Shown piece after piece: positions 1 through 45,509 of a stretch of 45,509 bases of DNA; position 1 is the stretch's first letter, and each line of letters begins with the position of its first letter. Below the pieces are notes generated by a model. That model worked only from the letters and a program-made list of their open reading frames with translations. It ran no database searches and had not been told where the DNA came from. The translations under genes were made by a program, and so were the position numbers. This DNA comes from Acidobacteriaceae bacterium (GTDB lineage: Bacteria > Acidobacteriota > Terriglobia > Terriglobales > Acidobacteriaceae), in assembly GCA_903642265.1 (NCBI GenBank), contig CAHJWN010000029.1, forward strand, positions 1 through 45,509, given 5' to 3'.

Positions 1-1
1 A

Positions 2-1726
2 GCGTTCAGAGCCGGCCTGCTGGTGATGCTCTGGAGCGCCGCTTTGGCGTGGGCGCAGCATCCGTATCCGCCGCAAGCCGGGCATGCGGGGCCGGTCTGG
101 TTTATCGATGTTGCGGCCGATGCCGGGCTGAACATGCTGAATGTGAACGGCGGCGTGGACACCAAGGAGTACATCATAGAAACGACCGGAAGTGGCGTGG
201 CGATTCTGGACTACGATCACGATGGCTGGCCGGATATCTTTCTTGTGAACGGCGCGCCCAAGGGTACGGGCCGCGATGGCTTGGCGGCGAACGGGCCGAC
301 GGGGCATCTGTTTCGCAATCTGCATAACGGGAAGTTTGCGGACGTGACCCATGCGGCGGGGTTGGACAAGCTTACCGGTTGGGGCCAGGGAGCGTGCGTG
401 GGGGACTATGACAATGATGGGTATGATGACCTTTTTCTAACGTTTTATGGGCATAATCACCTGCTGCACAACGAGCGGAATGGCACTTTCAAGGATGTCT
501 CGGTTGCGGCCGGGGTGGCGGGCACCGGGGCGGCCTGGGGTACGGGATGTACGTTTGTGGATTATGACCGGGATGGCAAGCTGGATCTGCTGGTAGCGAA
601 CTATGTGGATTTCGATGTCGCCAAGGTGCCCAGGCCGGGTGAAGGGGTGATGTGTTTGTGGAAAGGAACGCCGGTGATGTGTGGGCCTCGGGGGTTGCCG
701 TCCACGCCGAACCTTTTGTACCACAACGTGGACGGCGGACATTTTGAGGATGTGAGCAAGGCAAGCGGCATCCTGAAGACCAACGGGCACTATTGTTTTA
801 GTGCCACAACACTGGATTACAACGATGATGGCTGGCCCGATCTTTACGTCGCGTGTGACAGCACGCCTTCCATTCTGTACCGCAACAACAAGGATGGGAC
901 ATTCACCGACCAGGCCGCGGAGGCCGGGGTGGCGTTCGATGAGGATGGCCGCGAGCAGGCCGGCATGGGCGTCACGATCGGGGATTATGACGGGGACGGC
1001 AGGCCGGATATCTTCAAGACCAACTTTTCGGATGACACCTCATCGCTGTATCGCAACATGGGCGACGGCTTCTTTACCTCGCAGATTGCACAGGCTGGCT
1101 TGGGGCTGAACACGAAGTACCTGGGTTGGGGAACGATGTTCGTGGACCCTGACAACCGTGGGGTGCTGGACTTGATTGTTGCCAACGGGCATGTTTATCC
1201 GGAGGTCGATACAGCACACCTGGGCTCGACCTACCGTGAGCCGCGGCTCTTTTATTACAACGATGGAAAGGGCCTGTTCACGGATCTGAGCAGCTCGTCG
1301 GGACCTGGGTTGACCTACCCGGCGTCAAGTCGAGGACTGGCCACGGCTGATCTTTGGAATGACGGCCGCACGGAAGTGATCATCAATAATATGAGCGGGC
1401 AGCCGATGCTTCTGGTAAGTACGCAAGGAAATCAAAATCATTGGCTCGGCGTGGAGACGATTGGGACGGCATCGAATCGCCGCGGAATTGGCGCTCGGGT
1501 CACGGTGCGTACGAAGCTGAAAAAATGGATGCAGGAAGTACGGAATGGCGGCAGTTACCTATCGAGCAGTGACCTGCGCCTTCACTTCGGCCTGGGATCG
1601 GAGACCGTCGTAACGGAGGTGGACGTGCGTTGGCCGGATGGCTCGATGGAGCAGTTTCCGGCTCCGGGCGTCGACCGGGTGATCAGCTTGAAAGAAGGGT
1701 CTGGAGTGAAGGCTGTGGGGAAATAA
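2..1726 (+). CDS. Exported FG-GAP/VCBS repeat protein with ASPIC/UnbV domain (5' end outside window)
   Basis: The frame is open to the left edge, and the first visible residues (AFRAGLLVMLWSAALAWAQ) read as the hydrophobic part and cleavage end of a signal peptide. The true start therefore probably lies just upstream, and a GTG at 23 is only the first possible start inside the window. The mature part carries repeated calcium-binding FG-GAP/VCBS blades with DxDxDGxxD cores (for example DYDHDGWPDIF, DYDNDGYDDLF, DYDRDGKLDLL, DYNDDGWPDLY, DYDGDGRPDIF), which fold as a beta-propeller. The last 80 or so residues (RRGIGARVTV, then DLRLHFGLG and VRWPDGS) fit the ASPIC/UnbV domain, the arrangement of CRTAC1-like proteins. 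Such proteins are common in Acidobacteriota and Planctomycetota; substrate and partner are unknown. It ends 4 nt before the convergent trehalase gene. Confidence 0.88.
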   Translation, partial: AFRAGLLVMLWSAALAWAQHPYPPQAGHAGPVWFIDVAADAGLNMLNVNGGVDTKEYIIETTGSGVAILDYDHDGWPDIFLVNGAPKGTGRDGLAANGPTGHLFRNLHNGKFADVTHAAGLDKLTGWGQGACVGDYDNDGYDDLFLTFYGHNHLLHNERNGTFKDVSVAAGVAGTGAAWGTGCTFVDYDRDGKLDLLVANYVDFDVAKVPRPGEGVMCLWKGTPVMCGPRGLPSTPNLLYHNVDGGHFEDVSKASGILKTNGHYCFSATTLDYNDDGWPDLYVACDSTPSILYRNNKDGTFTDQAAEAGVAFDEDGREQAGMGVTIGDYDGDGRPDIFKTNFSDDTSSLYRNMGDGFFTSQIAQAGLGLNTKYLGWGTMFVDPDNRGVLDLIVANGHVYPEVDTAHLGSTYREPRLFYYNDGKGLFTDLSSSSGPGLTYPASSRGLATADLWNDGRTEVIINNMSGQPMLLVSTQGNQNHWLGVETIGTASNRRGIGARVTVRTKLKKWMQEVRNGGSYLSSSDLRLHFGLGSETVVTEVDVRWPDGSMEQFPAPGVDRVISLKEGSGVKAVGK

Positions 1727-1730
1727 TGCT

Positions 1731-3806
1731 TCAGCGTTCTGCGCGTTCCAGCGCAAGCGGGATGTAGTCTCTTCCGCTGTACAGGCGGAAGGCTCCTGGA
1801 GCCCGGTCCTCGAGGAACTGGAGCGGAGTGGGACGCTTGAGGATAGAGTCACGCGTGGATGGAACGCTGAGCAGCAGATGACCGCCAAGATCCATGACCA
1901 GGAAGTTACCGCCTAGAAAGCCGACACCGTACGCGCCCGCAGGCAAGACGTTTGCACCGAAGCGGAGCGGGACTTCCGAGAGCAGGTAATCCTGGTAGGT
2001 ATCCTGGTCGGCGGAAGCATAGCCTTCGGTATCGACCTTTACGGCAAGTGTCAATGCGCCATCCGCAAAGCGAATCCCAGCCGCATTGCGAAGCTGTACC
2101 GTTGCTGTCCTGCCTTTGTAAAAGACGGTTGCGGGCACGAGCAATTCGAGTTGATCGCGAGTGAGCAGCGTGGCCGAACCTGGGGTCACGGGCAGGGGCT
2201 TAGGCGGATCAGCGGTGGTCCGGGGGAACAAAGCCTGCAGACTTTCGTAGACACCGTTGGTCCAGCCGAAGCCGATCACATTCGACCTGTACCCGGCAGC
2301 AAGTTCGATGTTGGCTGAGCCGCTGACTACGTTGTACTTCTCGCGGATGGTGCCGTCCCGCAGGTAGTTTGCCTGGACGGTTTGCTCAAAAGCCGCAGCC
2401 GCTCGTTGCGCGTCGGCGTGAAAGCCGTACTGGTTGAGCCCGACGATGGCGAACCAATGCGTGGGAGCCCAGCCGAAGGGCAGATCCCATTGTGTGCCGG
2501 AGGCGTTATCGCTCATGGCCAACCCTCCTTCGTGCTCGAACGCGGGTAGTTCCCGGTCGAGCGCTTTGGCCTGCTCCGGCGTCGCCAGGCCGGCCCAAAG
2601 GGGGTAATACATGGTGATGTAGTTATAGGTGGATGGTGTTTGCGTCACGTAGTTGAAGTCAGTAAAACGGCCAGTGTCGGCATGCCAGAGATAGCGGTTG
2701 ATCGCGACTTTGCGGGCTTCCGCGCGGGCCTTCCACTGGGTGGCTTCAGCAGGCTTGCCGAGTGTGGAGGCGAAGGATTCCATCTGCTTTGCATAGCGGA
2801 AGAGCAGGCTATTGAGACACACGGGTGCAAACTGTTCCGTCGAGCCGCTGAACGGGCCGAAACGGAAGGTGGTATCGAAGCCGGATTCCCGCATGGCGCG
2901 ATCGCCATGGTAGAAGTCCGCGCTGAGACGGAAACCGTCCGCATACGCTGCCGCGCAAACTTTTGAAGCAAGATCGCAACTTGTCTTTGCAAGGGATGCG
3001 GCTTCGCTTGCATCAGGGTGGGCGCTGGCTCTGACGAGGTATTGCTGGTGATCGCCCGGGTGGGCGAGCAGCCAGCGCACGACGTCCGGGTAGTAGGTGC
3101 TGTCGTCGGCCATTTCGGGTACCGGGCCGCTGCCGAGGTCGGTATAACGGGCGAGACCAGTGTCTCCCGCGCGGTGTGGCGCGGAGGTCCAGAGAGAGTA
3201 GTCCCGCACTGCCAGAGCGTAGGCGTGAGACAGCCAGACTTTGTCATGGGTACGGCTGTAAACCTCCTCGATCATGGCGCCGAGCACAGGTGGTTGCGAG
3301 CGGGTGAAGTAGTAGGTGCGGTTTGCGTTCAGCAGGGCACCGTAGTTTTCGATTTCGAAGAGAAAATTTTCTACCATGCCACGGGCGAGATCGATGCGTC
3401 CGTCATGTACCAGGCCGAGCAGAATGAAGTAGCTGTCCCATCCATACATCTCGTTGAAGCGGCCGCCCGGAACGACGTAGGGATTGGGCAGATAGAGCAG
3501 GCCTTCCCGTGGGATTTCCGAGATGCGCACGTCGCCCATCTTGTTGATTTTTCGCGGCAGATGTGCGACCTCCACATGGCATTGCTGCTGCATTGCCACG
3601 ACCGCGGGCGGTACGGCCATGCCGGCAGGGAGATAGAGCACAGGTGCGGTGGTGACCTTGGAATCCACGACGGACTTGCATTCACTCATGGAGCGCGTCA
3701 GCGTGTCCCACGAGGTGTGAATGTACGTATCGATGGGCGGTGGTGTTTGCGCGGCGAGTGGGGCCACGAAGAGCAGTGTCAGAACCAGCTTTCGAAAGAA
3801 ATGCAT
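1731..3806 (-). CDS. treA: Periplasmic trehalase, glycoside hydrolase family 37
   Basis: Hydrolyses alpha,alpha-trehalose to two glucose molecules by the inverting GH37 mechanism. I chose the ATG at 3806 (691 aa), because the residues after it form a typical signal peptide (MHFFRKLVLTLLFVAPLAAQ) and an AAAGGG ribosome site lies just upstream; a GTG at 3821 is also in frame. Both family signatures are present: PGGRFNEMYGWDSYF near residues 113-127 and QWDLPFGWAPTHW near 439-451. The acid/base pair is recognisable: Asp in ESGFDTTFRFG (near 311) and Glu in REKYNVV (near 489), matching Asp312 and Glu496 of E. coli TreA. After the (alpha/alpha)6 barrel there are about 130 extra residues rich in beta strands, longer than typical TreA. 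The signal peptide implies export, so it probably serves trehalose use from outside. Confidence 0.93.
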   Translation of the reverse strand: MHFFRKLVLTLLFVAPLAAQTPPPIDTYIHTSWDTLTRSMSECKSVVDSKVTTAPVLYLPAGMAVPPAVVAMQQQCHVEVAHLPRKINKMGDVRISEIPREGLLYLPNPYVVPGGRFNEMYGWDSYFILLGLVHDGRIDLARGMVENFLFEIENYGALLNANRTYYFTRSQPPVLGAMIEEVYSRTHDKVWLSHAYALAVRDYSLWTSAPHRAGDTGLARYTDLGSGPVPEMADDSTYYPDVVRWLLAHPGDHQQYLVRASAHPDASEAASLAKTSCDLASKVCAAAYADGFRLSADFYHGDRAMRESGFDTTFRFGPFSGSTEQFAPVCLNSLLFRYAKQMESFASTLGKPAEATQWKARAEARKVAINRYLWHADTGRFTDFNYVTQTPSTYNYITMYYPLWAGLATPEQAKALDRELPAFEHEGGLAMSDNASGTQWDLPFGWAPTHWFAIVGLNQYGFHADAQRAAAAFEQTVQANYLRDGTIREKYNVVSGSANIELAAGYRSNVIGFGWTNGVYESLQALFPRTTADPPKPLPVTPGSATLLTRDQLELLVPATVFYKGRTATVQLRNAAGIRFADGALTLAVKVDTEGYASADQDTYQDYLLSEVPLRFGANVLPAGAYGVGFLGGNFLVMDLGGHLLLSVPSTRDSILKRPTPLQFLEDRAPGAFRLYSGRDYIPLALERAER

Positions 3807-3931
3807 GGGATTCCCTTTCACCTGTACAGGCTACATGGAAAGGTAGGCTACAAACGAGACCTGTGTTTGAGATGGGCACAAACCTTGATTGGCCAACTTT
3901 GGATCAATGAAGGCGACACCATCGTTATGCC

Positions 3932-4068
3932 ATGGTGACTCGTACCTTGATTCTGCTCGAGAACTGGCCGGAGTTGCTGCGAGTACTTTGGCCTGAGCAG
4001 CACCCCGAAGCGCATGAACAAACTGCTCTCAATTCCTGTGTTCTCGGTCCTGCCGCTGAGCAGGGGGG
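3932..4068 (+). pseudogene. Fragment of an HNH endonuclease gene (C-terminal piece)
   Basis: About 45 codons here match the C-terminal tail of the HNH gene at 36227-36648 on the other strand. Compare VTRTLILLENWPELLRVLW with VHRTMAVMTEWPALLLVLW, followed by EQHPEAHEQTALNS against EQHPKGHEQAALNF. The zinc-ribbon and HNH core are missing, so this is a dead remnant lying between the trehalase and arsM genes. The copies have clearly diverged, so this is not a recent duplication. They sit in inverted orientation near the two edges of the mosaic island. Confidence 0.6.
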
Positions 4069-4120
4069 GAACTCTTGTAAAAGTAGGCCGATGACGTTTT
4101 GCATAGGTCTCCTTCTCTGG

Positions 4121-5005
4121 CTAGACCGCTTCGGGCTTAATGGCGTAGACCTTGACGCTGGCTGCAGCCGCGTTCACGTCATACTGTGAAAGAAGCGTCG
4201 TCAGTTCTTCGTGCAAGGAGGGCTCGACCGTTGCCGGTGTGCAGCAAGCGTCTTCGATTACTCGGAATGGGCTTCCCGCGTCCATGCCCGGAGAACAGCA
4301 GGCCGCCTGGTTCTCGACCTTTGCATAGGCGTTCAGGTCGGCTCCGCTATCTACGATTTCGACGTGCTGAAATCCAGCAGCGAGCAGGCCAGCGCGATAG
4401 TCCTCGATCAAGATGGCGCCGGCGATGCAGCCAACGTAAGCCGCCATACTCTGAGCAACTGTCTCGGGTAGATCGTGCTTCAAGGCGATATCGCTGATGG
4501 CCACCCGGCCACCCGGCTTGAGAACACGAGCGATCTCGCGGAAGACGGCGGGCTTGTCCGGCGCGAGATTGACGACGCAGTTCGAGATGACACAATCGAC
4601 CGAAGCGTCCGGGAGTGGAATCTGGTCGATGGTGGACTGAAAGAACTCCACGTTTGTATAGCTGCCTTTGTGAGCGTTCTCACGCGCTCGCTCGATCATG
4701 GCGGTGGTCATGTCAATGCCGATGGCGCGGCCTTCTGGACCAACCATCTTCGCCGCGAGAAACACGTCAAGACCGCCACCGGAGCCAAGATCGACCACAA
4801 CCTCACCCGGCCTCAAGTAAGCAGTTGCCGTGGGATTGCCGCAGGATAAGCCCATGTTGGCTCCGGCCGGGATGGATGTCAGCTCGTCGGCACTGTAGCC
4901 GAACGCTTCCGCGACTGCCTTCACGCCTGCATGGTCGTTCGATAGGGTGCTTTCAGCGACCGCTCCATACTTCGACTTCACCGAATCCAATAGCTGCTCC
5001 GACAT
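4121..5005 (-). CDS. arsM: Arsenite S-adenosylmethionine methyltransferase
   Basis: Methylates As(III) stepwise with SAM, giving methylated and volatile arsenicals; cytoplasmic. The start is the ATG at 5005, preceded by a strong AGGAGG about six bases upstream; the protein is 294 aa. SAM-binding motif I ([10 protein letters not shown]) lies near residues 71-80, with GIDMT as the following acidic loop. The three conserved arsenic-binding cysteines of ArsM are recognisable: Cys55 in LSCGNP, Cys193 in VGCIAG, and Cys236/237 in AACCSPG. A further CC pair near 254-255 (EDACCTP) lies in the C-terminal domain. The gene is divergent from arsR with 77 bp between the starts, so both are probably controlled from one operator. 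Confidence 0.95.
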
Positions 5006-5056
5006 AACCGCCTCCTGGTAAATATCTGCCTTGGCAACTATAAGGCTTGCGTTCGC

Positions 5057-5072
5057 ATACGTCAATGCGTAT
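5057..5072. promoter_or_regulatory. Probable ArsR operator in the arsM/arsR divergent promoter
   Basis: A perfect inverted repeat, ATACG - 6 nt - CGTAT, is centred between the divergent arsM and arsR starts, 10-26 bp from the arsR ATG. ArsR-family repressors bind short imperfect palindromes of this spacing, and arsenite binding releases them. The location suggests autoregulation of arsR-acr3 and probably co-regulation of arsM. No footprint supports this; it is inferred from position and symmetry. Confidence 0.55.
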
Positions 5073-5082
5073 ACATAAATCT

Positions 5083-5496
5083 ATGGCGGCGAAGAAGACA
5101 TACAACGTGGAACGTTTCTTTCAGGCTCTTGGAGATCACACGCGGCTCCGGCTGCTGAATCTGATGGGGGATCAGGAGATCTGTGTCTGCTACTTCGTCG
5201 AGATCCTCGGCGGTCCTCAACCGAAGATCTCACGGCATCTGGCTTACCTGCGAAGCGCGGGAATTGTCGCGGCGCGGAGGGAAAGCAAGTGGATGCACTA
5301 TCGCATCGTCATGCCACCGCACATCGGAGCCGCCCAGATTCTCAAGCAGACTCTCGGCTGGTTGAAAGAAGAGAAGGCCATGCAGGCGGACAAAGCAAGG
5401 CTTACGAAAGCCTGCTGCTCACCCTCGAAGTACGCCCTTCTTGAAGGCGCTCCGCTCCCCATTACGCTCGAAGTATCACCCTGTAAGGTTTGCTAG
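5083..5496 (+). CDS. arsR: ArsR/SmtB-family arsenite-responsive repressor
   Basis: Winged-helix repressor that leaves DNA when As(III) or Sb(III) binds. I chose the ATG at 5083 (137 aa, MAAKKTYNVERFF), since the in-frame ATG at 5065 and TTG at 5047 lie inside or before the operator palindrome. The ArsR domain is clear: FQALGDHTRLRLLNLM, then the metal-site helix EICVCYFVEIL with Cys34 and Cys36 (the CVC type of the E. coli family), then the recognition helix region PKISRHLAYLRSAGIV. The C-terminus is unusually cysteine-rich (KACCSPSKYA and a terminal CKVC), which may add a further thiol site. Its TAG stop shares a base with the GTG start of acr3, so the two form one operon. Confidence 0.93.
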   Translation: MAAKKTYNVERFFQALGDHTRLRLLNLMGDQEICVCYFVEILGGPQPKISRHLAYLRSAGIVAARRESKWMHYRIVMPPHIGAAQILKQTLGWLKEEKAMQADKARLTKACCSPSKYALLEGAPLPITLEVSPCKVC

Positions 5497-6098
5497 TGTC
5501 TTCAGCTCCCATCGCGCAAGGCCGCGCCTGTGCTCCGGCTACCCGCAAAAAGCTGTCGTTTCTCGACCGGTTTCCTTACACTCTGGATCTTCCTAGCGAT
5601 GGCCATTGGGGTTGCCATCGGCCATTTTGTACCGTCATCTGCCGGGTTCGTCAATCGCTTTCAGACCGGAACGACCAACATTCCGATTGCTATCGGGCTC
5701 ATGATCATGATGTTCCCGCCGCTGGCAAAGGTTTGCTACGAAAAGCTGGGTGAGGTCTTCCGCAACAAGCGCGTCCTTGGCCTGTCGCTCGTGCAGAACT
5801 GGATCATCGGACCGGTGCTGATGTTCCTCCTGGCCATCGTCTTCCTCAAGGGTGAACCTGCCTATATGCGCGGTCTAATCCTGATCGAAATCGCCCGCTG
5901 CATCGCCATGGTGCTGGTCTGGAATGAGCTTGCGGAAGGGGATACGGACTATGTTGCCGGGCTCGTGGCCATCAACAGCGTCTTTCAGGTGCTCTTTTAC
6001 AGCCTCTATGCCTGGGTCTTTCTGACTGTGCTTCCGAAGTGGTTCGGCTTAGAAGGAAGCGTCGTTCCTATCAGCATCGGTCAAATTGCGAAGAGCGT
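5496..6098 (+). pseudogene. acr3: Arsenite efflux permease Acr3, frameshifted and truncated
   Basis: Acr3 expels As(III) through a ten-helix membrane carrier. The natural start is the GTG at 5496 overlapping the arsR stop ([20 protein letters not shown]...FLDRF). One extra T in the TTT at 5571-5573 breaks the frame; removing it joins FLDRF to [20 protein letters not shown]. The following 170 residues are classical Acr3, including [20 protein letters not shown] and the helix [20 protein letters not shown] with the conserved substrate cysteine. Similarity stops after IGQIAKSV, where the sequence becomes a transposase remnant on the opposite strand. Roughly the last 40% is missing and is not found elsewhere in the window. 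The locus therefore keeps methylation and sensing but has lost this pump. Confidence 0.9.
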
Positions 6099-6295
6099 CG
6101 GCACGAACCTCAGCTGCATCAGCCTGCTGGTCGCGTCGTCGATGAAGACCAACAGCGTGCAGGGCTCGCCACGGTGCTCAAACCAGTCGACCAGCCACTT
6201 GCGCAAGGTCTCGCGCGACACCTCGATGCCATTCCGCTCCAGCAGCATCTCCGCCGCAAGCGTCGGACCGAAGTCACGGTAGCCGGCTCGATCCG
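6099..6295 (-). mobile_element. ISNCY-like transposase remnant (copy 1)
   Basis: The minus strand encodes [31 protein letters not shown], then [29 protein letters not shown], closely matching the transposase at 22807-23444. The copy is internally deleted: LRKWLV joins directly to WFEHRGEPC, so about 35 residues (the segment ADGLW to GSEH) are missing. It ends at the junction with acr3, at the same RLMQLRFVP point, just before the SES of the other copy. No terminal repeats are visible, so it arrived or was trimmed by recombination rather than clean transposition. Confidence 0.75.
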
Positions 6296-6444
6296 GATCG
6301 AGCTTCCCGGCGGCACCGTGGTTGCGGTCGACGGCAGCGCGGACCCCGCTTTGGTGCGCATAATCGTTGAGAGCCTGCGGGCATGATCGAGCTTCCATTG
6401 AAGCAGCATGGGGTCGTCACGCAGATCTGGATTGCGCGGGCGAG

Positions 6445-6655
6445 ACGGATAATTGGACGCTGCCCCTCCAGTCTTCGACGTAAGACTGATGATGGACCCG
6501 GTGGAAGTTGCCGTGACCGAAGAAGCCCGGTCGCCGTTGATAGCGGCTATCAGTGCAGAAGCGATCACGGGACTGCCAACGATGCCGCTCTTGCCGTAGG
6601 TCACCGTCTCAGCAACTCCGTTGACCGCCAAGGTAACGGTGCCGCCCCGCCGCAT
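6445..6655 (-). pseudogene. Scrap of an RHS/YD-repeat-associated or Ig-like surface protein
   Basis: The minus strand reads RRGGTVTLAVNGVAETVTYG, then SPVIASALIAAINGD, SSVTATSTGSIISLTSKTGG and AASNYP. This is the repeat module that I recognise from acidobacterial RHS-type and similar large secreted proteins (GTVTVTVNG..., SALASAINA..., GSTVTLTAKTTG...NY). Only about 70 codons remain, with no plausible start or rest of the gene, and the frame runs into unrelated sequence next to the transposase remnant. Confidence 0.5.
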
Positions 6656-6672
6656 AGCTAAAAGGAGCTTCC

Positions 6673-6890
6673 ATGAACAACGCCGCCGCCATCAGCGCAG
6701 TCAACCGCGCCCTTGCCCACTACCGCCGCCGTCAGGCCCACACACCCCACCGACCATTCCGCGCGAGAGATTGCCCAAATCTGCATGCTTGCCGAGTACC
6801 TGCACGATGCACACGCCCGACACTCACGGCAGAGCCGAACCGCAGCCGGTTCCGACCTTCGACCTGGCCACCATCCAGAAAGCAGCATAA
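6673..6890 (+). pseudogene. Decayed small plasmid-type gene upstream of primase copy A
   Basis: An AAAGGAG site precedes an ATG at 6673 (MNNAAAISAVNRALAHYRRR). The reading sense then passes between frames: HPTDHSAREIAQICMLAEYL in a second frame, and AEPQPVPTFDLATIQKAA to a stop at 6890 in a third. Each segment looks like natural protein, so I read this as one small gene of about 70 codons with two frameshifts. Its function is unknown. It stands 55 bp upstream of a RepB-like primase pseudogene, so it was probably part of the same plasmid operon. Confidence 0.4.
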
Positions 6891-6944
6891 ACCAGAAGGG
6901 GAGCCGCGTAGGTTCCCCGCCCTGCCTCACTATAGAGGCCCAGG

Positions 6945-7536
6945 ATGTACAGAACAGAAGCCACACTCCGCAAGCTATTTACCGCACTTCCCGCACCAGG
7001 CTATAACCTTGGCATCCTCGGCGATCCCGGAATGAATCGCCTTGAAGCCGTGCCCTCGTCTCGCGTCCTCCGCATGATTCCCTATTCGAAGTACCGAAAC
7101 GCAAACGGCGCTCAAATCTACATGAGACCGACCGGCGAAAGCTGCTATACCCTGATGGACAATCTTACCCTTTCGCCCGTCTCGTCAGTCACCCCGGCCA
7201 ACCGTTCCCCGCAGCAAGGCCGTTCCGCTTGCAGCTTGACGCCACCCAGAAGAAAGCCGAGCAGCAACGCGCCGCCGCCAGTCTGAGCTTTGCTTCCCGG
7301 CCAGTGCGCACACCCGGTTCGGTCACACTCTCACGCTTCCGAACGTCGGCCCGCTACGCCGGTCCGCCAGCCGCCGCGGTATGGCTTTCAGCATTGCCGC
7401 TTGCGCTCAGGGGTGGGCCGAGTCCGAGATAGCCGCCGCCCTCGCCAAGGATTATCTTTCTCGTGACACCAGCCGCACACGCCAGGGCGCCCACATACGA
7501 CGAACCCTAAACAAAGCCCAGAAGTGGGCAGCTTAA
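6945..7536 (+). pseudogene. RepB-type DNA primase-like gene, decayed (copy A)
   Basis: The N-terminus (MYRTEATLRKLFTALPAPGYNLGIL, then SRVLRMIPYSKYRNANGAQIYMRPTGESCYTLMDNLT) is homologous along its length to the gene at 24525-25369. After codon 75 or so the middle third is missing and the frame changes. The end of the same protein is visible in other frames: AAASLSFASRPV, TLSRFRTSARYAG and finally EIAAALAKDYLSRDTSRTRQ to a TAA at 7536. Proteins of this type, with RPTGESCYTL-like primase cores, occur on plasmids and integrative elements, where they prime replication. The assignment to the RepB primase-like group is from motif memory and is moderate. Confidence 0.6.
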
Positions 7537-7694
7537 TCAAGCTGAAGCCGCGCGCTTGCCGCGCGGCCCCATTCGCCCTGCCGGCCCCCGCTCGCCGACT
7601 GCGCGCCAAAAGATCTCCCCCCTTTCTGGACTTTCCCCTTTCTGCAGACACGAATAGCGACAAGCGCGTTTATCAAGATCAATGCGGACCCATC

Positions 7695-7724
7695 TCACTA
7701 CGACAACCGGAGTTGTCGTAGTGA
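7695..7724. repeat. Perfect 13-bp inverted repeat with 4-nt loop
   Basis: The arms at 7695-7707 and 7712-7724 (left arm TCACTACGACAAC) are perfectly complementary around a CGGA loop. The site lies 30 bp downstream of the stop of the minus-strand lipoprotein gene, but no T-run follows on either strand, so it is not a typical intrinsic terminator. The CTACGACA/TGTCGTAG symmetry resembles BlaI/CopY-type operators, but no such regulator gene is present here. Confidence 0.7.
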
Positions 7725-7755
7725 AGGCCTCGGCTCACAGTTCAGTAGTTCGTAT

Positions 7756-10700
7756 TTACTGGATTGTAAAAAGGAGTGGATTAGACGAAGATGCACCAGG
7801 ATTTACGGCCGTAATCGTCGTCGCTCCGATTCGAGCCAGATCACTTGCGGGGATGGCTACTGTCACGTGAGCGTTGTCGACGATGGTTGTGGTGCGGTAG
7901 CTTCCATTCCAAAGCACAGCTACTCCCGGAATAAAGTTTGTTCCCGTCAGCGTTAGCAGTATGTTTCCTGAACCTGCAGGAGCAGAGATGGATGAGGAGG
8001 TGGTGAGCGTTGCTGCCGAGTTGGCTGTGAGCAACTGCGGCACAATGCTCGCTCCACGTACTAGGTAGAGTCTGCCGGTAGCACTCAGGATGGCCAAGCC
8101 GTCCTGTCCCCAGCGGACCATGTCGACGCCGGAGAAGCCGGTCGTTGACTCCAGGGTCGAGAAAGGGATGGGAAGGCTGGTGACAGGCAGGAACGTCTGC
8201 GTGTTGTAGGCCGTGATCCCAGTTCGCGCCGAGGAGTACTGGCTGCTGGTGTTGAAGTAAAACGCTAGCCCCAAGGAAGAGTCTGCTGCGAAGTCCTTTG
8301 CTGGTGCAGCATAAGTAGTTCCATTCGTAGGCACATCTTCCACGACGCCCGCGGGTGTAGCAGTGGCGCCGGAAAGATTGGCGACAAGGCCGTTTTCTCC
8401 GTAGAGGGACGCGCCGTTCAGCTTGAAGCAGGCGGTGTATCCGACGCTTGTAGACGTGTAGTACGGATAAGAGCCGTTGGCCAAGCCGTTTGCTGTGACA
8501 GTGTAGTTTTCTACGACCGAGCCGCTGCCATAAAGATCGGTTGCAAACAGGTTCGCCGCCAGAGTAAACGCAAGGCAAGTCCCTGTATAAGTGCCGGTTG
8601 CAGTGCCTCGTCTTGTGGCCGTTTTTGCGGAGGTGTTGATATCGAAGATGGAGATGCCGGGGTATTCTCCTTCATCTACGGCGATCGTATTCTCCATTCC
8701 AGGTTGCGTTGCGATGTCGCGCAGACCGACGTTGTAGCCGGTTGCCTGAAAGCCTGTCGCGGAAAAGTCGGGTTGCTGGGTGAGCATGTTGAAGCGCGCG
8801 ATACTGCCGGTACTGGTTCCTGGAACCAGAGCATAGAGAATCTGGCCGTCGGAGGTGAGGGAAAGCACAGTTGGGGAGCCTCCAAGCACCACCGGAGCGC
8901 CTGCGGTTGCCGTATCAGGCGTGACCGCAAGGATGGAGTTACCAGCGATGGAAGAGGTACCAGACCCGATCCCTGCCATGATCTTGCGCGTGTACGGGTC
9001 GTACACAATATGGTTAGCGCCCAGGATCAGAACCGAGTACACGCTGAGTGGAAGCGAGGAGGATATACCTCCTCCGGGAGGTGCCGTGGATACGGCGATG
9101 CCTGCCCAGCCAAGCTGCGCCAGACTGGCTGCCGGCACAACGGCGGTGAGCATGGTGCTGCTGGCAAAGTTCGTGCTCAAGGCCGATCCCTTCAGCAATA
9201 CCGTGGAACCGCTATTGAAGCCAGTGCCGGTTACCGTCACAGTCGTATCTGCTGACCCACTGGCAACCAGCGAAGGACTAATTGAGGTAAGCGTGGGGGC
9301 GGCATAGTAAGGATTGCCTGTAATGGTGAGGGTCGAGGTCGCCTGATTGTTCGTGCTGAAAGGATCGGTCTCGGTCGCGCGGACCTGCGCGGTCATGGTC
9401 GCACTGCCGGCAGTCATCTGCTGCACCTTGAAGACGACGGTTGCCGAAGCGCCGTTGCTCAAACTTCCAAGATTGCAGAGCGCTGTTCCGGTCGTCGAGC
9501 ATGTTCCCGTCGAAGGCGTAACTGACGTAAGGACGCCGGATGAGGGCAAGAACGCTGCCAGAGCCACGTTCGACGCAGCAGACGGTCCATTATTGGTTAC
9601 TTTGGCAGTGTAGGTTGTTGTCGAGCCGGTCGTGTTTGTTCCGGACGAGGTAAGCATTACGCCAAGGTCGGCAGAAAGGGAGGAAATATCCTGTACCAAG
9701 CTGCTGTGAAAACTGACAAAGCCACCCGTACCGTGAAAAGCAAGACCATTGGAGCCCCAACGTGTAAGCCGCGCACCAACAGGACCCTGATATTGATAGT
9801 CAGCTCGGAAAGCAGGAATGCCGACAGAAAAAGGCGTAGTTCCGTTGAGGCTGCGGTCACTGGTGTTGAAGGCATAGATCTGCGTGGTAGCAGAATAATA
9901 ATTGACCGTGCCGGTTAGGATAAAAGCTTTACCGAGTGTTTGATCTACGGCGATCGATCCTCGCACCACGTTAGTTCCGTCGGTAGTGAACTGCCCCAGA
10001 AGCGCTCCCGATTCCGGGTCTGTAGCTTGGCCTAGCGACGTGTAAAGAATCCCTCCGGCCAGTTGAACATCGTCAGAGTTGTTAGCGCCATAGTTTAGGC
10101 TGGAAGCGGTCGATTGCTTCAGGGTCACCCCAGCCGAGGTGTAGCTATATGTGTTGTAGTTTCCGTTAATCTGGTAAACATCTCCGGGACCATAAATTTC
10201 ACTGCGAGTCCCGTCCACGATCAACGCGTAGGGAAAGGGGGCGTAAGTCGCGAAGCTGATGACCGACGGTCTGGCAGTGCCGTTATCGTAGATTGCCAGC
10301 GCAACTCCGGTGGGCGTGGTGTACCCGGTATAGTAGGTCGAAACGACTACAGAATCTGTTGCCCTGGAAGTGCGGCGAGAGCCGCGACGGTGGCGTTGCC
10401 AATAGAAAACTGCAGCCCCGCAGTTCCCGCCGTGAGATCGACTTTACGCACGGCAGCGGCGCCATCTAGCGCTACCCAAATGTATTTGCCATCGGAGGTG
10501 ATTGCCATGCGATTGGGCTCGCTACCTACCGGGATCGGCGTTCCCAAAGATCCTGTCACAGGATCGACGGACACAATTGAATTTCCATAGGGCGCACCAG
10601 CAGCGCTGGGAACGGACAGGTAGAACAAACCATTCACTGGGTTGTAGATCATACCGTTGTTGTAAATAGGCACATACGCGGTGATGTAAAGCGGTGCGGT

Positions 10701-12689
10701 CGTGCCGGATGCATTGGACACCGTGATGGATTCCACGCCCGGCGTCAGCACCGCTGAAGCTGGCAGTGTCACCGTCATCTGACTGGAATAGCTGTAGGTG
10801 GACGGAATGGTGACTCCATTGACGGCCACGGCGGTTGCCGAAGTAAAGTTGGCCCCGTAAAGGGTAAGGGTGGTAGCCGTCCGGACCGGTACGAGCGTTG
10901 ACGAAAGCGAGGTCAATGTCGGCGGTGGAGGGTTGATGATCGGCACAGAAAGCACGTTGGAAACCGATGGGGTAACGGCAGGATTGGTGACCGTGACCGA
11001 AGCTGTTCCTGCAATGGCAAGAAGGCTGGCCGGCAGATCCGTCACAAGATAGTAGCCGCTTGAACTGCTGAACCCGTACCCCGTCGTTAGAGAAACACCG
11101 TTCCATTGAATGGACGATCCAGGAACAAGATTCTGACCGTACACATAGAGATAGGTGGTGGCCGCTCCAGCTGTGAACTGGGTCGGCGAGGTCCGAGTAA
11201 TGACCGGTGTGGTGGCCGCGGCCGAGACAGTGAAGCTTGTCGCGGCTGAGACCCCACCAGAGGGCGCTGGGTTGAGCACGGAGATGGAATAGCTCCCTGG
11301 CGAAGCCTGCTCTGCAGCCGTGAGTTGAAAGACAAGCTCGTTGGAAGCATAAAAGCCCGTCAGACGGCTAACGCCCCCAACCTGAACGACAGAGTTTGGC
11401 AGGAAGTTCGATCCAACGACATAGACGTACAAAGGGTTGGGGCTGCCAGCTGGAACAAAGGTCGGGCTGAGATCGGAGATCACAGGCACCGGGTTGTTCA
11501 TCGTTATGGTGACAAACTGCGGCGAAAACGGCGAATCGGAGGCAACGCGCAGGTAGGCGAGACGTGGACCGGAGACCGAAGGCGTCAAAATTACCTGTGC
11601 GGTACAGGAACTGGAAGCTGCCAGTACCGCGCCACAATTGTTTGTAGCTGATACATCCGAGGCGTTTGTGCCTGCCGAGGCAATACTGCTCAGGGTAACT
11701 GGAAGCACACTCGTGTTCTGAATGGTGATGGTCTGCGCGGCTGAGGCCACGCCGACACTCCCAAGCGGGAAGCTGACGACGGTAGGCGTGATCTGTAACG
11801 CTGCTGTGCCGCTCGGAACTGGACGGATGCGAAAGTCCGCCGGTGCAGAGCTAAGAGAAGGCTGAAACGGTGCTGCTGGCGTGATCAACCCATAGAGAAG
11901 CGCCGTGTTAAGGGTGGGATTATTTGCCAGATACAGCAGAGACGCCACGGTATCGGTGGGTGCTGGAGAACTGCCGGGCGTCGTCAGAGAAAACATTTGT
12001 CCGCATAGCGAAGGCGTGTAGGACGCTCCGCCAGAGGAGTTGATGCAACTTGCCGTTACATTGGCCAGAGTGTTGATCAACGTTGTGGGAATGGTCGTTC
12101 CGACTGACGCTGTGAGCCCAGGCGATGTACCCGTGGCAGAGTTCGAGAACTGGTTTGCAAGAGTAAAGGCAGAAGCCAGTGCTGTAGCGTCGGAGGCCGA
12201 TGAGCCAACTGAAGATATAGAGCTCATGAACGGCGCGAGAGCGTTTACTGCCGCCACGGTCGTTACCTCGCTAACGGAGATAAACGTGGATGGGGTCAAG
12301 GCAGAGCAGGGCCCGAGAGCGACCATTTCTGCCAGATTGGGGTTAGTCGTCCCAATCCCAGGATTGCCGCCAACCGCCGTAAGATAGACCAGGGTCGCGC
12401 TGTTACAGGAATACAGAGAGGTAATATTGAACCCGCCGCCGCTATCTGTAGTGACAGTTTGTGTCAGCAGAGGAGTTGAAGCAGAACCATCAGACGAAGT
12501 TCCTACGGCATAAAGCTGAATGGTTGCGCCCGTGACCGGCTGCTGTCCTCCATGAACCTGGCCGCTAATCGTCACCGAGCGGCCGTCGTTCGATGTGCTC
12601 GGAGTGCTCAAGGTCGAGAGAGAACATCCAGAGAGCAGAGCACCTAAGACAGAGAGGAAAGCAATACGAGGGAGCCGATACGTACGCAT
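7756..12689 (-). pseudogene. Giant TIG/DUF11 surface lipoprotein split by one missing base
   Basis: Two long minus-strand frames (12689-10347 and about 10350-7756) form one gene. Adding one G to the GGG run (plus strand 10362-10364) turns LPG-QQIL-stop into LPGATDSVVVST and gives 1645 whole codons. The start is ATG 12689; MRTYRLPRIAFLSVLGALLSGC carries a lipobox (LSGC), so the product is a lipoprotein. Visible in order: a carboxypeptidase-regulatory-like strand block (near 35-110), an Ala/Ser-rich helical part, a choice-of-anchor-D type domain (near 300-400), three TIG/IPT domains (near 400-680), a YVTN-like propeller, a DUF11 domain (TYTAKVTNNGPSAASNVALA), another TIG domain, a second propeller part and a final TIG-like unit. 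It probably acts in adhesion or cell-surface structure. I cannot tell a real mutation from a sequencing error; the frame is otherwise open for 4.9 kb, so any decay is recent. Confidence 0.8.
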
Positions 12690-12891
12690 GGAGGGTCCTG
12701 ACCAAAGCTGTTGTGTTGGTGCAGAAAGTATATCCTTCCGTCGCAATGATAGGGCGTTCGCACTCTCGCTTTCAGCAGTATTCAGTGCATTTACCGGAAC
12801 AGACGTTCCAATTGGAACGGGATGAGTATCGACAAGTCGCAAAGCGGAAGTAGTACCGCTCCACATCCTTGGGTCACCGAGTTCGATCGTC

Positions 12892-13025
12892 CTAACTCAT
12901 GTCCAAGCCGATCGCATCATTTACCGCATGAGCCAGGGCCTGCTCCGTTCCGAGATAACGCTCCGTCGTTTGGATCGATGCATGCCCAAGCGAGAGCTGT
13001 ATCTGCTCCAAGTCAAGCGCCGCCA
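12892..13025 (-). pseudogene. Tyrosine recombinase (integrase) C-terminal fragment
   Basis: The minus strand reads LEQIQLSLGHASIQTTERYL followed by GTEQALAHAVNDAIGLDMS and a TAG stop at 12892. LGHASIQTTERYLG is the final catalytic box of XerC/phage-type integrases, with the nucleophilic tyrosine in TTERY. Everything upstream (the Arg box, Lys and the N-terminal DNA-binding domain) is missing, because at about 13025 the sequence switches to parA on the other strand. It is a deletion remnant beside the plasmid genes. Confidence 0.8.
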
Positions 13026-13510
13026 CATGGAAGGATCTCCGTGAAGACGACGCGCCAGTCGTTCAACCTGCACAGGTCAATCGACTGGGCGTGATACTCC
13101 AGGAAGCCCTTAAACAAGGTGCGGCCTTTGCGGTGATTGACACTTCCCCCAACTCTGAAAGTGCGTCGCTTGCCGCAGCTCGTGCGGCTGACCTTGTCTT
13201 GATTCCATGTCGTCCTCACCTGTTGGACCTTAAAGCAATTGGCTCCTCGATTGAGCTGGCGCGGCTTGCAAAAAAGCCGTTTGCAGTCGTTGTCAATGCG
13301 GTTCCTCCACGTGGTCCGCTCGGTGCCGAGGCAAACGCCGCAATTGCCACTTACGATGCACCTATTGCACCGGTGACCCTCTCCATGCGAGTTGCTTACT
13401 ACCACTGCCTGGTGAACGGCCAAGTTGCGCAGGAATATGAACCGCTCGGCAAGGCGGGCGAAGAAGCTTTTGAGTTGTACAAGTGGGTCCGTAAACAAGT
13501 AGGCATGTAG
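13022..13510 (+). pseudogene. parA: ParA-family partition ATPase, C-terminal half only
   Basis: The in-frame sequence WKDLREDDAPVVQPAQVNRL, then FAVIDTSPNSESASLAAARA, ADLVLIPCRPHLLDLKAI and VVVNAVPPRG matches the second half of ParA/Soj ATPases, including the Walker B-like VIDTSPN. The first part with the deviant Walker A lysine (KGGxGKT) is absent; homology begins abruptly at about 13022, where an integrase fragment on the other strand ends. A GTG at 13091 could start translation, but the product could not bind ATP normally. A ribbon-helix-helix gene follows 138 bp downstream, the normal order for a type Ib partition cassette. Confidence 0.85.
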
Positions 13511-13640
13511 ACAAGTAGGATGAGCAACTTGTAGTAATAGCAACTAGGCGACTTGTTTGCAGGCAAAGGTTCTAGTTGCCCAAGGGCGTGTAGACATGTC
13601 ATCTTTTTATCATGTTGGAAGGTCTACATGTAGCATTCAG
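13490..13640. repeat. Centromere/operator-like short repeats (partition site, left part)
   Basis: The spacer between parA and the ribbon-helix-helix gene carries many variants of a 6-bp core, ACAAGT, ACTTGT or ACATGT: AAACAAGTAG, GACAAGTAGG, CAACTTGTAG, CGACTTGTTT, GACATGTC and CTACATGTAG. Ribbon-helix-helix partition proteins (ParG, omega type) bind arrays of such short repeats both as the plasmid centromere and as the operator of their own operon. The array is interrupted and irregular, as expected if it is ageing. Confidence 0.55.
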
Positions 13641-13648
13641 GAGAACTC

Positions 13649-13954
13649 GTGAAACGCAATTCGATGGCACAAGCTTTGAGTCAAGCAGCGGGGCACTCGT
13701 TTTCCAGACCGCCGGTCAGGCCAGTTCACGCGGCCATGGACGCGGAAAAGGACCGCGAAAGCCGCACCCCTAGTCTGGCCAGGTCCGTCGCACCCTCACG
13801 CGCAGGTAAAAAGCCTGTCACTGGCTTCTTCGACCCAGAAGTATCTCGGCAGATCAAAAAAGTGGCGCTCGACAAAGACCGGACTATGCAGGAACTTCTC
13901 CAAGAAGCTATTAACGACTTTTTTCGAAAGTATGATCTCTCTCCTATTGCATAG
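13649..13954 (+). CDS. Ribbon-helix-helix partition protein (ParG/ParB-like)
   Basis: A GTG at 13649 with CAGGAG just upstream gives 101 aa. The N-terminal half is basic and disordered (SRPPVRPVHAAMDAEKDRES, ARSVAPSRAGKK). The C-terminal half is a clear ribbon-helix-helix: strand KKPVTGFFDPEV, helix SRQIKKVALDKD, turn R-T-M, helix QELLQEAINDFFRKY. This matches plasmid partition adaptors, which bind centromere repeats and stimulate ParA through a mobile N-terminus. It lies between two clusters of ACAAGT/ACATGT repeats, and parA is directly upstream but truncated, so partition is presumably inactive. This gene itself looks intact. Confidence 0.8.
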   Translation: MKRNSMAQALSQAAGHSFSRPPVRPVHAAMDAEKDRESRTPSLARSVAPSRAGKKPVTGFFDPEVSRQIKKVALDKDRTMQELLQEAINDFFRKYDLSPIA

Positions 13955-13955
13955 G

Positions 13956-13998
13956 ACAACATGTCTGCATCCCAACATGTTGACATGTCAACTTGTTA
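13956..13998. repeat. Centromere/operator-like short repeats (partition site, right part)
   Basis: Directly after the ribbon-helix-helix gene lie CAACATGTCT, CCAACATGTTGAC, GACATGTC and CAACTTGTTA, with three ACATGT cores and one ACTTGT within 43 bp. CAACATGTTG is a perfect palindrome. These are the same cores as in the spacer before the gene, so the gene is flanked by two arrays. The right array also sits just upstream of repA and could connect partition with replication control. Confidence 0.55.
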
Positions 13999-14014
13999 CA
14001 CGCACTGAGCACTT

Positions 14015-14836
14015 ATGTCCACAAAACTCAGAACGATAGAAGTGAGTGCCGCTGAGCCGGAAGCTTCAAAGAAGCTGGTGGCACGAGACCGGGCCGCAGA
14101 GAAACGCGTTGCAAAAGGGAAGCAGGCTCTGCGCCTCGGCCAACTTCTCGACGACCGAAACACCGGCAAGCTCGGCGACGAGGTCATCAAGATTGCACAG
14201 GCGATGCTCCTGTGCACGCTGCCGTACAGCGCAACCAATGAAAACCACATCACCCGAACTGCACGGCTTGGGGATGGATCAACGCTTACGGTCACTTTCA
14301 GCACGGGAATCCCGATGTGCCGCTGCCCTTTGGTTCAGATCGCAAACTGCTTGCATGGGTGTTCGACCGCGCGATCAATTCTGAATCCTCAATGATTGCC
14401 TGGGAATCGGCGTGGGAGTACCAGAAGGAGATGGGCTTGAAGCGTCCGGCAAAACAACAAAGACTTGCGGGAGCGATTCCACCGCATAAGCGGCCTCAAC
14501 ATCAACATCGAGCGGAAAGACTCTACCGGAATAGCCGGCAAAAACTTCTCCATTATTGACACCTACAATCTTCCCCCGTCTGTTAGTGGACAGAAACCAA
14601 ATCCGGACCAGCGCAGCCTTGGGTATGCCGACGAAACTCCGGAACTGCCGACAGCACCCTTTGGCATCAGCATCAACCAAACGTTGTTTCAGGACATTCG
14701 GAAGCATTACGTTGCTGTCCCGCGCGCCCTCTGGCTGCAGTCGAAAGGCAACTCTCAAGTTCAGGACGTGGTCCTTTGGCTTTACTACCGATGTTATGGA
14801 GCCAAGACAGAATCTGTGATCCCTTGGTCTGCTCAA
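14015..14836 (+). pseudogene. repA: Plasmid replication initiator RepA, frameshifted and cut at its C-terminus
   Basis: The sequence follows the RepA_C-type plasmid initiator: LPYSATNENHITRTARLGDG STLTVTFSTGIP, then DVPLPFGSDRKLLAWVFDRA and AWESAWEYQKEMGL, then NNKDLRERFHRISGLNINIE, APFGISINQTLFQDIRKHYV AVPRALWL and VQDVVLWLYYRC. Two frameshifts interrupt it: one base is missing in the CCC at 14311-14313, and one base is extra near 14445. After TESVIPWS, at about 14836, the sequence continues directly into a relaxase gene, so the C-terminal tail is lost. The ATG at 14015 has no strong ribosome site. Such initiators bind iterons at the plasmid origin. Order parA-RHH-repA is typical of a low-copy plasmid core. 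Confidence 0.82.
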
Positions 14837-16311
14837 CCTATGACCCGCGCCGACTTCGCGGCGTCAACGTCTACCGCGAGACCACACGCGAGTTTGCGAC
14901 CGGCGACCGCATCCAGTTCACCGCGCCGGATAGAAACTTTGGAGTCGCCAACCGCGATCTGGGAACCGTCACGAGCCTTGAGGACGGGAAGATTGCCGTC
15001 CGCCTTGAAGGAAAAGAGGGACGCGCCGTTACGTTCGACCCGAACGAGTACCGGCAGTTTGACCACGGCTATGCCGTGACCTCGCACAGCTCCCAAGGGC
15101 TTACGGCTGGCCGGGTCATCGTCAATATCGACACCGATTCAGTGCGGAGCCTCATCAACACCCGGCTTGCCTACGTCTCCATCTCTCGCGCTTCGGACGA
15201 TGCCCGCGTTTACACAAATAACGCCGAGACTTTGGGCGAAAGGCTGGCAACCGACATCACCAAGACCGCCGCCGTGGACTTCCGTCCGCCCAGCCCCACC
15301 GAGCAAGCGCGTGAGGCAGTCCAGGCGTTTCGAGCGAACGAACCGGGCAAGGCCACGGACATATTGCAGGAGCAGGGAAGGGTCTATGAATACGCAAACC
15401 CGGACAGCCGACTCGCCGCCGTTGCGATCGACTACGCCGCCCGGCCCGACCGCACCGTGATCGTCGCGCCCGATGCCGCCGACCGGCAGGAGCTTACACA
15501 GCTCATCCGCGCCGACCTCCAGGCGCAGGGACGTATCGGAGAGGAAAGCCACTCCGTTCCCGTCCTGGTCGAGCAGAATTATACAAACAAGAAGCTGGCA
15601 GTCAACTACCAAATTGGAGATGAGATCCACTACAAGACGGGCAGCCCGACCGCCGAAGGGATTCCAAACAACAGTGCGGCCACGGTGCTTTCGGTGGACG
15701 GCAATAAGAACCTCCTCACCGTCGAGACGCGGGAGGGCGAGCAGGTTTCCTACAACCCCGCGCAGCTCAGAAGGCAGACCGCCGAGAGTACCGTCTACCG
15801 CGAGGAGAGCCGCGAGCTGGCCGAGGGAGACCGGATCAGCTTCACTACCGCCGACCGCGAGAACCGCGTCAGATCAGGGGACTTCGCCACCGTCGAGCGG
15901 ATCGGGGAGGACAACTCCATTTCAGCCAGGCTGGACAGTGGGCGAGCGGCCGAGTTGGACCCGGAAAAGGCCCGGCACATCGACTATGGCTACACCGTCG
16001 AAAGCGCCCAGCATCTCTCCGCAGACCGTCTTATCTTGACGGGAGAAAGCAGCCAACTCGCGGGCCAGCAAGAGGCTCTGACCAGGCTTAATCCTCATAC
16101 CCGCGAGGTTGGAATCTACACGTCGAATGGCTCGAACCCCTTGCAACAGGCGCAGGGAATCGCTACTGACGTGCAGCTCGCAGAGGAAGGTTTCTCCATT
16201 GATTCAGGTTCCAGCAATATGCCGGAGCCGACACTCCCTGAAATTGATCTTGAGGGCTTCGGACTCTACACCGCACAACCGCCCGGGGCTCAGTGTGACG
16301 ATTATCACTGA
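14837..16311 (+). pseudogene. MobF-type conjugative relaxase/helicase (TraI/TrwC), C-terminal part only
   Basis: From YDPRRLRGVNVYRETTREFA onward the sequence is the end of a TraI/TrwC protein: motif VI of the RecD-like helicase is visible (RQFDHGYAVTSHSSQGLTAG), followed by LINTRLAYVSISRASDDARV YTNN. After the helicase come two further repeats of the same fold, each with a YREESRELAEGDRISFT-like unit and a HIDYGYTVESAQHLSADRLI-like unit. The relaxase domain with its tyrosines and the Walker A of the helicase are absent. The frame is open for 490 codons without any stop, in contrast to its neighbours. A chimeric start inside repA (14776) could in principle be translated, but the product would have no nicking activity. 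Confidence 0.85.
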
Positions 16312-16548
16312 ATAGGAAGAAATCGGAACCGCCATTAGCCGAGTAGTGATGTCCTGGGTTGCTTTCATCGCTACTCTGGTTACCAAGGCTGCCTTTCTCG
16401 GCTTTCTTGTTTGGTGTGTGTTGAAGCACGAAGATGTTGCGGCCAGATTGTCGTCGAGGTGATTTGATAGCTTTCTGTTCATCTGCTTCGCATCATCTTG
16501 AAACACGTCTTCTCCTGGGGAGGACCTGCAATCAGGTTGGCGTGGCCG

Positions 16549-17309
16549 ATGCCCGTCCAGCATCAAGGCCGATAGTCTGCGAGACTACAAAGGCGATGGC
16601 TTCGGCTTCAAGTTCTCGTACCGTCTTGGTGGTGGCGGTCCTACGTTCGGCTTTATGCAACATCTCATGCGCGAGCTCGTGAATCAGGTGCTGAACTCTT
16701 TGGCGGGCGCCTGTCCGGGGAGTATGGCAATCCTGCTGCTATAGCCATGCCGAACGAGGGGGCGATTGACTTTTTGAATGCAAGCTCGATGCCCTAAGCA
16801 ACAGTAAAGTCGATGAGCCCTTCGCGGTACTCACGAACGGCTCATCGACTCGCTCTGTCAGGTCGGGAAGATCCGCGCATTCGGTCTGGCTCACATCCAA
16901 GACGTAAATGGCGCGGAAGCCCACCGACACGGGCTGATTCTGCTTGATGATGTCCTCCTCGGCTTCGCTCTCTTTCTTGCGCTTCGTGCCGACCGTGGGA
17001 GCGAGGATGCGGATGCCCTTTTCACCTTTCTTCACCTTGCGTCCAAGCTGATTCCACGCGTACAGCCCTGCGACGTACGTCGCATCCGGCCGCTGCCGTG
17101 CAATCTCTAGGATGTTGCCGAATGAGTAGTTATTGGAATCGGCCCATTGCTTTGAGGTAGGCTGTAAGCCCTTCGGAGTGTCCAGTCTCCAACTGCTCGA
17201 TGAGGAGTTTCACGTTGGCCGCGATGACTTCCTTGGAAGTCTGGGGCCGGGTGGGAGAGGGAAGGGAAGCGACGTTGCTGGTTTCGTTCGTGGTGGCGAT
17301 GGTACGCAT
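16549..17309 (-). pseudogene. ardC: Antirestriction protein ArdC, frameshifted
   Basis: The start is ATG 17309 (MRTIATTNETSNVASLPS). The N-terminal ssDNA-binding domain follows (KLLIEQLETGHSEGLTAYLK AMGRF). A frameshift near 17130 is followed by NNYSFGNILEIARQRPDATY, AGLYAWNQLGRKVKKGEKGI RILAP and VSVGFRAIYVLDVSQTE, standard ArdC/DUF1738 text. A second break near 16800 leads, in another frame, to the zincin motif IHELAHEMLHKAERR and RELEAEAIAFVVSQTIGLDA. The end (normally YI.LYHGN...) is lost. ArdC proteins protect incoming plasmid DNA from restriction. It lies opposite and convergent to the relaxase gene, as often on conjugative plasmids. Confidence 0.82.
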
Positions 17310-17669
17310 GGGTGAGTCCTCCGTTTTTGAATGGCTTTGCTGTGTTTGCTCACGAATACGCCTTGGCCCTGGCCCTGGCCCACGCCAGCGATGGTAGCAA
17401 ATGCAAGAGCCGGATTCCTTTTCCGAAGGGCGGCCGCAGGCCGGTCTGCACAAGCGAAGCGCGGAAGATAAAGGTGGCTCTTGCGCGCGGAATAGATGGC
17501 TTCCCGGGGCGTTGCGGGTGTCCCCACAGAGGTGGCTTTTTAAAACACTACAACCATGAGAAGGAAAAGTGTTCAGCTGCGCAATTTAACTTGACTAACC
17601 GACGTCCAGCACGACACACAATCCTAATCCAGTAACTTGCCTCCACTCTGTCGGGCTTTGGAAGAGCTT
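17310..17669. other. Intergenic stretch between ardC and a decayed secreted-protein gene
   Basis: No gene is supported here. It should contain the promoters of the two divergent pseudogenes. One visible detail is three tandem TGGCCC units at 17364-17381. The sequence TTTTTAAAACACTACAA near 17537-17553 is locally AT-rich. Confidence 0.5.
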
Positions 17670-18290
17670 ATGAAACACCTTTTCTGCAGGTTGCGAAATC
17701 ACTCGTTTGTTTTCGCTCTATTCTTCGTTTTCTGCCTTCAGGGCACAATCACACGGGGATGCTGCCAGAACTCCTCAGCCGCTGTTTCATCGAAACCTCC
17801 TACCCCAACTCAAAGCAGCAGAGGGCTTAGTTTATTCACTTTGCCTCTATCTGCCTCTGTTTTCGCGCGGGACAAGGATGCGATGGCTCTTCTTTCCCGC
17901 TCAACAGAAGCGTAAAGCGGGAAGACTCTTTGGATTCTTACCAGAGCGTGCACATGGCTGGAAGCCTTCATACGAAATCAACCTCCGACGGCAAGGTGCC
18001 GCTTTCACTCGATTATGACTGGACGAAGGGCATTCTGCGCTCGAAGGCGGATTGACCATCAATGGTAAGAGGACGGTGCGAACGTCTCGGCCTGAAGACG
18101 GAATCAACGAGCAGTCAACCGGCGCGACACAAAGCTTCGCAGGGAGAGCACATTTCACTCGATTCCTACAGAATTTCCGGCAGTCGGCGCTTCGCTGGCT
18201 CTGGCTTCACCTGACGAAGCCATCAGCCTGGTTACCATTCGGTTTGCCACAATGAAGGCCATTCGTACGTCCGCTTTTCACATCATGCCT
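17670..18290 (+). pseudogene. Decayed gene for a secreted protein of unknown function
   Basis: The ATG at 17670 starts a strong signal peptide (MKHLFCRLRNHSFVFALFFV FCLQGTITRG). Protein-like text then continues through several frames: LHTKSTSDGKVPLSLDYDWT KG, EGGLTINGKRTVRTSRPEDG INEQ, then EHISLDSYRISGSRRFAGSG FT and DEAISLVTIRFATMKAIRTS AFHIMPL. At least three frame changes are needed, so the gene is dead. I recognise no family. It sits between ardC and the tail-fibre-like gene. Confidence 0.5.
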
Positions 18291-18599
18291 CTATGTTGGA
18301 CACCACACAGGACTGGTTCTTCTCGGTAGCCACAGGTCTGCCGGAGTACATGATCGCTTATATACCCGACTCCACCCACAAGCCTCTCTTCCGTCGGCAC
18401 ATATATCAATTCCAGTCGTCCCAAACTACGAACGGCGTCAAGAAGGCCACCGACCACAAACGCGCTCCCAGATTCGATCTGACTCAAAGATTGCCGCCCA
18501 ATTGAAGAAGCGTGCTAATGTTATTTGCAATCTACAAACGAACGTATCTGACCAAAGTCACTCAGGCAATTGTTAGCCCACCCCAGACAGGAGACCGAA

Positions 18600-21107
18600 A
18601 TGGCAAACTCTACGACGAGCACGTTGACTATCAACACGACGTTTCAAAACAGCGGAACAGACATAATTGGGGAAGCGTCGGCCCGCTGCGTCTATCCGAT
18701 CAGCTCAGTCATAAGCGGCCCAGCGTGGTCTCTAGGCAACACCATTCCAGGCGTCTCCCCCGGGGGTTGGTCTGAATCAACGATTTGGAATGCTGAGCAC
18801 GACAGTCACTCACGGGGAATCAACACCTCACTGAGTTTTTCACACCAGTCCTATGCGATCGGCGACAAAGCAGGAATCTATGGCTATCTAAACTTCGTCG
18901 GTGGACCCACAGCGCCATCTGATGAAGGCGCTTGTGGCATTAACATCCAAGCGAGAGAACTATCCCGTTATCTAAAAGGCCTGGTAGGAGCAACGTCCGG
19001 CGTAGGTGACTTAACTCCGACCATCGGTAATCTTGATCCAAGTGGCCTAGGAAACACGATTGATGGGGCCATCCTGCTGAATACTTCAAAGGGCACCATC
19101 TCAGGGCATCTTACCGGACCCAGTCTCGACGTAACTGGCTATCTCAAGGCACTTCCCGTTGACGTGTCGTTGCCCCTTACAAATGCCTGGTGCTACTTAC
19201 CTACGGGTGGATCAACTTCTTGGGGAGCAAAGCTGACAAATGGAAGTGTGATTGTTCAAGTGACGGATGAAACCTTTCCAATCGGCATTGGGGTTGGACA
19301 GATAGTAAGTGGTCTTGGACTCAACCCCGGGACTTTGATCAGTGAAATCGACGGTAATTTCCTAACATTATCCCAAGCAGCCGTGAGTACGACAACTGCG
19401 ACTCTGACAAGCAACATTGCTCTCGCGATTGGTAATCACCCTACAACAACCTACTACTCTATAACTCTACGGGTAACGTTGAATGAAATCGAAGGGTCGA
19501 CGAAACCCTTTCAGGTCGGTGTCGTTAGGCTGGCTGGTAGCTCCTTTAGCGAGACGGGATACCTCTCTAATGTTGAGCCACCAGTCAGCGGCGTACAGCA
19601 GGTTACTCTTCACTATCGATATCCGAATGCTGCAGCATACCTGTTTCAGGGCGGCATCGCAAATCAGTACATCAGCTTTGACGCAAACCTGGCACTTTCT
19701 GCGATGCGCTCTAGCTACATGGCTGTAGGATCTCTGACCGGAACCGACCTCATTTATGTCGTCAATCTAGTCGGCGGCACAGGATTTACGCTACCGATCG
19801 AAGGTTCAGAGGCGGCAAGTAGCACTCCATTGGGAATAATCCAAGAGCGGAACGGCTTTCATCTATATCCAGGAGCTGAAGTAATTGCGAATCTGAGTGA
19901 CGGATATTCTCCGCTTCTCGAACAAAACGACGTCCCCTGGGCGGTCGGCGACACAATCGAGAACCCACTGCCAGGAATCGTAGGCGGCCACGGCGCGTGG
20001 TTCATCAAAGAACAGCATAGTCCAAGTCACCCCAGCTACGGTACAGTAGGAGCAAGCATTTTTTTTGGCGGAGAAGGTTTCGCCAGTGGGGCACCTGTGC
20101 TAGAGATCGCCACCGACGTAAATCCAATGAATTTCAAGGCGTATGGAGGGCCCCTTGATCCTGGCTACGGCATCAAGTTCACAAACGCGGAATCACTTGG
20201 CATTTTCCTCGAGTGCGACGATGTACCTATGCCAACGGGTGCGGTTATTGCTCTGGGGAATCCCAAGGCAAACATAGATCAACCAATCTCCGTGGTGGGA
20301 GCGATCGCCGCCGGAACTTATGTCATGACCATTGACAATTTACCTGCAGGCATCGGCAGCTATGCTCACATCTCTGGACCTGGTCTGCCTACGGGCACAC
20401 GTATTACGCTAGTAGATCAAAATAATCTACAACTTGTTCTTAGTCAGTCAGCGACGGAGACCTCTACGGCAGCAGACTTCACTGTAAGGGGTGGAGGTTT
20501 TTACCTTATTACAACGCCAAAAGGGAAAGGCATTTACTACGATGGTTCTGGATATGTGGTAATAGACAATCTTTCCTCCGAATTCTTTGCTGCTGGTGCC
20601 TCTGCAACTGCTGTAACGCAAAGTGCTGGTGATAACTCAACGAGGATTGCTACGACGAGCTATGTAGACTCCGCCGTTGCAAACGGCCCTGGAAGCAATC
20701 CAGAACCATCCTACGATGGAGTCAGTGTTAGACACGCGGTCGTGCTAGGCCCAAATTCCGACAATGATGCTAGGCTGCTGCTGTACCCGAACAACTATCC
20801 CGGGTCGCAGCAGGGTAATTTTCTTCAACTTATAGGCGATGGGGGTGGGGGCATCAGAGTAGAGTCCATCGGAACTCCTGTGAATGTCGAAAGCGTTGCG
20901 AACGGGGCATCTCCAGCAACAGGATGGAACTTCGTGACTGCCCCAACGGTTCCTACCCAATCGCCGAGAGACAACTCTCTGTTCGCAGCATCAACCGCCT
21001 ATGTCGATGCTGCTATCGCGGGCTTCACTGGTAGCACTGAACTGAACACTCCCAATGGCGTGAAAACTATGACGATTACGAATGGGCTGATCACGTCGTT
21101 AGTTTAG
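18600..21107 (+). CDS. Phage tail-fibre-like structural protein (orphan)
   Basis: ATG 18600 follows CAGGAG about six bases upstream; 835 aa, no signal peptide or membrane segment. The sequence is Gly/Ser/Thr-rich and looks like a long beta-structured fibre. Two internal modules repeat the pattern known from phage structural proteins: GQIVSGLGLNPGTLISEIDG NFLTLSQ and AHISGPGLPTGTRITLVDQN NLQLVLSQ. Two copies of another phage tail motif follow: DNSTRIATTSYVDSAVA and DNSLFAASTAYVDAAIAG. The N-terminal half has no match I can name. No capsid, terminase or other tail gene is nearby. It is intact for 2.5 kb among pseudogenes, and its base composition seems less GC-rich than the backbone, so it is probably a recent, separate acquisition. 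An intrinsic terminator follows. Confidence 0.65.
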   Translation: MANSTTSTLTINTTFQNSGTDIIGEASARCVYPISSVISGPAWSLGNTIPGVSPGGWSESTIWNAEHDSHSRGINTSLSFSHQSYAIGDKAGIYGYLNFVGGPTAPSDEGACGINIQARELSRYLKGLVGATSGVGDLTPTIGNLDPSGLGNTIDGAILLNTSKGTISGHLTGPSLDVTGYLKALPVDVSLPLTNAWCYLPTGGSTSWGAKLTNGSVIVQVTDETFPIGIGVGQIVSGLGLNPGTLISEIDGNFLTLSQAAVSTTTATLTSNIALAIGNHPTTTYYSITLRVTLNEIEGSTKPFQVGVVRLAGSSFSETGYLSNVEPPVSGVQQVTLHYRYPNAAAYLFQGGIANQYISFDANLALSAMRSSYMAVGSLTGTDLIYVVNLVGGTGFTLPIEGSEAASSTPLGIIQERNGFHLYPGAEVIANLSDGYSPLLEQNDVPWAVGDTIENPLPGIVGGHGAWFIKEQHSPSHPSYGTVGASIFFGGEGFASGAPVLEIATDVNPMNFKAYGGPLDPGYGIKFTNAESLGIFLECDDVPMPTGAVIALGNPKANIDQPISVVGAIAAGTYVMTIDNLPAGIGSYAHISGPGLPTGTRITLVDQNNLQLVLSQSATETSTAADFTVRGGGFYLITTPKGKGIYYDGSGYVVIDNLSSEFFAAGASATAVTQSAGDNSTRIATTSYVDSAVANGPGSNPEPSYDGVSVRHAVVLGPNSDNDARLLLYPNNYPGSQQGNFLQLIGDGGGGIRVESIGTPVNVESVANGASPATGWNFVTAPTVPTQSPRDNSLFAASTAYVDAAIAGFTGSTELNTPNGVKTMTITNGLITSLV

Positions 21108-21442
21108 TTGGTGTTATACCGAAGATGTCGTGGTTCCGACAGCAAGTGGGATGTTTCAGGAGTTGCTGCCTAGAGCCGGGCTGCGGCAAAGACGGAGAGG
21201 GCGCCATACGAGGCTGACCACTTTGGTCAGGCTTCGGCGCTTTCTTTTCTAATTTACTTGCGATGTGTGAAAGCTGGATTAGACTCAGTGTCAGCGCGTT
21301 TACCACATTCTCTGAATGTAGCAAAGTGGTGCTGTTTGAGTGGTCCTTGTCAGAACTAGCGGATTCCTCAGTTGGCCTGAGCTGCTCCCCCGAAGAGGTA
21401 ACCACTTGGACCTGGAGTTTCCCTATAAATTGAACGAGGGAG
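21108..21442. other. Intergenic stretch after the tail-fibre-like gene
   Basis: It holds the probable terminator at 21201-21250 and otherwise no supported gene. A 125-codon frame crosses it on the minus strand, but it has low-complexity Ser/Pro text, no family match and runs into the IS3 end, so I do not call it. Confidence 0.45.
21201..21250 (+). terminator. Intrinsic terminator of the tail-fibre-like gene
   Basis: A perfect 7-bp stem CTGACCA/TGGTCAG (21214-21220 and 21224-21230, loop CTT) lies inside outer arms GCGCC (21201-21205) and GGCGC (21236-21240). The T-rich tract TTTCTTTTCT follows at once. It is 94 bp downstream of the gene's stop codon. Confidence 0.65.
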
Positions 21443-22500
21443 TGACCTGCCCCCTTTTTCTCAACCATTCATGATTGGAGTGTTCTCTGTTGTGTAGCTG
21501 GTCGTGGTCGAGGTCAGCGGGCCCATGTGCCCGCTGACCTCGAAGGCGAGTCTGAACTCCCTCGGCGTGCGGTACTCGAGCGAGCTGTGCGGCCGTTCGC
21601 TGTTGTACTCCTCACGCCAAGTGTCGAGAGTACACCGGATGTCGTTGAGGGTTCTGAACCAGCTCACGTTCAGGCATTCATCGCGCAGCCTGCCGTGGAA
21701 GCTCTCGACATGCCCGTTCTGCATCGGACGGCCGGACTGGATGTGGACCAGTCCGACCTTCCAGTCCGCGGCCCAGCCCAGCATGCGCCGCGACGTGAAC
21801 TCCGGGCCGTTGTCTGAGCGCACGTTCTCCGGCCGGCCACGCTCGGTGATCACGCGCTTCAGCACCTGGGTCACGGGGCCAGAGCCCAGGCTCGTGTCCG
21901 CTTCCAGGGCCAGGCACTCGCGCGTGTACGCGTCCACAACGCTCAGGATCCGCACCATCCGCCCCGTCGCCAGGCCGTCCACGATGAAGTCCATGGCCCA
22001 CTCCTGGTCGGTCGCGTCAGTTGCGGCTCGAGCGCTCGGTCCCGCACCAGACGCTGGCGCTTTCACGTTTACCTCCTGGCCCTTGCGCACCAGCGGCGCA
22101 TGCAGCCGCCGGTAGGCATAGCGAGGCTATTGCTGCGCAAGAACTAGCAACTCAGAGTGCAGTGCCGCATTCCGATCCGGCCGCGGCTCATAGTGGTAGC
22201 TTCCACGTTCCAGGTCCAGCAGCTTGCAGGCCGTGCGCTCGCTCAGGCCATGCCCGGCCTGAACCAACGCCACGTCTTCTCTCAGGCCGGCAAGCTCCAC
22301 CCGTTTTTTCTTATGACAGCCTTTAGCGCCTCGCCATGCAGGCTCAACTCCGCCACCAGAAGCTTCAGACGACGGTTCTCACCCTCCATCTGCTTCAGCC
22401 GCTGCGCCTCGTTCACGTCCATGCCGCCGTACTTCTGTATCATCCGATTTACCAAGCGAGGGCCGTCCAGAAGCCGAGTACAGGCTGTCGAACTCACCGC
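21443..22500 (-). mobile_element. IS3-family insertion sequence, decayed
   Basis: The minus strand carries the IS3 orfB integrase: DQEWAMDFIVDGLATGRMVR, VVDAYTRECLALE, VRSDNGPEFTSRRML, NGHVESFHGRLRDECLNV and YNSERPHSSLEYRTP, with the DDE residues in AMDF, SDNGPEF and HVESFHGRLRDE. Upstream on the same strand are the orfA end (QKYGGMDVNEAQRLKQMEGE NRRLKLLVAELS) and the HTH region (GLSERTACKLLDLERGSYHY). An in-frame TAG interrupts QQ-PRYAYRRLHA near 22124, and the stretch after GQEVNVK lacks about 15 residues of the usual linker. The orfA start is missing. One terminus is recognisable (TGACCTGCCCCC at 21443-21454); no matching end is visible, so the other end is deleted. Confidence 0.8.
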
Positions 22501-22741
22501 TCAACGACTTGAGAACGACATCCGTGACCCCTCAAATCTCCCGCAGCAGACGATCCTTCGGACCCGCTGCTGCAACGTCACGTAGCTGAATATCCAGCCT
22601 GAACCAGCTCGTCTCCACGCATGCTCTATAGACCCACAATCACAGCTGAAAGTCTTAAACATGCCAAAACACTCGAACCTATTTCAACAAGCTCCCAGAA
22701 ATACGTCTGATAATGCAGGTTATGGACACCCATCATGTAAG

Positions 22742-22783
22742 CGCCCATTAGAAATGACAGGTTCCCGCCCATTAGAAATGACA
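22742..22783. repeat. Two 18-bp direct repeats at the left end of an ISNCY-like element
   Basis: CGCCCATTAGAAATGACA occurs at 22742-22759 and again at 22766-22783, a 24-bp period, just before the transposase start. Repeated terminal or subterminal transposase-binding motifs are known for IS elements; here they probably mark the left end of copy 2. They are absent around copy 1. Confidence 0.65.
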
Positions 22784-22806
22784 CTAACGGGATGGGACTT
22801 GTCCAG

Positions 22807-23444
22807 ATGAGTGAACGGGATCTGAAGCGCATTGAAGTGTTGACGGAGATACTCGCCGGCAGACGAACAGTAGAGTCTGGCGCAGCGGTGATGGGGCTGG
22901 CCTGGCGGCAGACTTTTCGGCTGCTGGCGCGGTACAAGGAGCTGGGCGGCACCTCAGTGATCCACCAGGCACGCGGTCAAGCCTCGAACCGGCAGATGAA
23001 CCCCGGCGTGCGGGAGTATGCAGTCGAGCTGGTCAGGACCAGGTACGCGGACTCGGACCCACGCTCGCGGACGAGGTGCTCCTCGAGAAGCACGGCATCC
23101 AGGTTGGCCGGGAGACCTTGCGCCGGTGGATGGTTGCCGACGGGTTGTGGCTCTCGCGCAAGCAGCGGCGGACCTTCCACCAACCGCGATTACGGCGGGA
23201 GAGCTACGGCGAGCTGGTGCAGATCGACGGCTCGGAGCATCGCTGGTTCGAGCAGCGCGGCGAGCCCTGCACGCTGCTGGTCTTCATCGACGATGCGACC
23301 AGCCGGCTGATGCAGCTTAGGTTCGTGCCGAGCGAGAGCACGTCCAGCTACTTCGAAGCCTTGCGCGGCTACCTCGAGACCCGGCTCACCACTACTGGTG
23401 ACACGCTGGAGCGTTTTGCGGTTGTGTCCACCCGAAACGCCTGA
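22807..23444 (+). mobile_element. ISNCY-like transposase, frameshifted and truncated (copy 2)
   Basis: ATG 22807 starts SERDLKRIEVLTEILAGRRT VESGAAVMGLAWRQTFRLLA, the typical helix-turn-helix N-terminus of these transposases. One T is missing near 23051 (TACGCGGACTCGG), turning RYADFGPTLADEVLLEKHG into nonsense; the sense continues in the next frame (IQVGRETLRRWMVADGLWLS RKQRRTFHQPRLRRESYGEL VQIDGSEHRWFEQRGEPCTL). It stops after YFEALRGYLETRLTTTGDTL ERFAV; the last third of the usual transposase, including later catalytic residues, is missing. Confidence 0.78.
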
Positions 23445-23500
23445 TCAGCTGTTCCACCTTTCAGAAGACTTTCCGCGACCAGACCGGCCCGGTCGCGTAG

Positions 23501-23782
23501 TTACGGCAACCCAGAGTTTGTGGGTTGAACCATCTTCTGTAAGGGTGAAAGGCGTTCGATCAGGACACCTGGCATAAAGATGAAGCAGACACCCGTATCC
23601 CTTTCGATCCACGACACGCCTCCTTCCCGCAGGACCTTGCGTGTTGCCGGCGCCAAGCGGTTCACTGCCAAAAGCAGTCGATCCGCGCGGGGATGTTCGT
23701 TTCTCCGTTCAACGGGCCTCACGCGCTGCTTCAAAAGAGAGCAGAGGCTTGTACTCGAACTTGAGCGCAAGTCGCAGACCAC
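23501..23782 (-). pseudogene. Remnant of an unknown gene
   Basis: The minus strand reads naturally over RVRPVERRNEHPRADRLLLA VNRLAPATRKVLREGGVSWI ERDTGVCFI. This resembles the part LxxxGVSYxDxxGN of nuclease-like accessory proteins, but only loosely. In the neighbouring upstream frame the text LALKFEYKPLLSFEAAREA also looks coding, so a frameshift near 23750 is likely. A 174-codon frame on the plus strand overlaps it but looks less protein-like. The function is unknown. Confidence 0.35.
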
Positions 23783-24163
23783 TTCCGACGCTCAGTATGA
23801 TTTGGTCGGGGCCGCATGGCTCGGCGCTTATCTGGCCGACAGATCTGACGGCGTTCAATATCCACAGCTCTGTTCCGCCACTGGTCACATCTCTATGTTG
23901 CGCGTTAACGTAATATTTCGTCGACCACGAAATATACGTCTTTCATGCAACGATGACTATGTGCTGCACTCGCAGATTCAGCTTATGCCCGGCCTGCTTC
24001 CGATTCACGAAGTCCTCTATAACAGCCGGAAATTCGATTCCAAGCACAAGCTCGTGTATCTCAGGTCGGAGTTCGACACGAAGATCAAGAAACGACATCA
24101 CTGAGACCTTCCGAGAGCAACGCTGACAATCAACGTCACCTCTACAATTACTTACAAAGCCAT

Positions 24164-24466
24164 ATGCCTAGAATTTTCGACAATATAGAAGAGCGTCTCC
24201 TTCCCGCCTTAAAAAGCCTCGCAGAGCTTTCCCATCGGGGAGACTTTTGCGTCGGCTACTTCAGCCTTTGCGCTTCGCCTCGCCCTCTCCGGTCATGTCG
24301 GCATCCCGCGCGAGAACGAATTCGATTTCCTCGCGAAGCCGAAGCCGCTTTCGCCCCACCGCAGCCCAAGAAGAAAGCCCCGCCAGCTAAGGAGAAGAAA
24401 CCCACGCTGGTCAAAACCTCGCCCGTCAAGAAAGCCAAAGTAGCAAAGAAGCAGATTGCGGCCTAA
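24164..24466 (+). pseudogene. Chimeric remnant: helicase N-terminus joined to a Lys-rich tail
   Basis: The first 33 residues ([33 protein letters not shown]) match the N-terminus that I know from DEAD/DEAH helicases with a phospholipase-D-like domain, which normally continue as NLRGW. Here the similarity ends at about 24265. The second half ([20 protein letters not shown] and [16 protein letters not shown]) is a Lys/Ala/Pro-rich tail from a different gene; [14 protein letters not shown] just before it is readable only in another frame. This looks like a deletion fusion; the tail belongs with the downstream primase gene, from which it is separated by 58 bp. Confidence 0.5.
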
Positions 24467-24524
24467 CCCGGCAGGGGGGCCACGCGGCCCCCTCGCTTTC
24501 AACAACGCAGAGCCAGGTGCAGCC

Positions 24525-25369
24525 ATGGACAAGACAGAACACACTATCCGCCAGCTACTCGCCGCACTTCCCGCCCCGGCTACGATATCGGCGTCCTCAC
24601 CAATGCAGGGATGTATCGCGTCGAAGCCGCGCCAGCTTCCCGCGTCCTGCGCATGCTTCACTTCCTCAAGCATCGCAACGCCTACGGCGCACACATCTAC
24701 CTACGCCCAACCGGAGAAAGCTGCTACACCCTGCTGGACGATCTCACCGCCGCTATCCTTCCCCGCCTTGCAGCCGAAGGCTACGCACCCGCCGCCGTGG
24801 TCGAGACAAGCCTTGACAGCTTCCAGGCTTGGCTTAGGCACACGCAGCCGCTTTCCAAAGAGTTTGGCACCCTCGCCGCCAAAATCCTCGCAGAACGGTT
24901 CAGCGCAGATCGCAGCGCCGCTGACTGGCGCAGGTTCGGTCGTGCCCCCGGCTTCACCAACCGTAAGCCGCAGCACCGCAACCCGCAGGGCTTTTACCCG
25001 TTCGCCCATCTTCGCAGTTCTACCGGAACAGTCTTCCCCGAAGCCGACGCCTTCCGTGCCCGATTGCTTACGCTCCAGCAAAAGACAGAAGCAGAACGCG
25101 CCGCCGTGCGTCTCAGCTTCGCAGCTCGCCCCTTCAGCCGGTATGCCGCGCCCGTCATGCTGTCGCGCTTCCGTTCGTCGCCGAACTACCACGGACGGCC
25201 AGCCGCCGCAGATATGGCCTTCTGCATCGCCGCCGTCGCTCAAGGCTGGTCCGAGTCCGACATCGCCGCCGCACTCAGCCGCGAATACCTCTCTCGCAAT
25301 GCCAGCCGCTCCCGCCGAGCCGCCTACATCCGTCGCACACTTTCTAAAGCCATCCTGTGGGCAGCCTAA
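24525..25369 (+). pseudogene. RepB-type DNA primase-like gene with one frameshift (copy B)
   Basis: ATG 24525 begins MDKTEHTIRQLLAALPAP. One G is missing at 24578-24579; adding it restores GYDIGVLTNAGMYRVEAAPA and gives 282 whole codons. The rest is open: SRVLRMLHFLKHRNAYGAHI YLRPTGESCYTLLDDLTAAI, LSKEFGTLAAKILAERFSAD, ADWRRFGRAPGFTNRKPQ and AAALSREYLSRNASRSRRAA YIRRTL. GRAPGFTNRKP is the type of motif seen in RepB-like primases of plasmids and integrative elements. Translation could also begin at the in-frame ATG 24611, giving 252 aa. Copy A at 6945-7536 is the same gene in a more decayed state. A GC hairpin (GGGGGCC-ACGC-GGCCCCC) lies just upstream of the start. Confidence 0.65.
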
Positions 25370-25565
25370 AATTGCGCGGGAGAATCCCCTTCGGATTCTC
25401 CCCATCCCTCTTTCCGCCAGTCCTACACGCTCCATCCAAGGAGCGCGTGCTGAGGCCGTTCCCTCCTCAGGCTCCTCCCTTACTTCCTCAATGCGACTTC
25501 CCGCGACTAACCCCGCCCTAAGCGACCTAACGACTTTAGGCGCGTGTCCGTGAGGCTTTGTCGCC

Positions 25566-25868
25566 CTAAACCACAGCCCGCTTTTGGCGGGCGTCAATTA
25601 AGTCTCGGACCTGTTTGTCAGAGTCACGAATAGAAGCTACTACTTGCCTGAGCATTTCCTCCTCGTCTGAGCCGGTTGCTTCAATTCTTCTGCCATCAAG
25701 AGCTTTGGCGGTGATTTTGAATACGTACGCCGCGATCTCGTCTGTCTGTACATGCCAGTGATCTGGTATGTCCTCATCCATCTTTTTGAGTTGCTCACGT
25801 AGGGTTCTCCTTAGCGCCAACACACCTTCTGTCGATAATAGTAGTGTCAGACCCTGATGAATCCGCAA
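25566..25868 (-). CDS. Small hypothetical protein
   Basis: About 100 aa, mostly helical and charged at the end (DEIAAYVFKITAKALDGRRI EATGSDEEEML, then VVASIRDSDKQVRDLIDARQ). I recognise no family. The longest frame starts with TTG at 25868; a shorter version could start at the Met of MDEDIPDHWHV. No clear ribosome site decides it. It stands alone between the primase pseudogene and the unknown gene at 26117. Confidence 0.4.
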   Translation of the reverse strand: MRIHQGLTLLLSTEGVLALRRTLREQLKKMDEDIPDHWHVQTDEIAAYVFKITAKALDGRRIEATGSDEEEMLRQVVASIRDSDKQVRDLIDARQKRAVV

Positions 25869-26116
25869 AGACAGGTCCCGCTACACGCTGCTCTCTTCAA
25901 AACAGTTCGTCTCTGTTGAGCCCACGCCCTTCTTGATGCTGTCACAAAACTTCGCAGCGTGACGAGCCTCGGCCCAGCCAGACTACTTCCCATTGCGACT
26001 GGTCATTCTTAGGCAGTCAATGGGGTTTGATCGCGGGTCAGGCTGCTCTGCCTGGAGAACCTTGCAGCAATCGCTCTTTGGTAGAATCGTCGGGACTTCC
26101 AGTAAAAGGCTATCTT

Positions 26117-27274
26117 GTGAGCTACGATCTCGAAATTTGGTCAGTCCGACAGCTTCTTCAAGCTCCTGCAGAAACGAAAGTTGCTTGGCAGGCGGGTCCG
26201 GGTGGTTGGTCGAGTGGCACTCGCGCCTGGCAATTCGTTATCGAGGACTCAGTGCGTGTGGAACCGGAAGACCTTCCGGCTGAAGTGGCACGTTCTCTGC
26301 CTGGAGTAAGGTACCTAACCCGCTTCCATCTCGAAGGGGACTCGTCCTCTAAGCTTGTGTCGCAGGCCCTTACGAGCGCAAAAGGGATCGCAAGAACTAT
26401 CCATGGACTTGTTGCGGATGCGCAAACAAACGAGCTCATTCTGCCAAGCGGCGTACGACGGCTGAACCCGATAGTGCAGGCTTCCGATCAAGAGCGCTAC
26501 ACCGAGCTTCGGATGAGCTGGTGGTTCTTGGACGATAGCCGCATGATCTCTACTAATGGTTTCGACCGGCTCCTTACGTTGCTTGAGAACGTCTTGCCGG
26601 AGTTGCTACCGCAAAGGTACGGCACGTATGAACCGCTCGAATTCAGTTATAAGGAGATGGGCCGGAAGCACTTCCTAGAGTTCCTCCAAAATGGGGCGGG
26701 AAGATTTCTTCTATGGAAGCCAGCGCGGCCCTTCTCGGTAAATATCAGCTTTCCAAAAGAGGCAGGTGCTTCCCGACAAGGCTTCCGAACGAACCGCATA
26801 AGCGTCGGCGTCGACGCCGAGCTGCTAAAGCAGCCGGGTTGGCAAGACCAACTCCGTTCTTTTTGGGAGCAAATGTCGCTGCTGCTGGAGCCGATCTACG
26901 GTGATGTGCACAACTTGAAAGGGCAGCCCCGAAGCGGATGGTACCTTGCATTTGATCCCGAACGCGAGGAACACCCCGTTCGCTCCTGGTTTTGGCGAGG
27001 GGTTCCAGCAAGGCTGGGGTGTGCGGTGGTGCTCGGCCGTGACTATCAAGGTTTGTGGCCGGAATTCACCAGCATTGCGAAGAACCAAGCGGGTTTATCT
27101 TTTCTGTCCACCGGAGACTGGGCAGGAACGCAAGCATTGGAGGACATTCTGCAGCGAGTACCAACCCAGATTGCAAGCCCTGAACTGCAGCCAGTAGAGC
27201 CCGGCAAGCACGCCTTTGCTTTGCGGGAAGCGGATTACCCGATCAAGTGGCCATTCGGCGCTACAGTTATCTAG
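26117..27274 (+). CDS. Conserved-looking protein of unknown function
   Basis: I prefer the GTG at 26117 (SYDLEIWSVRQLLQ), because MSYDLEIW-type starts are natural and AAAGG lies six bases upstream; an upstream TTG at 26027 would add 30 poorly conserved-looking residues. The product is about 385 aa, soluble, with no signal peptide or membrane helix, and rich in Trp (GPGGWSSGTRAWQFVIED, ELRMSWWFLDD, GDVHNLKGQPRSGWYLAFDP). Readable blocks include EPLEFSYKEMGRKHFLEFLQ and WRGVPARLGCAVVLGRDYQG LWPEF. I can name no domain. It is followed 50 bp later by a second unknown gene in the same direction, so they probably form an operon. Confidence 0.7.
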   Translation: MSYDLEIWSVRQLLQAPAETKVAWQAGPGGWSSGTRAWQFVIEDSVRVEPEDLPAEVARSLPGVRYLTRFHLEGDSSSKLVSQALTSAKGIARTIHGLVADAQTNELILPSGVRRLNPIVQASDQERYTELRMSWWFLDDSRMISTNGFDRLLTLLENVLPELLPQRYGTYEPLEFSYKEMGRKHFLEFLQNGAGRFLLWKPARPFSVNISFPKEAGASRQGFRTNRISVGVDAELLKQPGWQDQLRSFWEQMSLLLEPIYGDVHNLKGQPRSGWYLAFDPEREEHPVRSWFWRGVPARLGCAVVLGRDYQGLWPEFTSIAKNQAGLSFLSTGDWAGTQALEDILQRVPTQIASPELQPVEPGKHAFALREADYPIKWPFGATVI

Positions 27275-27324
27275 ACTGCAACACGTTTCCTGATAACCTG
27301 GTGTCGTTGTACCGCGAGGTACGC

Positions 27325-27783
27325 ATGCAAACAGCCTTTACGATCCTGTCGAAGGGATGGAACGCAGACCCGAACGCTCCCGAGCCGTTGGCCAGAGTCG
27401 ACGGACATTCCCTTCACCTCACGTTCGATCTCAACTCCTACCAAGATGACTTATTCGAAGATGGAGACTGGGCTGAAATCACATTTTCGCAGTGCTCCCG
27501 CTATCGGCTAGGACCCACCAATGACGAAGGGTGGTACCGCGGTCAATGCCGTTTCAGCAAATTGGCTCCAACATGGGGAGAGTTTTACGAGGTGACTGGA
27601 GATCTGATGCTCAATGGCAAGGACCTCCACTGGAAGAATCTTCTTGGTGACTCATCGGCGAAGCACTTTTTGTTCTACTTCAGAGATGAAACATTCGAGT
27701 GTGATGCTGCTGATTGGGGTATGACCTTCCATGCAGCTCCGCGCATCGATCGTTACGCAGCTGGGCGCGAAGTAAAGTCCTGA
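27325..27783 (+). CDS. Hypothetical protein, probably co-transcribed with the gene at 26117
   Basis: ATG 27325 with GAGG five bases upstream gives 152 aa; an in-frame GTG at 27247 would overlap the previous gene. It is acidic, with clustered aromatic residues: SLHLTFDLNSYQDDLFEDGD WAEITFSQCSRYRLGPTND, EGWYRGQCRFSKLAPTWGEF YEV and HFLFYFRDETFECDAADWGM TF. The C-terminal FLFYFRDETFECxAxDW is a pattern I recall from small uncharacterised proteins, so it probably belongs to a family without known function. The order and 50-bp gap suggest that it works with the upstream protein. Confidence 0.65.
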   Translation: MQTAFTILSKGWNADPNAPEPLARVDGHSLHLTFDLNSYQDDLFEDGDWAEITFSQCSRYRLGPTNDEGWYRGQCRFSKLAPTWGEFYEVTGDLMLNGKDLHWKNLLGDSSAKHFLFYFRDETFECDAADWGMTFHAAPRIDRYAAGREVKS

Positions 27784-28029
27784 GAAACGCCGCTCACGCC
27801 AGTCAGGCGGCCCTGCCAGTTCGGGAAGAGTCTGGGGCCCCAAACTCTGCTAGTGCGACTTCTCATTACCAGCCCTAAGCAACGCTCATCTGTAGCGCCA
27901 CGCTACAGATGTATCGCTGGAGTATCCGAAAGACCACGTCAGAGGAGCAACTATGCCGGCGCTTCTTCAATTGGTTATAATCCAGACGGTATTCAGCCAA
28001 CAGCTTCGACACACCAGGTGGTGCGATTA

Positions 28030-28479
28030 ATGAGGCAGTTTAGACAAAGCTCGAGATCAGTTCTTCCACACTGCATCGGTCTCGCGTGCGTATTGTCGGT
28101 CGCTGGATGCGGGGGAAACTCCAACAATGCCTGCGTAACTGGACCTCTCTACAATATCGGCCCTCCCATAGCGGGAACGACGATTGCTGATCACAGGGCG
28201 ACACCGCCGCTGAACCAGGTTCACTTCATCGCATACTTTGGAGTGCATGGGATCTCCGGAAACTGTACGCTCCCTACAGATCTGCGAAAGCAGGTGCAAG
28301 CAACTTGGACTAGCACTGATCCTGCAGACATTATGATCGACAGCGGACCGGGGTTCAGTAATGGTACGGCAACCTGTGTAAATGCAAGCTCCGGACCAGT
28401 GACCCTAACCGCCACCTACGTCGATGCAGACTTTCCAACGCAGACCCAAACCGCGACGACCACTATGACGTGCCAATGA
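28030..28479 (+). CDS. Small lipoprotein of unknown function
   Basis: The ATG at 28030 opens a lipoprotein signal (MRQFRQSSRSVLPHCIGLAC VLSVAGCGG, lipobox VAGC). The mature part of about 120 aa (VHFIAYFGVHGISGNCTLPT DL, QATWTSTDPADIMIDSG, SGPVTLTATYVDADFPTQTQ TATTTMTC) looks like one Ig/BIG2-like beta-sandwich (TWTSTDP...A.. CVNASSGPVTLTATY). Four cysteines in the mature domain may form disulfides. It has no close neighbours. Confidence 0.65.
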   Translation: MRQFRQSSRSVLPHCIGLACVLSVAGCGGNSNNACVTGPLYNIGPPIAGTTIADHRATPPLNQVHFIAYFGVHGISGNCTLPTDLRKQVQATWTSTDPADIMIDSGPGFSNGTATCVNASSGPVTLTATYVDADFPTQTQTATTTMTCQ

Positions 28480-29075
28480 AGACCTCAACCCTAAAGAAAA
28501 GCTGCGAATGCAAGCTTTGCAATATCTAAGCAGTCGGTCTAGGGCTGGGAACCGCCAGGTAATAGCAACCGCGCGCATGGTGGCACTCTCACCGCGCGGA
28601 GGATGCTCGGAACGGCAACTTGCATGTTAATATGGCGCCCGTTCTAAGGTCCTGATAAACGCTGTTCTGGGAAGTTGAGGATGCGGCCCTCACCATCGGA
28701 ATGCAGCATTGCGCCCAGGCCATAGCTAGCGGCGGCGACAGTAGCCGAAGGTCGCTAGGCTGATTCTGAGGTTTGTCACAGGGCTAATCTTCCGGTCCAA
28801 TCGGTTGAGTCCAGGTCTAAGCACATTCTCCTTTATGCACGGTCATTCGGTCACCGCGCCGGTGCTGGTAGCTGCGCCCTGCGGCTTTGCGGTCAGAACT
28901 CACGTTCCGCGCCCTGACGGGTTTCGGCCTCCTCCTCCAGCCATGATGCCGGCCGGGTCCCCACTCCGAAAACTTCTGCTCTTGGCAACGCGGCTACGCC
29001 GCGACTTGGGAGCAGCGCACCTTGCGCCCCTTCGGGTTGTGTGTCCCGAGTGACCGGGCAAAAAGGAGAAACACC
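28480..29075. other. Non-coding or fully decayed stretch of about 600 bp
   Basis: I see no supported gene, tRNA or IS end here. The right part (28830-29060) is GC-rich and lies directly upstream of the ssb-like gene, whose leader it probably contains (AAAAAGGAG at 29060-29068). The rest gives no readable protein in any frame longer than about 30 codons. Confidence 0.5.
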
Positions 29076-29373
29076 ATGCAGACCTTCAAGACCATCACTT
29101 TCTTCGCCACCGTCAGCAACTCAGCCTCCAGCCGCACCTCGAAGAACGGCCGCAATTACACCGCCTTCGGGGTCTCCATCCTCTCCGACGACCGGCACCA
29201 GACCTTCCACTACAATGTCGTCGCCTTCGGCAAGCAGGGGTCACTTCGCTAAACCGCTGCAGAAAGGCACCTGCATTAAGCTGGTCGTGCAGGCACAATC
29301 GGAGCCCGATAACATCGCCACTCTCCCTCTTCTCACTGCAACCTTCGTGCGGCCAGTTCGATTGGCCGCATGA
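29076..29373 (+). pseudogene. ssb: Single-stranded DNA-binding protein-like gene with one extra base
   Basis: ATG 29076 follows a good AAGGAG. The text MQTFKTITFFATVSNSASSR, TSKNGRNYTAFGVSILSDDR HQTFHYNVVAFGKQG fits an OB-fold ssDNA-binding protein of the plasmid type. One extra G in the GGGG at 29237-29240 then gives a premature stop; removing it continues with HFAKPLQKGTCIKLVVQAQS EPDN and ends at 29373, giving 99 whole codons. It is shorter than chromosomal SSB and lacks the acidic tail, as often in element-borne copies. It belongs functionally with the primase gene of the same island. Confidence 0.6.
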
Positions 29374-29615
29374 AACAGCACGAAGTTAGCTCTTATTTTG
29401 AGGCTGTTGAATAGACGGCCTCAAAGGAGGCTCTCCGAGATGAACCTGGCCGAGGCGAGCCGTTCTCCCAGAAACGATGTTGACTGGCTCGTCCACCTTG
29501 GTACTTCAGGCTGCCAAATTTCCTCTTCCTTAAGCTGCGCTCTGATGGCCCTTCGCATGACTGGACATCAGCCAACAAAACAAAGCTTGACGAAGAGTTG
29601 GCATATCCGTCTCGA

Positions 29616-30215
29616 CTATCTGTAGATTGGCAGAACAATGCCGAATCGACCCGTGAAATTGTTCAGGTTGCCGCTTTGCGCATAGGTTCGAACGTATTCG
29701 CCGGGGATGATCAGCAGGCTGACGTGCTTGTTCAGCTTGAGCGTTGCGCCGCCGCCTACCGCGAAGATAGGGGAGGTTGCGATCGAGCCACCCTTTGAAT
29801 CGCGAACAATGCCGGCGTCCGCAAAGGCAAACGACGACACGGCTGCGGATAGCTTCTTTGAAAACAGGAACCCGCCAAGACGACTTTGAACATTTTCATG
29901 AGCGTTGCGGGAGGTGTTATAGGACTGGGTAAAATCTGCGAACAAAGCCAGCCATGGCCGTAAGTTGTATTGTGGTGTGGCGTAGAAGCCGTGGAGATGA
30001 AAATTCCACGGTCCGTTGGGAGCTGTCTCCGATGCCAGGTAAATGTAGCCCAGGCCAACGGCACCGACAGGACCTTTCTCAGCAGCGATCGCAGGCGGCT
30101 TCGCCGGAGAGTCTGAAAGACCGGCGGAGGGAGTGGGCGAAGCGCTTGGGAGCGCATCCTGCGCGAAGGCACCGGGCGCCATGAGGAGTGCTGCCCACAA
30201 AGGATATTTTGACAT
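29616..30215 (-). CDS. Outer-membrane beta-barrel protein
   Basis: ATG 30215 with GGAG upstream; 199 aa. A short signal peptide (MSKYPLWAALLMAPGAFAQD) is followed by a Pro/Ala/Ser linker (near 20-50) and then alternating amphipathic strands ending in aromatics: GAVGLGYIYLASE, WNFHLHGFYATPQYNLRPWL ALFADFTQSYN, QSRLGGFLFSKKL, FAFADAGIVRD, KHVSLLIIPGEYVRTYAQS and FTGRFGIVLPIYR. This fits an eight-stranded OmpA/OmpW-like barrel. It is divergent from the PQQ dehydrogenase gene. The function is unknown. Confidence 0.75.
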   Translation of the reverse strand: MSKYPLWAALLMAPGAFAQDALPSASPTPSAGLSDSPAKPPAIAAEKGPVGAVGLGYIYLASETAPNGPWNFHLHGFYATPQYNLRPWLALFADFTQSYNTSRNAHENVQSRLGGFLFSKKLSAAVSSFAFADAGIVRDSKGGSIATSPIFAVGGGATLKLNKHVSLLIIPGEYVRTYAQSGNLNNFTGRFGIVLPIYR

Positions 30216-30531
30216 TAGAAGAACTCCGAAAGGTTATCTCGAAACGCCGCGGCTGGCGTTCCTGCTGGATCTACGCTCTTTTGTTGACGCTCGCCGCTGT
30301 ATCCCTGCGCGCCGGGTGTGCAGCTGGCCGCAAACATCGGAAGAAGGGCGGAGTCGGCAAGGGAACGCTGCATAGTGTAAGGAGTAGCGGCATACGCCAT
30401 CCCTGTCTGTTCCGTTTAGGACACGCACGCAACGGAGCGGCCTACTGCCGCATTCAGAAAGACCTTCAGTGTGCCAAACAGAACACCTTGCCCCGTCGCC
30501 GTCGCCGATACTGTGCATTGGGAGCGACACA
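30216..30531. other. Divergent intergenic region between the barrel protein and the PQQ dehydrogenase
   Basis: It should hold both promoters. Overlapping frames of 60-115 codons exist on both strands, but none reads like a protein. No repeat or hairpin stands out. Confidence 0.45.
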
Positions 30532-32561
30532 GTGATCCTTTTGCGAGTGCGAAAAATCGTCAGCCTTGGAGTTCTTCTGGTTTCGACGGCAGGAATTTCC
30601 GCCGTTGCCGGCGCTCAGAGCGTGCCGGCCAGCTCCTCGGACTGGACGAGCTATGGCGGAACACCGCTCGGTCAGCATAACTCTCAGCTAAGCCAGATCG
30701 ACCAGTCGAACGTCTCGCGCCTCGGTGGGCTGTGGACATTTCACACGGGCACGACGAGCGACTTCACCTCATTCGAGGCAGCACCCATCGTCTCCGGCGA
30801 TACGCTGTACGTCACTGACCCGCATAGCAGCGTTTTCGCGTTGGACGCTGTGACCGGAAAACAGCGATGGTCGCACACGCCTGTCTATGGCGATCTGGGG
30901 AAGCTGCCGCTTTGTTGCGCGCAATCCAACCGTGGGGCCGCGGTGGGCGGTGGCATGGTCTTCGTCTCGCAGCTCGATGGAAAGCTCACCGCTCTGGATC
31001 AACGCACCGGTAGCGTTGCGTGGTCAGTCATCGTTGGGGAGCCGAGCAAGGGTTATTCGGGCACCGGCCCACCGCTCTTTCACAATGGCCGGGTCTATGT
31101 GGGGGTCGCCGGAGGAGAGTTCGGAGTTCGCGGATACTTCACGGCCTACGAGGCGTCCACCGGGAAGCAGCTTTGGCGCTTCTATACCGTGCCCCCTCCC
31201 GGAACCAAAGGACACGAGACCTGGCCTGCTGGCGACGCGTGGGAACACGGCGGAGGCGCAGTCTGGACGGCGCCCGTACTCGACGACAAGCTTGGAATGA
31301 TCTATTTCGTTACCGGCAATCCAAGCCCCGATCTCAACGGCCATATTCGCGCGGGCGATAACCTTTACACCGACTCTATCGTCGCGCTGAATCTCGCGGA
31401 CGGAACGCTGAACTGGTACTTTCAGGAGATTCACCACGATATCTGGGACACCGACCCGTCGAGCCCGCCGGTTCTCTTCGATATGGTCGTCGACGGCAAA
31501 CCTGTTGCAGCGATTGCGCAGGCGGGCAAGATCGGATGGCTGTACTTATTCGACAGGGCGACTGGAAAGCCCCTGAAGCCGATCGTCGAACGGCCGGTTC
31601 CGCAGGACGCATGGCAGCATACCGCGGCAACGCAGCCCTATGTTGAAGGTGACGCTTTCGTGCCGCAGGCCTGTACGGACCAGCTCGCCGCTTTCCCCAA
31701 TTCGGGAAACCTGTTCGCACCCGCGAGTCCGGGCCACCCGGCAGAGCGTTGCCCTGGTGGCAACGGCGGCTCGGAGTGGTCGCCCGTCTCGCATGACCCG
31801 AAGACGGGATACCTGTTCGTCTGCGGCATCGACGAGCCCCAGGTATTTGCCGTGCACGGTGCGGCTGAAGCGCCCGGAAAGGAACGTCTCGGCAGCATCT
31901 GGACGCGCGTTCCGGGAGGACATTACTCGGGTACGCTGACGGCCATGGATCCTCGAACGAACAAGATCGCGTGGCAGAAGAAGACCGATAACATGTGTGT
32001 CGGCGGGTCGCTTGCCACTGCCGGAGACCTGGTATTTATCGGTGACGGCAACGGTGAGCTGCGCGCCTACAACACTAACAATGGCGACTTGCGCTGGAGC
32101 TTCCAAACGGGGCCGGCGTCAATGCGCCTCTCATCACCTACGCCGTCGGCGGCAAGCAGTACGTCGCGGTCGCCTCTGGCGGGAACTGGCAGCTCAATTT
32201 TCCGCGCGGCGATACGCTCTGGGTTTTCGCGCTCGACGGCAAGCTGCTTCCCGTCGCGGCACAGGCCGTCGAGCCCAGAACGGTGGTTACGGTGGAAGTG
32301 AGTCTGAAGACTACAGGCTTCGTGCATTCCCGGCAGGTCATAAAGCCAGGAACGGAGATCACCTGGACCAACGACACGAAGGCCATCCAGCATGTCGATT
32401 CGCGGCTCGGCGCGTGGCACTCCGGTCCAATCGACCCCGGCGAAACGTACTCGCATATCTTTAGATTGGAAGGCACCTTCGACTATGTCGACTCGGTCTT
32501 GCCTTCGCTGCTTGGAACGATCATCGTGTCGAAGCATGCGGGAAAGGCTGGGGGGCAATAG
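30532..32561 (+). pseudogene. PQQ-dependent dehydrogenase with cupredoxin-like tail, one missing base
   Basis: Periplasmic quinoprotein of the eight-bladed propeller type. The GTG at 30532 or one at 30547 opens a signal peptide (KIVSLGVLLVSTAGISAVAG AQS). PQQ features: W-docking repeats (ALDAVTGKQRW, ALDQRTGSVAW, AYEASTGKQLWRF), the vicinal cysteines in PLCCAQSNRG near residues 128-129, and HHDIWDTDPSS near 302-312 with the catalytic Asp. One G is missing in the GGGG at 32109-32112; adding it joins SFQTG to AGVNAPLITYAVGGKQYVAV ASGGNW and gives 677 whole codons. The last 90 residues form a cupredoxin-like domain (PGTEITWTNDTKAIQHVDSR, FDYVDSVLPSLLGTIIV) in which the usual Cys, second His and Met ligands are Asp, Leu and Leu. 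There is no cytochrome c domain. The substrate is unknown. Confidence 0.82.
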
Positions 32562-32598
32562 CCGGGCAGCCACGCTCGCTCCTAAGCTCCGAGGTGCT

Positions 32599-33288
32599 TT
32601 ACAGGCCGTTGTCTGTGGAAGGTACACCCTCACAGGCTGGCGACGTAGGCCAGCATGCGCGCAAAGCCTGTAAGCCAGTTCGAATCCTTGTCTTGATCGT
32701 CCCGAGCGGCACCCCGCTTGCCCGAGCGATCTCCGCATGCGTACATCCTTCAAAGAAGGCCATTTCCAACGCTGATCTCTGTACCTCCGGGAGCCCAGCG
32801 ATCGCCGAACGTGCACGCCCGATTAGAATAAGGTGCTCAGCGTCGTCCGCGACGTTGTGAGGCATCGCAAGGGGCATATCCTCGATCGGATACATTGGGC
32901 GTCGTTGCCGAAGAATGTCGATCGAGCGATTTCTAGTGATGACGGCCAGCCAGCCACACAGGCCTCCACGTACCGCAGTGAAGGCCCCAGGGACCCGCCA
33001 CATTTGCAGGTAAACCTCCTGGAGCACGTCTTCCGCTTCGCATGGATCTCGCAGGATTCGCAAGGCGACGGAATAGACGAGCTTGGAGTGAAGGTCGAAA
33101 AGGCGGCTGAGTGCGTTTTCATCGCCCTGCTGGACTAGAGCCATCAGCAGCGAGTCTGGATAAGAAGATGAGGTATAAAGCTTGTGACTTTTCCCGGTTG
33201 CCAAATTTGCGAGCTCCGGGACAGGTGGAAATGGATCATCTTGAAATGCGTCAGGGATCATATCCGAAACAGGGAAGGTGGTTAGCAT
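32599..33288 (-). CDS. ECF-type RNA polymerase sigma factor (SigK-like)
   Basis: 229 aa from ATG 33288. Region 2 is clear (ALSRLFDLHSKLVYSVALRI LRDPCEAEDVLQEVYLQMWR), with the WLAVITRNRSIDILRQRR end of sigma-2. Region 4 follows (LPEVQRSALEMAFFEGCTHA EIARASGVPLGTIKTRIRTG LQALR). The N-terminus has about 45 extra residues before region 2. SigK-like ECF factors are normally followed by a membrane anti-sigma gene; here the next gene is the convergent PQQ dehydrogenase 37 bp away, so the anti-sigma partner is absent. Targets are unknown. Confidence 0.9.
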   Translation of the reverse strand: MLTTFPVSDMIPDAFQDDPFPPVPELANLATGKSHKLYTSSSYPDSLLMALVQQGDENALSRLFDLHSKLVYSVALRILRDPCEAEDVLQEVYLQMWRVPGAFTAVRGGLCGWLAVITRNRSIDILRQRRPMYPIEDMPLAMPHNVADDAEHLILIGRARSAIAGLPEVQRSALEMAFFEGCTHAEIARASGVPLGTIKTRIRTGLQALRACWPTSPACEGVPSTDNGL

Positions 33289-33380
33289 TATGGACGGCTC
33301 TCAAAGGTTGACAGGACGAACGAACGCCGAAGAAAGGGTCAGCGAAGGCTATACGGCGATCATCTTGTTCTGTTGGCCGG

Positions 33381-33598
33381 TTATGCAGCGCTTCCGATGC
33401 GGTTTACTTTGTCCGCCTGCGGGCCTTGCTTGCCTTCGATGATGTCGAAGTGACTTTATCGCCCTCTTTTAGGCTCTTGTAGCCGTCGAGCAGGATTGAA
33501 CTGTAATGCAGAAACACATCCGGGCCGCCCTCACGACCCACGAACCCGTAGCCTTTCCCGTTGTTGAACCACTTCACTTCGCCAGTGTGCTGTGCCAT
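33381..33598 (-). pseudogene. Cold-shock protein, CspA family, with one missing base
   Basis: ATG 33598 with AGGAGG seven bases upstream. The cold-shock domain is standard: [20 protein letters not shown] with RNP1 (KGYGFV) and DVFLHYSSI as RNP2. At 33449-33451 one T is missing: [16 protein letters not shown] replaces [20 protein letters not shown], which can be read to a TAA at 33381 after the base is restored (73 whole codons). The natural end is typical of Csp proteins, so the gene was functional until very recently, or the base is a sequence error. Confidence 0.85.
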
Positions 33599-33953
33599 AA
33601 ATTGCCTCCTATCCTTCTCGATAATCGACATCGAACCACGCCGTGATGCAGATCTCTCGGCAGCGGGTGCTTCTTACGGGAGCTTGAAGACAAGCAGTCA
33701 AACGAAGAAGTAGAAAGCTGCGCCGAACAACAATGCTAGCCTTGGCGCAATGTTCCTAGCGTTCCGCCCGGGTGGTCCCCTGTTTAGGTCGAGAACTGAC
33801 CGTACTTGCGATTCTCACGTGCGGGGAAGTTGTCGTGTGTTCTGTTTTGTATATGACATAAGAAACTTCCTGATACACAATGAAGAAGTCTGCCAGCTGA
33901 TCGTTACTGAACCAGCACGCCAAACGATCCTGTACCGAGAACGGACACGCCAA
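33599..33953. other. Divergent region between csp and the Crp/Fnr gene
   Basis: It contains the csp leader and the promoter of the Crp/Fnr gene. The frame of the regulator is open through much of it, but the sequence there (from about 33750) does not resemble the regulator family, so I read it as leader rather than coding. Confidence 0.45.
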
Positions 33954-34607
33954 GTGAGCGAATCACTGAAAAGCTTCAACGTGCTTGAGTTCCTTTCGCG
34001 CGCTGGGATCGGAAAAGCTATCCTGCCCTTCCGCCGAGGCAGCGGCATCTTTGCCCAGGGCGACACCTGCGATTCCGTCTTCTACATCCAAGAAGGAAGC
34101 GTAAAAATAAGCCTCGTCTCGGAGCACGGAAAACAGGCTACCCTGGCTCCCCTCCACGTCGGAGACTTCGTCGGCGAGGAATGTGTTTCTACCTCCCAGC
34201 CCTTCCATTCCGCTACCGCGACCGCGCTTACCGACTGCCTCGTTCTTCGCTTGTCGAAAGTCGAGATGACCCGTGTGGTGCGCGATGAGCCCAAGATGTC
34301 CGCACTCTTCATCGCCTACTTGCTGGCAAAAACGAGCCGAATGCAAGCCGATATGGTGGACCAGCTCTTCAACTCCAGCGAAAAGCGGCTTGCCCGGACA
34401 CTCCTTCTGCTTGCCAATTTTGGTAAAGAGGGTGTGACCGAAACCCTTGTTCCATCGATCAGCCAAGAGACGCTGGCCGCGATGATTGGCTGCACGAGAC
34501 CCCGGGTGAACTTCTTCCTCAACCGCTTCCGCAAGCTTGGATTCATCGAGTATGACGATCAGATTCGCGTGAAAAAGTCTCTGCTGCAAGTCATCCTGCA
34601 CGAGTAA
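33954..34607 (+). CDS. Crp/Fnr-family transcriptional regulator
   Basis: I take the GTG at 33954 (217 aa, SESLKSFNVLEFLSRAG), where family similarity starts. Cyclic-nucleotide-binding-like beta-roll: ILPFRRGSGIFAQGDTCDSV FYIQEGSVKISLVSEHGKQA, LHVGDFVGEECVS. A dimer helix follows (MSALFIAYLLAKTSRMQADM VDQL), then the winged helix with ISQETLAAMIGCTRPRVNFF LNRFRKLGFIEY as recognition part. There is no Fnr cysteine cluster, and the GE.....R.T of true cAMP receptors is not intact, so the ligand is unknown. The gene stands alone. Confidence 0.9.
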   Translation: MSESLKSFNVLEFLSRAGIGKAILPFRRGSGIFAQGDTCDSVFYIQEGSVKISLVSEHGKQATLAPLHVGDFVGEECVSTSQPFHSATATALTDCLVLRLSKVEMTRVVRDEPKMSALFIAYLLAKTSRMQADMVDQLFNSSEKRLARTLLLLANFGKEGVTETLVPSISQETLAAMIGCTRPRVNFFLNRFRKLGFIEYDDQIRVKKSLLQVILHE

Positions 34608-34837
34608 ACTTCCGCAATCATCCAAAGAAAGCAAATCGAGATCTGACCCGCTGGATTTTTCTGTTTACGCTGTCAGTTGGGCCGCGTTCCAGGAATCTTC
34701 CGGAAAGGGGCAGGCCTGATCTCTCTCTGGTGTACCAAATCGAACAGCGCGACTCCTTAAACAACGCCATGCTTGGGCCAGCTAGAACTACAGCCGGCCG
34801 TGCGGGTCGCTGATAGGTTTGGCGATCAGGTGTCGAG

Positions 34838-35095
34838 ATGATGTGCGTTGGCGGATCCAAATTAAAACGACAGTACAAGACCGCGGCAGATGATCGCGAG
34901 ATGGCGAGAGATATCCTCCTCACCTCTTCTGTCAGGCACCACAAGGTTCACGACCTTCCATTCGACGATCTAATGTTCGTTGCAAAGCAGCGGTACAGCG
35001 AGGCTCTTGTTGCGTGGGTTACGCACCGCGAAACGTGCGCAGAATGCCACGCTCTCTACGGGCAGGATGATCAAGTGCAGTTCGCGTCCGTCTAA
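34838..35095 (+). CDS. Small hypothetical protein with a CxxC motif
   Basis: 85 aa; the end VAKQRYSEALVAWVTHRETC AECHALYGQDD reads like a real protein, with CAEC as a possible metal or redox site. The N-terminal 30 residues are basic (GGSKLKRQYKTAADDREMAR). I know no family. It is 80 bp upstream of the response regulator on the same strand and may be co-transcribed. Confidence 0.4.
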   Translation: MMCVGGSKLKRQYKTAADDREMARDILLTSSVRHHKVHDLPFDDLMFVAKQRYSEALVAWVTHRETCAECHALYGQDDQVQFASV

Positions 35096-35175
35096 GGCAG
35101 TCCCCCGTGAGATAGACCCCTCACTTCACATTAGCCCCGGCGCCACCCAGTTGTTGAATGGAAAGAGAGCCACGA

Positions 35176-36066
35176 ATGTCGAGCGATCAAGCCGCCATAA
35201 ACGAATCCTCATCGGATCAAGTGCCAGCAATACTTCCAAAACTTTTACTCGTTGACGATAACGAAACGATACGATTCACACTTTCCAAGATTCTAGAGAA
35301 GGAAGGGTTCTCTGTTGCGACTGCAGGGAATGTCAATGATGCGATCAAGCTAATTGGCGATCAGTCCTTCGATGCTCTCTTGAGTGATCTGCATATGCCC
35401 GGAGCTGGAGACGGTCTCACCGTCGTCAGTGCCATGCGGCACTTCAACCCAAAGGCCGTCACCATCATCTTCTCCGGTTTTCCGGAGATGAAGGAAGCTG
35501 CCGCCGAGATCCTGCTGCAGGCGGACGAAATCCTTGTCAAGCCGATGTCCCCGCCGGTCCTGATCCAGACGATCAAGGACCGTCTCAAGGCCGGAGCTTC
35601 CAGCACCGCACGCGTCACCCAGACGGTTGCTTACATTCTGGAGCACGACACGCAGGTCACCATCGATGACTGGCTCTCCCGGGTCGATGACGAGCCTGAA
35701 GTGATCACGGTAAGGCTATCCTCAAAAGATCGTTGTGCCCATCTCCCTCACCTCTTCGCGGACCTGGTTTCTCGTCTTCGCAAGCCGCTTCCGCTGGGGA
35801 CACGTGCCCTGATTTCGCCCGCGGCGGCCGCTCACGGTCTCTGCCGACGTGAGCAGGGGTATACCGCCGCGATGATCGTCGAAGAATCGCGGATGCTGCA
35901 GGTGAGCATGTTTCAAACGCTCCAGAACAATCTTCACCAGGTGGATTTCAGCCTCTTGCTGCTGGGCGTCATGGCCATAGCTGATGAAGTCGATTCGCAG
36001 CTCGCTCAAGCGATGGCCAGCTACATCGCCGAATCGAAGATTGATCTCTTGCCGGTCGAAGCTTAA
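35176..36066 (+). CDS. Response regulator with an uncharacterised C-terminal helical domain
   Basis: ATG 35176 (296 aa). The receiver domain is complete (residues 16-135): acidic pair in LLLVDDNE, phosphorylation Asp in ALLSDLHMPG, Ser in IIFSGFPEM and Lys in EILVKPMSP. The C-terminal 155 residues are not a DNA-binding domain: VAYILEHDTQVTIDDWLSRV, LPHLFADLVSRLRKPLP, AAAAHGLCRREQGYTAAMIV EESRML and DFSLLLLGVMAIADEVDSQL AQAM. This resembles the helical RsbRD/sensor N-terminal domain type (IxxxWxxxV...GY....lv.E.r.L), which suggests signalling by protein contact rather than DNA binding. No histidine kinase is adjacent. Confidence 0.8.
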   Translation: MSSDQAAINESSSDQVPAILPKLLLVDDNETIRFTLSKILEKEGFSVATAGNVNDAIKLIGDQSFDALLSDLHMPGAGDGLTVVSAMRHFNPKAVTIIFSGFPEMKEAAAEILLQADEILVKPMSPPVLIQTIKDRLKAGASSTARVTQTVAYILEHDTQVTIDDWLSRVDDEPEVITVRLSSKDRCAHLPHLFADLVSRLRKPLPLGTRALISPAAAAHGLCRREQGYTAAMIVEESRMLQVSMFQTLQNNLHQVDFSLLLLGVMAIADEVDSQLAQAMASYIAESKIDLLPVEA

Positions 36067-36226
36067 CACGCCAAGCTACCACGTCGTCTGCACTCACCTC
36101 GGCCGCGTACATGCCCGCACCCTTCCAAGGAACTGCCTCAGGAATGAGATCGGTCATTCGGCAGAAGCGCGTGCCGGAGCCGTTCCCTCCCCCCGACCCC
36201 TCCGTTAAGAGCGGCGTGCCAACCCT

Positions 36227-36648
36227 CTATCTCTCGAAGAGGGGAACCTTCTCAGCGGGAAGTCCCGGGCTGCTGAAGTTCAAAGCTGCCTGTTCGTGTC
36301 CCTTGGGATGCTGCTCTCTCCACAAGACAAGCAAAAGCGCCGGCCACTCCGTCATCACGGCCATCGTTCGATGCACTCTCGCGTGACAGGCAGGGCAAAG
36401 CGAGATCATCAGGTGCGAAACGGACTTGCCGGTTATGCGGTGATGCACAATGATTGAGCGCTTGTTGCGCCAGAAGCGTCACAGACCCGGCAGCGATAGC
36501 CGTCCCGTTCGAGCACCTTTTCTCGCAATCCACCGAAGTGCTCTTCATCCTGCCGCTTCAACGTGTAGCAGGTCGCACACAGGCCATGCGCCAGAACCTT
36601 CTGGTTCCCGCACCGGCAATGCAAAACCTGCTGCACATTCCGCTTCAA
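36227..36648 (-). pseudogene. HNH endonuclease, one frameshift
   Basis: The minus strand begins at ATG 36648 (KRNVQQVLHCRCGNQKVLAH GLCATCYTLKRQ), a zinc-ribbon-like N-terminus. The HNH domain follows: RDGYRCRVCDASGAT, then, after one missing base near 36455, KRSIIVHHRITGKSVSHLMI SLCPACHARVHRT, with both CxxC pairs and the HH of the HNH core. The C-terminal tail (EWPALLLVLWREQHPKGHEQ AALNF) is shared with the fragment at 3932-4068. Small HNH proteins of this kind are typical of mobile DNA; the broken frame suggests that it is inactive. Confidence 0.7.
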
Positions 36649-36759
36649 TAGCCCTCTCCAGCGTCCGAAGTCTCACCCTGAGCATACCAAGCGAGCCACG
36701 CTTCCCTACCACTGGCACCCGAGTCGACGTTCCGAATGATTGAGCCGCCCTAGAGGCTG

Positions 36760-36945
36760 TTAGGAACTTGTAAGTGCTGTCTGGAGGAGTTTGTTGGTCA
36801 TGAGCAGAGCGAAGGCGACGTAGTGGAAGCCTTTGAGGGTTGTGTCGAGCCGTTCGTAGTCGCGGGCGAGTCGTCGGAAGCGTGCGGCCCAAGCGAAGCT
36901 TCGTTCCACGACCCAGCGGCGGGGCTGGCGCCGCGGCGTGCGTTG
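36760..36945 (-). mobile_element. C-terminal scrap of an IS5-family transposase
   Basis: The minus strand reads [46 protein letters not shown] to a stop at 36760. This is the conserved end of IS5-family DDE transposases ([20 protein letters not shown]), with the catalytic Glu in VVERSFAW. Only about 60 codons remain. It marks the right border of the mosaic; the intact chromosomal genes start 100 bp further on. Confidence 0.8.
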
Positions 36946-37044
36946 GGCGCAAAGCGCGTGCTCAAGCTGGGCTAATGGGGTATAAGAACTTCTGCTTGGA
37001 CTTGCGTGTTGGGCGCGTCGATGATCGCTCTAAGAGGGATCGAC

Positions 37045-38055
37045 ATGTCCGAGAGGATGACGGAAGTGACGGATGCCGCGCAGGCAGACAAGCCGGGGCC
37101 GGGAAAGACCTTCGATGCGCGCATGGTGTTTTTTCTTGGCTTGCTGCTGGCGGGTAGCGGGCTGGTTTCGCCGCCGGTGGCGCTGGTGGGGGGGATTGCG
37201 TTTGGGTTTACGGTGGTGCATCCGTACCGGCGGGAGGCCAGCTCGCTGGCGAAATTGCTGCTGCAGCTTTCGGTGATCCTGCTGGGGTTCGGGATGAATC
37301 TGAACCAGGTGGTGCATGCGGGCAAATCGGGCTTTCTGTATACGGCGGTGAGTATCTGCGCGGCGGTGGTGCTGGGGCTGCTGCTTGGGAAGGTGCTGAA
37401 GGTCGGGGGCAAGGCAAGCTTTCTGATTACGCTGGGGACGGCGATTTGCGGGGGCTCGGCGATTGCTGCGCTGGCGCCGATTACGGAAGCGAACGAAGAA
37501 GAGATTTCGATTTCGATGGGAACTGTATTTCTGCTGAATTCAGTGGCGCTGCTGCTGTTTCCGGCGGTGGGATGGTGGCTGCATTTGAGCCAGAATCAGT
37601 TTGGGTTGTGGGCGGCGCTGGCGATTCACGATACGTCGTCTGTGGTGGGGGCCTGCGTGAAGTATGGCGGCCAGGCGCTGGCGATCGGGACGACGGTGAA
37701 GCTGGCGCGGGCGTTGTGGATCGTGCCGGTTTCGCTGGTGACGGCGGCCTATATGGGCAAAACCGCTGGTGGCTCGCAGGCGCGGGCGAAGGTGAAGGTG
37801 CCGTGGTTTATTTTCCTGTTCCTTGGGGCTTCGGTGTTGAGCACGTATCTGCCGCGATTTATGGGGGCTTATGTGGACTTGAACAAGCTGGGGAAGGCCG
37901 GGTTGACGGCTACGCTGTTTCTGATTGGGACTTCGCTTTCGAAGAAGACGCTGCAAGCGGTGGGGATCAAGCCGTTTTTGCAGGGGGTAATTCTTTGGAT
38001 CGTGGTGGGGACGGTTTCGCTGGTGGCGATTTATACGGGCGTGATTTCGATCTAG
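37045..38055 (+). CDS. yeiH: YeiH-family membrane protein (putative sulfate exporter, UPF0324)
   Basis: I take ATG 37045 with AGAGGG six bases upstream (336 aa); an earlier ATG at 37006 lacks a ribosome site. After a 25-residue polar N-terminus there are about ten hydrophobic helices (MVFFLGLLLAGSGLV, LLLQLSVILLGFGMNLNQVV, TAVSICAAVVLGLLLG, and so on). Family blocks are present: LITLGTAICGGSAIAALAPI, IHDTSSVVGACVKYG and GLTATLFLIGTSLSKKTL. Members are annotated as putative sulfate exporters on limited evidence; the substrate here is unknown. It is monocistronic and convergent to the KdpD-like gene. Confidence 0.88.
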   Translation: MSERMTEVTDAAQADKPGPGKTFDARMVFFLGLLLAGSGLVSPPVALVGGIAFGFTVVHPYRREASSLAKLLLQLSVILLGFGMNLNQVVHAGKSGFLYTAVSICAAVVLGLLLGKVLKVGGKASFLITLGTAICGGSAIAALAPITEANEEEISISMGTVFLLNSVALLLFPAVGWWLHLSQNQFGLWAALAIHDTSSVVGACVKYGGQALAIGTTVKLARALWIVPVSLVTAAYMGKTAGGSQARAKVKVPWFIFLFLGASVLSTYLPRFMGAYVDLNKLGKAGLTATLFLIGTSLSKKTLQAVGIKPFLQGVILWIVVGTVSLVAIYTGVISI

Positions 38056-38094
38056 TGGCGGCTTGGATCGAGTGATTTGGCTTCCCGAGCGACT

Positions 38095-38153
38095 CGCAGG
38101 TCCTTCGACTGCGTTTGGCGATAAAGCCCCCAAACTCCGCTCAGGATGACAAT
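38095..38153. repeat. Dispersed intergenic repeat (copy 1)
   Basis: CGCAGGTCCTTCGACT, a variable centre, then CTCCGCTCAGGATGACAAT. The same two outer blocks with another centre occur at 45351-45412. Both copies are in gaps between genes. The form fits a small dispersed element common in acidobacterial and other genomes. Confidence 0.65.
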
Positions 38154-38215
38154 GTTTGTGTGGGGAATGACAAACAAAAGAGAAGCGACGGCTATACGCC
38201 AACGAGCCATTTGCT

Positions 38216-39352
38216 TCAGTGTTTCTCCTGCGTGACGATGTGGAGGTCGACGTGGGGAGCTTCGGCCATGAATTTCTGGATGGCGAGGTAGTAAAGGTAG
38301 CTGCGCAGGCCGTGGGTGGCGGAGCGGCCCATGATGGCCTGGGTGATGCGATTTTCGCGCATGAAGGTGGCCGTGGCGCGGGCGGTATCTGTGCCGGTAA
38401 GGGGTACGATCTGGGCGCCTAGATTGGCCGCGAACTGGATGCTGGATTCGAGGGTTTGTTTGCGCTCGGGGGTGTCGTCGCGGGGGCTGGCGACGTGCAG
38501 AATGTAGAGCTCGGCTTCAAGGGCTTCGGCGAGGCGGGCGCCGCGTGCGATGAGGTCGCGAGCCTGGGGGCTCGAGCTGATGCAGACGGCGATTTTCTCG
38601 GCGACGGTCCAGTGGGCGCCGAGGTTTTTGCGGCGGACGTAGTCGTCGAGCGAACGGTCGACGGCGCGGGTGACGCGTTGCAGCGCCATTTCGCGCAGGG
38701 CGATGAGGTTGCCGCGGCGGAAGAAGTTGGCGAGCGAGCGCTCGACGCGCTCCATGGGGTAGATGTCGCCGCGGCGAAGGCGGGTGACGAGGGCTTCGGG
38801 GGTGAGGTCGGCGATGACGATTTCGTCGGCGCGATCAAGCACCCAGTCGGGCACCTGCTCGCGAACGGAGATGCCGGTGAGAGCCTGGACGCGAGGGGCG
38901 AGCGACTCGACGTGCTGGATGTTGATGGTGGAGCAAACGTCGATTTTGTTGTCGAGGAGGAGGAGCACGTCGTCGTAACGCTTGGGCAGGCGGGAGCCTT
39001 CGATGTTGGTGTGGGCGAGCTCATCGACGAGCGCGACCTGGGGCATGCGGGCGAGAATGGCGTCGACGTCCATCTCGGTGAATGGGGTGCCTTTGTAATC
39101 GATTTCGCGGCGGGGGACCTGGTAGAGCTTGGTGGCGAGCTCGGCGGTGCCTTCGCGGCCGTGAGTTTCGACGATGCCGATGACAACGTCTTCGCCACGG
39201 GCGCGGCGGCGGATGCCTTCGGACAGCATGGAAAAGGTTTTGCCGACGCCGGGGGCATAGCCGAGGAAGATCTTGAGGCGGCCGCGATGCTTCTCGGTCT
39301 CGCTTGAGACGAGCCAGTCTTCTGCGGACTTGCGTGGCGGAGTGTCGGGCAC
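38216..39352 (-). CDS. kdpD: KdpD N-terminal half: KdpD sensor ATPase domain plus universal-stress domain
   Basis: 378 aa from GTG 39352 (PDTPPRKSAEDWLVSSETEK HRGRLKIFLGYAPGVGKTFS M). The KdpD domain is complete: Walker A GYAPGVGKTFSM near 30-41, GIVETHGR, VDELAHTNIEGSRLPKRYDD with the Walker B type motif, STINIQHVESLAP and PDWVLDRADEIVIADLTPEA L. The second part (AVCISSSPQARDLIARGARL AEAL, LYILHVASP, NRITQAIMGRSATHGLRS) is a Usp domain, which in some KdpD proteins binds cyclic-di-AMP. In E. coli these parts are fused to the membrane and kinase parts; here the kinase half is a separate gene on the other strand, starting 15 nt away. No kdpE or kdpFABC is in the window. The open frame extends far upstream antisense to the kinase, but without family similarity. 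Confidence 0.93.
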   Translation of the reverse strand: MPDTPPRKSAEDWLVSSETEKHRGRLKIFLGYAPGVGKTFSMLSEGIRRRARGEDVVIGIVETHGREGTAELATKLYQVPRREIDYKGTPFTEMDVDAILARMPQVALVDELAHTNIEGSRLPKRYDDVLLLLDNKIDVCSTINIQHVESLAPRVQALTGISVREQVPDWVLDRADEIVIADLTPEALVTRLRRGDIYPMERVERSLANFFRRGNLIALREMALQRVTRAVDRSLDDYVRRKNLGAHWTVAEKIAVCISSSPQARDLIARGARLAEALEAELYILHVASPRDDTPERKQTLESSIQFAANLGAQIVPLTGTDTARATATFMRENRITQAIMGRSATHGLRSYLYYLAIQKFMAEAPHVDLHIVTQEKH

Positions 39353-39354
39353 GG

Positions 39355-39360
39355 GTACAA
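39355..39360 (+). promoter_or_regulatory. Possible -10 box giving a leaderless kinase mRNA
   Basis: TACAAT at 39355-39360 lies 7 bp before the ATG at 39368, so transcription from it would begin at or next to the start codon. The two divergent start codons leave only 15 bp, too little for a ribosome site on either side. The box is inferred from its form and spacing; I see no strong -35 element. Confidence 0.35.
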
Positions 39361-39367
39361 TTTTTGC

Positions 39368-40804
39368 ATGAACTCGCCCCGAGTGGTTGCGGCTGTGCGT
39401 TGGACGTCTGCGTTTGGCGCGCTGGCGGTGATTGTGACGATCTACAGGCGCTGGCTGCATGTGAATCCGACGACGGTGGCGCTCTCGCTGCTGCTGCTGA
39501 TCCTGGTGCTGGCGGCGGAGTTTGGGCTGCGCTACGCGGTGGCCGTGGCGATTGCGGCGACCGCGCTTTACAACTTTTACTTTCTGCCGCCGGTGGGCAC
39601 GTTTACGATTACCGACCCGCAGAACTGGCTGGCGCTGTTTGCCTTTCTGGCTACTGCCATTATTGCGAGCCGGCTGGCCCAGCGTGCGAAGGACGAGGCG
39701 AGCGATGCGCGGGCGCGGCAGCGGGAGCTCGAGGTATTGTTCCGGCTTAGCCGCGAGTTGCTGCAGTCGGAAAGTGTGGCGGCGCTGCTGAGCGGGATTC
39801 CGGCGGCGGTGGCGAGCGTGACGGCGGCGAGCTCGGGCGTGCTGTATCTGCTGGAAGGCGACCGGGTGTACCAGGCGGGGCCGGTGGCGGTTTCGGCCAT
39901 TGAGATTCCGCATCTGCGACAGCTGACGAATACGCTGACCGGGGCGAAGGGCGATGGCGGCGAGATGCAGGTGCCGATCCGGACCGGGGTGCGGCCGCGC
40001 GGGCTGCTGCTGTTGCGCGGGGTGACGCTGTCGCAGGAAAGCGCGGAGGCGCTGGGCAGCCTGATTGCTTTGTCGATCGAACGCTCGCAGGCGCTTGAAG
40101 GCATTGCCCGCGGGGAGGCGGCGAAGGAAAGTGAACGGCTGCGGACGTTGATGATCGACTCGATTACGCATGAGCTGCGGACGCCCCTGACGTCGATCAA
40201 GGGGGCGGCTACGGCTCTGCTGACGGGGGGTGTGGCGGGGGAAAATGGGCGGGAGTTGCTGCAGATTATCGACGAGGAATCGGACCGGCTGAACCGGCTG
40301 GTCTCTGAGGCGGTGGAAATGGCGCAACTGGACGCGCAGCAAGTAAGCATGCACTTTGCCGCCGTGAATGTGTGCGGGCTGGTGCAGGAGGCGCGCGACC
40401 AGTGTGCGTGGGTGGAGGAGCAGCATCCGTTGCGGGTACAGGTGCCGCGGACGCTGGAGGTGCGGGCGGATGCGGCGGTGCTGCGCAAGGTGATCTGCAA
40501 TCTGCTGGAGAACGCGGCGAAGTACTCGGCGGTGGGGGCGCCGATTACGATTACGGCCGAGGCGCGTGGAGAGATGGTGGTGGTGAATATTGCGGACCAG
40601 GGCGTGGGGATCGACCCGGCGGAACAGGCGTTGATTTTCGAGCGATTCTACCGGGCGCACACGCAGGCAGAAGGAACGCCGGGGACGGGCATGGGGCTTG
40701 CGATCAGCCGGGCGATTACGGAGGCGCATGGTGGGTCGATCGCGGTGACGAGCCAGCCGGGGCAGGGATCGGTGTTCAGCGTGGCGATTCCGGCGATGGC
40801 TTGA
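39368..40804 (+). CDS. KdpD C-terminal half: membrane-bound sensor histidine kinase (DUF4118-GAF-HisKA-HATPase)
   Basis: 478 aa from ATG 39368. Four hydrophobic helices near 10-105 form the DUF4118 membrane domain of KdpD (NPTTVALSLLLLILVLAAEF GLRYAVAVAIAATALYNFYF LPP is diagnostic). A coiled helix (RAKDEASDARARQRELEVLF RLSREL) leads to a GAF-like domain (130-245). HisKA: LMIDSITHELRTPLTSIKGA with the phospho-His; HATPase: NLLENAAKYS (N box), IADQGVGIDPAEQ (G1), FYRAHTQAEGTPGTGMGLAI (F/G2). Together with the divergent gene it rebuilds the full KdpD architecture, so the two probably act as one potassium or osmotic sensor. The response-regulator partner is not in the window. Confidence 0.92.
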   Translation: MNSPRVVAAVRWTSAFGALAVIVTIYRRWLHVNPTTVALSLLLLILVLAAEFGLRYAVAVAIAATALYNFYFLPPVGTFTITDPQNWLALFAFLATAIIASRLAQRAKDEASDARARQRELEVLFRLSRELLQSESVAALLSGIPAAVASVTAASSGVLYLLEGDRVYQAGPVAVSAIEIPHLRQLTNTLTGAKGDGGEMQVPIRTGVRPRGLLLLRGVTLSQESAEALGSLIALSIERSQALEGIARGEAAKESERLRTLMIDSITHELRTPLTSIKGAATALLTGGVAGENGRELLQIIDEESDRLNRLVSEAVEMAQLDAQQVSMHFAAVNVCGLVQEARDQCAWVEEQHPLRVQVPRTLEVRADAAVLRKVICNLLENAAKYSAVGAPITITAEARGEMVVVNIADQGVGIDPAEQALIFERFYRAHTQAEGTPGTGMGLAISRAITEAHGGSIAVTSQPGQGSVFSVAIPAMA

Positions 40805-41125
40805 GGGGGCAATCAGGCAGGAATCAGGGTTGGTTCGATGGGCTGAAAGTCTGGTGGAGTCGGGTTTCGTACGTGCTTTCCACACTGGAGATTTACTTGA
40901 CTTGGGTGTGGGGGAGGTACTAGTCTGCACACATTATCGGGACCCAACTGGTAACTCCCACCATCCCGGACGCAACTGCAGCCCACCATCGTGGGAACCA
41001 CCCTTCCGGTGCGCCTCGCCCGCGCAGCACAACCTCCATGCACCACGTAAGCCACACACCTGCATGCGGGCGTGGGCTTTCCAGCTTTCAATCCTGCTTC
41101 AACCTGACGGAGGTCAGAGAAATAC
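40805..41125. other. Intergenic region upstream of phoH
   Basis: No gene is supported. CCCACCATC occurs twice (near 40956 and 40981), the second time inside a small hairpin CCCAC-CATC-GTGGG. The region presumably holds the terminator of the kinase and the promoter of the phoH-ybeY-CNNM operon; GGAGG at 41109-41113 is the likely phoH ribosome site. Confidence 0.5.
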
Positions 41126-42163
41126 TTGATCAAAAAGACGATCGACATTACCCCTGGGATTGAGCCCCTGTACGGGACTCGCGATGAAAACCTGAGACTG
41201 ATGGAAGATGGGCTGAAGGTGCAGATCGACCTGCGCTCGGATGCGATCCACGTGTGCGGCGAAGAAGCCGGCGTGGCGCGCACGGTGCTGGTGTTTGCGG
41301 ACTTCGACGCGCTGCGGCGGAGCGGCGTGACGCTGCAGAATGGCGAACTGCATGCGCTGCTGAAGCTGGTGGTGGCGGATGCGAATTCGACGCTGCGCGG
41401 CCTTGTGGACGCGGGCAAGCAGCGCAGTGCGGGCGTGAAGCGGATGGTGCAGCCACGCTCGCCCAACCAGAAGAAGTATGTCGAGGCGATTGAAGCGCAC
41501 GACATGACGTTTGGAATCGGGCCTGCCGGCACGGGCAAGACGTACCTGGCGGTTGCAATGGCGGTGAGCGCGCTGATGGCGAAGAAGGTTTCGCGCATTA
41601 TCCTGGTGCGGCCGGCGGTTGAGGCTGGTGAGCGGCTCGGGTTTCTGCCGGGCTCGTTGCAGGAGAAGGTGGATCCGTATCTGCGGCCGCTGTACGACGC
41701 GCTGTACGACCTGCTCGATCAGGAGAAAGTGGACAAGCTGCTCGAGCGCAACGTGATCGAAGTGGCGCCGCTTGCGTTTATGCGCGGGCGTACGCTGTCG
41801 GACGCGTTCATTATCATGGACGAGGCGCAGAATACGACGATCGAGCAGATGAAGATGTTTGTGACGCGGCTGGGGAACAACTCGAAGGCCGTGATTACGG
41901 GCGATCTGACGCAGACCGATTTGCCGAACCCGAAGAAGAGCGGGCTGCTGGACGCGTTGAATGTGCTGAATGGCGTGGAGGGCATCAGGTTCTGCCACTT
42001 TGAGGACACGGACGTGGTGCGGCACCACCTGGTGCAGCGGATCGTGCGGGCATACGACACGCATGGGCGGGCGCAGCAGATGCCGCTGGGGATGGGTGAA
42101 GGCGCGATTGGCGAGGGCGTGCTGACGGAAGGTGCAGTGCTGCCCGTGGGCAAACCGCAGTGA
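41126..42163 (+). CDS. phoH: PhoH-family ATPase
   Basis: 345 aa. The only plausible start is the TTG at 41126, which lies a rather long 12 bases after GGAGG (IKKTIDITPGIEPLYGTRDE). A KH-like/RNA-binding N-terminal part is followed by the PhoH NTPase: GIGPAGTGKTYLAVAMAV (Walker A), ILVRPAVEAGERLGFLPGSL, FIIMDEAQNTTIEQMKMFVT RLG (Walker B) and VITGDLTQTDLP, all family hallmarks. PhoH proteins act in RNA metabolism and ribosome maturation, and in many bacteria the gene is next to ybeY, as here. The last 35 residues are a Gly/Ala-rich tail. Confidence 0.95.
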   Translation: MIKKTIDITPGIEPLYGTRDENLRLMEDGLKVQIDLRSDAIHVCGEEAGVARTVLVFADFDALRRSGVTLQNGELHALLKLVVADANSTLRGLVDAGKQRSAGVKRMVQPRSPNQKKYVEAIEAHDMTFGIGPAGTGKTYLAVAMAVSALMAKKVSRIILVRPAVEAGERLGFLPGSLQEKVDPYLRPLYDALYDLLDQEKVDKLLERNVIEVAPLAFMRGRTLSDAFIIMDEAQNTTIEQMKMFVTRLGNNSKAVITGDLTQTDLPNPKKSGLLDALNVLNGVEGIRFCHFEDTDVVRHHLVQRIVRAYDTHGRAQQMPLGMGEGAIGEGVLTEGAVLPVGKPQ

Positions 42164-42630
42164 CAGGACAGCCGTGGGGCTGGAAGCGGCTTACGCTTTT
42201 TGCCCTGCTGCTGCTTTGTGTTGCGAGCTCCATCTTGTTTTGGCTTCATCGTGCACGACTGACACGAGAGCAGGCAGACCGGGAGAGACGCTCGGCCGCT
42301 CTGGTCGCGCGCCTGAGAGTGATGCTTCCGGCGGGAACATCGCGTGCTGAAAGTGAGCAGCGGATGTCAACGGCTGGCTTGCTCTTTGGGGAGGCCTTTG
42401 GCGTGGAACCGCACCGCGGTGAGCCGCAGGCGTACCAGGAGCTTATCTATCTGGGTCGTAGACCATCCGGCGTACGGTACTGCGGACCTATACAGTTTGG
42501 CGTGCTGATTAGCTTCGACACCCGGAGTCCTTACACAAGGTCAAAGTTTGGGCCGGTCCCGCCTCCTTCGGCTCCGAGCGATGTTGTCCGGAGCGTGCAG
42601 CCTTACGAGCTTGCGGATGATTGTTTGTAG
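42160..42630 (+). CDS. Small membrane-anchored protein of unknown function
   Basis: GTG 42160 overlaps the phoH stop (GTGA), so translation is coupled; 156 aa. One N-terminal membrane helix (LTLFALLLLCVASSILFWLH) is followed by a charged helix (RARLTREQADRERRSAALVA RLRVML) and a soluble part (ESEQRMSTAGLLFGEAFGVE, QELIYLGRRPSGVRYCGPIQ FGVLISFD). I recognise no family. It interrupts the usual phoH-ybeY pair and is probably an envelope protein of the same operon. Confidence 0.65.
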   Translation: MTGQPWGWKRLTLFALLLLCVASSILFWLHRARLTREQADRERRSAALVARLRVMLPAGTSRAESEQRMSTAGLLFGEAFGVEPHRGEPQAYQELIYLGRRPSGVRYCGPIQFGVLISFDTRSPYTRSKFGPVPPPSAPSDVVRSVQPYELADDCL

Positions 42631-42672
42631 GCGCGGGTCTTCGGTGCGATACTGTTCCTGTTCAACCCTCCG

Positions 42673-43137
42673 ATGATCAACATCGAACCTCCAAGTAGTT
42701 CGCTCGATCTTTCCCCCCTGAGTAAGTCTGGACTGGCTCGGTTTTTGAACCGTGCGCGTGCGGCTGTGGGGCTTGTGGGGGAAGTGGATGTGCTGCTGTG
42801 CTCGGATGCGGAGATCAAGCGGCTGAATAAAGCCTACCGGGGCAAAAACAAGGCGACGGATGTGTTGAGTTTTCCGGCGGCCAAAGAAGCTGAGGGGATC
42901 GCCGGGGACCTGGCCGTTTCTCTCGATACCGCCGCGCGGCAGGCGGCCGAGCACGGGCATACCCTGCGCGATGAAGTGCGGGTGCTGCTGTTGCATGGGT
43001 TGCTGCATCTGGCCGGCGAGGACCATGAGGCGGATGCGGGCGAGATGGCGGCGCGCGAACTCGAGCTCCGGCGGGAGCTGAAGCTGCCTTCGGGATTGAT
43101 TGAGCGGGCGGCGGGTCTGGTGGAGAAAAGACGATGA
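42673..43137 (+). CDS. ybeY: Endoribonuclease YbeY (16S rRNA maturation)
   Basis: Single-strand endoribonuclease needed for 16S rRNA 3' processing and ribosome quality control. 154 aa from ATG 42673. The metal site HGLLHLAGEDHE (HGxLHLxGxDH) has the three zinc histidines, and the conserved NKAYRGKNKATDVLSFPA block lies before it. The last four bases overlap the next gene (ATGA), so the two are translationally coupled. The neighbourhood phoH-ybeY-CNNM/CorC is widely conserved. Confidence 0.96.
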   Translation: MINIEPPSSSLDLSPLSKSGLARFLNRARAAVGLVGEVDVLLCSDAEIKRLNKAYRGKNKATDVLSFPAAKEAEGIAGDLAVSLDTAARQAAEHGHTLRDEVRVLLLHGLLHLAGEDHEADAGEMAARELELRRELKLPSGLIERAAGLVEKRR

Positions 43138-44495
43138 GCGTGCTTTGGATCTGGCTGCTGATTGTGGCGCTGCTGGCGGTACTTTTGCTGGCCTCGTATG
43201 CGGACCGGGTATACTCGGAGATGGGCAAGTTTCTGGCGCGCGAGTACCAGGACAATGTGGACTCGTGGGCAGAAAAGATGGAGCCGAAGCTCAAGCTGGG
43301 GCGCGAATCGATTGCGTTTTCGGCAAGTGTGCTGCGGCAGCTTTCGCTGGCGGCGATCGCGTTTCTCTTTGGCGTGCTGTTTGTCTTTTCGATCGCCAGA
43401 ACCGCGCATTACTGGCCGCAGTTACTGACGAATGCGTTTGCGCTGGTGCTGCTGATTTTGATTTTCGACCGGTTGGTGCCGCAGGTGTTGTTTGCGCGAA
43501 CCGAAGGTAGTTGGGTGTTGCGGGTTCGTCTGCTGCTGCAGGTGTTGTTTTACATGGTCCTGCCGGTGACGCTGCTGCTGCAACTGATGCTTTCGATTGC
43601 AGCGCTGGCGGAACCCGAGGAGAAGCAGGAGCAGGATCATCCGGACGAGGCGATGGATGCGCTGCTCGAGGCGGGCGAAGAAGAGGGGATTTTAGAGGAG
43701 AGCGATCGCGAGCTGGTGCGCTCGGTGGTGGAGTTTGGCGACAAGGTGGTTCGTGAAGTGATGACGCCGAGGCCGGAGATTTTCGCGATTCCCGAGTCGA
43801 TGACGTTGCGGGATTTTACGGCGGAGATTGAAGAGCATGTGTTTTCGCGGGTGCCGGTGTATCGCGAATCGCTGGACAATGTGACGGGCATTGCGTTCGC
43901 GCATGACCTGCTGCGGGTGACGGACGCCGATGCGGTGACGCGGACGATTGCGCAGATTCAGCGGCCGGCGGCGTTTGTGCCTGAGACGAAGATGGTCGCG
44001 GAGCTGCTGCGTGAGATGCAGAGCGAGAAGCAGCACATGCGCATCGTGATTGATGAGTATGGCGGCGTGGCGGGGATCGTGACGATCGAGGATTTGCTTG
44101 AGGCGATTGTGGGGAACATCGCCGATGAGCATGACGAAGGCGAAGAGCATGACGAGCCGGTGCGGGATGAGGATGGTGCGTTTGTTGTTTCAGGTTCGTT
44201 CGAGTTGACCCGGCTGCGGGACTTGTTTGCGGAGCAGTTTGCGGCGGGGCACAGGGGGGGCAATGAGGACAACGATTCGGAGTCAGACACGACGCCGCCG
44301 GACGAGGATGGAGTGACGGGGCTGCGGCTGCCGGGGTCGTACGAATCGACGACCGTGGGGGGGCTGGTGAGTGAGATTGCGGGGCATATTCCGCTGCCCG
44401 GGGAGGTAGTGGAGGAAGAGGGGCTGCGGATGGAAGTGCTGGCTAGTACGGATCGGCGGATTGACCGGGTGCGGGTGAGTCTGACGGAGGACTAA
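43134..44495 (+). CDS. CNNM/CorC-HlyC family membrane protein with CBS pair
   Basis: 453 aa from ATG 43134, overlapping ybeY by four bases. The N-terminal part has helices near 2-22, 72-92, 98-118 and 136-158 in the manner of the DUF21/CNNM domain, but is more divergent than usual. Then ELVRSVVEFGDKVVREVMTP RPEI starts the two CBS domains (SRVPVYRESLDNVTGIAF; HMRIVIDEYGGVAGIVTIED LLEAIVG), followed by the CorC/HlyC domain with an acidic insertion (near 350-395) before TVGGLVSEIAGHIPLPGEVV. Family members are linked to magnesium/cobalt homeostasis and ion export. The order with phoH and ybeY supports the orthology. Confidence 0.92.
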   Translation: MSVLWIWLLIVALLAVLLLASYADRVYSEMGKFLAREYQDNVDSWAEKMEPKLKLGRESIAFSASVLRQLSLAAIAFLFGVLFVFSIARTAHYWPQLLTNAFALVLLILIFDRLVPQVLFARTEGSWVLRVRLLLQVLFYMVLPVTLLLQLMLSIAALAEPEEKQEQDHPDEAMDALLEAGEEEGILEESDRELVRSVVEFGDKVVREVMTPRPEIFAIPESMTLRDFTAEIEEHVFSRVPVYRESLDNVTGIAFAHDLLRVTDADAVTRTIAQIQRPAAFVPETKMVAELLREMQSEKQHMRIVIDEYGGVAGIVTIEDLLEAIVGNIADEHDEGEEHDEPVRDEDGAFVVSGSFELTRLRDLFAEQFAAGHRGGNEDNDSESDTTPPDEDGVTGLRLPGSYESTTVGGLVSEIAGHIPLPGEVVEEEGLRMEVLASTDRRIDRVRVSLTED

Positions 44496-44625
44496 ACTTT
44501 CAGGCCGTACAGGTGCCGCGCGATGTCTTCACCGCTAGCACGTGGCTTGGAGCGGCCTGAAAAATGGCTCTTTGTTGCGAGCCGCTGAGTCTACAGCCTT
44601 TGTGCTCTTGCTCTTATGATCAGAT
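44496..44625. other. Intergenic region with a long-armed stem-loop
   Basis: Arms TTCAGGCCG (44499-44507) and CGGCCTGAA (44553-44561) are perfectly complementary. Inside, GCCGCG near 44515 can pair with CGTGGC near 44541 with one G-U pair. No T-run follows, so this is not a typical intrinsic terminator; it may be an RNA structure at the 3' end of the operon, or a binding site. Confidence 0.5.
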
Positions 44626-45123
44626 ATGGAATTCCTGAAAATTATAGCTTTATGTGTTATCTCGATTGTGCTTTACGGCATTCTGCACGATCAGGTAACA
44701 GCTCGAATTTGTATTGAATACTTCACTGTTTTTCACCCGCCGATTTTTGCTACGAATTCACCTACATTATTGGCGATAGGCTGGGGAACTACCGCTACAT
44801 GGTGGGCGGGCTTGATTGTTGGAGTGCCGCTCGCGCTTGTGTCGCAGTCAGGCAGAAGTTCGAGAATCGCCGCTCGGGATCTAGTAAGGCCCGTGGCCAT
44901 TCTGCTGGCGGTAATGGCAGTTTGTGCTCTGATCAGCGGCATGATCGGATTTGCTAGTGGATCACTTCCATACTTCATGTCTGTTGGGATAGCACCACAG
45001 CTGAAAAATCGGCTCGCAGCTGACCTGTGGGCGCATAACGCTTCTTACTTCTGCGGCTTTGTTGGTGGACTGGTTCTTTGTGTCCTTACCTTGCGACGAC
45101 GAACAAGGCTCAATCGCTTGTGA
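44626..45123 (+). CDS. Integral membrane protein of unknown function
   Basis: 165 aa, four hydrophobic helices (IIALCVISIVLYGILHDQVT, TATWWAGLIVGVPLALV, VRPVAILLAVMAVCALISGM IGFASG, YFCGFVGGLVLCVLTLRR). The pattern LYGILHDQVTARICIEYFTV FHPPIF near the N-terminus is one I recall from a conserved family of small membrane proteins without known role. The gene stands alone after the phoH operon. Confidence 0.7.
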   Translation: MEFLKIIALCVISIVLYGILHDQVTARICIEYFTVFHPPIFATNSPTLLAIGWGTTATWWAGLIVGVPLALVSQSGRSSRIAARDLVRPVAILLAVMAVCALISGMIGFASGSLPYFMSVGIAPQLKNRLAADLWAHNASYFCGFVGGLVLCVLTLRRRTRLNRL

Positions 45124-45209
45124 GGATTTGCGCAGTCTGGGATCATGAGGGCCGACCGCAGCCTCTTGCGGGTCTAGAGCTGATCTCCTTGAGGTGTAGT
45201 GGCCGTACA

Positions 45210-45242
45210 CCCACTCATCACGATGAGACCGTGATGAGTGGG
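45210..45242. repeat. Perfect 13-bp inverted repeat with 7-nt loop
   Basis: Left arm CCCACTCATCACG (45210-45222) and right arm CGTGATGAGTGGG (45230-45242) pair fully around ATGAGAC. The run is not followed by T residues. It could be a transcription end for the membrane-protein gene at 44626, an operator, or the remnant of a small element. Confidence 0.65.
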
Positions 45243-45350
45243 GCACAGTCGCACGATAGCTGGAGGAGAACTGCTTTAGATCCATCCCTCTCCCGGACCG
45301 GATTTTAGCTAGCAACCTGGGGAGTTAGATGGTTCGGCTTTCGGGCGAAA

Positions 45351-45412
45351 CGCAGGTCCTTCGACTACAAAACGCACAGAAGAGCCGTGCGTTTCTCCGC
45401 TCAGGATGACAA
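45351..45412. repeat. Dispersed intergenic repeat (copy 2)
   Basis: CGCAGGTCCTTCGACT at 45351-45366 and CTCCGCTCAGGATGACAAT at its right end match the copy at 38095-38153. The centre differs and here contains its own inverted arms (AACGCAC ... GTGCGTT), able to form a hairpin. Confidence 0.65.
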
Positions 45413-45454
45413 TTTGTCTCCATTGCACTTACCGAGGAATGTTGTAGATTGAGG

Positions 45455-45509
45455 CTAGTTGGGGCCGTAGCCCTGGTTGCTGGTGGGGGGCATGGGGGTT
45501 TGGGGGAGG
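45455..45509 (-). CDS. C-terminal end of a Pro/Gly-rich protein (rest outside window)
   Basis: The minus strand reads PQTPMPPTSNQGYGPN to a TAG at 45455-45457. This looks like a natural Pro/Gly/Asn-rich C-terminal tail. Only 17 codons are visible, so neither family nor function can be given. Confidence 0.35.
   Translation of the reverse strand, partial: LPQTPMPPTSNQGYGPN

Follow-up and report, generated by a model that had tools for sequence, protein, structure and literature searches.

The central part of the analyzed DNA, from about 4 to 37 kb, is probably a mosaic of DNA that was acquired horizontally and is now decaying, selection on it having been newly relaxed. In the window, i.e., the whole stretch of 45,509 nucleotides that was analyzed, about 31 kilobases are patched together from plasmid, transposon and accessory genes, and many of these look as if they had been broken a short time ago by one-base insertions or deletions (indels). 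Protein-to-DNA alignment with frameshifts allowed yielded 15 frame changes across 11 coding units; a fifth change in ardC (17314), seen with one reference (G011) alone, was left out of this count. The frame breaks and truncations are present in the assembled sequence, and both core and flanks are clean. Thus, the claim of the first-pass annotation that one-base frameshifts occur in the central island and in neither flank was borne out, and all of its named sites were recovered. Its coordinates lay 0 to 4 bases from the aligned frame changes, except for the HNH site (13 bases) and the second ardC site, which is 4 bases from an in-frame stop and 43 bases from the nearest counted frame change.

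The left flank comprises open frames for an FG-GAP/UnbV_ASPIC protein (2–1726, plus strand) and a trehalase (1731–3821, minus strand), both assigned by Pfam, and the alignable piece of the latter carried no frameshift. The right flank (37006–45509) encodes, according to Pfam, a PF03601 protein that we take to be of the YeiH type, a KdpD N-terminal-type protein, PhoH, the product of a gene at 42673–43128 and a CorC-type protein; no frameshift was found in those of its genes aligned in the flank set. DNA related to the right flank was present in 61 of the 61 genomes searched. Among the matches listed, the two flanks are far apart or on different contigs in G011, G022, G023, G030 and G032. No tRNA was found in the window. 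The left limit of the island, previously placed at 5.5 kb, had to be moved to about 4.1 kb, since an intact methyltransferase gene (4121–5065, minus strand; Pfam methyltransferase; presumably arsM) and an intact small gene (about 5083–5496, plus strand; presumably arsR) belong to the same arsenic cassette, with 87% identical DNA on contig C35 of the same genome. Their dN/dS values were 0.048 and 0.060, respectively. The adjacent remnant of the arsenite efflux gene acr3 (5487–6111, plus strand) has a frame change at 5573, has lost the last 168 of 377 residues and is fused at about 6102 to a scrap of an ISNCY transposase gene. It matched positions 7–179 of 327 of NCBIfam model TIGR00832, below the cut-off. 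Complete acr3 copies are located on contigs C35, C18, C157 and C13 of this genome.

Genes for plasmid replication, partition and mobilization were recognized in the island by plasmid relatives (repA, mobF and ardC) or by family models (parA and RepB primase). The partition ATPase gene parA (13010–13510, plus strand) lacks its first 46 residues (NF041546, positions 40–202 of 203, below cut-off). Beside it lies an open small gene (13649–13954, plus strand), assumed to be CopG-like, with 70% identity to a parA-adjoining gene on contig C8 of G003. The replication gene repA (14030–14830, plus strand), whose alignment with RepA from Granulicella tundricola plasmid pACIX904 showed 50% identity, carries frame changes at 14309 and 14442. 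Joined behind it at junction 14831 is the remnant of a mobF relaxase/helicase gene (14833–16295, plus strand), which lacks residues 1–631 and is otherwise open. This remnant is 92% identical to a full-length copy on contig C47 of the same genome and gave partial TraA/TraI matches in NCBIfam; mobF was found on eight other contigs. The antirestriction gene ardC (16544–17505, minus strand; Pfam ArdcN on one piece) shows at least four frame changes with three references (17133, 16843, 16745 and 16686) and an in-frame stop at 16796, and its damage appears older than that of the genes with single lesions. The RepB-type primase gene (24468–25366, plus strand; Pfam RepB_primase) has a frame change at 24579 and is 87% identical at the amino acid level to an open copy on contig C140 of the same genome. 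A further RepB-type primase fragment (6945–7536, plus strand) is internally deleted and changes frame at 7379, a site not listed before. The ssb gene (29061–29370, plus strand; weak Pfam SSB match, below cut-off) has a frame change at 29240, as judged by references from two relatives.

Among the insertion sequence remnants, the ISNCY scrap behind acr3 (6096–6282, minus strand) lacks about 105 internal bases that are present in a copy on contig C120. A second ISNCY remnant (22747–23382, plus strand) comprises residues 22–233 of 441, with a frame change at 23053 (NF033594, positions 75–184 of 368, below cut-off); other ISNCY places in the assembly are 50–82% identical. The IS3-family transposase gene (21441–22441, minus strand; NF033516, positions 211–369 of 369, below cut-off) has in-frame stops at 22129 and 22381 and a frame change near 22306. 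Since a programmed frameshift is usual in IS3 elements, this frame change may be one. Curated family models (NCBIfam) likewise matched island genes as fragments.

Accessory genes were affected as well. The gene for a TIG/DUF11 repeat protein (7756–12693, start approximate, minus strand; Pfam DUF11), for which "lipoprotein" was the label of the first-pass annotation, lies in two frames with a break at 10361–10364, and its relatives in G013 and G005 are open frames of 1479 and 1777 amino acids. In the gene of the PQQ-dependent alcohol dehydrogenase (30534–32561, plus strand; Pfam PQQ), the frame changes at 32113 and homology to three homologues runs on past the break to the gene end. Its best relative among 8000 candidates scored was 77% identical, so that the same population was not found elsewhere in this search, nor was it found in a scan of genome contigs, a set that perhaps does not include the genome of the window itself. 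The cold-shock gene csp (33379–33600, ends approximate, minus strand) has a frame change at 33451 and three intact paralogues on three contigs of the same genome. The gene previously labelled HNH (36230–36654, minus strand), which had no family match in our domain searches, shows a frame change at 36468 relative to a copy on contig C22 of the same genome and to a relative's copy. The genes for an ECF-type sigma factor (32599–33288, minus strand; no frameshift), a Crp-type regulator (33750–34607, plus strand) and a response regulator (35158–36066, plus strand), all with Pfam matches, are intact or open. Several genes of the block being intact, relaxation would not be uniform, which was counted against decay.

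In all units with a close DNA relative (acr3, ISNCY, primase, HNH and ssb), the frame is changed by a difference of one base. The damage is layered, with several lesions in ardC and one each in acr3, TIG, ISNCY, ssb, PQQ, csp and HNH, and truncations or deletions are interspersed among the frameshifts (acr3, ISNCY, parA, mobF and the primase fragment). Ten of 12 damaged coding units are frameshifted without nonsense changes, ardC has both and the IS3 copy has stops only. Plain decay should have yielded somewhat more nonsense; the chance of this shortage was 0.05 to 0.27 with the nonsense share assumed to be one third or one fifth.

When all gene sets were run through one pipeline, five of nine island genes were frameshifted, as compared to none of 29 in the core of the same genome (Fisher p = 0.00025), none of seven in the flanks, 3 of 42 on its other accessory contigs, none of 20 on contig C10 of G024, 4 of 27 in plasmid-like stretches of relatives and none of 42 on the finished G. 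tundricola chromosome. Equally many frameshifts in the rest of the genome, named beforehand as evidence against decay, were thus not seen in its core. The value of 5/9 is the fairer count because the claim was already known when references were picked for repA, TIG, csp, HNH, PQQ and the primase fragment. The flank set includes arsM (0/6 without it), and a spurious antisense row (5104–5349) was removed. Rows below 50% identity or 50 residues were also removed (7 from the own core, 4 from own accessory contigs, 7 from G. tundricola and 3 from the window); none of these was frameshifted. The accessory contigs were picked for DNA shared with the window, and intact copies may therefore be over-represented among them. 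Truncated genes amounted to 4/9 in the island versus 2/29 in the own core, 3/42 in own accessory contigs and 4/42 on the G. tundricola chromosome.

A coding-potential HMM detected frame switches in the window (8 in 45.5 kb), the core of the same genome (20 in 400 kb), its accessory stretches (11 in 137 kb) and the G. tundricola chromosome (55 in 800 kb). Five switches in the window were near confirmed breaks (10352, 14277, 14491, 23035 and 32089); the others were near the repA/mobF join (14859), in a scrap (6399) and at a gene overlap (43128). A start-codon filter, which left 2 of the 8 switches in the window, 4 in the own core and 14 in G. tundricola, was rejected as true breaks were lost too, and the comparison used the unfiltered switches alone, with gene overlaps counted in every set. 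Initial homology scans were set aside since upstream extensions of stop-to-stop references gave false breaks or filters were over-strict; one of them yielded 0 frameshifts in 40 own core genes and 10 in-frame stops in 3 genes (references of 44–61% identity).

Local sequencing or assembly error, with false one-base indels and false joins in a contig or island built from few reads or a strain mixture, is an unlikely explanation that deserves weight. One genome publication attributes a significant proportion of interrupted genes to sequencing errors (PMC1852416). The present assembly consists of 196 contigs with 5.66% contamination, and lesions are single-base wherever a close DNA relative allowed a check. 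The broken pieces look freshly conserved: dN/dS ranged from 0.014 (acr3) to 0.29 without a sign of relaxed constraint, short pieces being noisy and parA and its neighbor saturated, so that the breaks are either young or false. If real, all of them must be young, a point against decay. The earlier statement that many breaks lie in short homopolymers was not backed by an excess over all 15 sites (longest run within 6 bases, mean 2.67 versus 2.48 island-wide, p = 0.21), but a mild excess appeared in a post hoc split for the 10 younger-looking sites, i.e., those in neither ardC nor the primase fragment (mean 3.0, p = 0.03; other five sites 2.0). Slippage in the cell would account for this lean just as error would. 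Error is, however, opposed by the clean core contigs from the same pipeline, by ardC with its several lesions and a stop, and by the truncated acr3 and mobF, whose other halves were not found anywhere in the whole assembly. Moreover, two pairs of contig ends have exactly 77 terminal bases in common and a third pair 76, which suggests short-read assembly, and indel errors are rare in short-read assemblies. The doubt about homopolymer errors raised by the first-pass annotation is therefore reduced, although the younger-looking sites still lean mildly to homopolymers. The indels are probably real in the cells' DNA and would appear in reads.

A burst of one-base indels through a local mutational process would fit the young breaks, of which those that were checked are single-base, and also the break in acr3, which belongs to the final few percent of the divergence between this gene and its nearest complete copy. 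It is nevertheless very improbable, as deletions, fusions and stops occur too, the plasmid-like stretches of relatives are also frameshifted and ordinary relaxed selection requires no special process. Programmed recoding in functional genes, as is normal near the frame change of the IS3 copy, hardly comes into question for the other sites: homologues of acr3, primase, ssb, PQQ dehydrogenase, csp, TIG and ISNCY are one open frame across the site, and acr3, ISNCY and ardC are truncated as well.

Relaxed selection on an acquired block, as first proposed, remains the best reading with modifications: the block consists of truncated elements, a mosaic from one acquisition or several, frameshifts are only part of the damage, and the low dN/dS allows only recent relaxation. 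The mosaic would combine a Granulicella-type plasmid backbone (parA, repA, mobF, ardC, RepB primase and ssb), IS remnants, an arsenic cassette and accessory genes. For many of them, selection would have relaxed recently, and one-base indels, deletions and truncations would no longer have been purged. Elsewhere in the same genome, acr3, mobF, primase and csp have intact copies, and this redundancy may have made the losses tolerable. The picture resembles what ordinarily happens to acquired DNA, seen at an early stage, and overturns nothing known. It offers an early snapshot of the death of plasmid-derived or redundant genes in a soil acidobacterium, with complete paralogues as a yardstick, and illustrates how, without reads, core-gene controls and overlaps of contig ends help to decide between decay and sequencing error.

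The island is best read as a further case of the known pseudogene decay of acquired DNA. In the work on prokaryotic pseudogenes and failed horizontal transfers (Liu et al. 2004, PMC522871), acquired transposase- or plasmid-type genes likewise carry frameshifts, stops and truncations among intact genes, whereas here many young single-lesion genes lie in one block with few nonsense changes. Relatives of RepA, MobF relaxase and ArdC are shared with plasmids of G. tundricola MP5ACTX9 (NC_015058, pACIX903; NC_015059, pACIX904; NC_015060) and of Acidisarcina polymorpha. Unlike on these plasmids, the genes here are truncated or frameshifted and lie on one contig between chromosomal-type flanks. On pACIX903, a RepB-family primase is located near ArdC, too.

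Homologous proteins were aligned to the window with a frameshift-tolerant script. The first-pass annotation had named one-base frameshifts between 5496 and 36648, and every site it named was found again. Frame changes were located at 5573 in acr3, 10361-10364 in the gene for the TIG/DUF11 repeat protein (TIG), 14309 and 14442 in repA, and 17133, 16843, 16745 and 16686 in ardC, which also carries a stop at 16796. Further frame changes lie at 23053 in the transposase gene ISNCY, 24579 in the RepB-type primase gene, 29240 in ssb, 32113 in the PQQ-dependent alcohol dehydrogenase gene (PQQ), 33451 in the cold-shock gene csp and 36468 in HNH. One at 7379, in a primase fragment, came in addition to the named sites and brought the total to 15 frame changes, spread over 11 coding units of the central island. 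A reference was accepted for 16 island units, and five of these were without frameshift: parA, its small neighbor, mobF, the transposase gene IS3 (which carries stops) and a sigma factor gene. An 845-aa frame at 18570 (40% partial match only) and other frames without a match were left out of this count. Genes with close DNA relatives (acr3, ISNCY, primase, HNH and ssb) each showed a one-base frame-changing difference.

For comparison with control sets, a single pipeline was applied with equal rules for all sets, a coding model supplying the references. As the first-pass annotation had proposed, frameshifts were present in the island (5/9 genes, 8 frame changes) and absent from the flanks (0/7, the antisense row at 5104-5349 being dropped; p = 0.034, Fisher's test). 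With arsM removed from the flanks as a member of the arsenic cassette, the comparison was 0/6 (p = 0.044). Core contigs of the same assembly had no frameshifted gene among 29 (29.7 kb of alignment from 20 stretches of 20 kb each; p = 0.00025), and its accessory contigs had 3/42 (p = 0.0024). Plasmid-like stretches of relatives had 4/27 (p = 0.026), contig C10 of the related genome G024 had 0/20, and the Granulicella tundricola chromosome had 0/42. With curated references, picked in knowledge of the claim, 11/16 island genes were frameshifted (p = 4e-7 versus own core). A coding-potential scan, whose counts take in gene overlaps in every set, agreed with this enrichment: the window had 8 frame switches, compared with 20 in 400 kb of own core and 55 in 800 kb of the finished G. 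tundricola chromosome.

The island is also rich in truncated genes. Acr3 breaks off at residue 209 of its 377 and is fused at about 6102 to an ISNCY transposase scrap, which is itself missing about 105 bases; the ISNCY transposase remnant spans residues 22-233 of 441. ParA begins at residue 47 of 212, MobF, behind repA, at residue 632 of 1111, and the primase fragment (6.9-7.5 kb) lacks an internal stretch. Curated family models likewise gave partial matches below cut-off. In the blind pipeline, 4/9 island genes were truncated, compared with 2/29 in own core (p 0.02), 3/42 in own accessory contigs (p 0.013) and 4/42 in G. tundricola (p 0.025). Truncations of this sort cannot arise from base-calling errors.

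Several results speak against a local sequencing or assembly artefact. The core contigs of the same assembly (4.64 Mb in 196 contigs, completeness 94.74%, contamination 5.66%) are clean. Among 60 contig ends plus a few more, the pairs C123/C2 and C140/C35 had exactly 77 bases in common at both termini, and C132/C156 shared 76 bases, five bases off one end; four further pairs showed longer but imperfect similarity. Exact sharing of k bases between adjacent contigs is typical of de Bruijn short-read assemblers, and one-base indel errors are rare in short-read data. Had misjoining caused the truncations, the lost portions would be expected elsewhere in the assembly. The acr3 places listed are four complete copies plus C156 and C132, which hold two mutually overlapping halves of one copy that is 77-81% identical to the window copy; the mobF places listed, on eight other contigs, have at most 91% identity to the mobF of the window in the overlap. 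The damage is moreover layered, with at least four frame changes plus a stop in ardC and one frame change each in acr3, TIG, ISNCY, ssb, PQQ, csp and HNH.

In favor of an artefact, dN/dS of the broken pieces against a relative was low: 0.014 for acr3 downstream of the break (60 synonymous and 4 non-synonymous changes, 176 codons), 0.05 and 0.06 for ISNCY, 0.14 for mobF, 0.20 for the downstream primase piece and 0.26 to 0.29 for short pieces upstream of the break in acr3, primase and ssb (intact neighbors: arsM 0.048, arsR 0.060). Thus, most divergence built up while selection still acted, which makes the breaks either young or false. No homopolymer excess was found over all 15 sites; with ardC and the primase fragment set aside, the remaining 10 showed a mild one (p 0.03, in a split made afterwards), which slightly raised the probability of an artefact. 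Of the 12 damaged units, 10 have a frameshift but no nonsense change; depending on the share assumed, the chance of this is 0.05 to 0.27. Because of the low dN/dS, the mild homopolymer lean and the few nonsense changes, an artefact is regarded as improbable rather than negligible.

The preferred explanation is genuine decay: plasmid-borne and accessory DNA, part of it in several copies, was probably acquired; with other copies present, selection on the block would have been relaxed, so that one-base indels, deletions and truncations were retained. This genome has six other acr3 places, MobF on eight other contigs and three other cold-shock genes. Among the places listed, acr3 is complete on C35, C18, C157 and C13; together with the copy split between C132 and C156 and the broken one in the window (5487-6111), this makes six copies, four of them complete. 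MobF relaxase genes occur in the window (14833-16266) and on C47, C9, C132, C18, C76, C108, C35 and C68, with open frames of 1160-1232 aa on six of these nine contigs, a number that points to many plasmids or integrated elements within one genome or bin. From these copies, we infer redundancy as the cause of the tolerated losses; TIG and PQQ are not clearly accounted for in this way, and a search for TIG copies in this genome found only the window.

The block with breaks stands as first described; its left limit does not, since the arsenic cassette, with arsM and arsR still intact, starts near 4.1 kb and the acquired stretch therefore extends further left. The results do not establish a single integration: the window yielded no tRNA, and among the places listed in G011, G022, G023, G030 (G. 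tundricola MP5ACTX9) and G032, the two flanks are distant from each other or on separate contigs. The island is a good example of an already known phenomenon, pseudogenes of acquired genes in prokaryotes (Liu et al. 2004, PMC522871). Deshayes et al. 2007 (PMC1852416) attribute a significant proportion of one genome's interrupted genes to sequencing errors. For plasmids, pseudogenes and mobile elements in Granulicella, the passages considered of one review (PMC7661733) describe no such island. A literature search on indel errors in metagenome assemblies returned no paper.

The window covers its contig, C29, end to end (45,509 bases). The genes in its flanks are ordinary ones, coding on the left for an FG-GAP/ASPIC protein and trehalase and on the right for PF03601, KdpD-type, PhoH and CorC-type proteins. 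The right-hand 12.5 kb has relatives in 61/61 genomes searched. The names arsM, arsR, CopG-like, YeiH and HNH are assumed labels, in part taken over from the first-pass annotation. In the assembly graph, C140, with an open primase gene, seems to adjoin C35. The 845-aa frame (18570-21107) is intact and without any Pfam family; two overlapping open frames of 415 and 178 aa at 26027-27783 likewise have no Pfam family. Imperfect short palindromes lie within broken ardC (16808-16850, 86%) and the IS3 copy (21508-21543, 94%). The first part of a 904-aa minus-strand frame at 38216-40930 is probably spurious, because the KdpD domain does not begin until residue 548 and the opposite, plus strand carries a frame (about 39368-40804) that has a relative. 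The open PF03601 gene (37006-38055) has a seemingly frameshifted relative on C9 (about 25318-25946).
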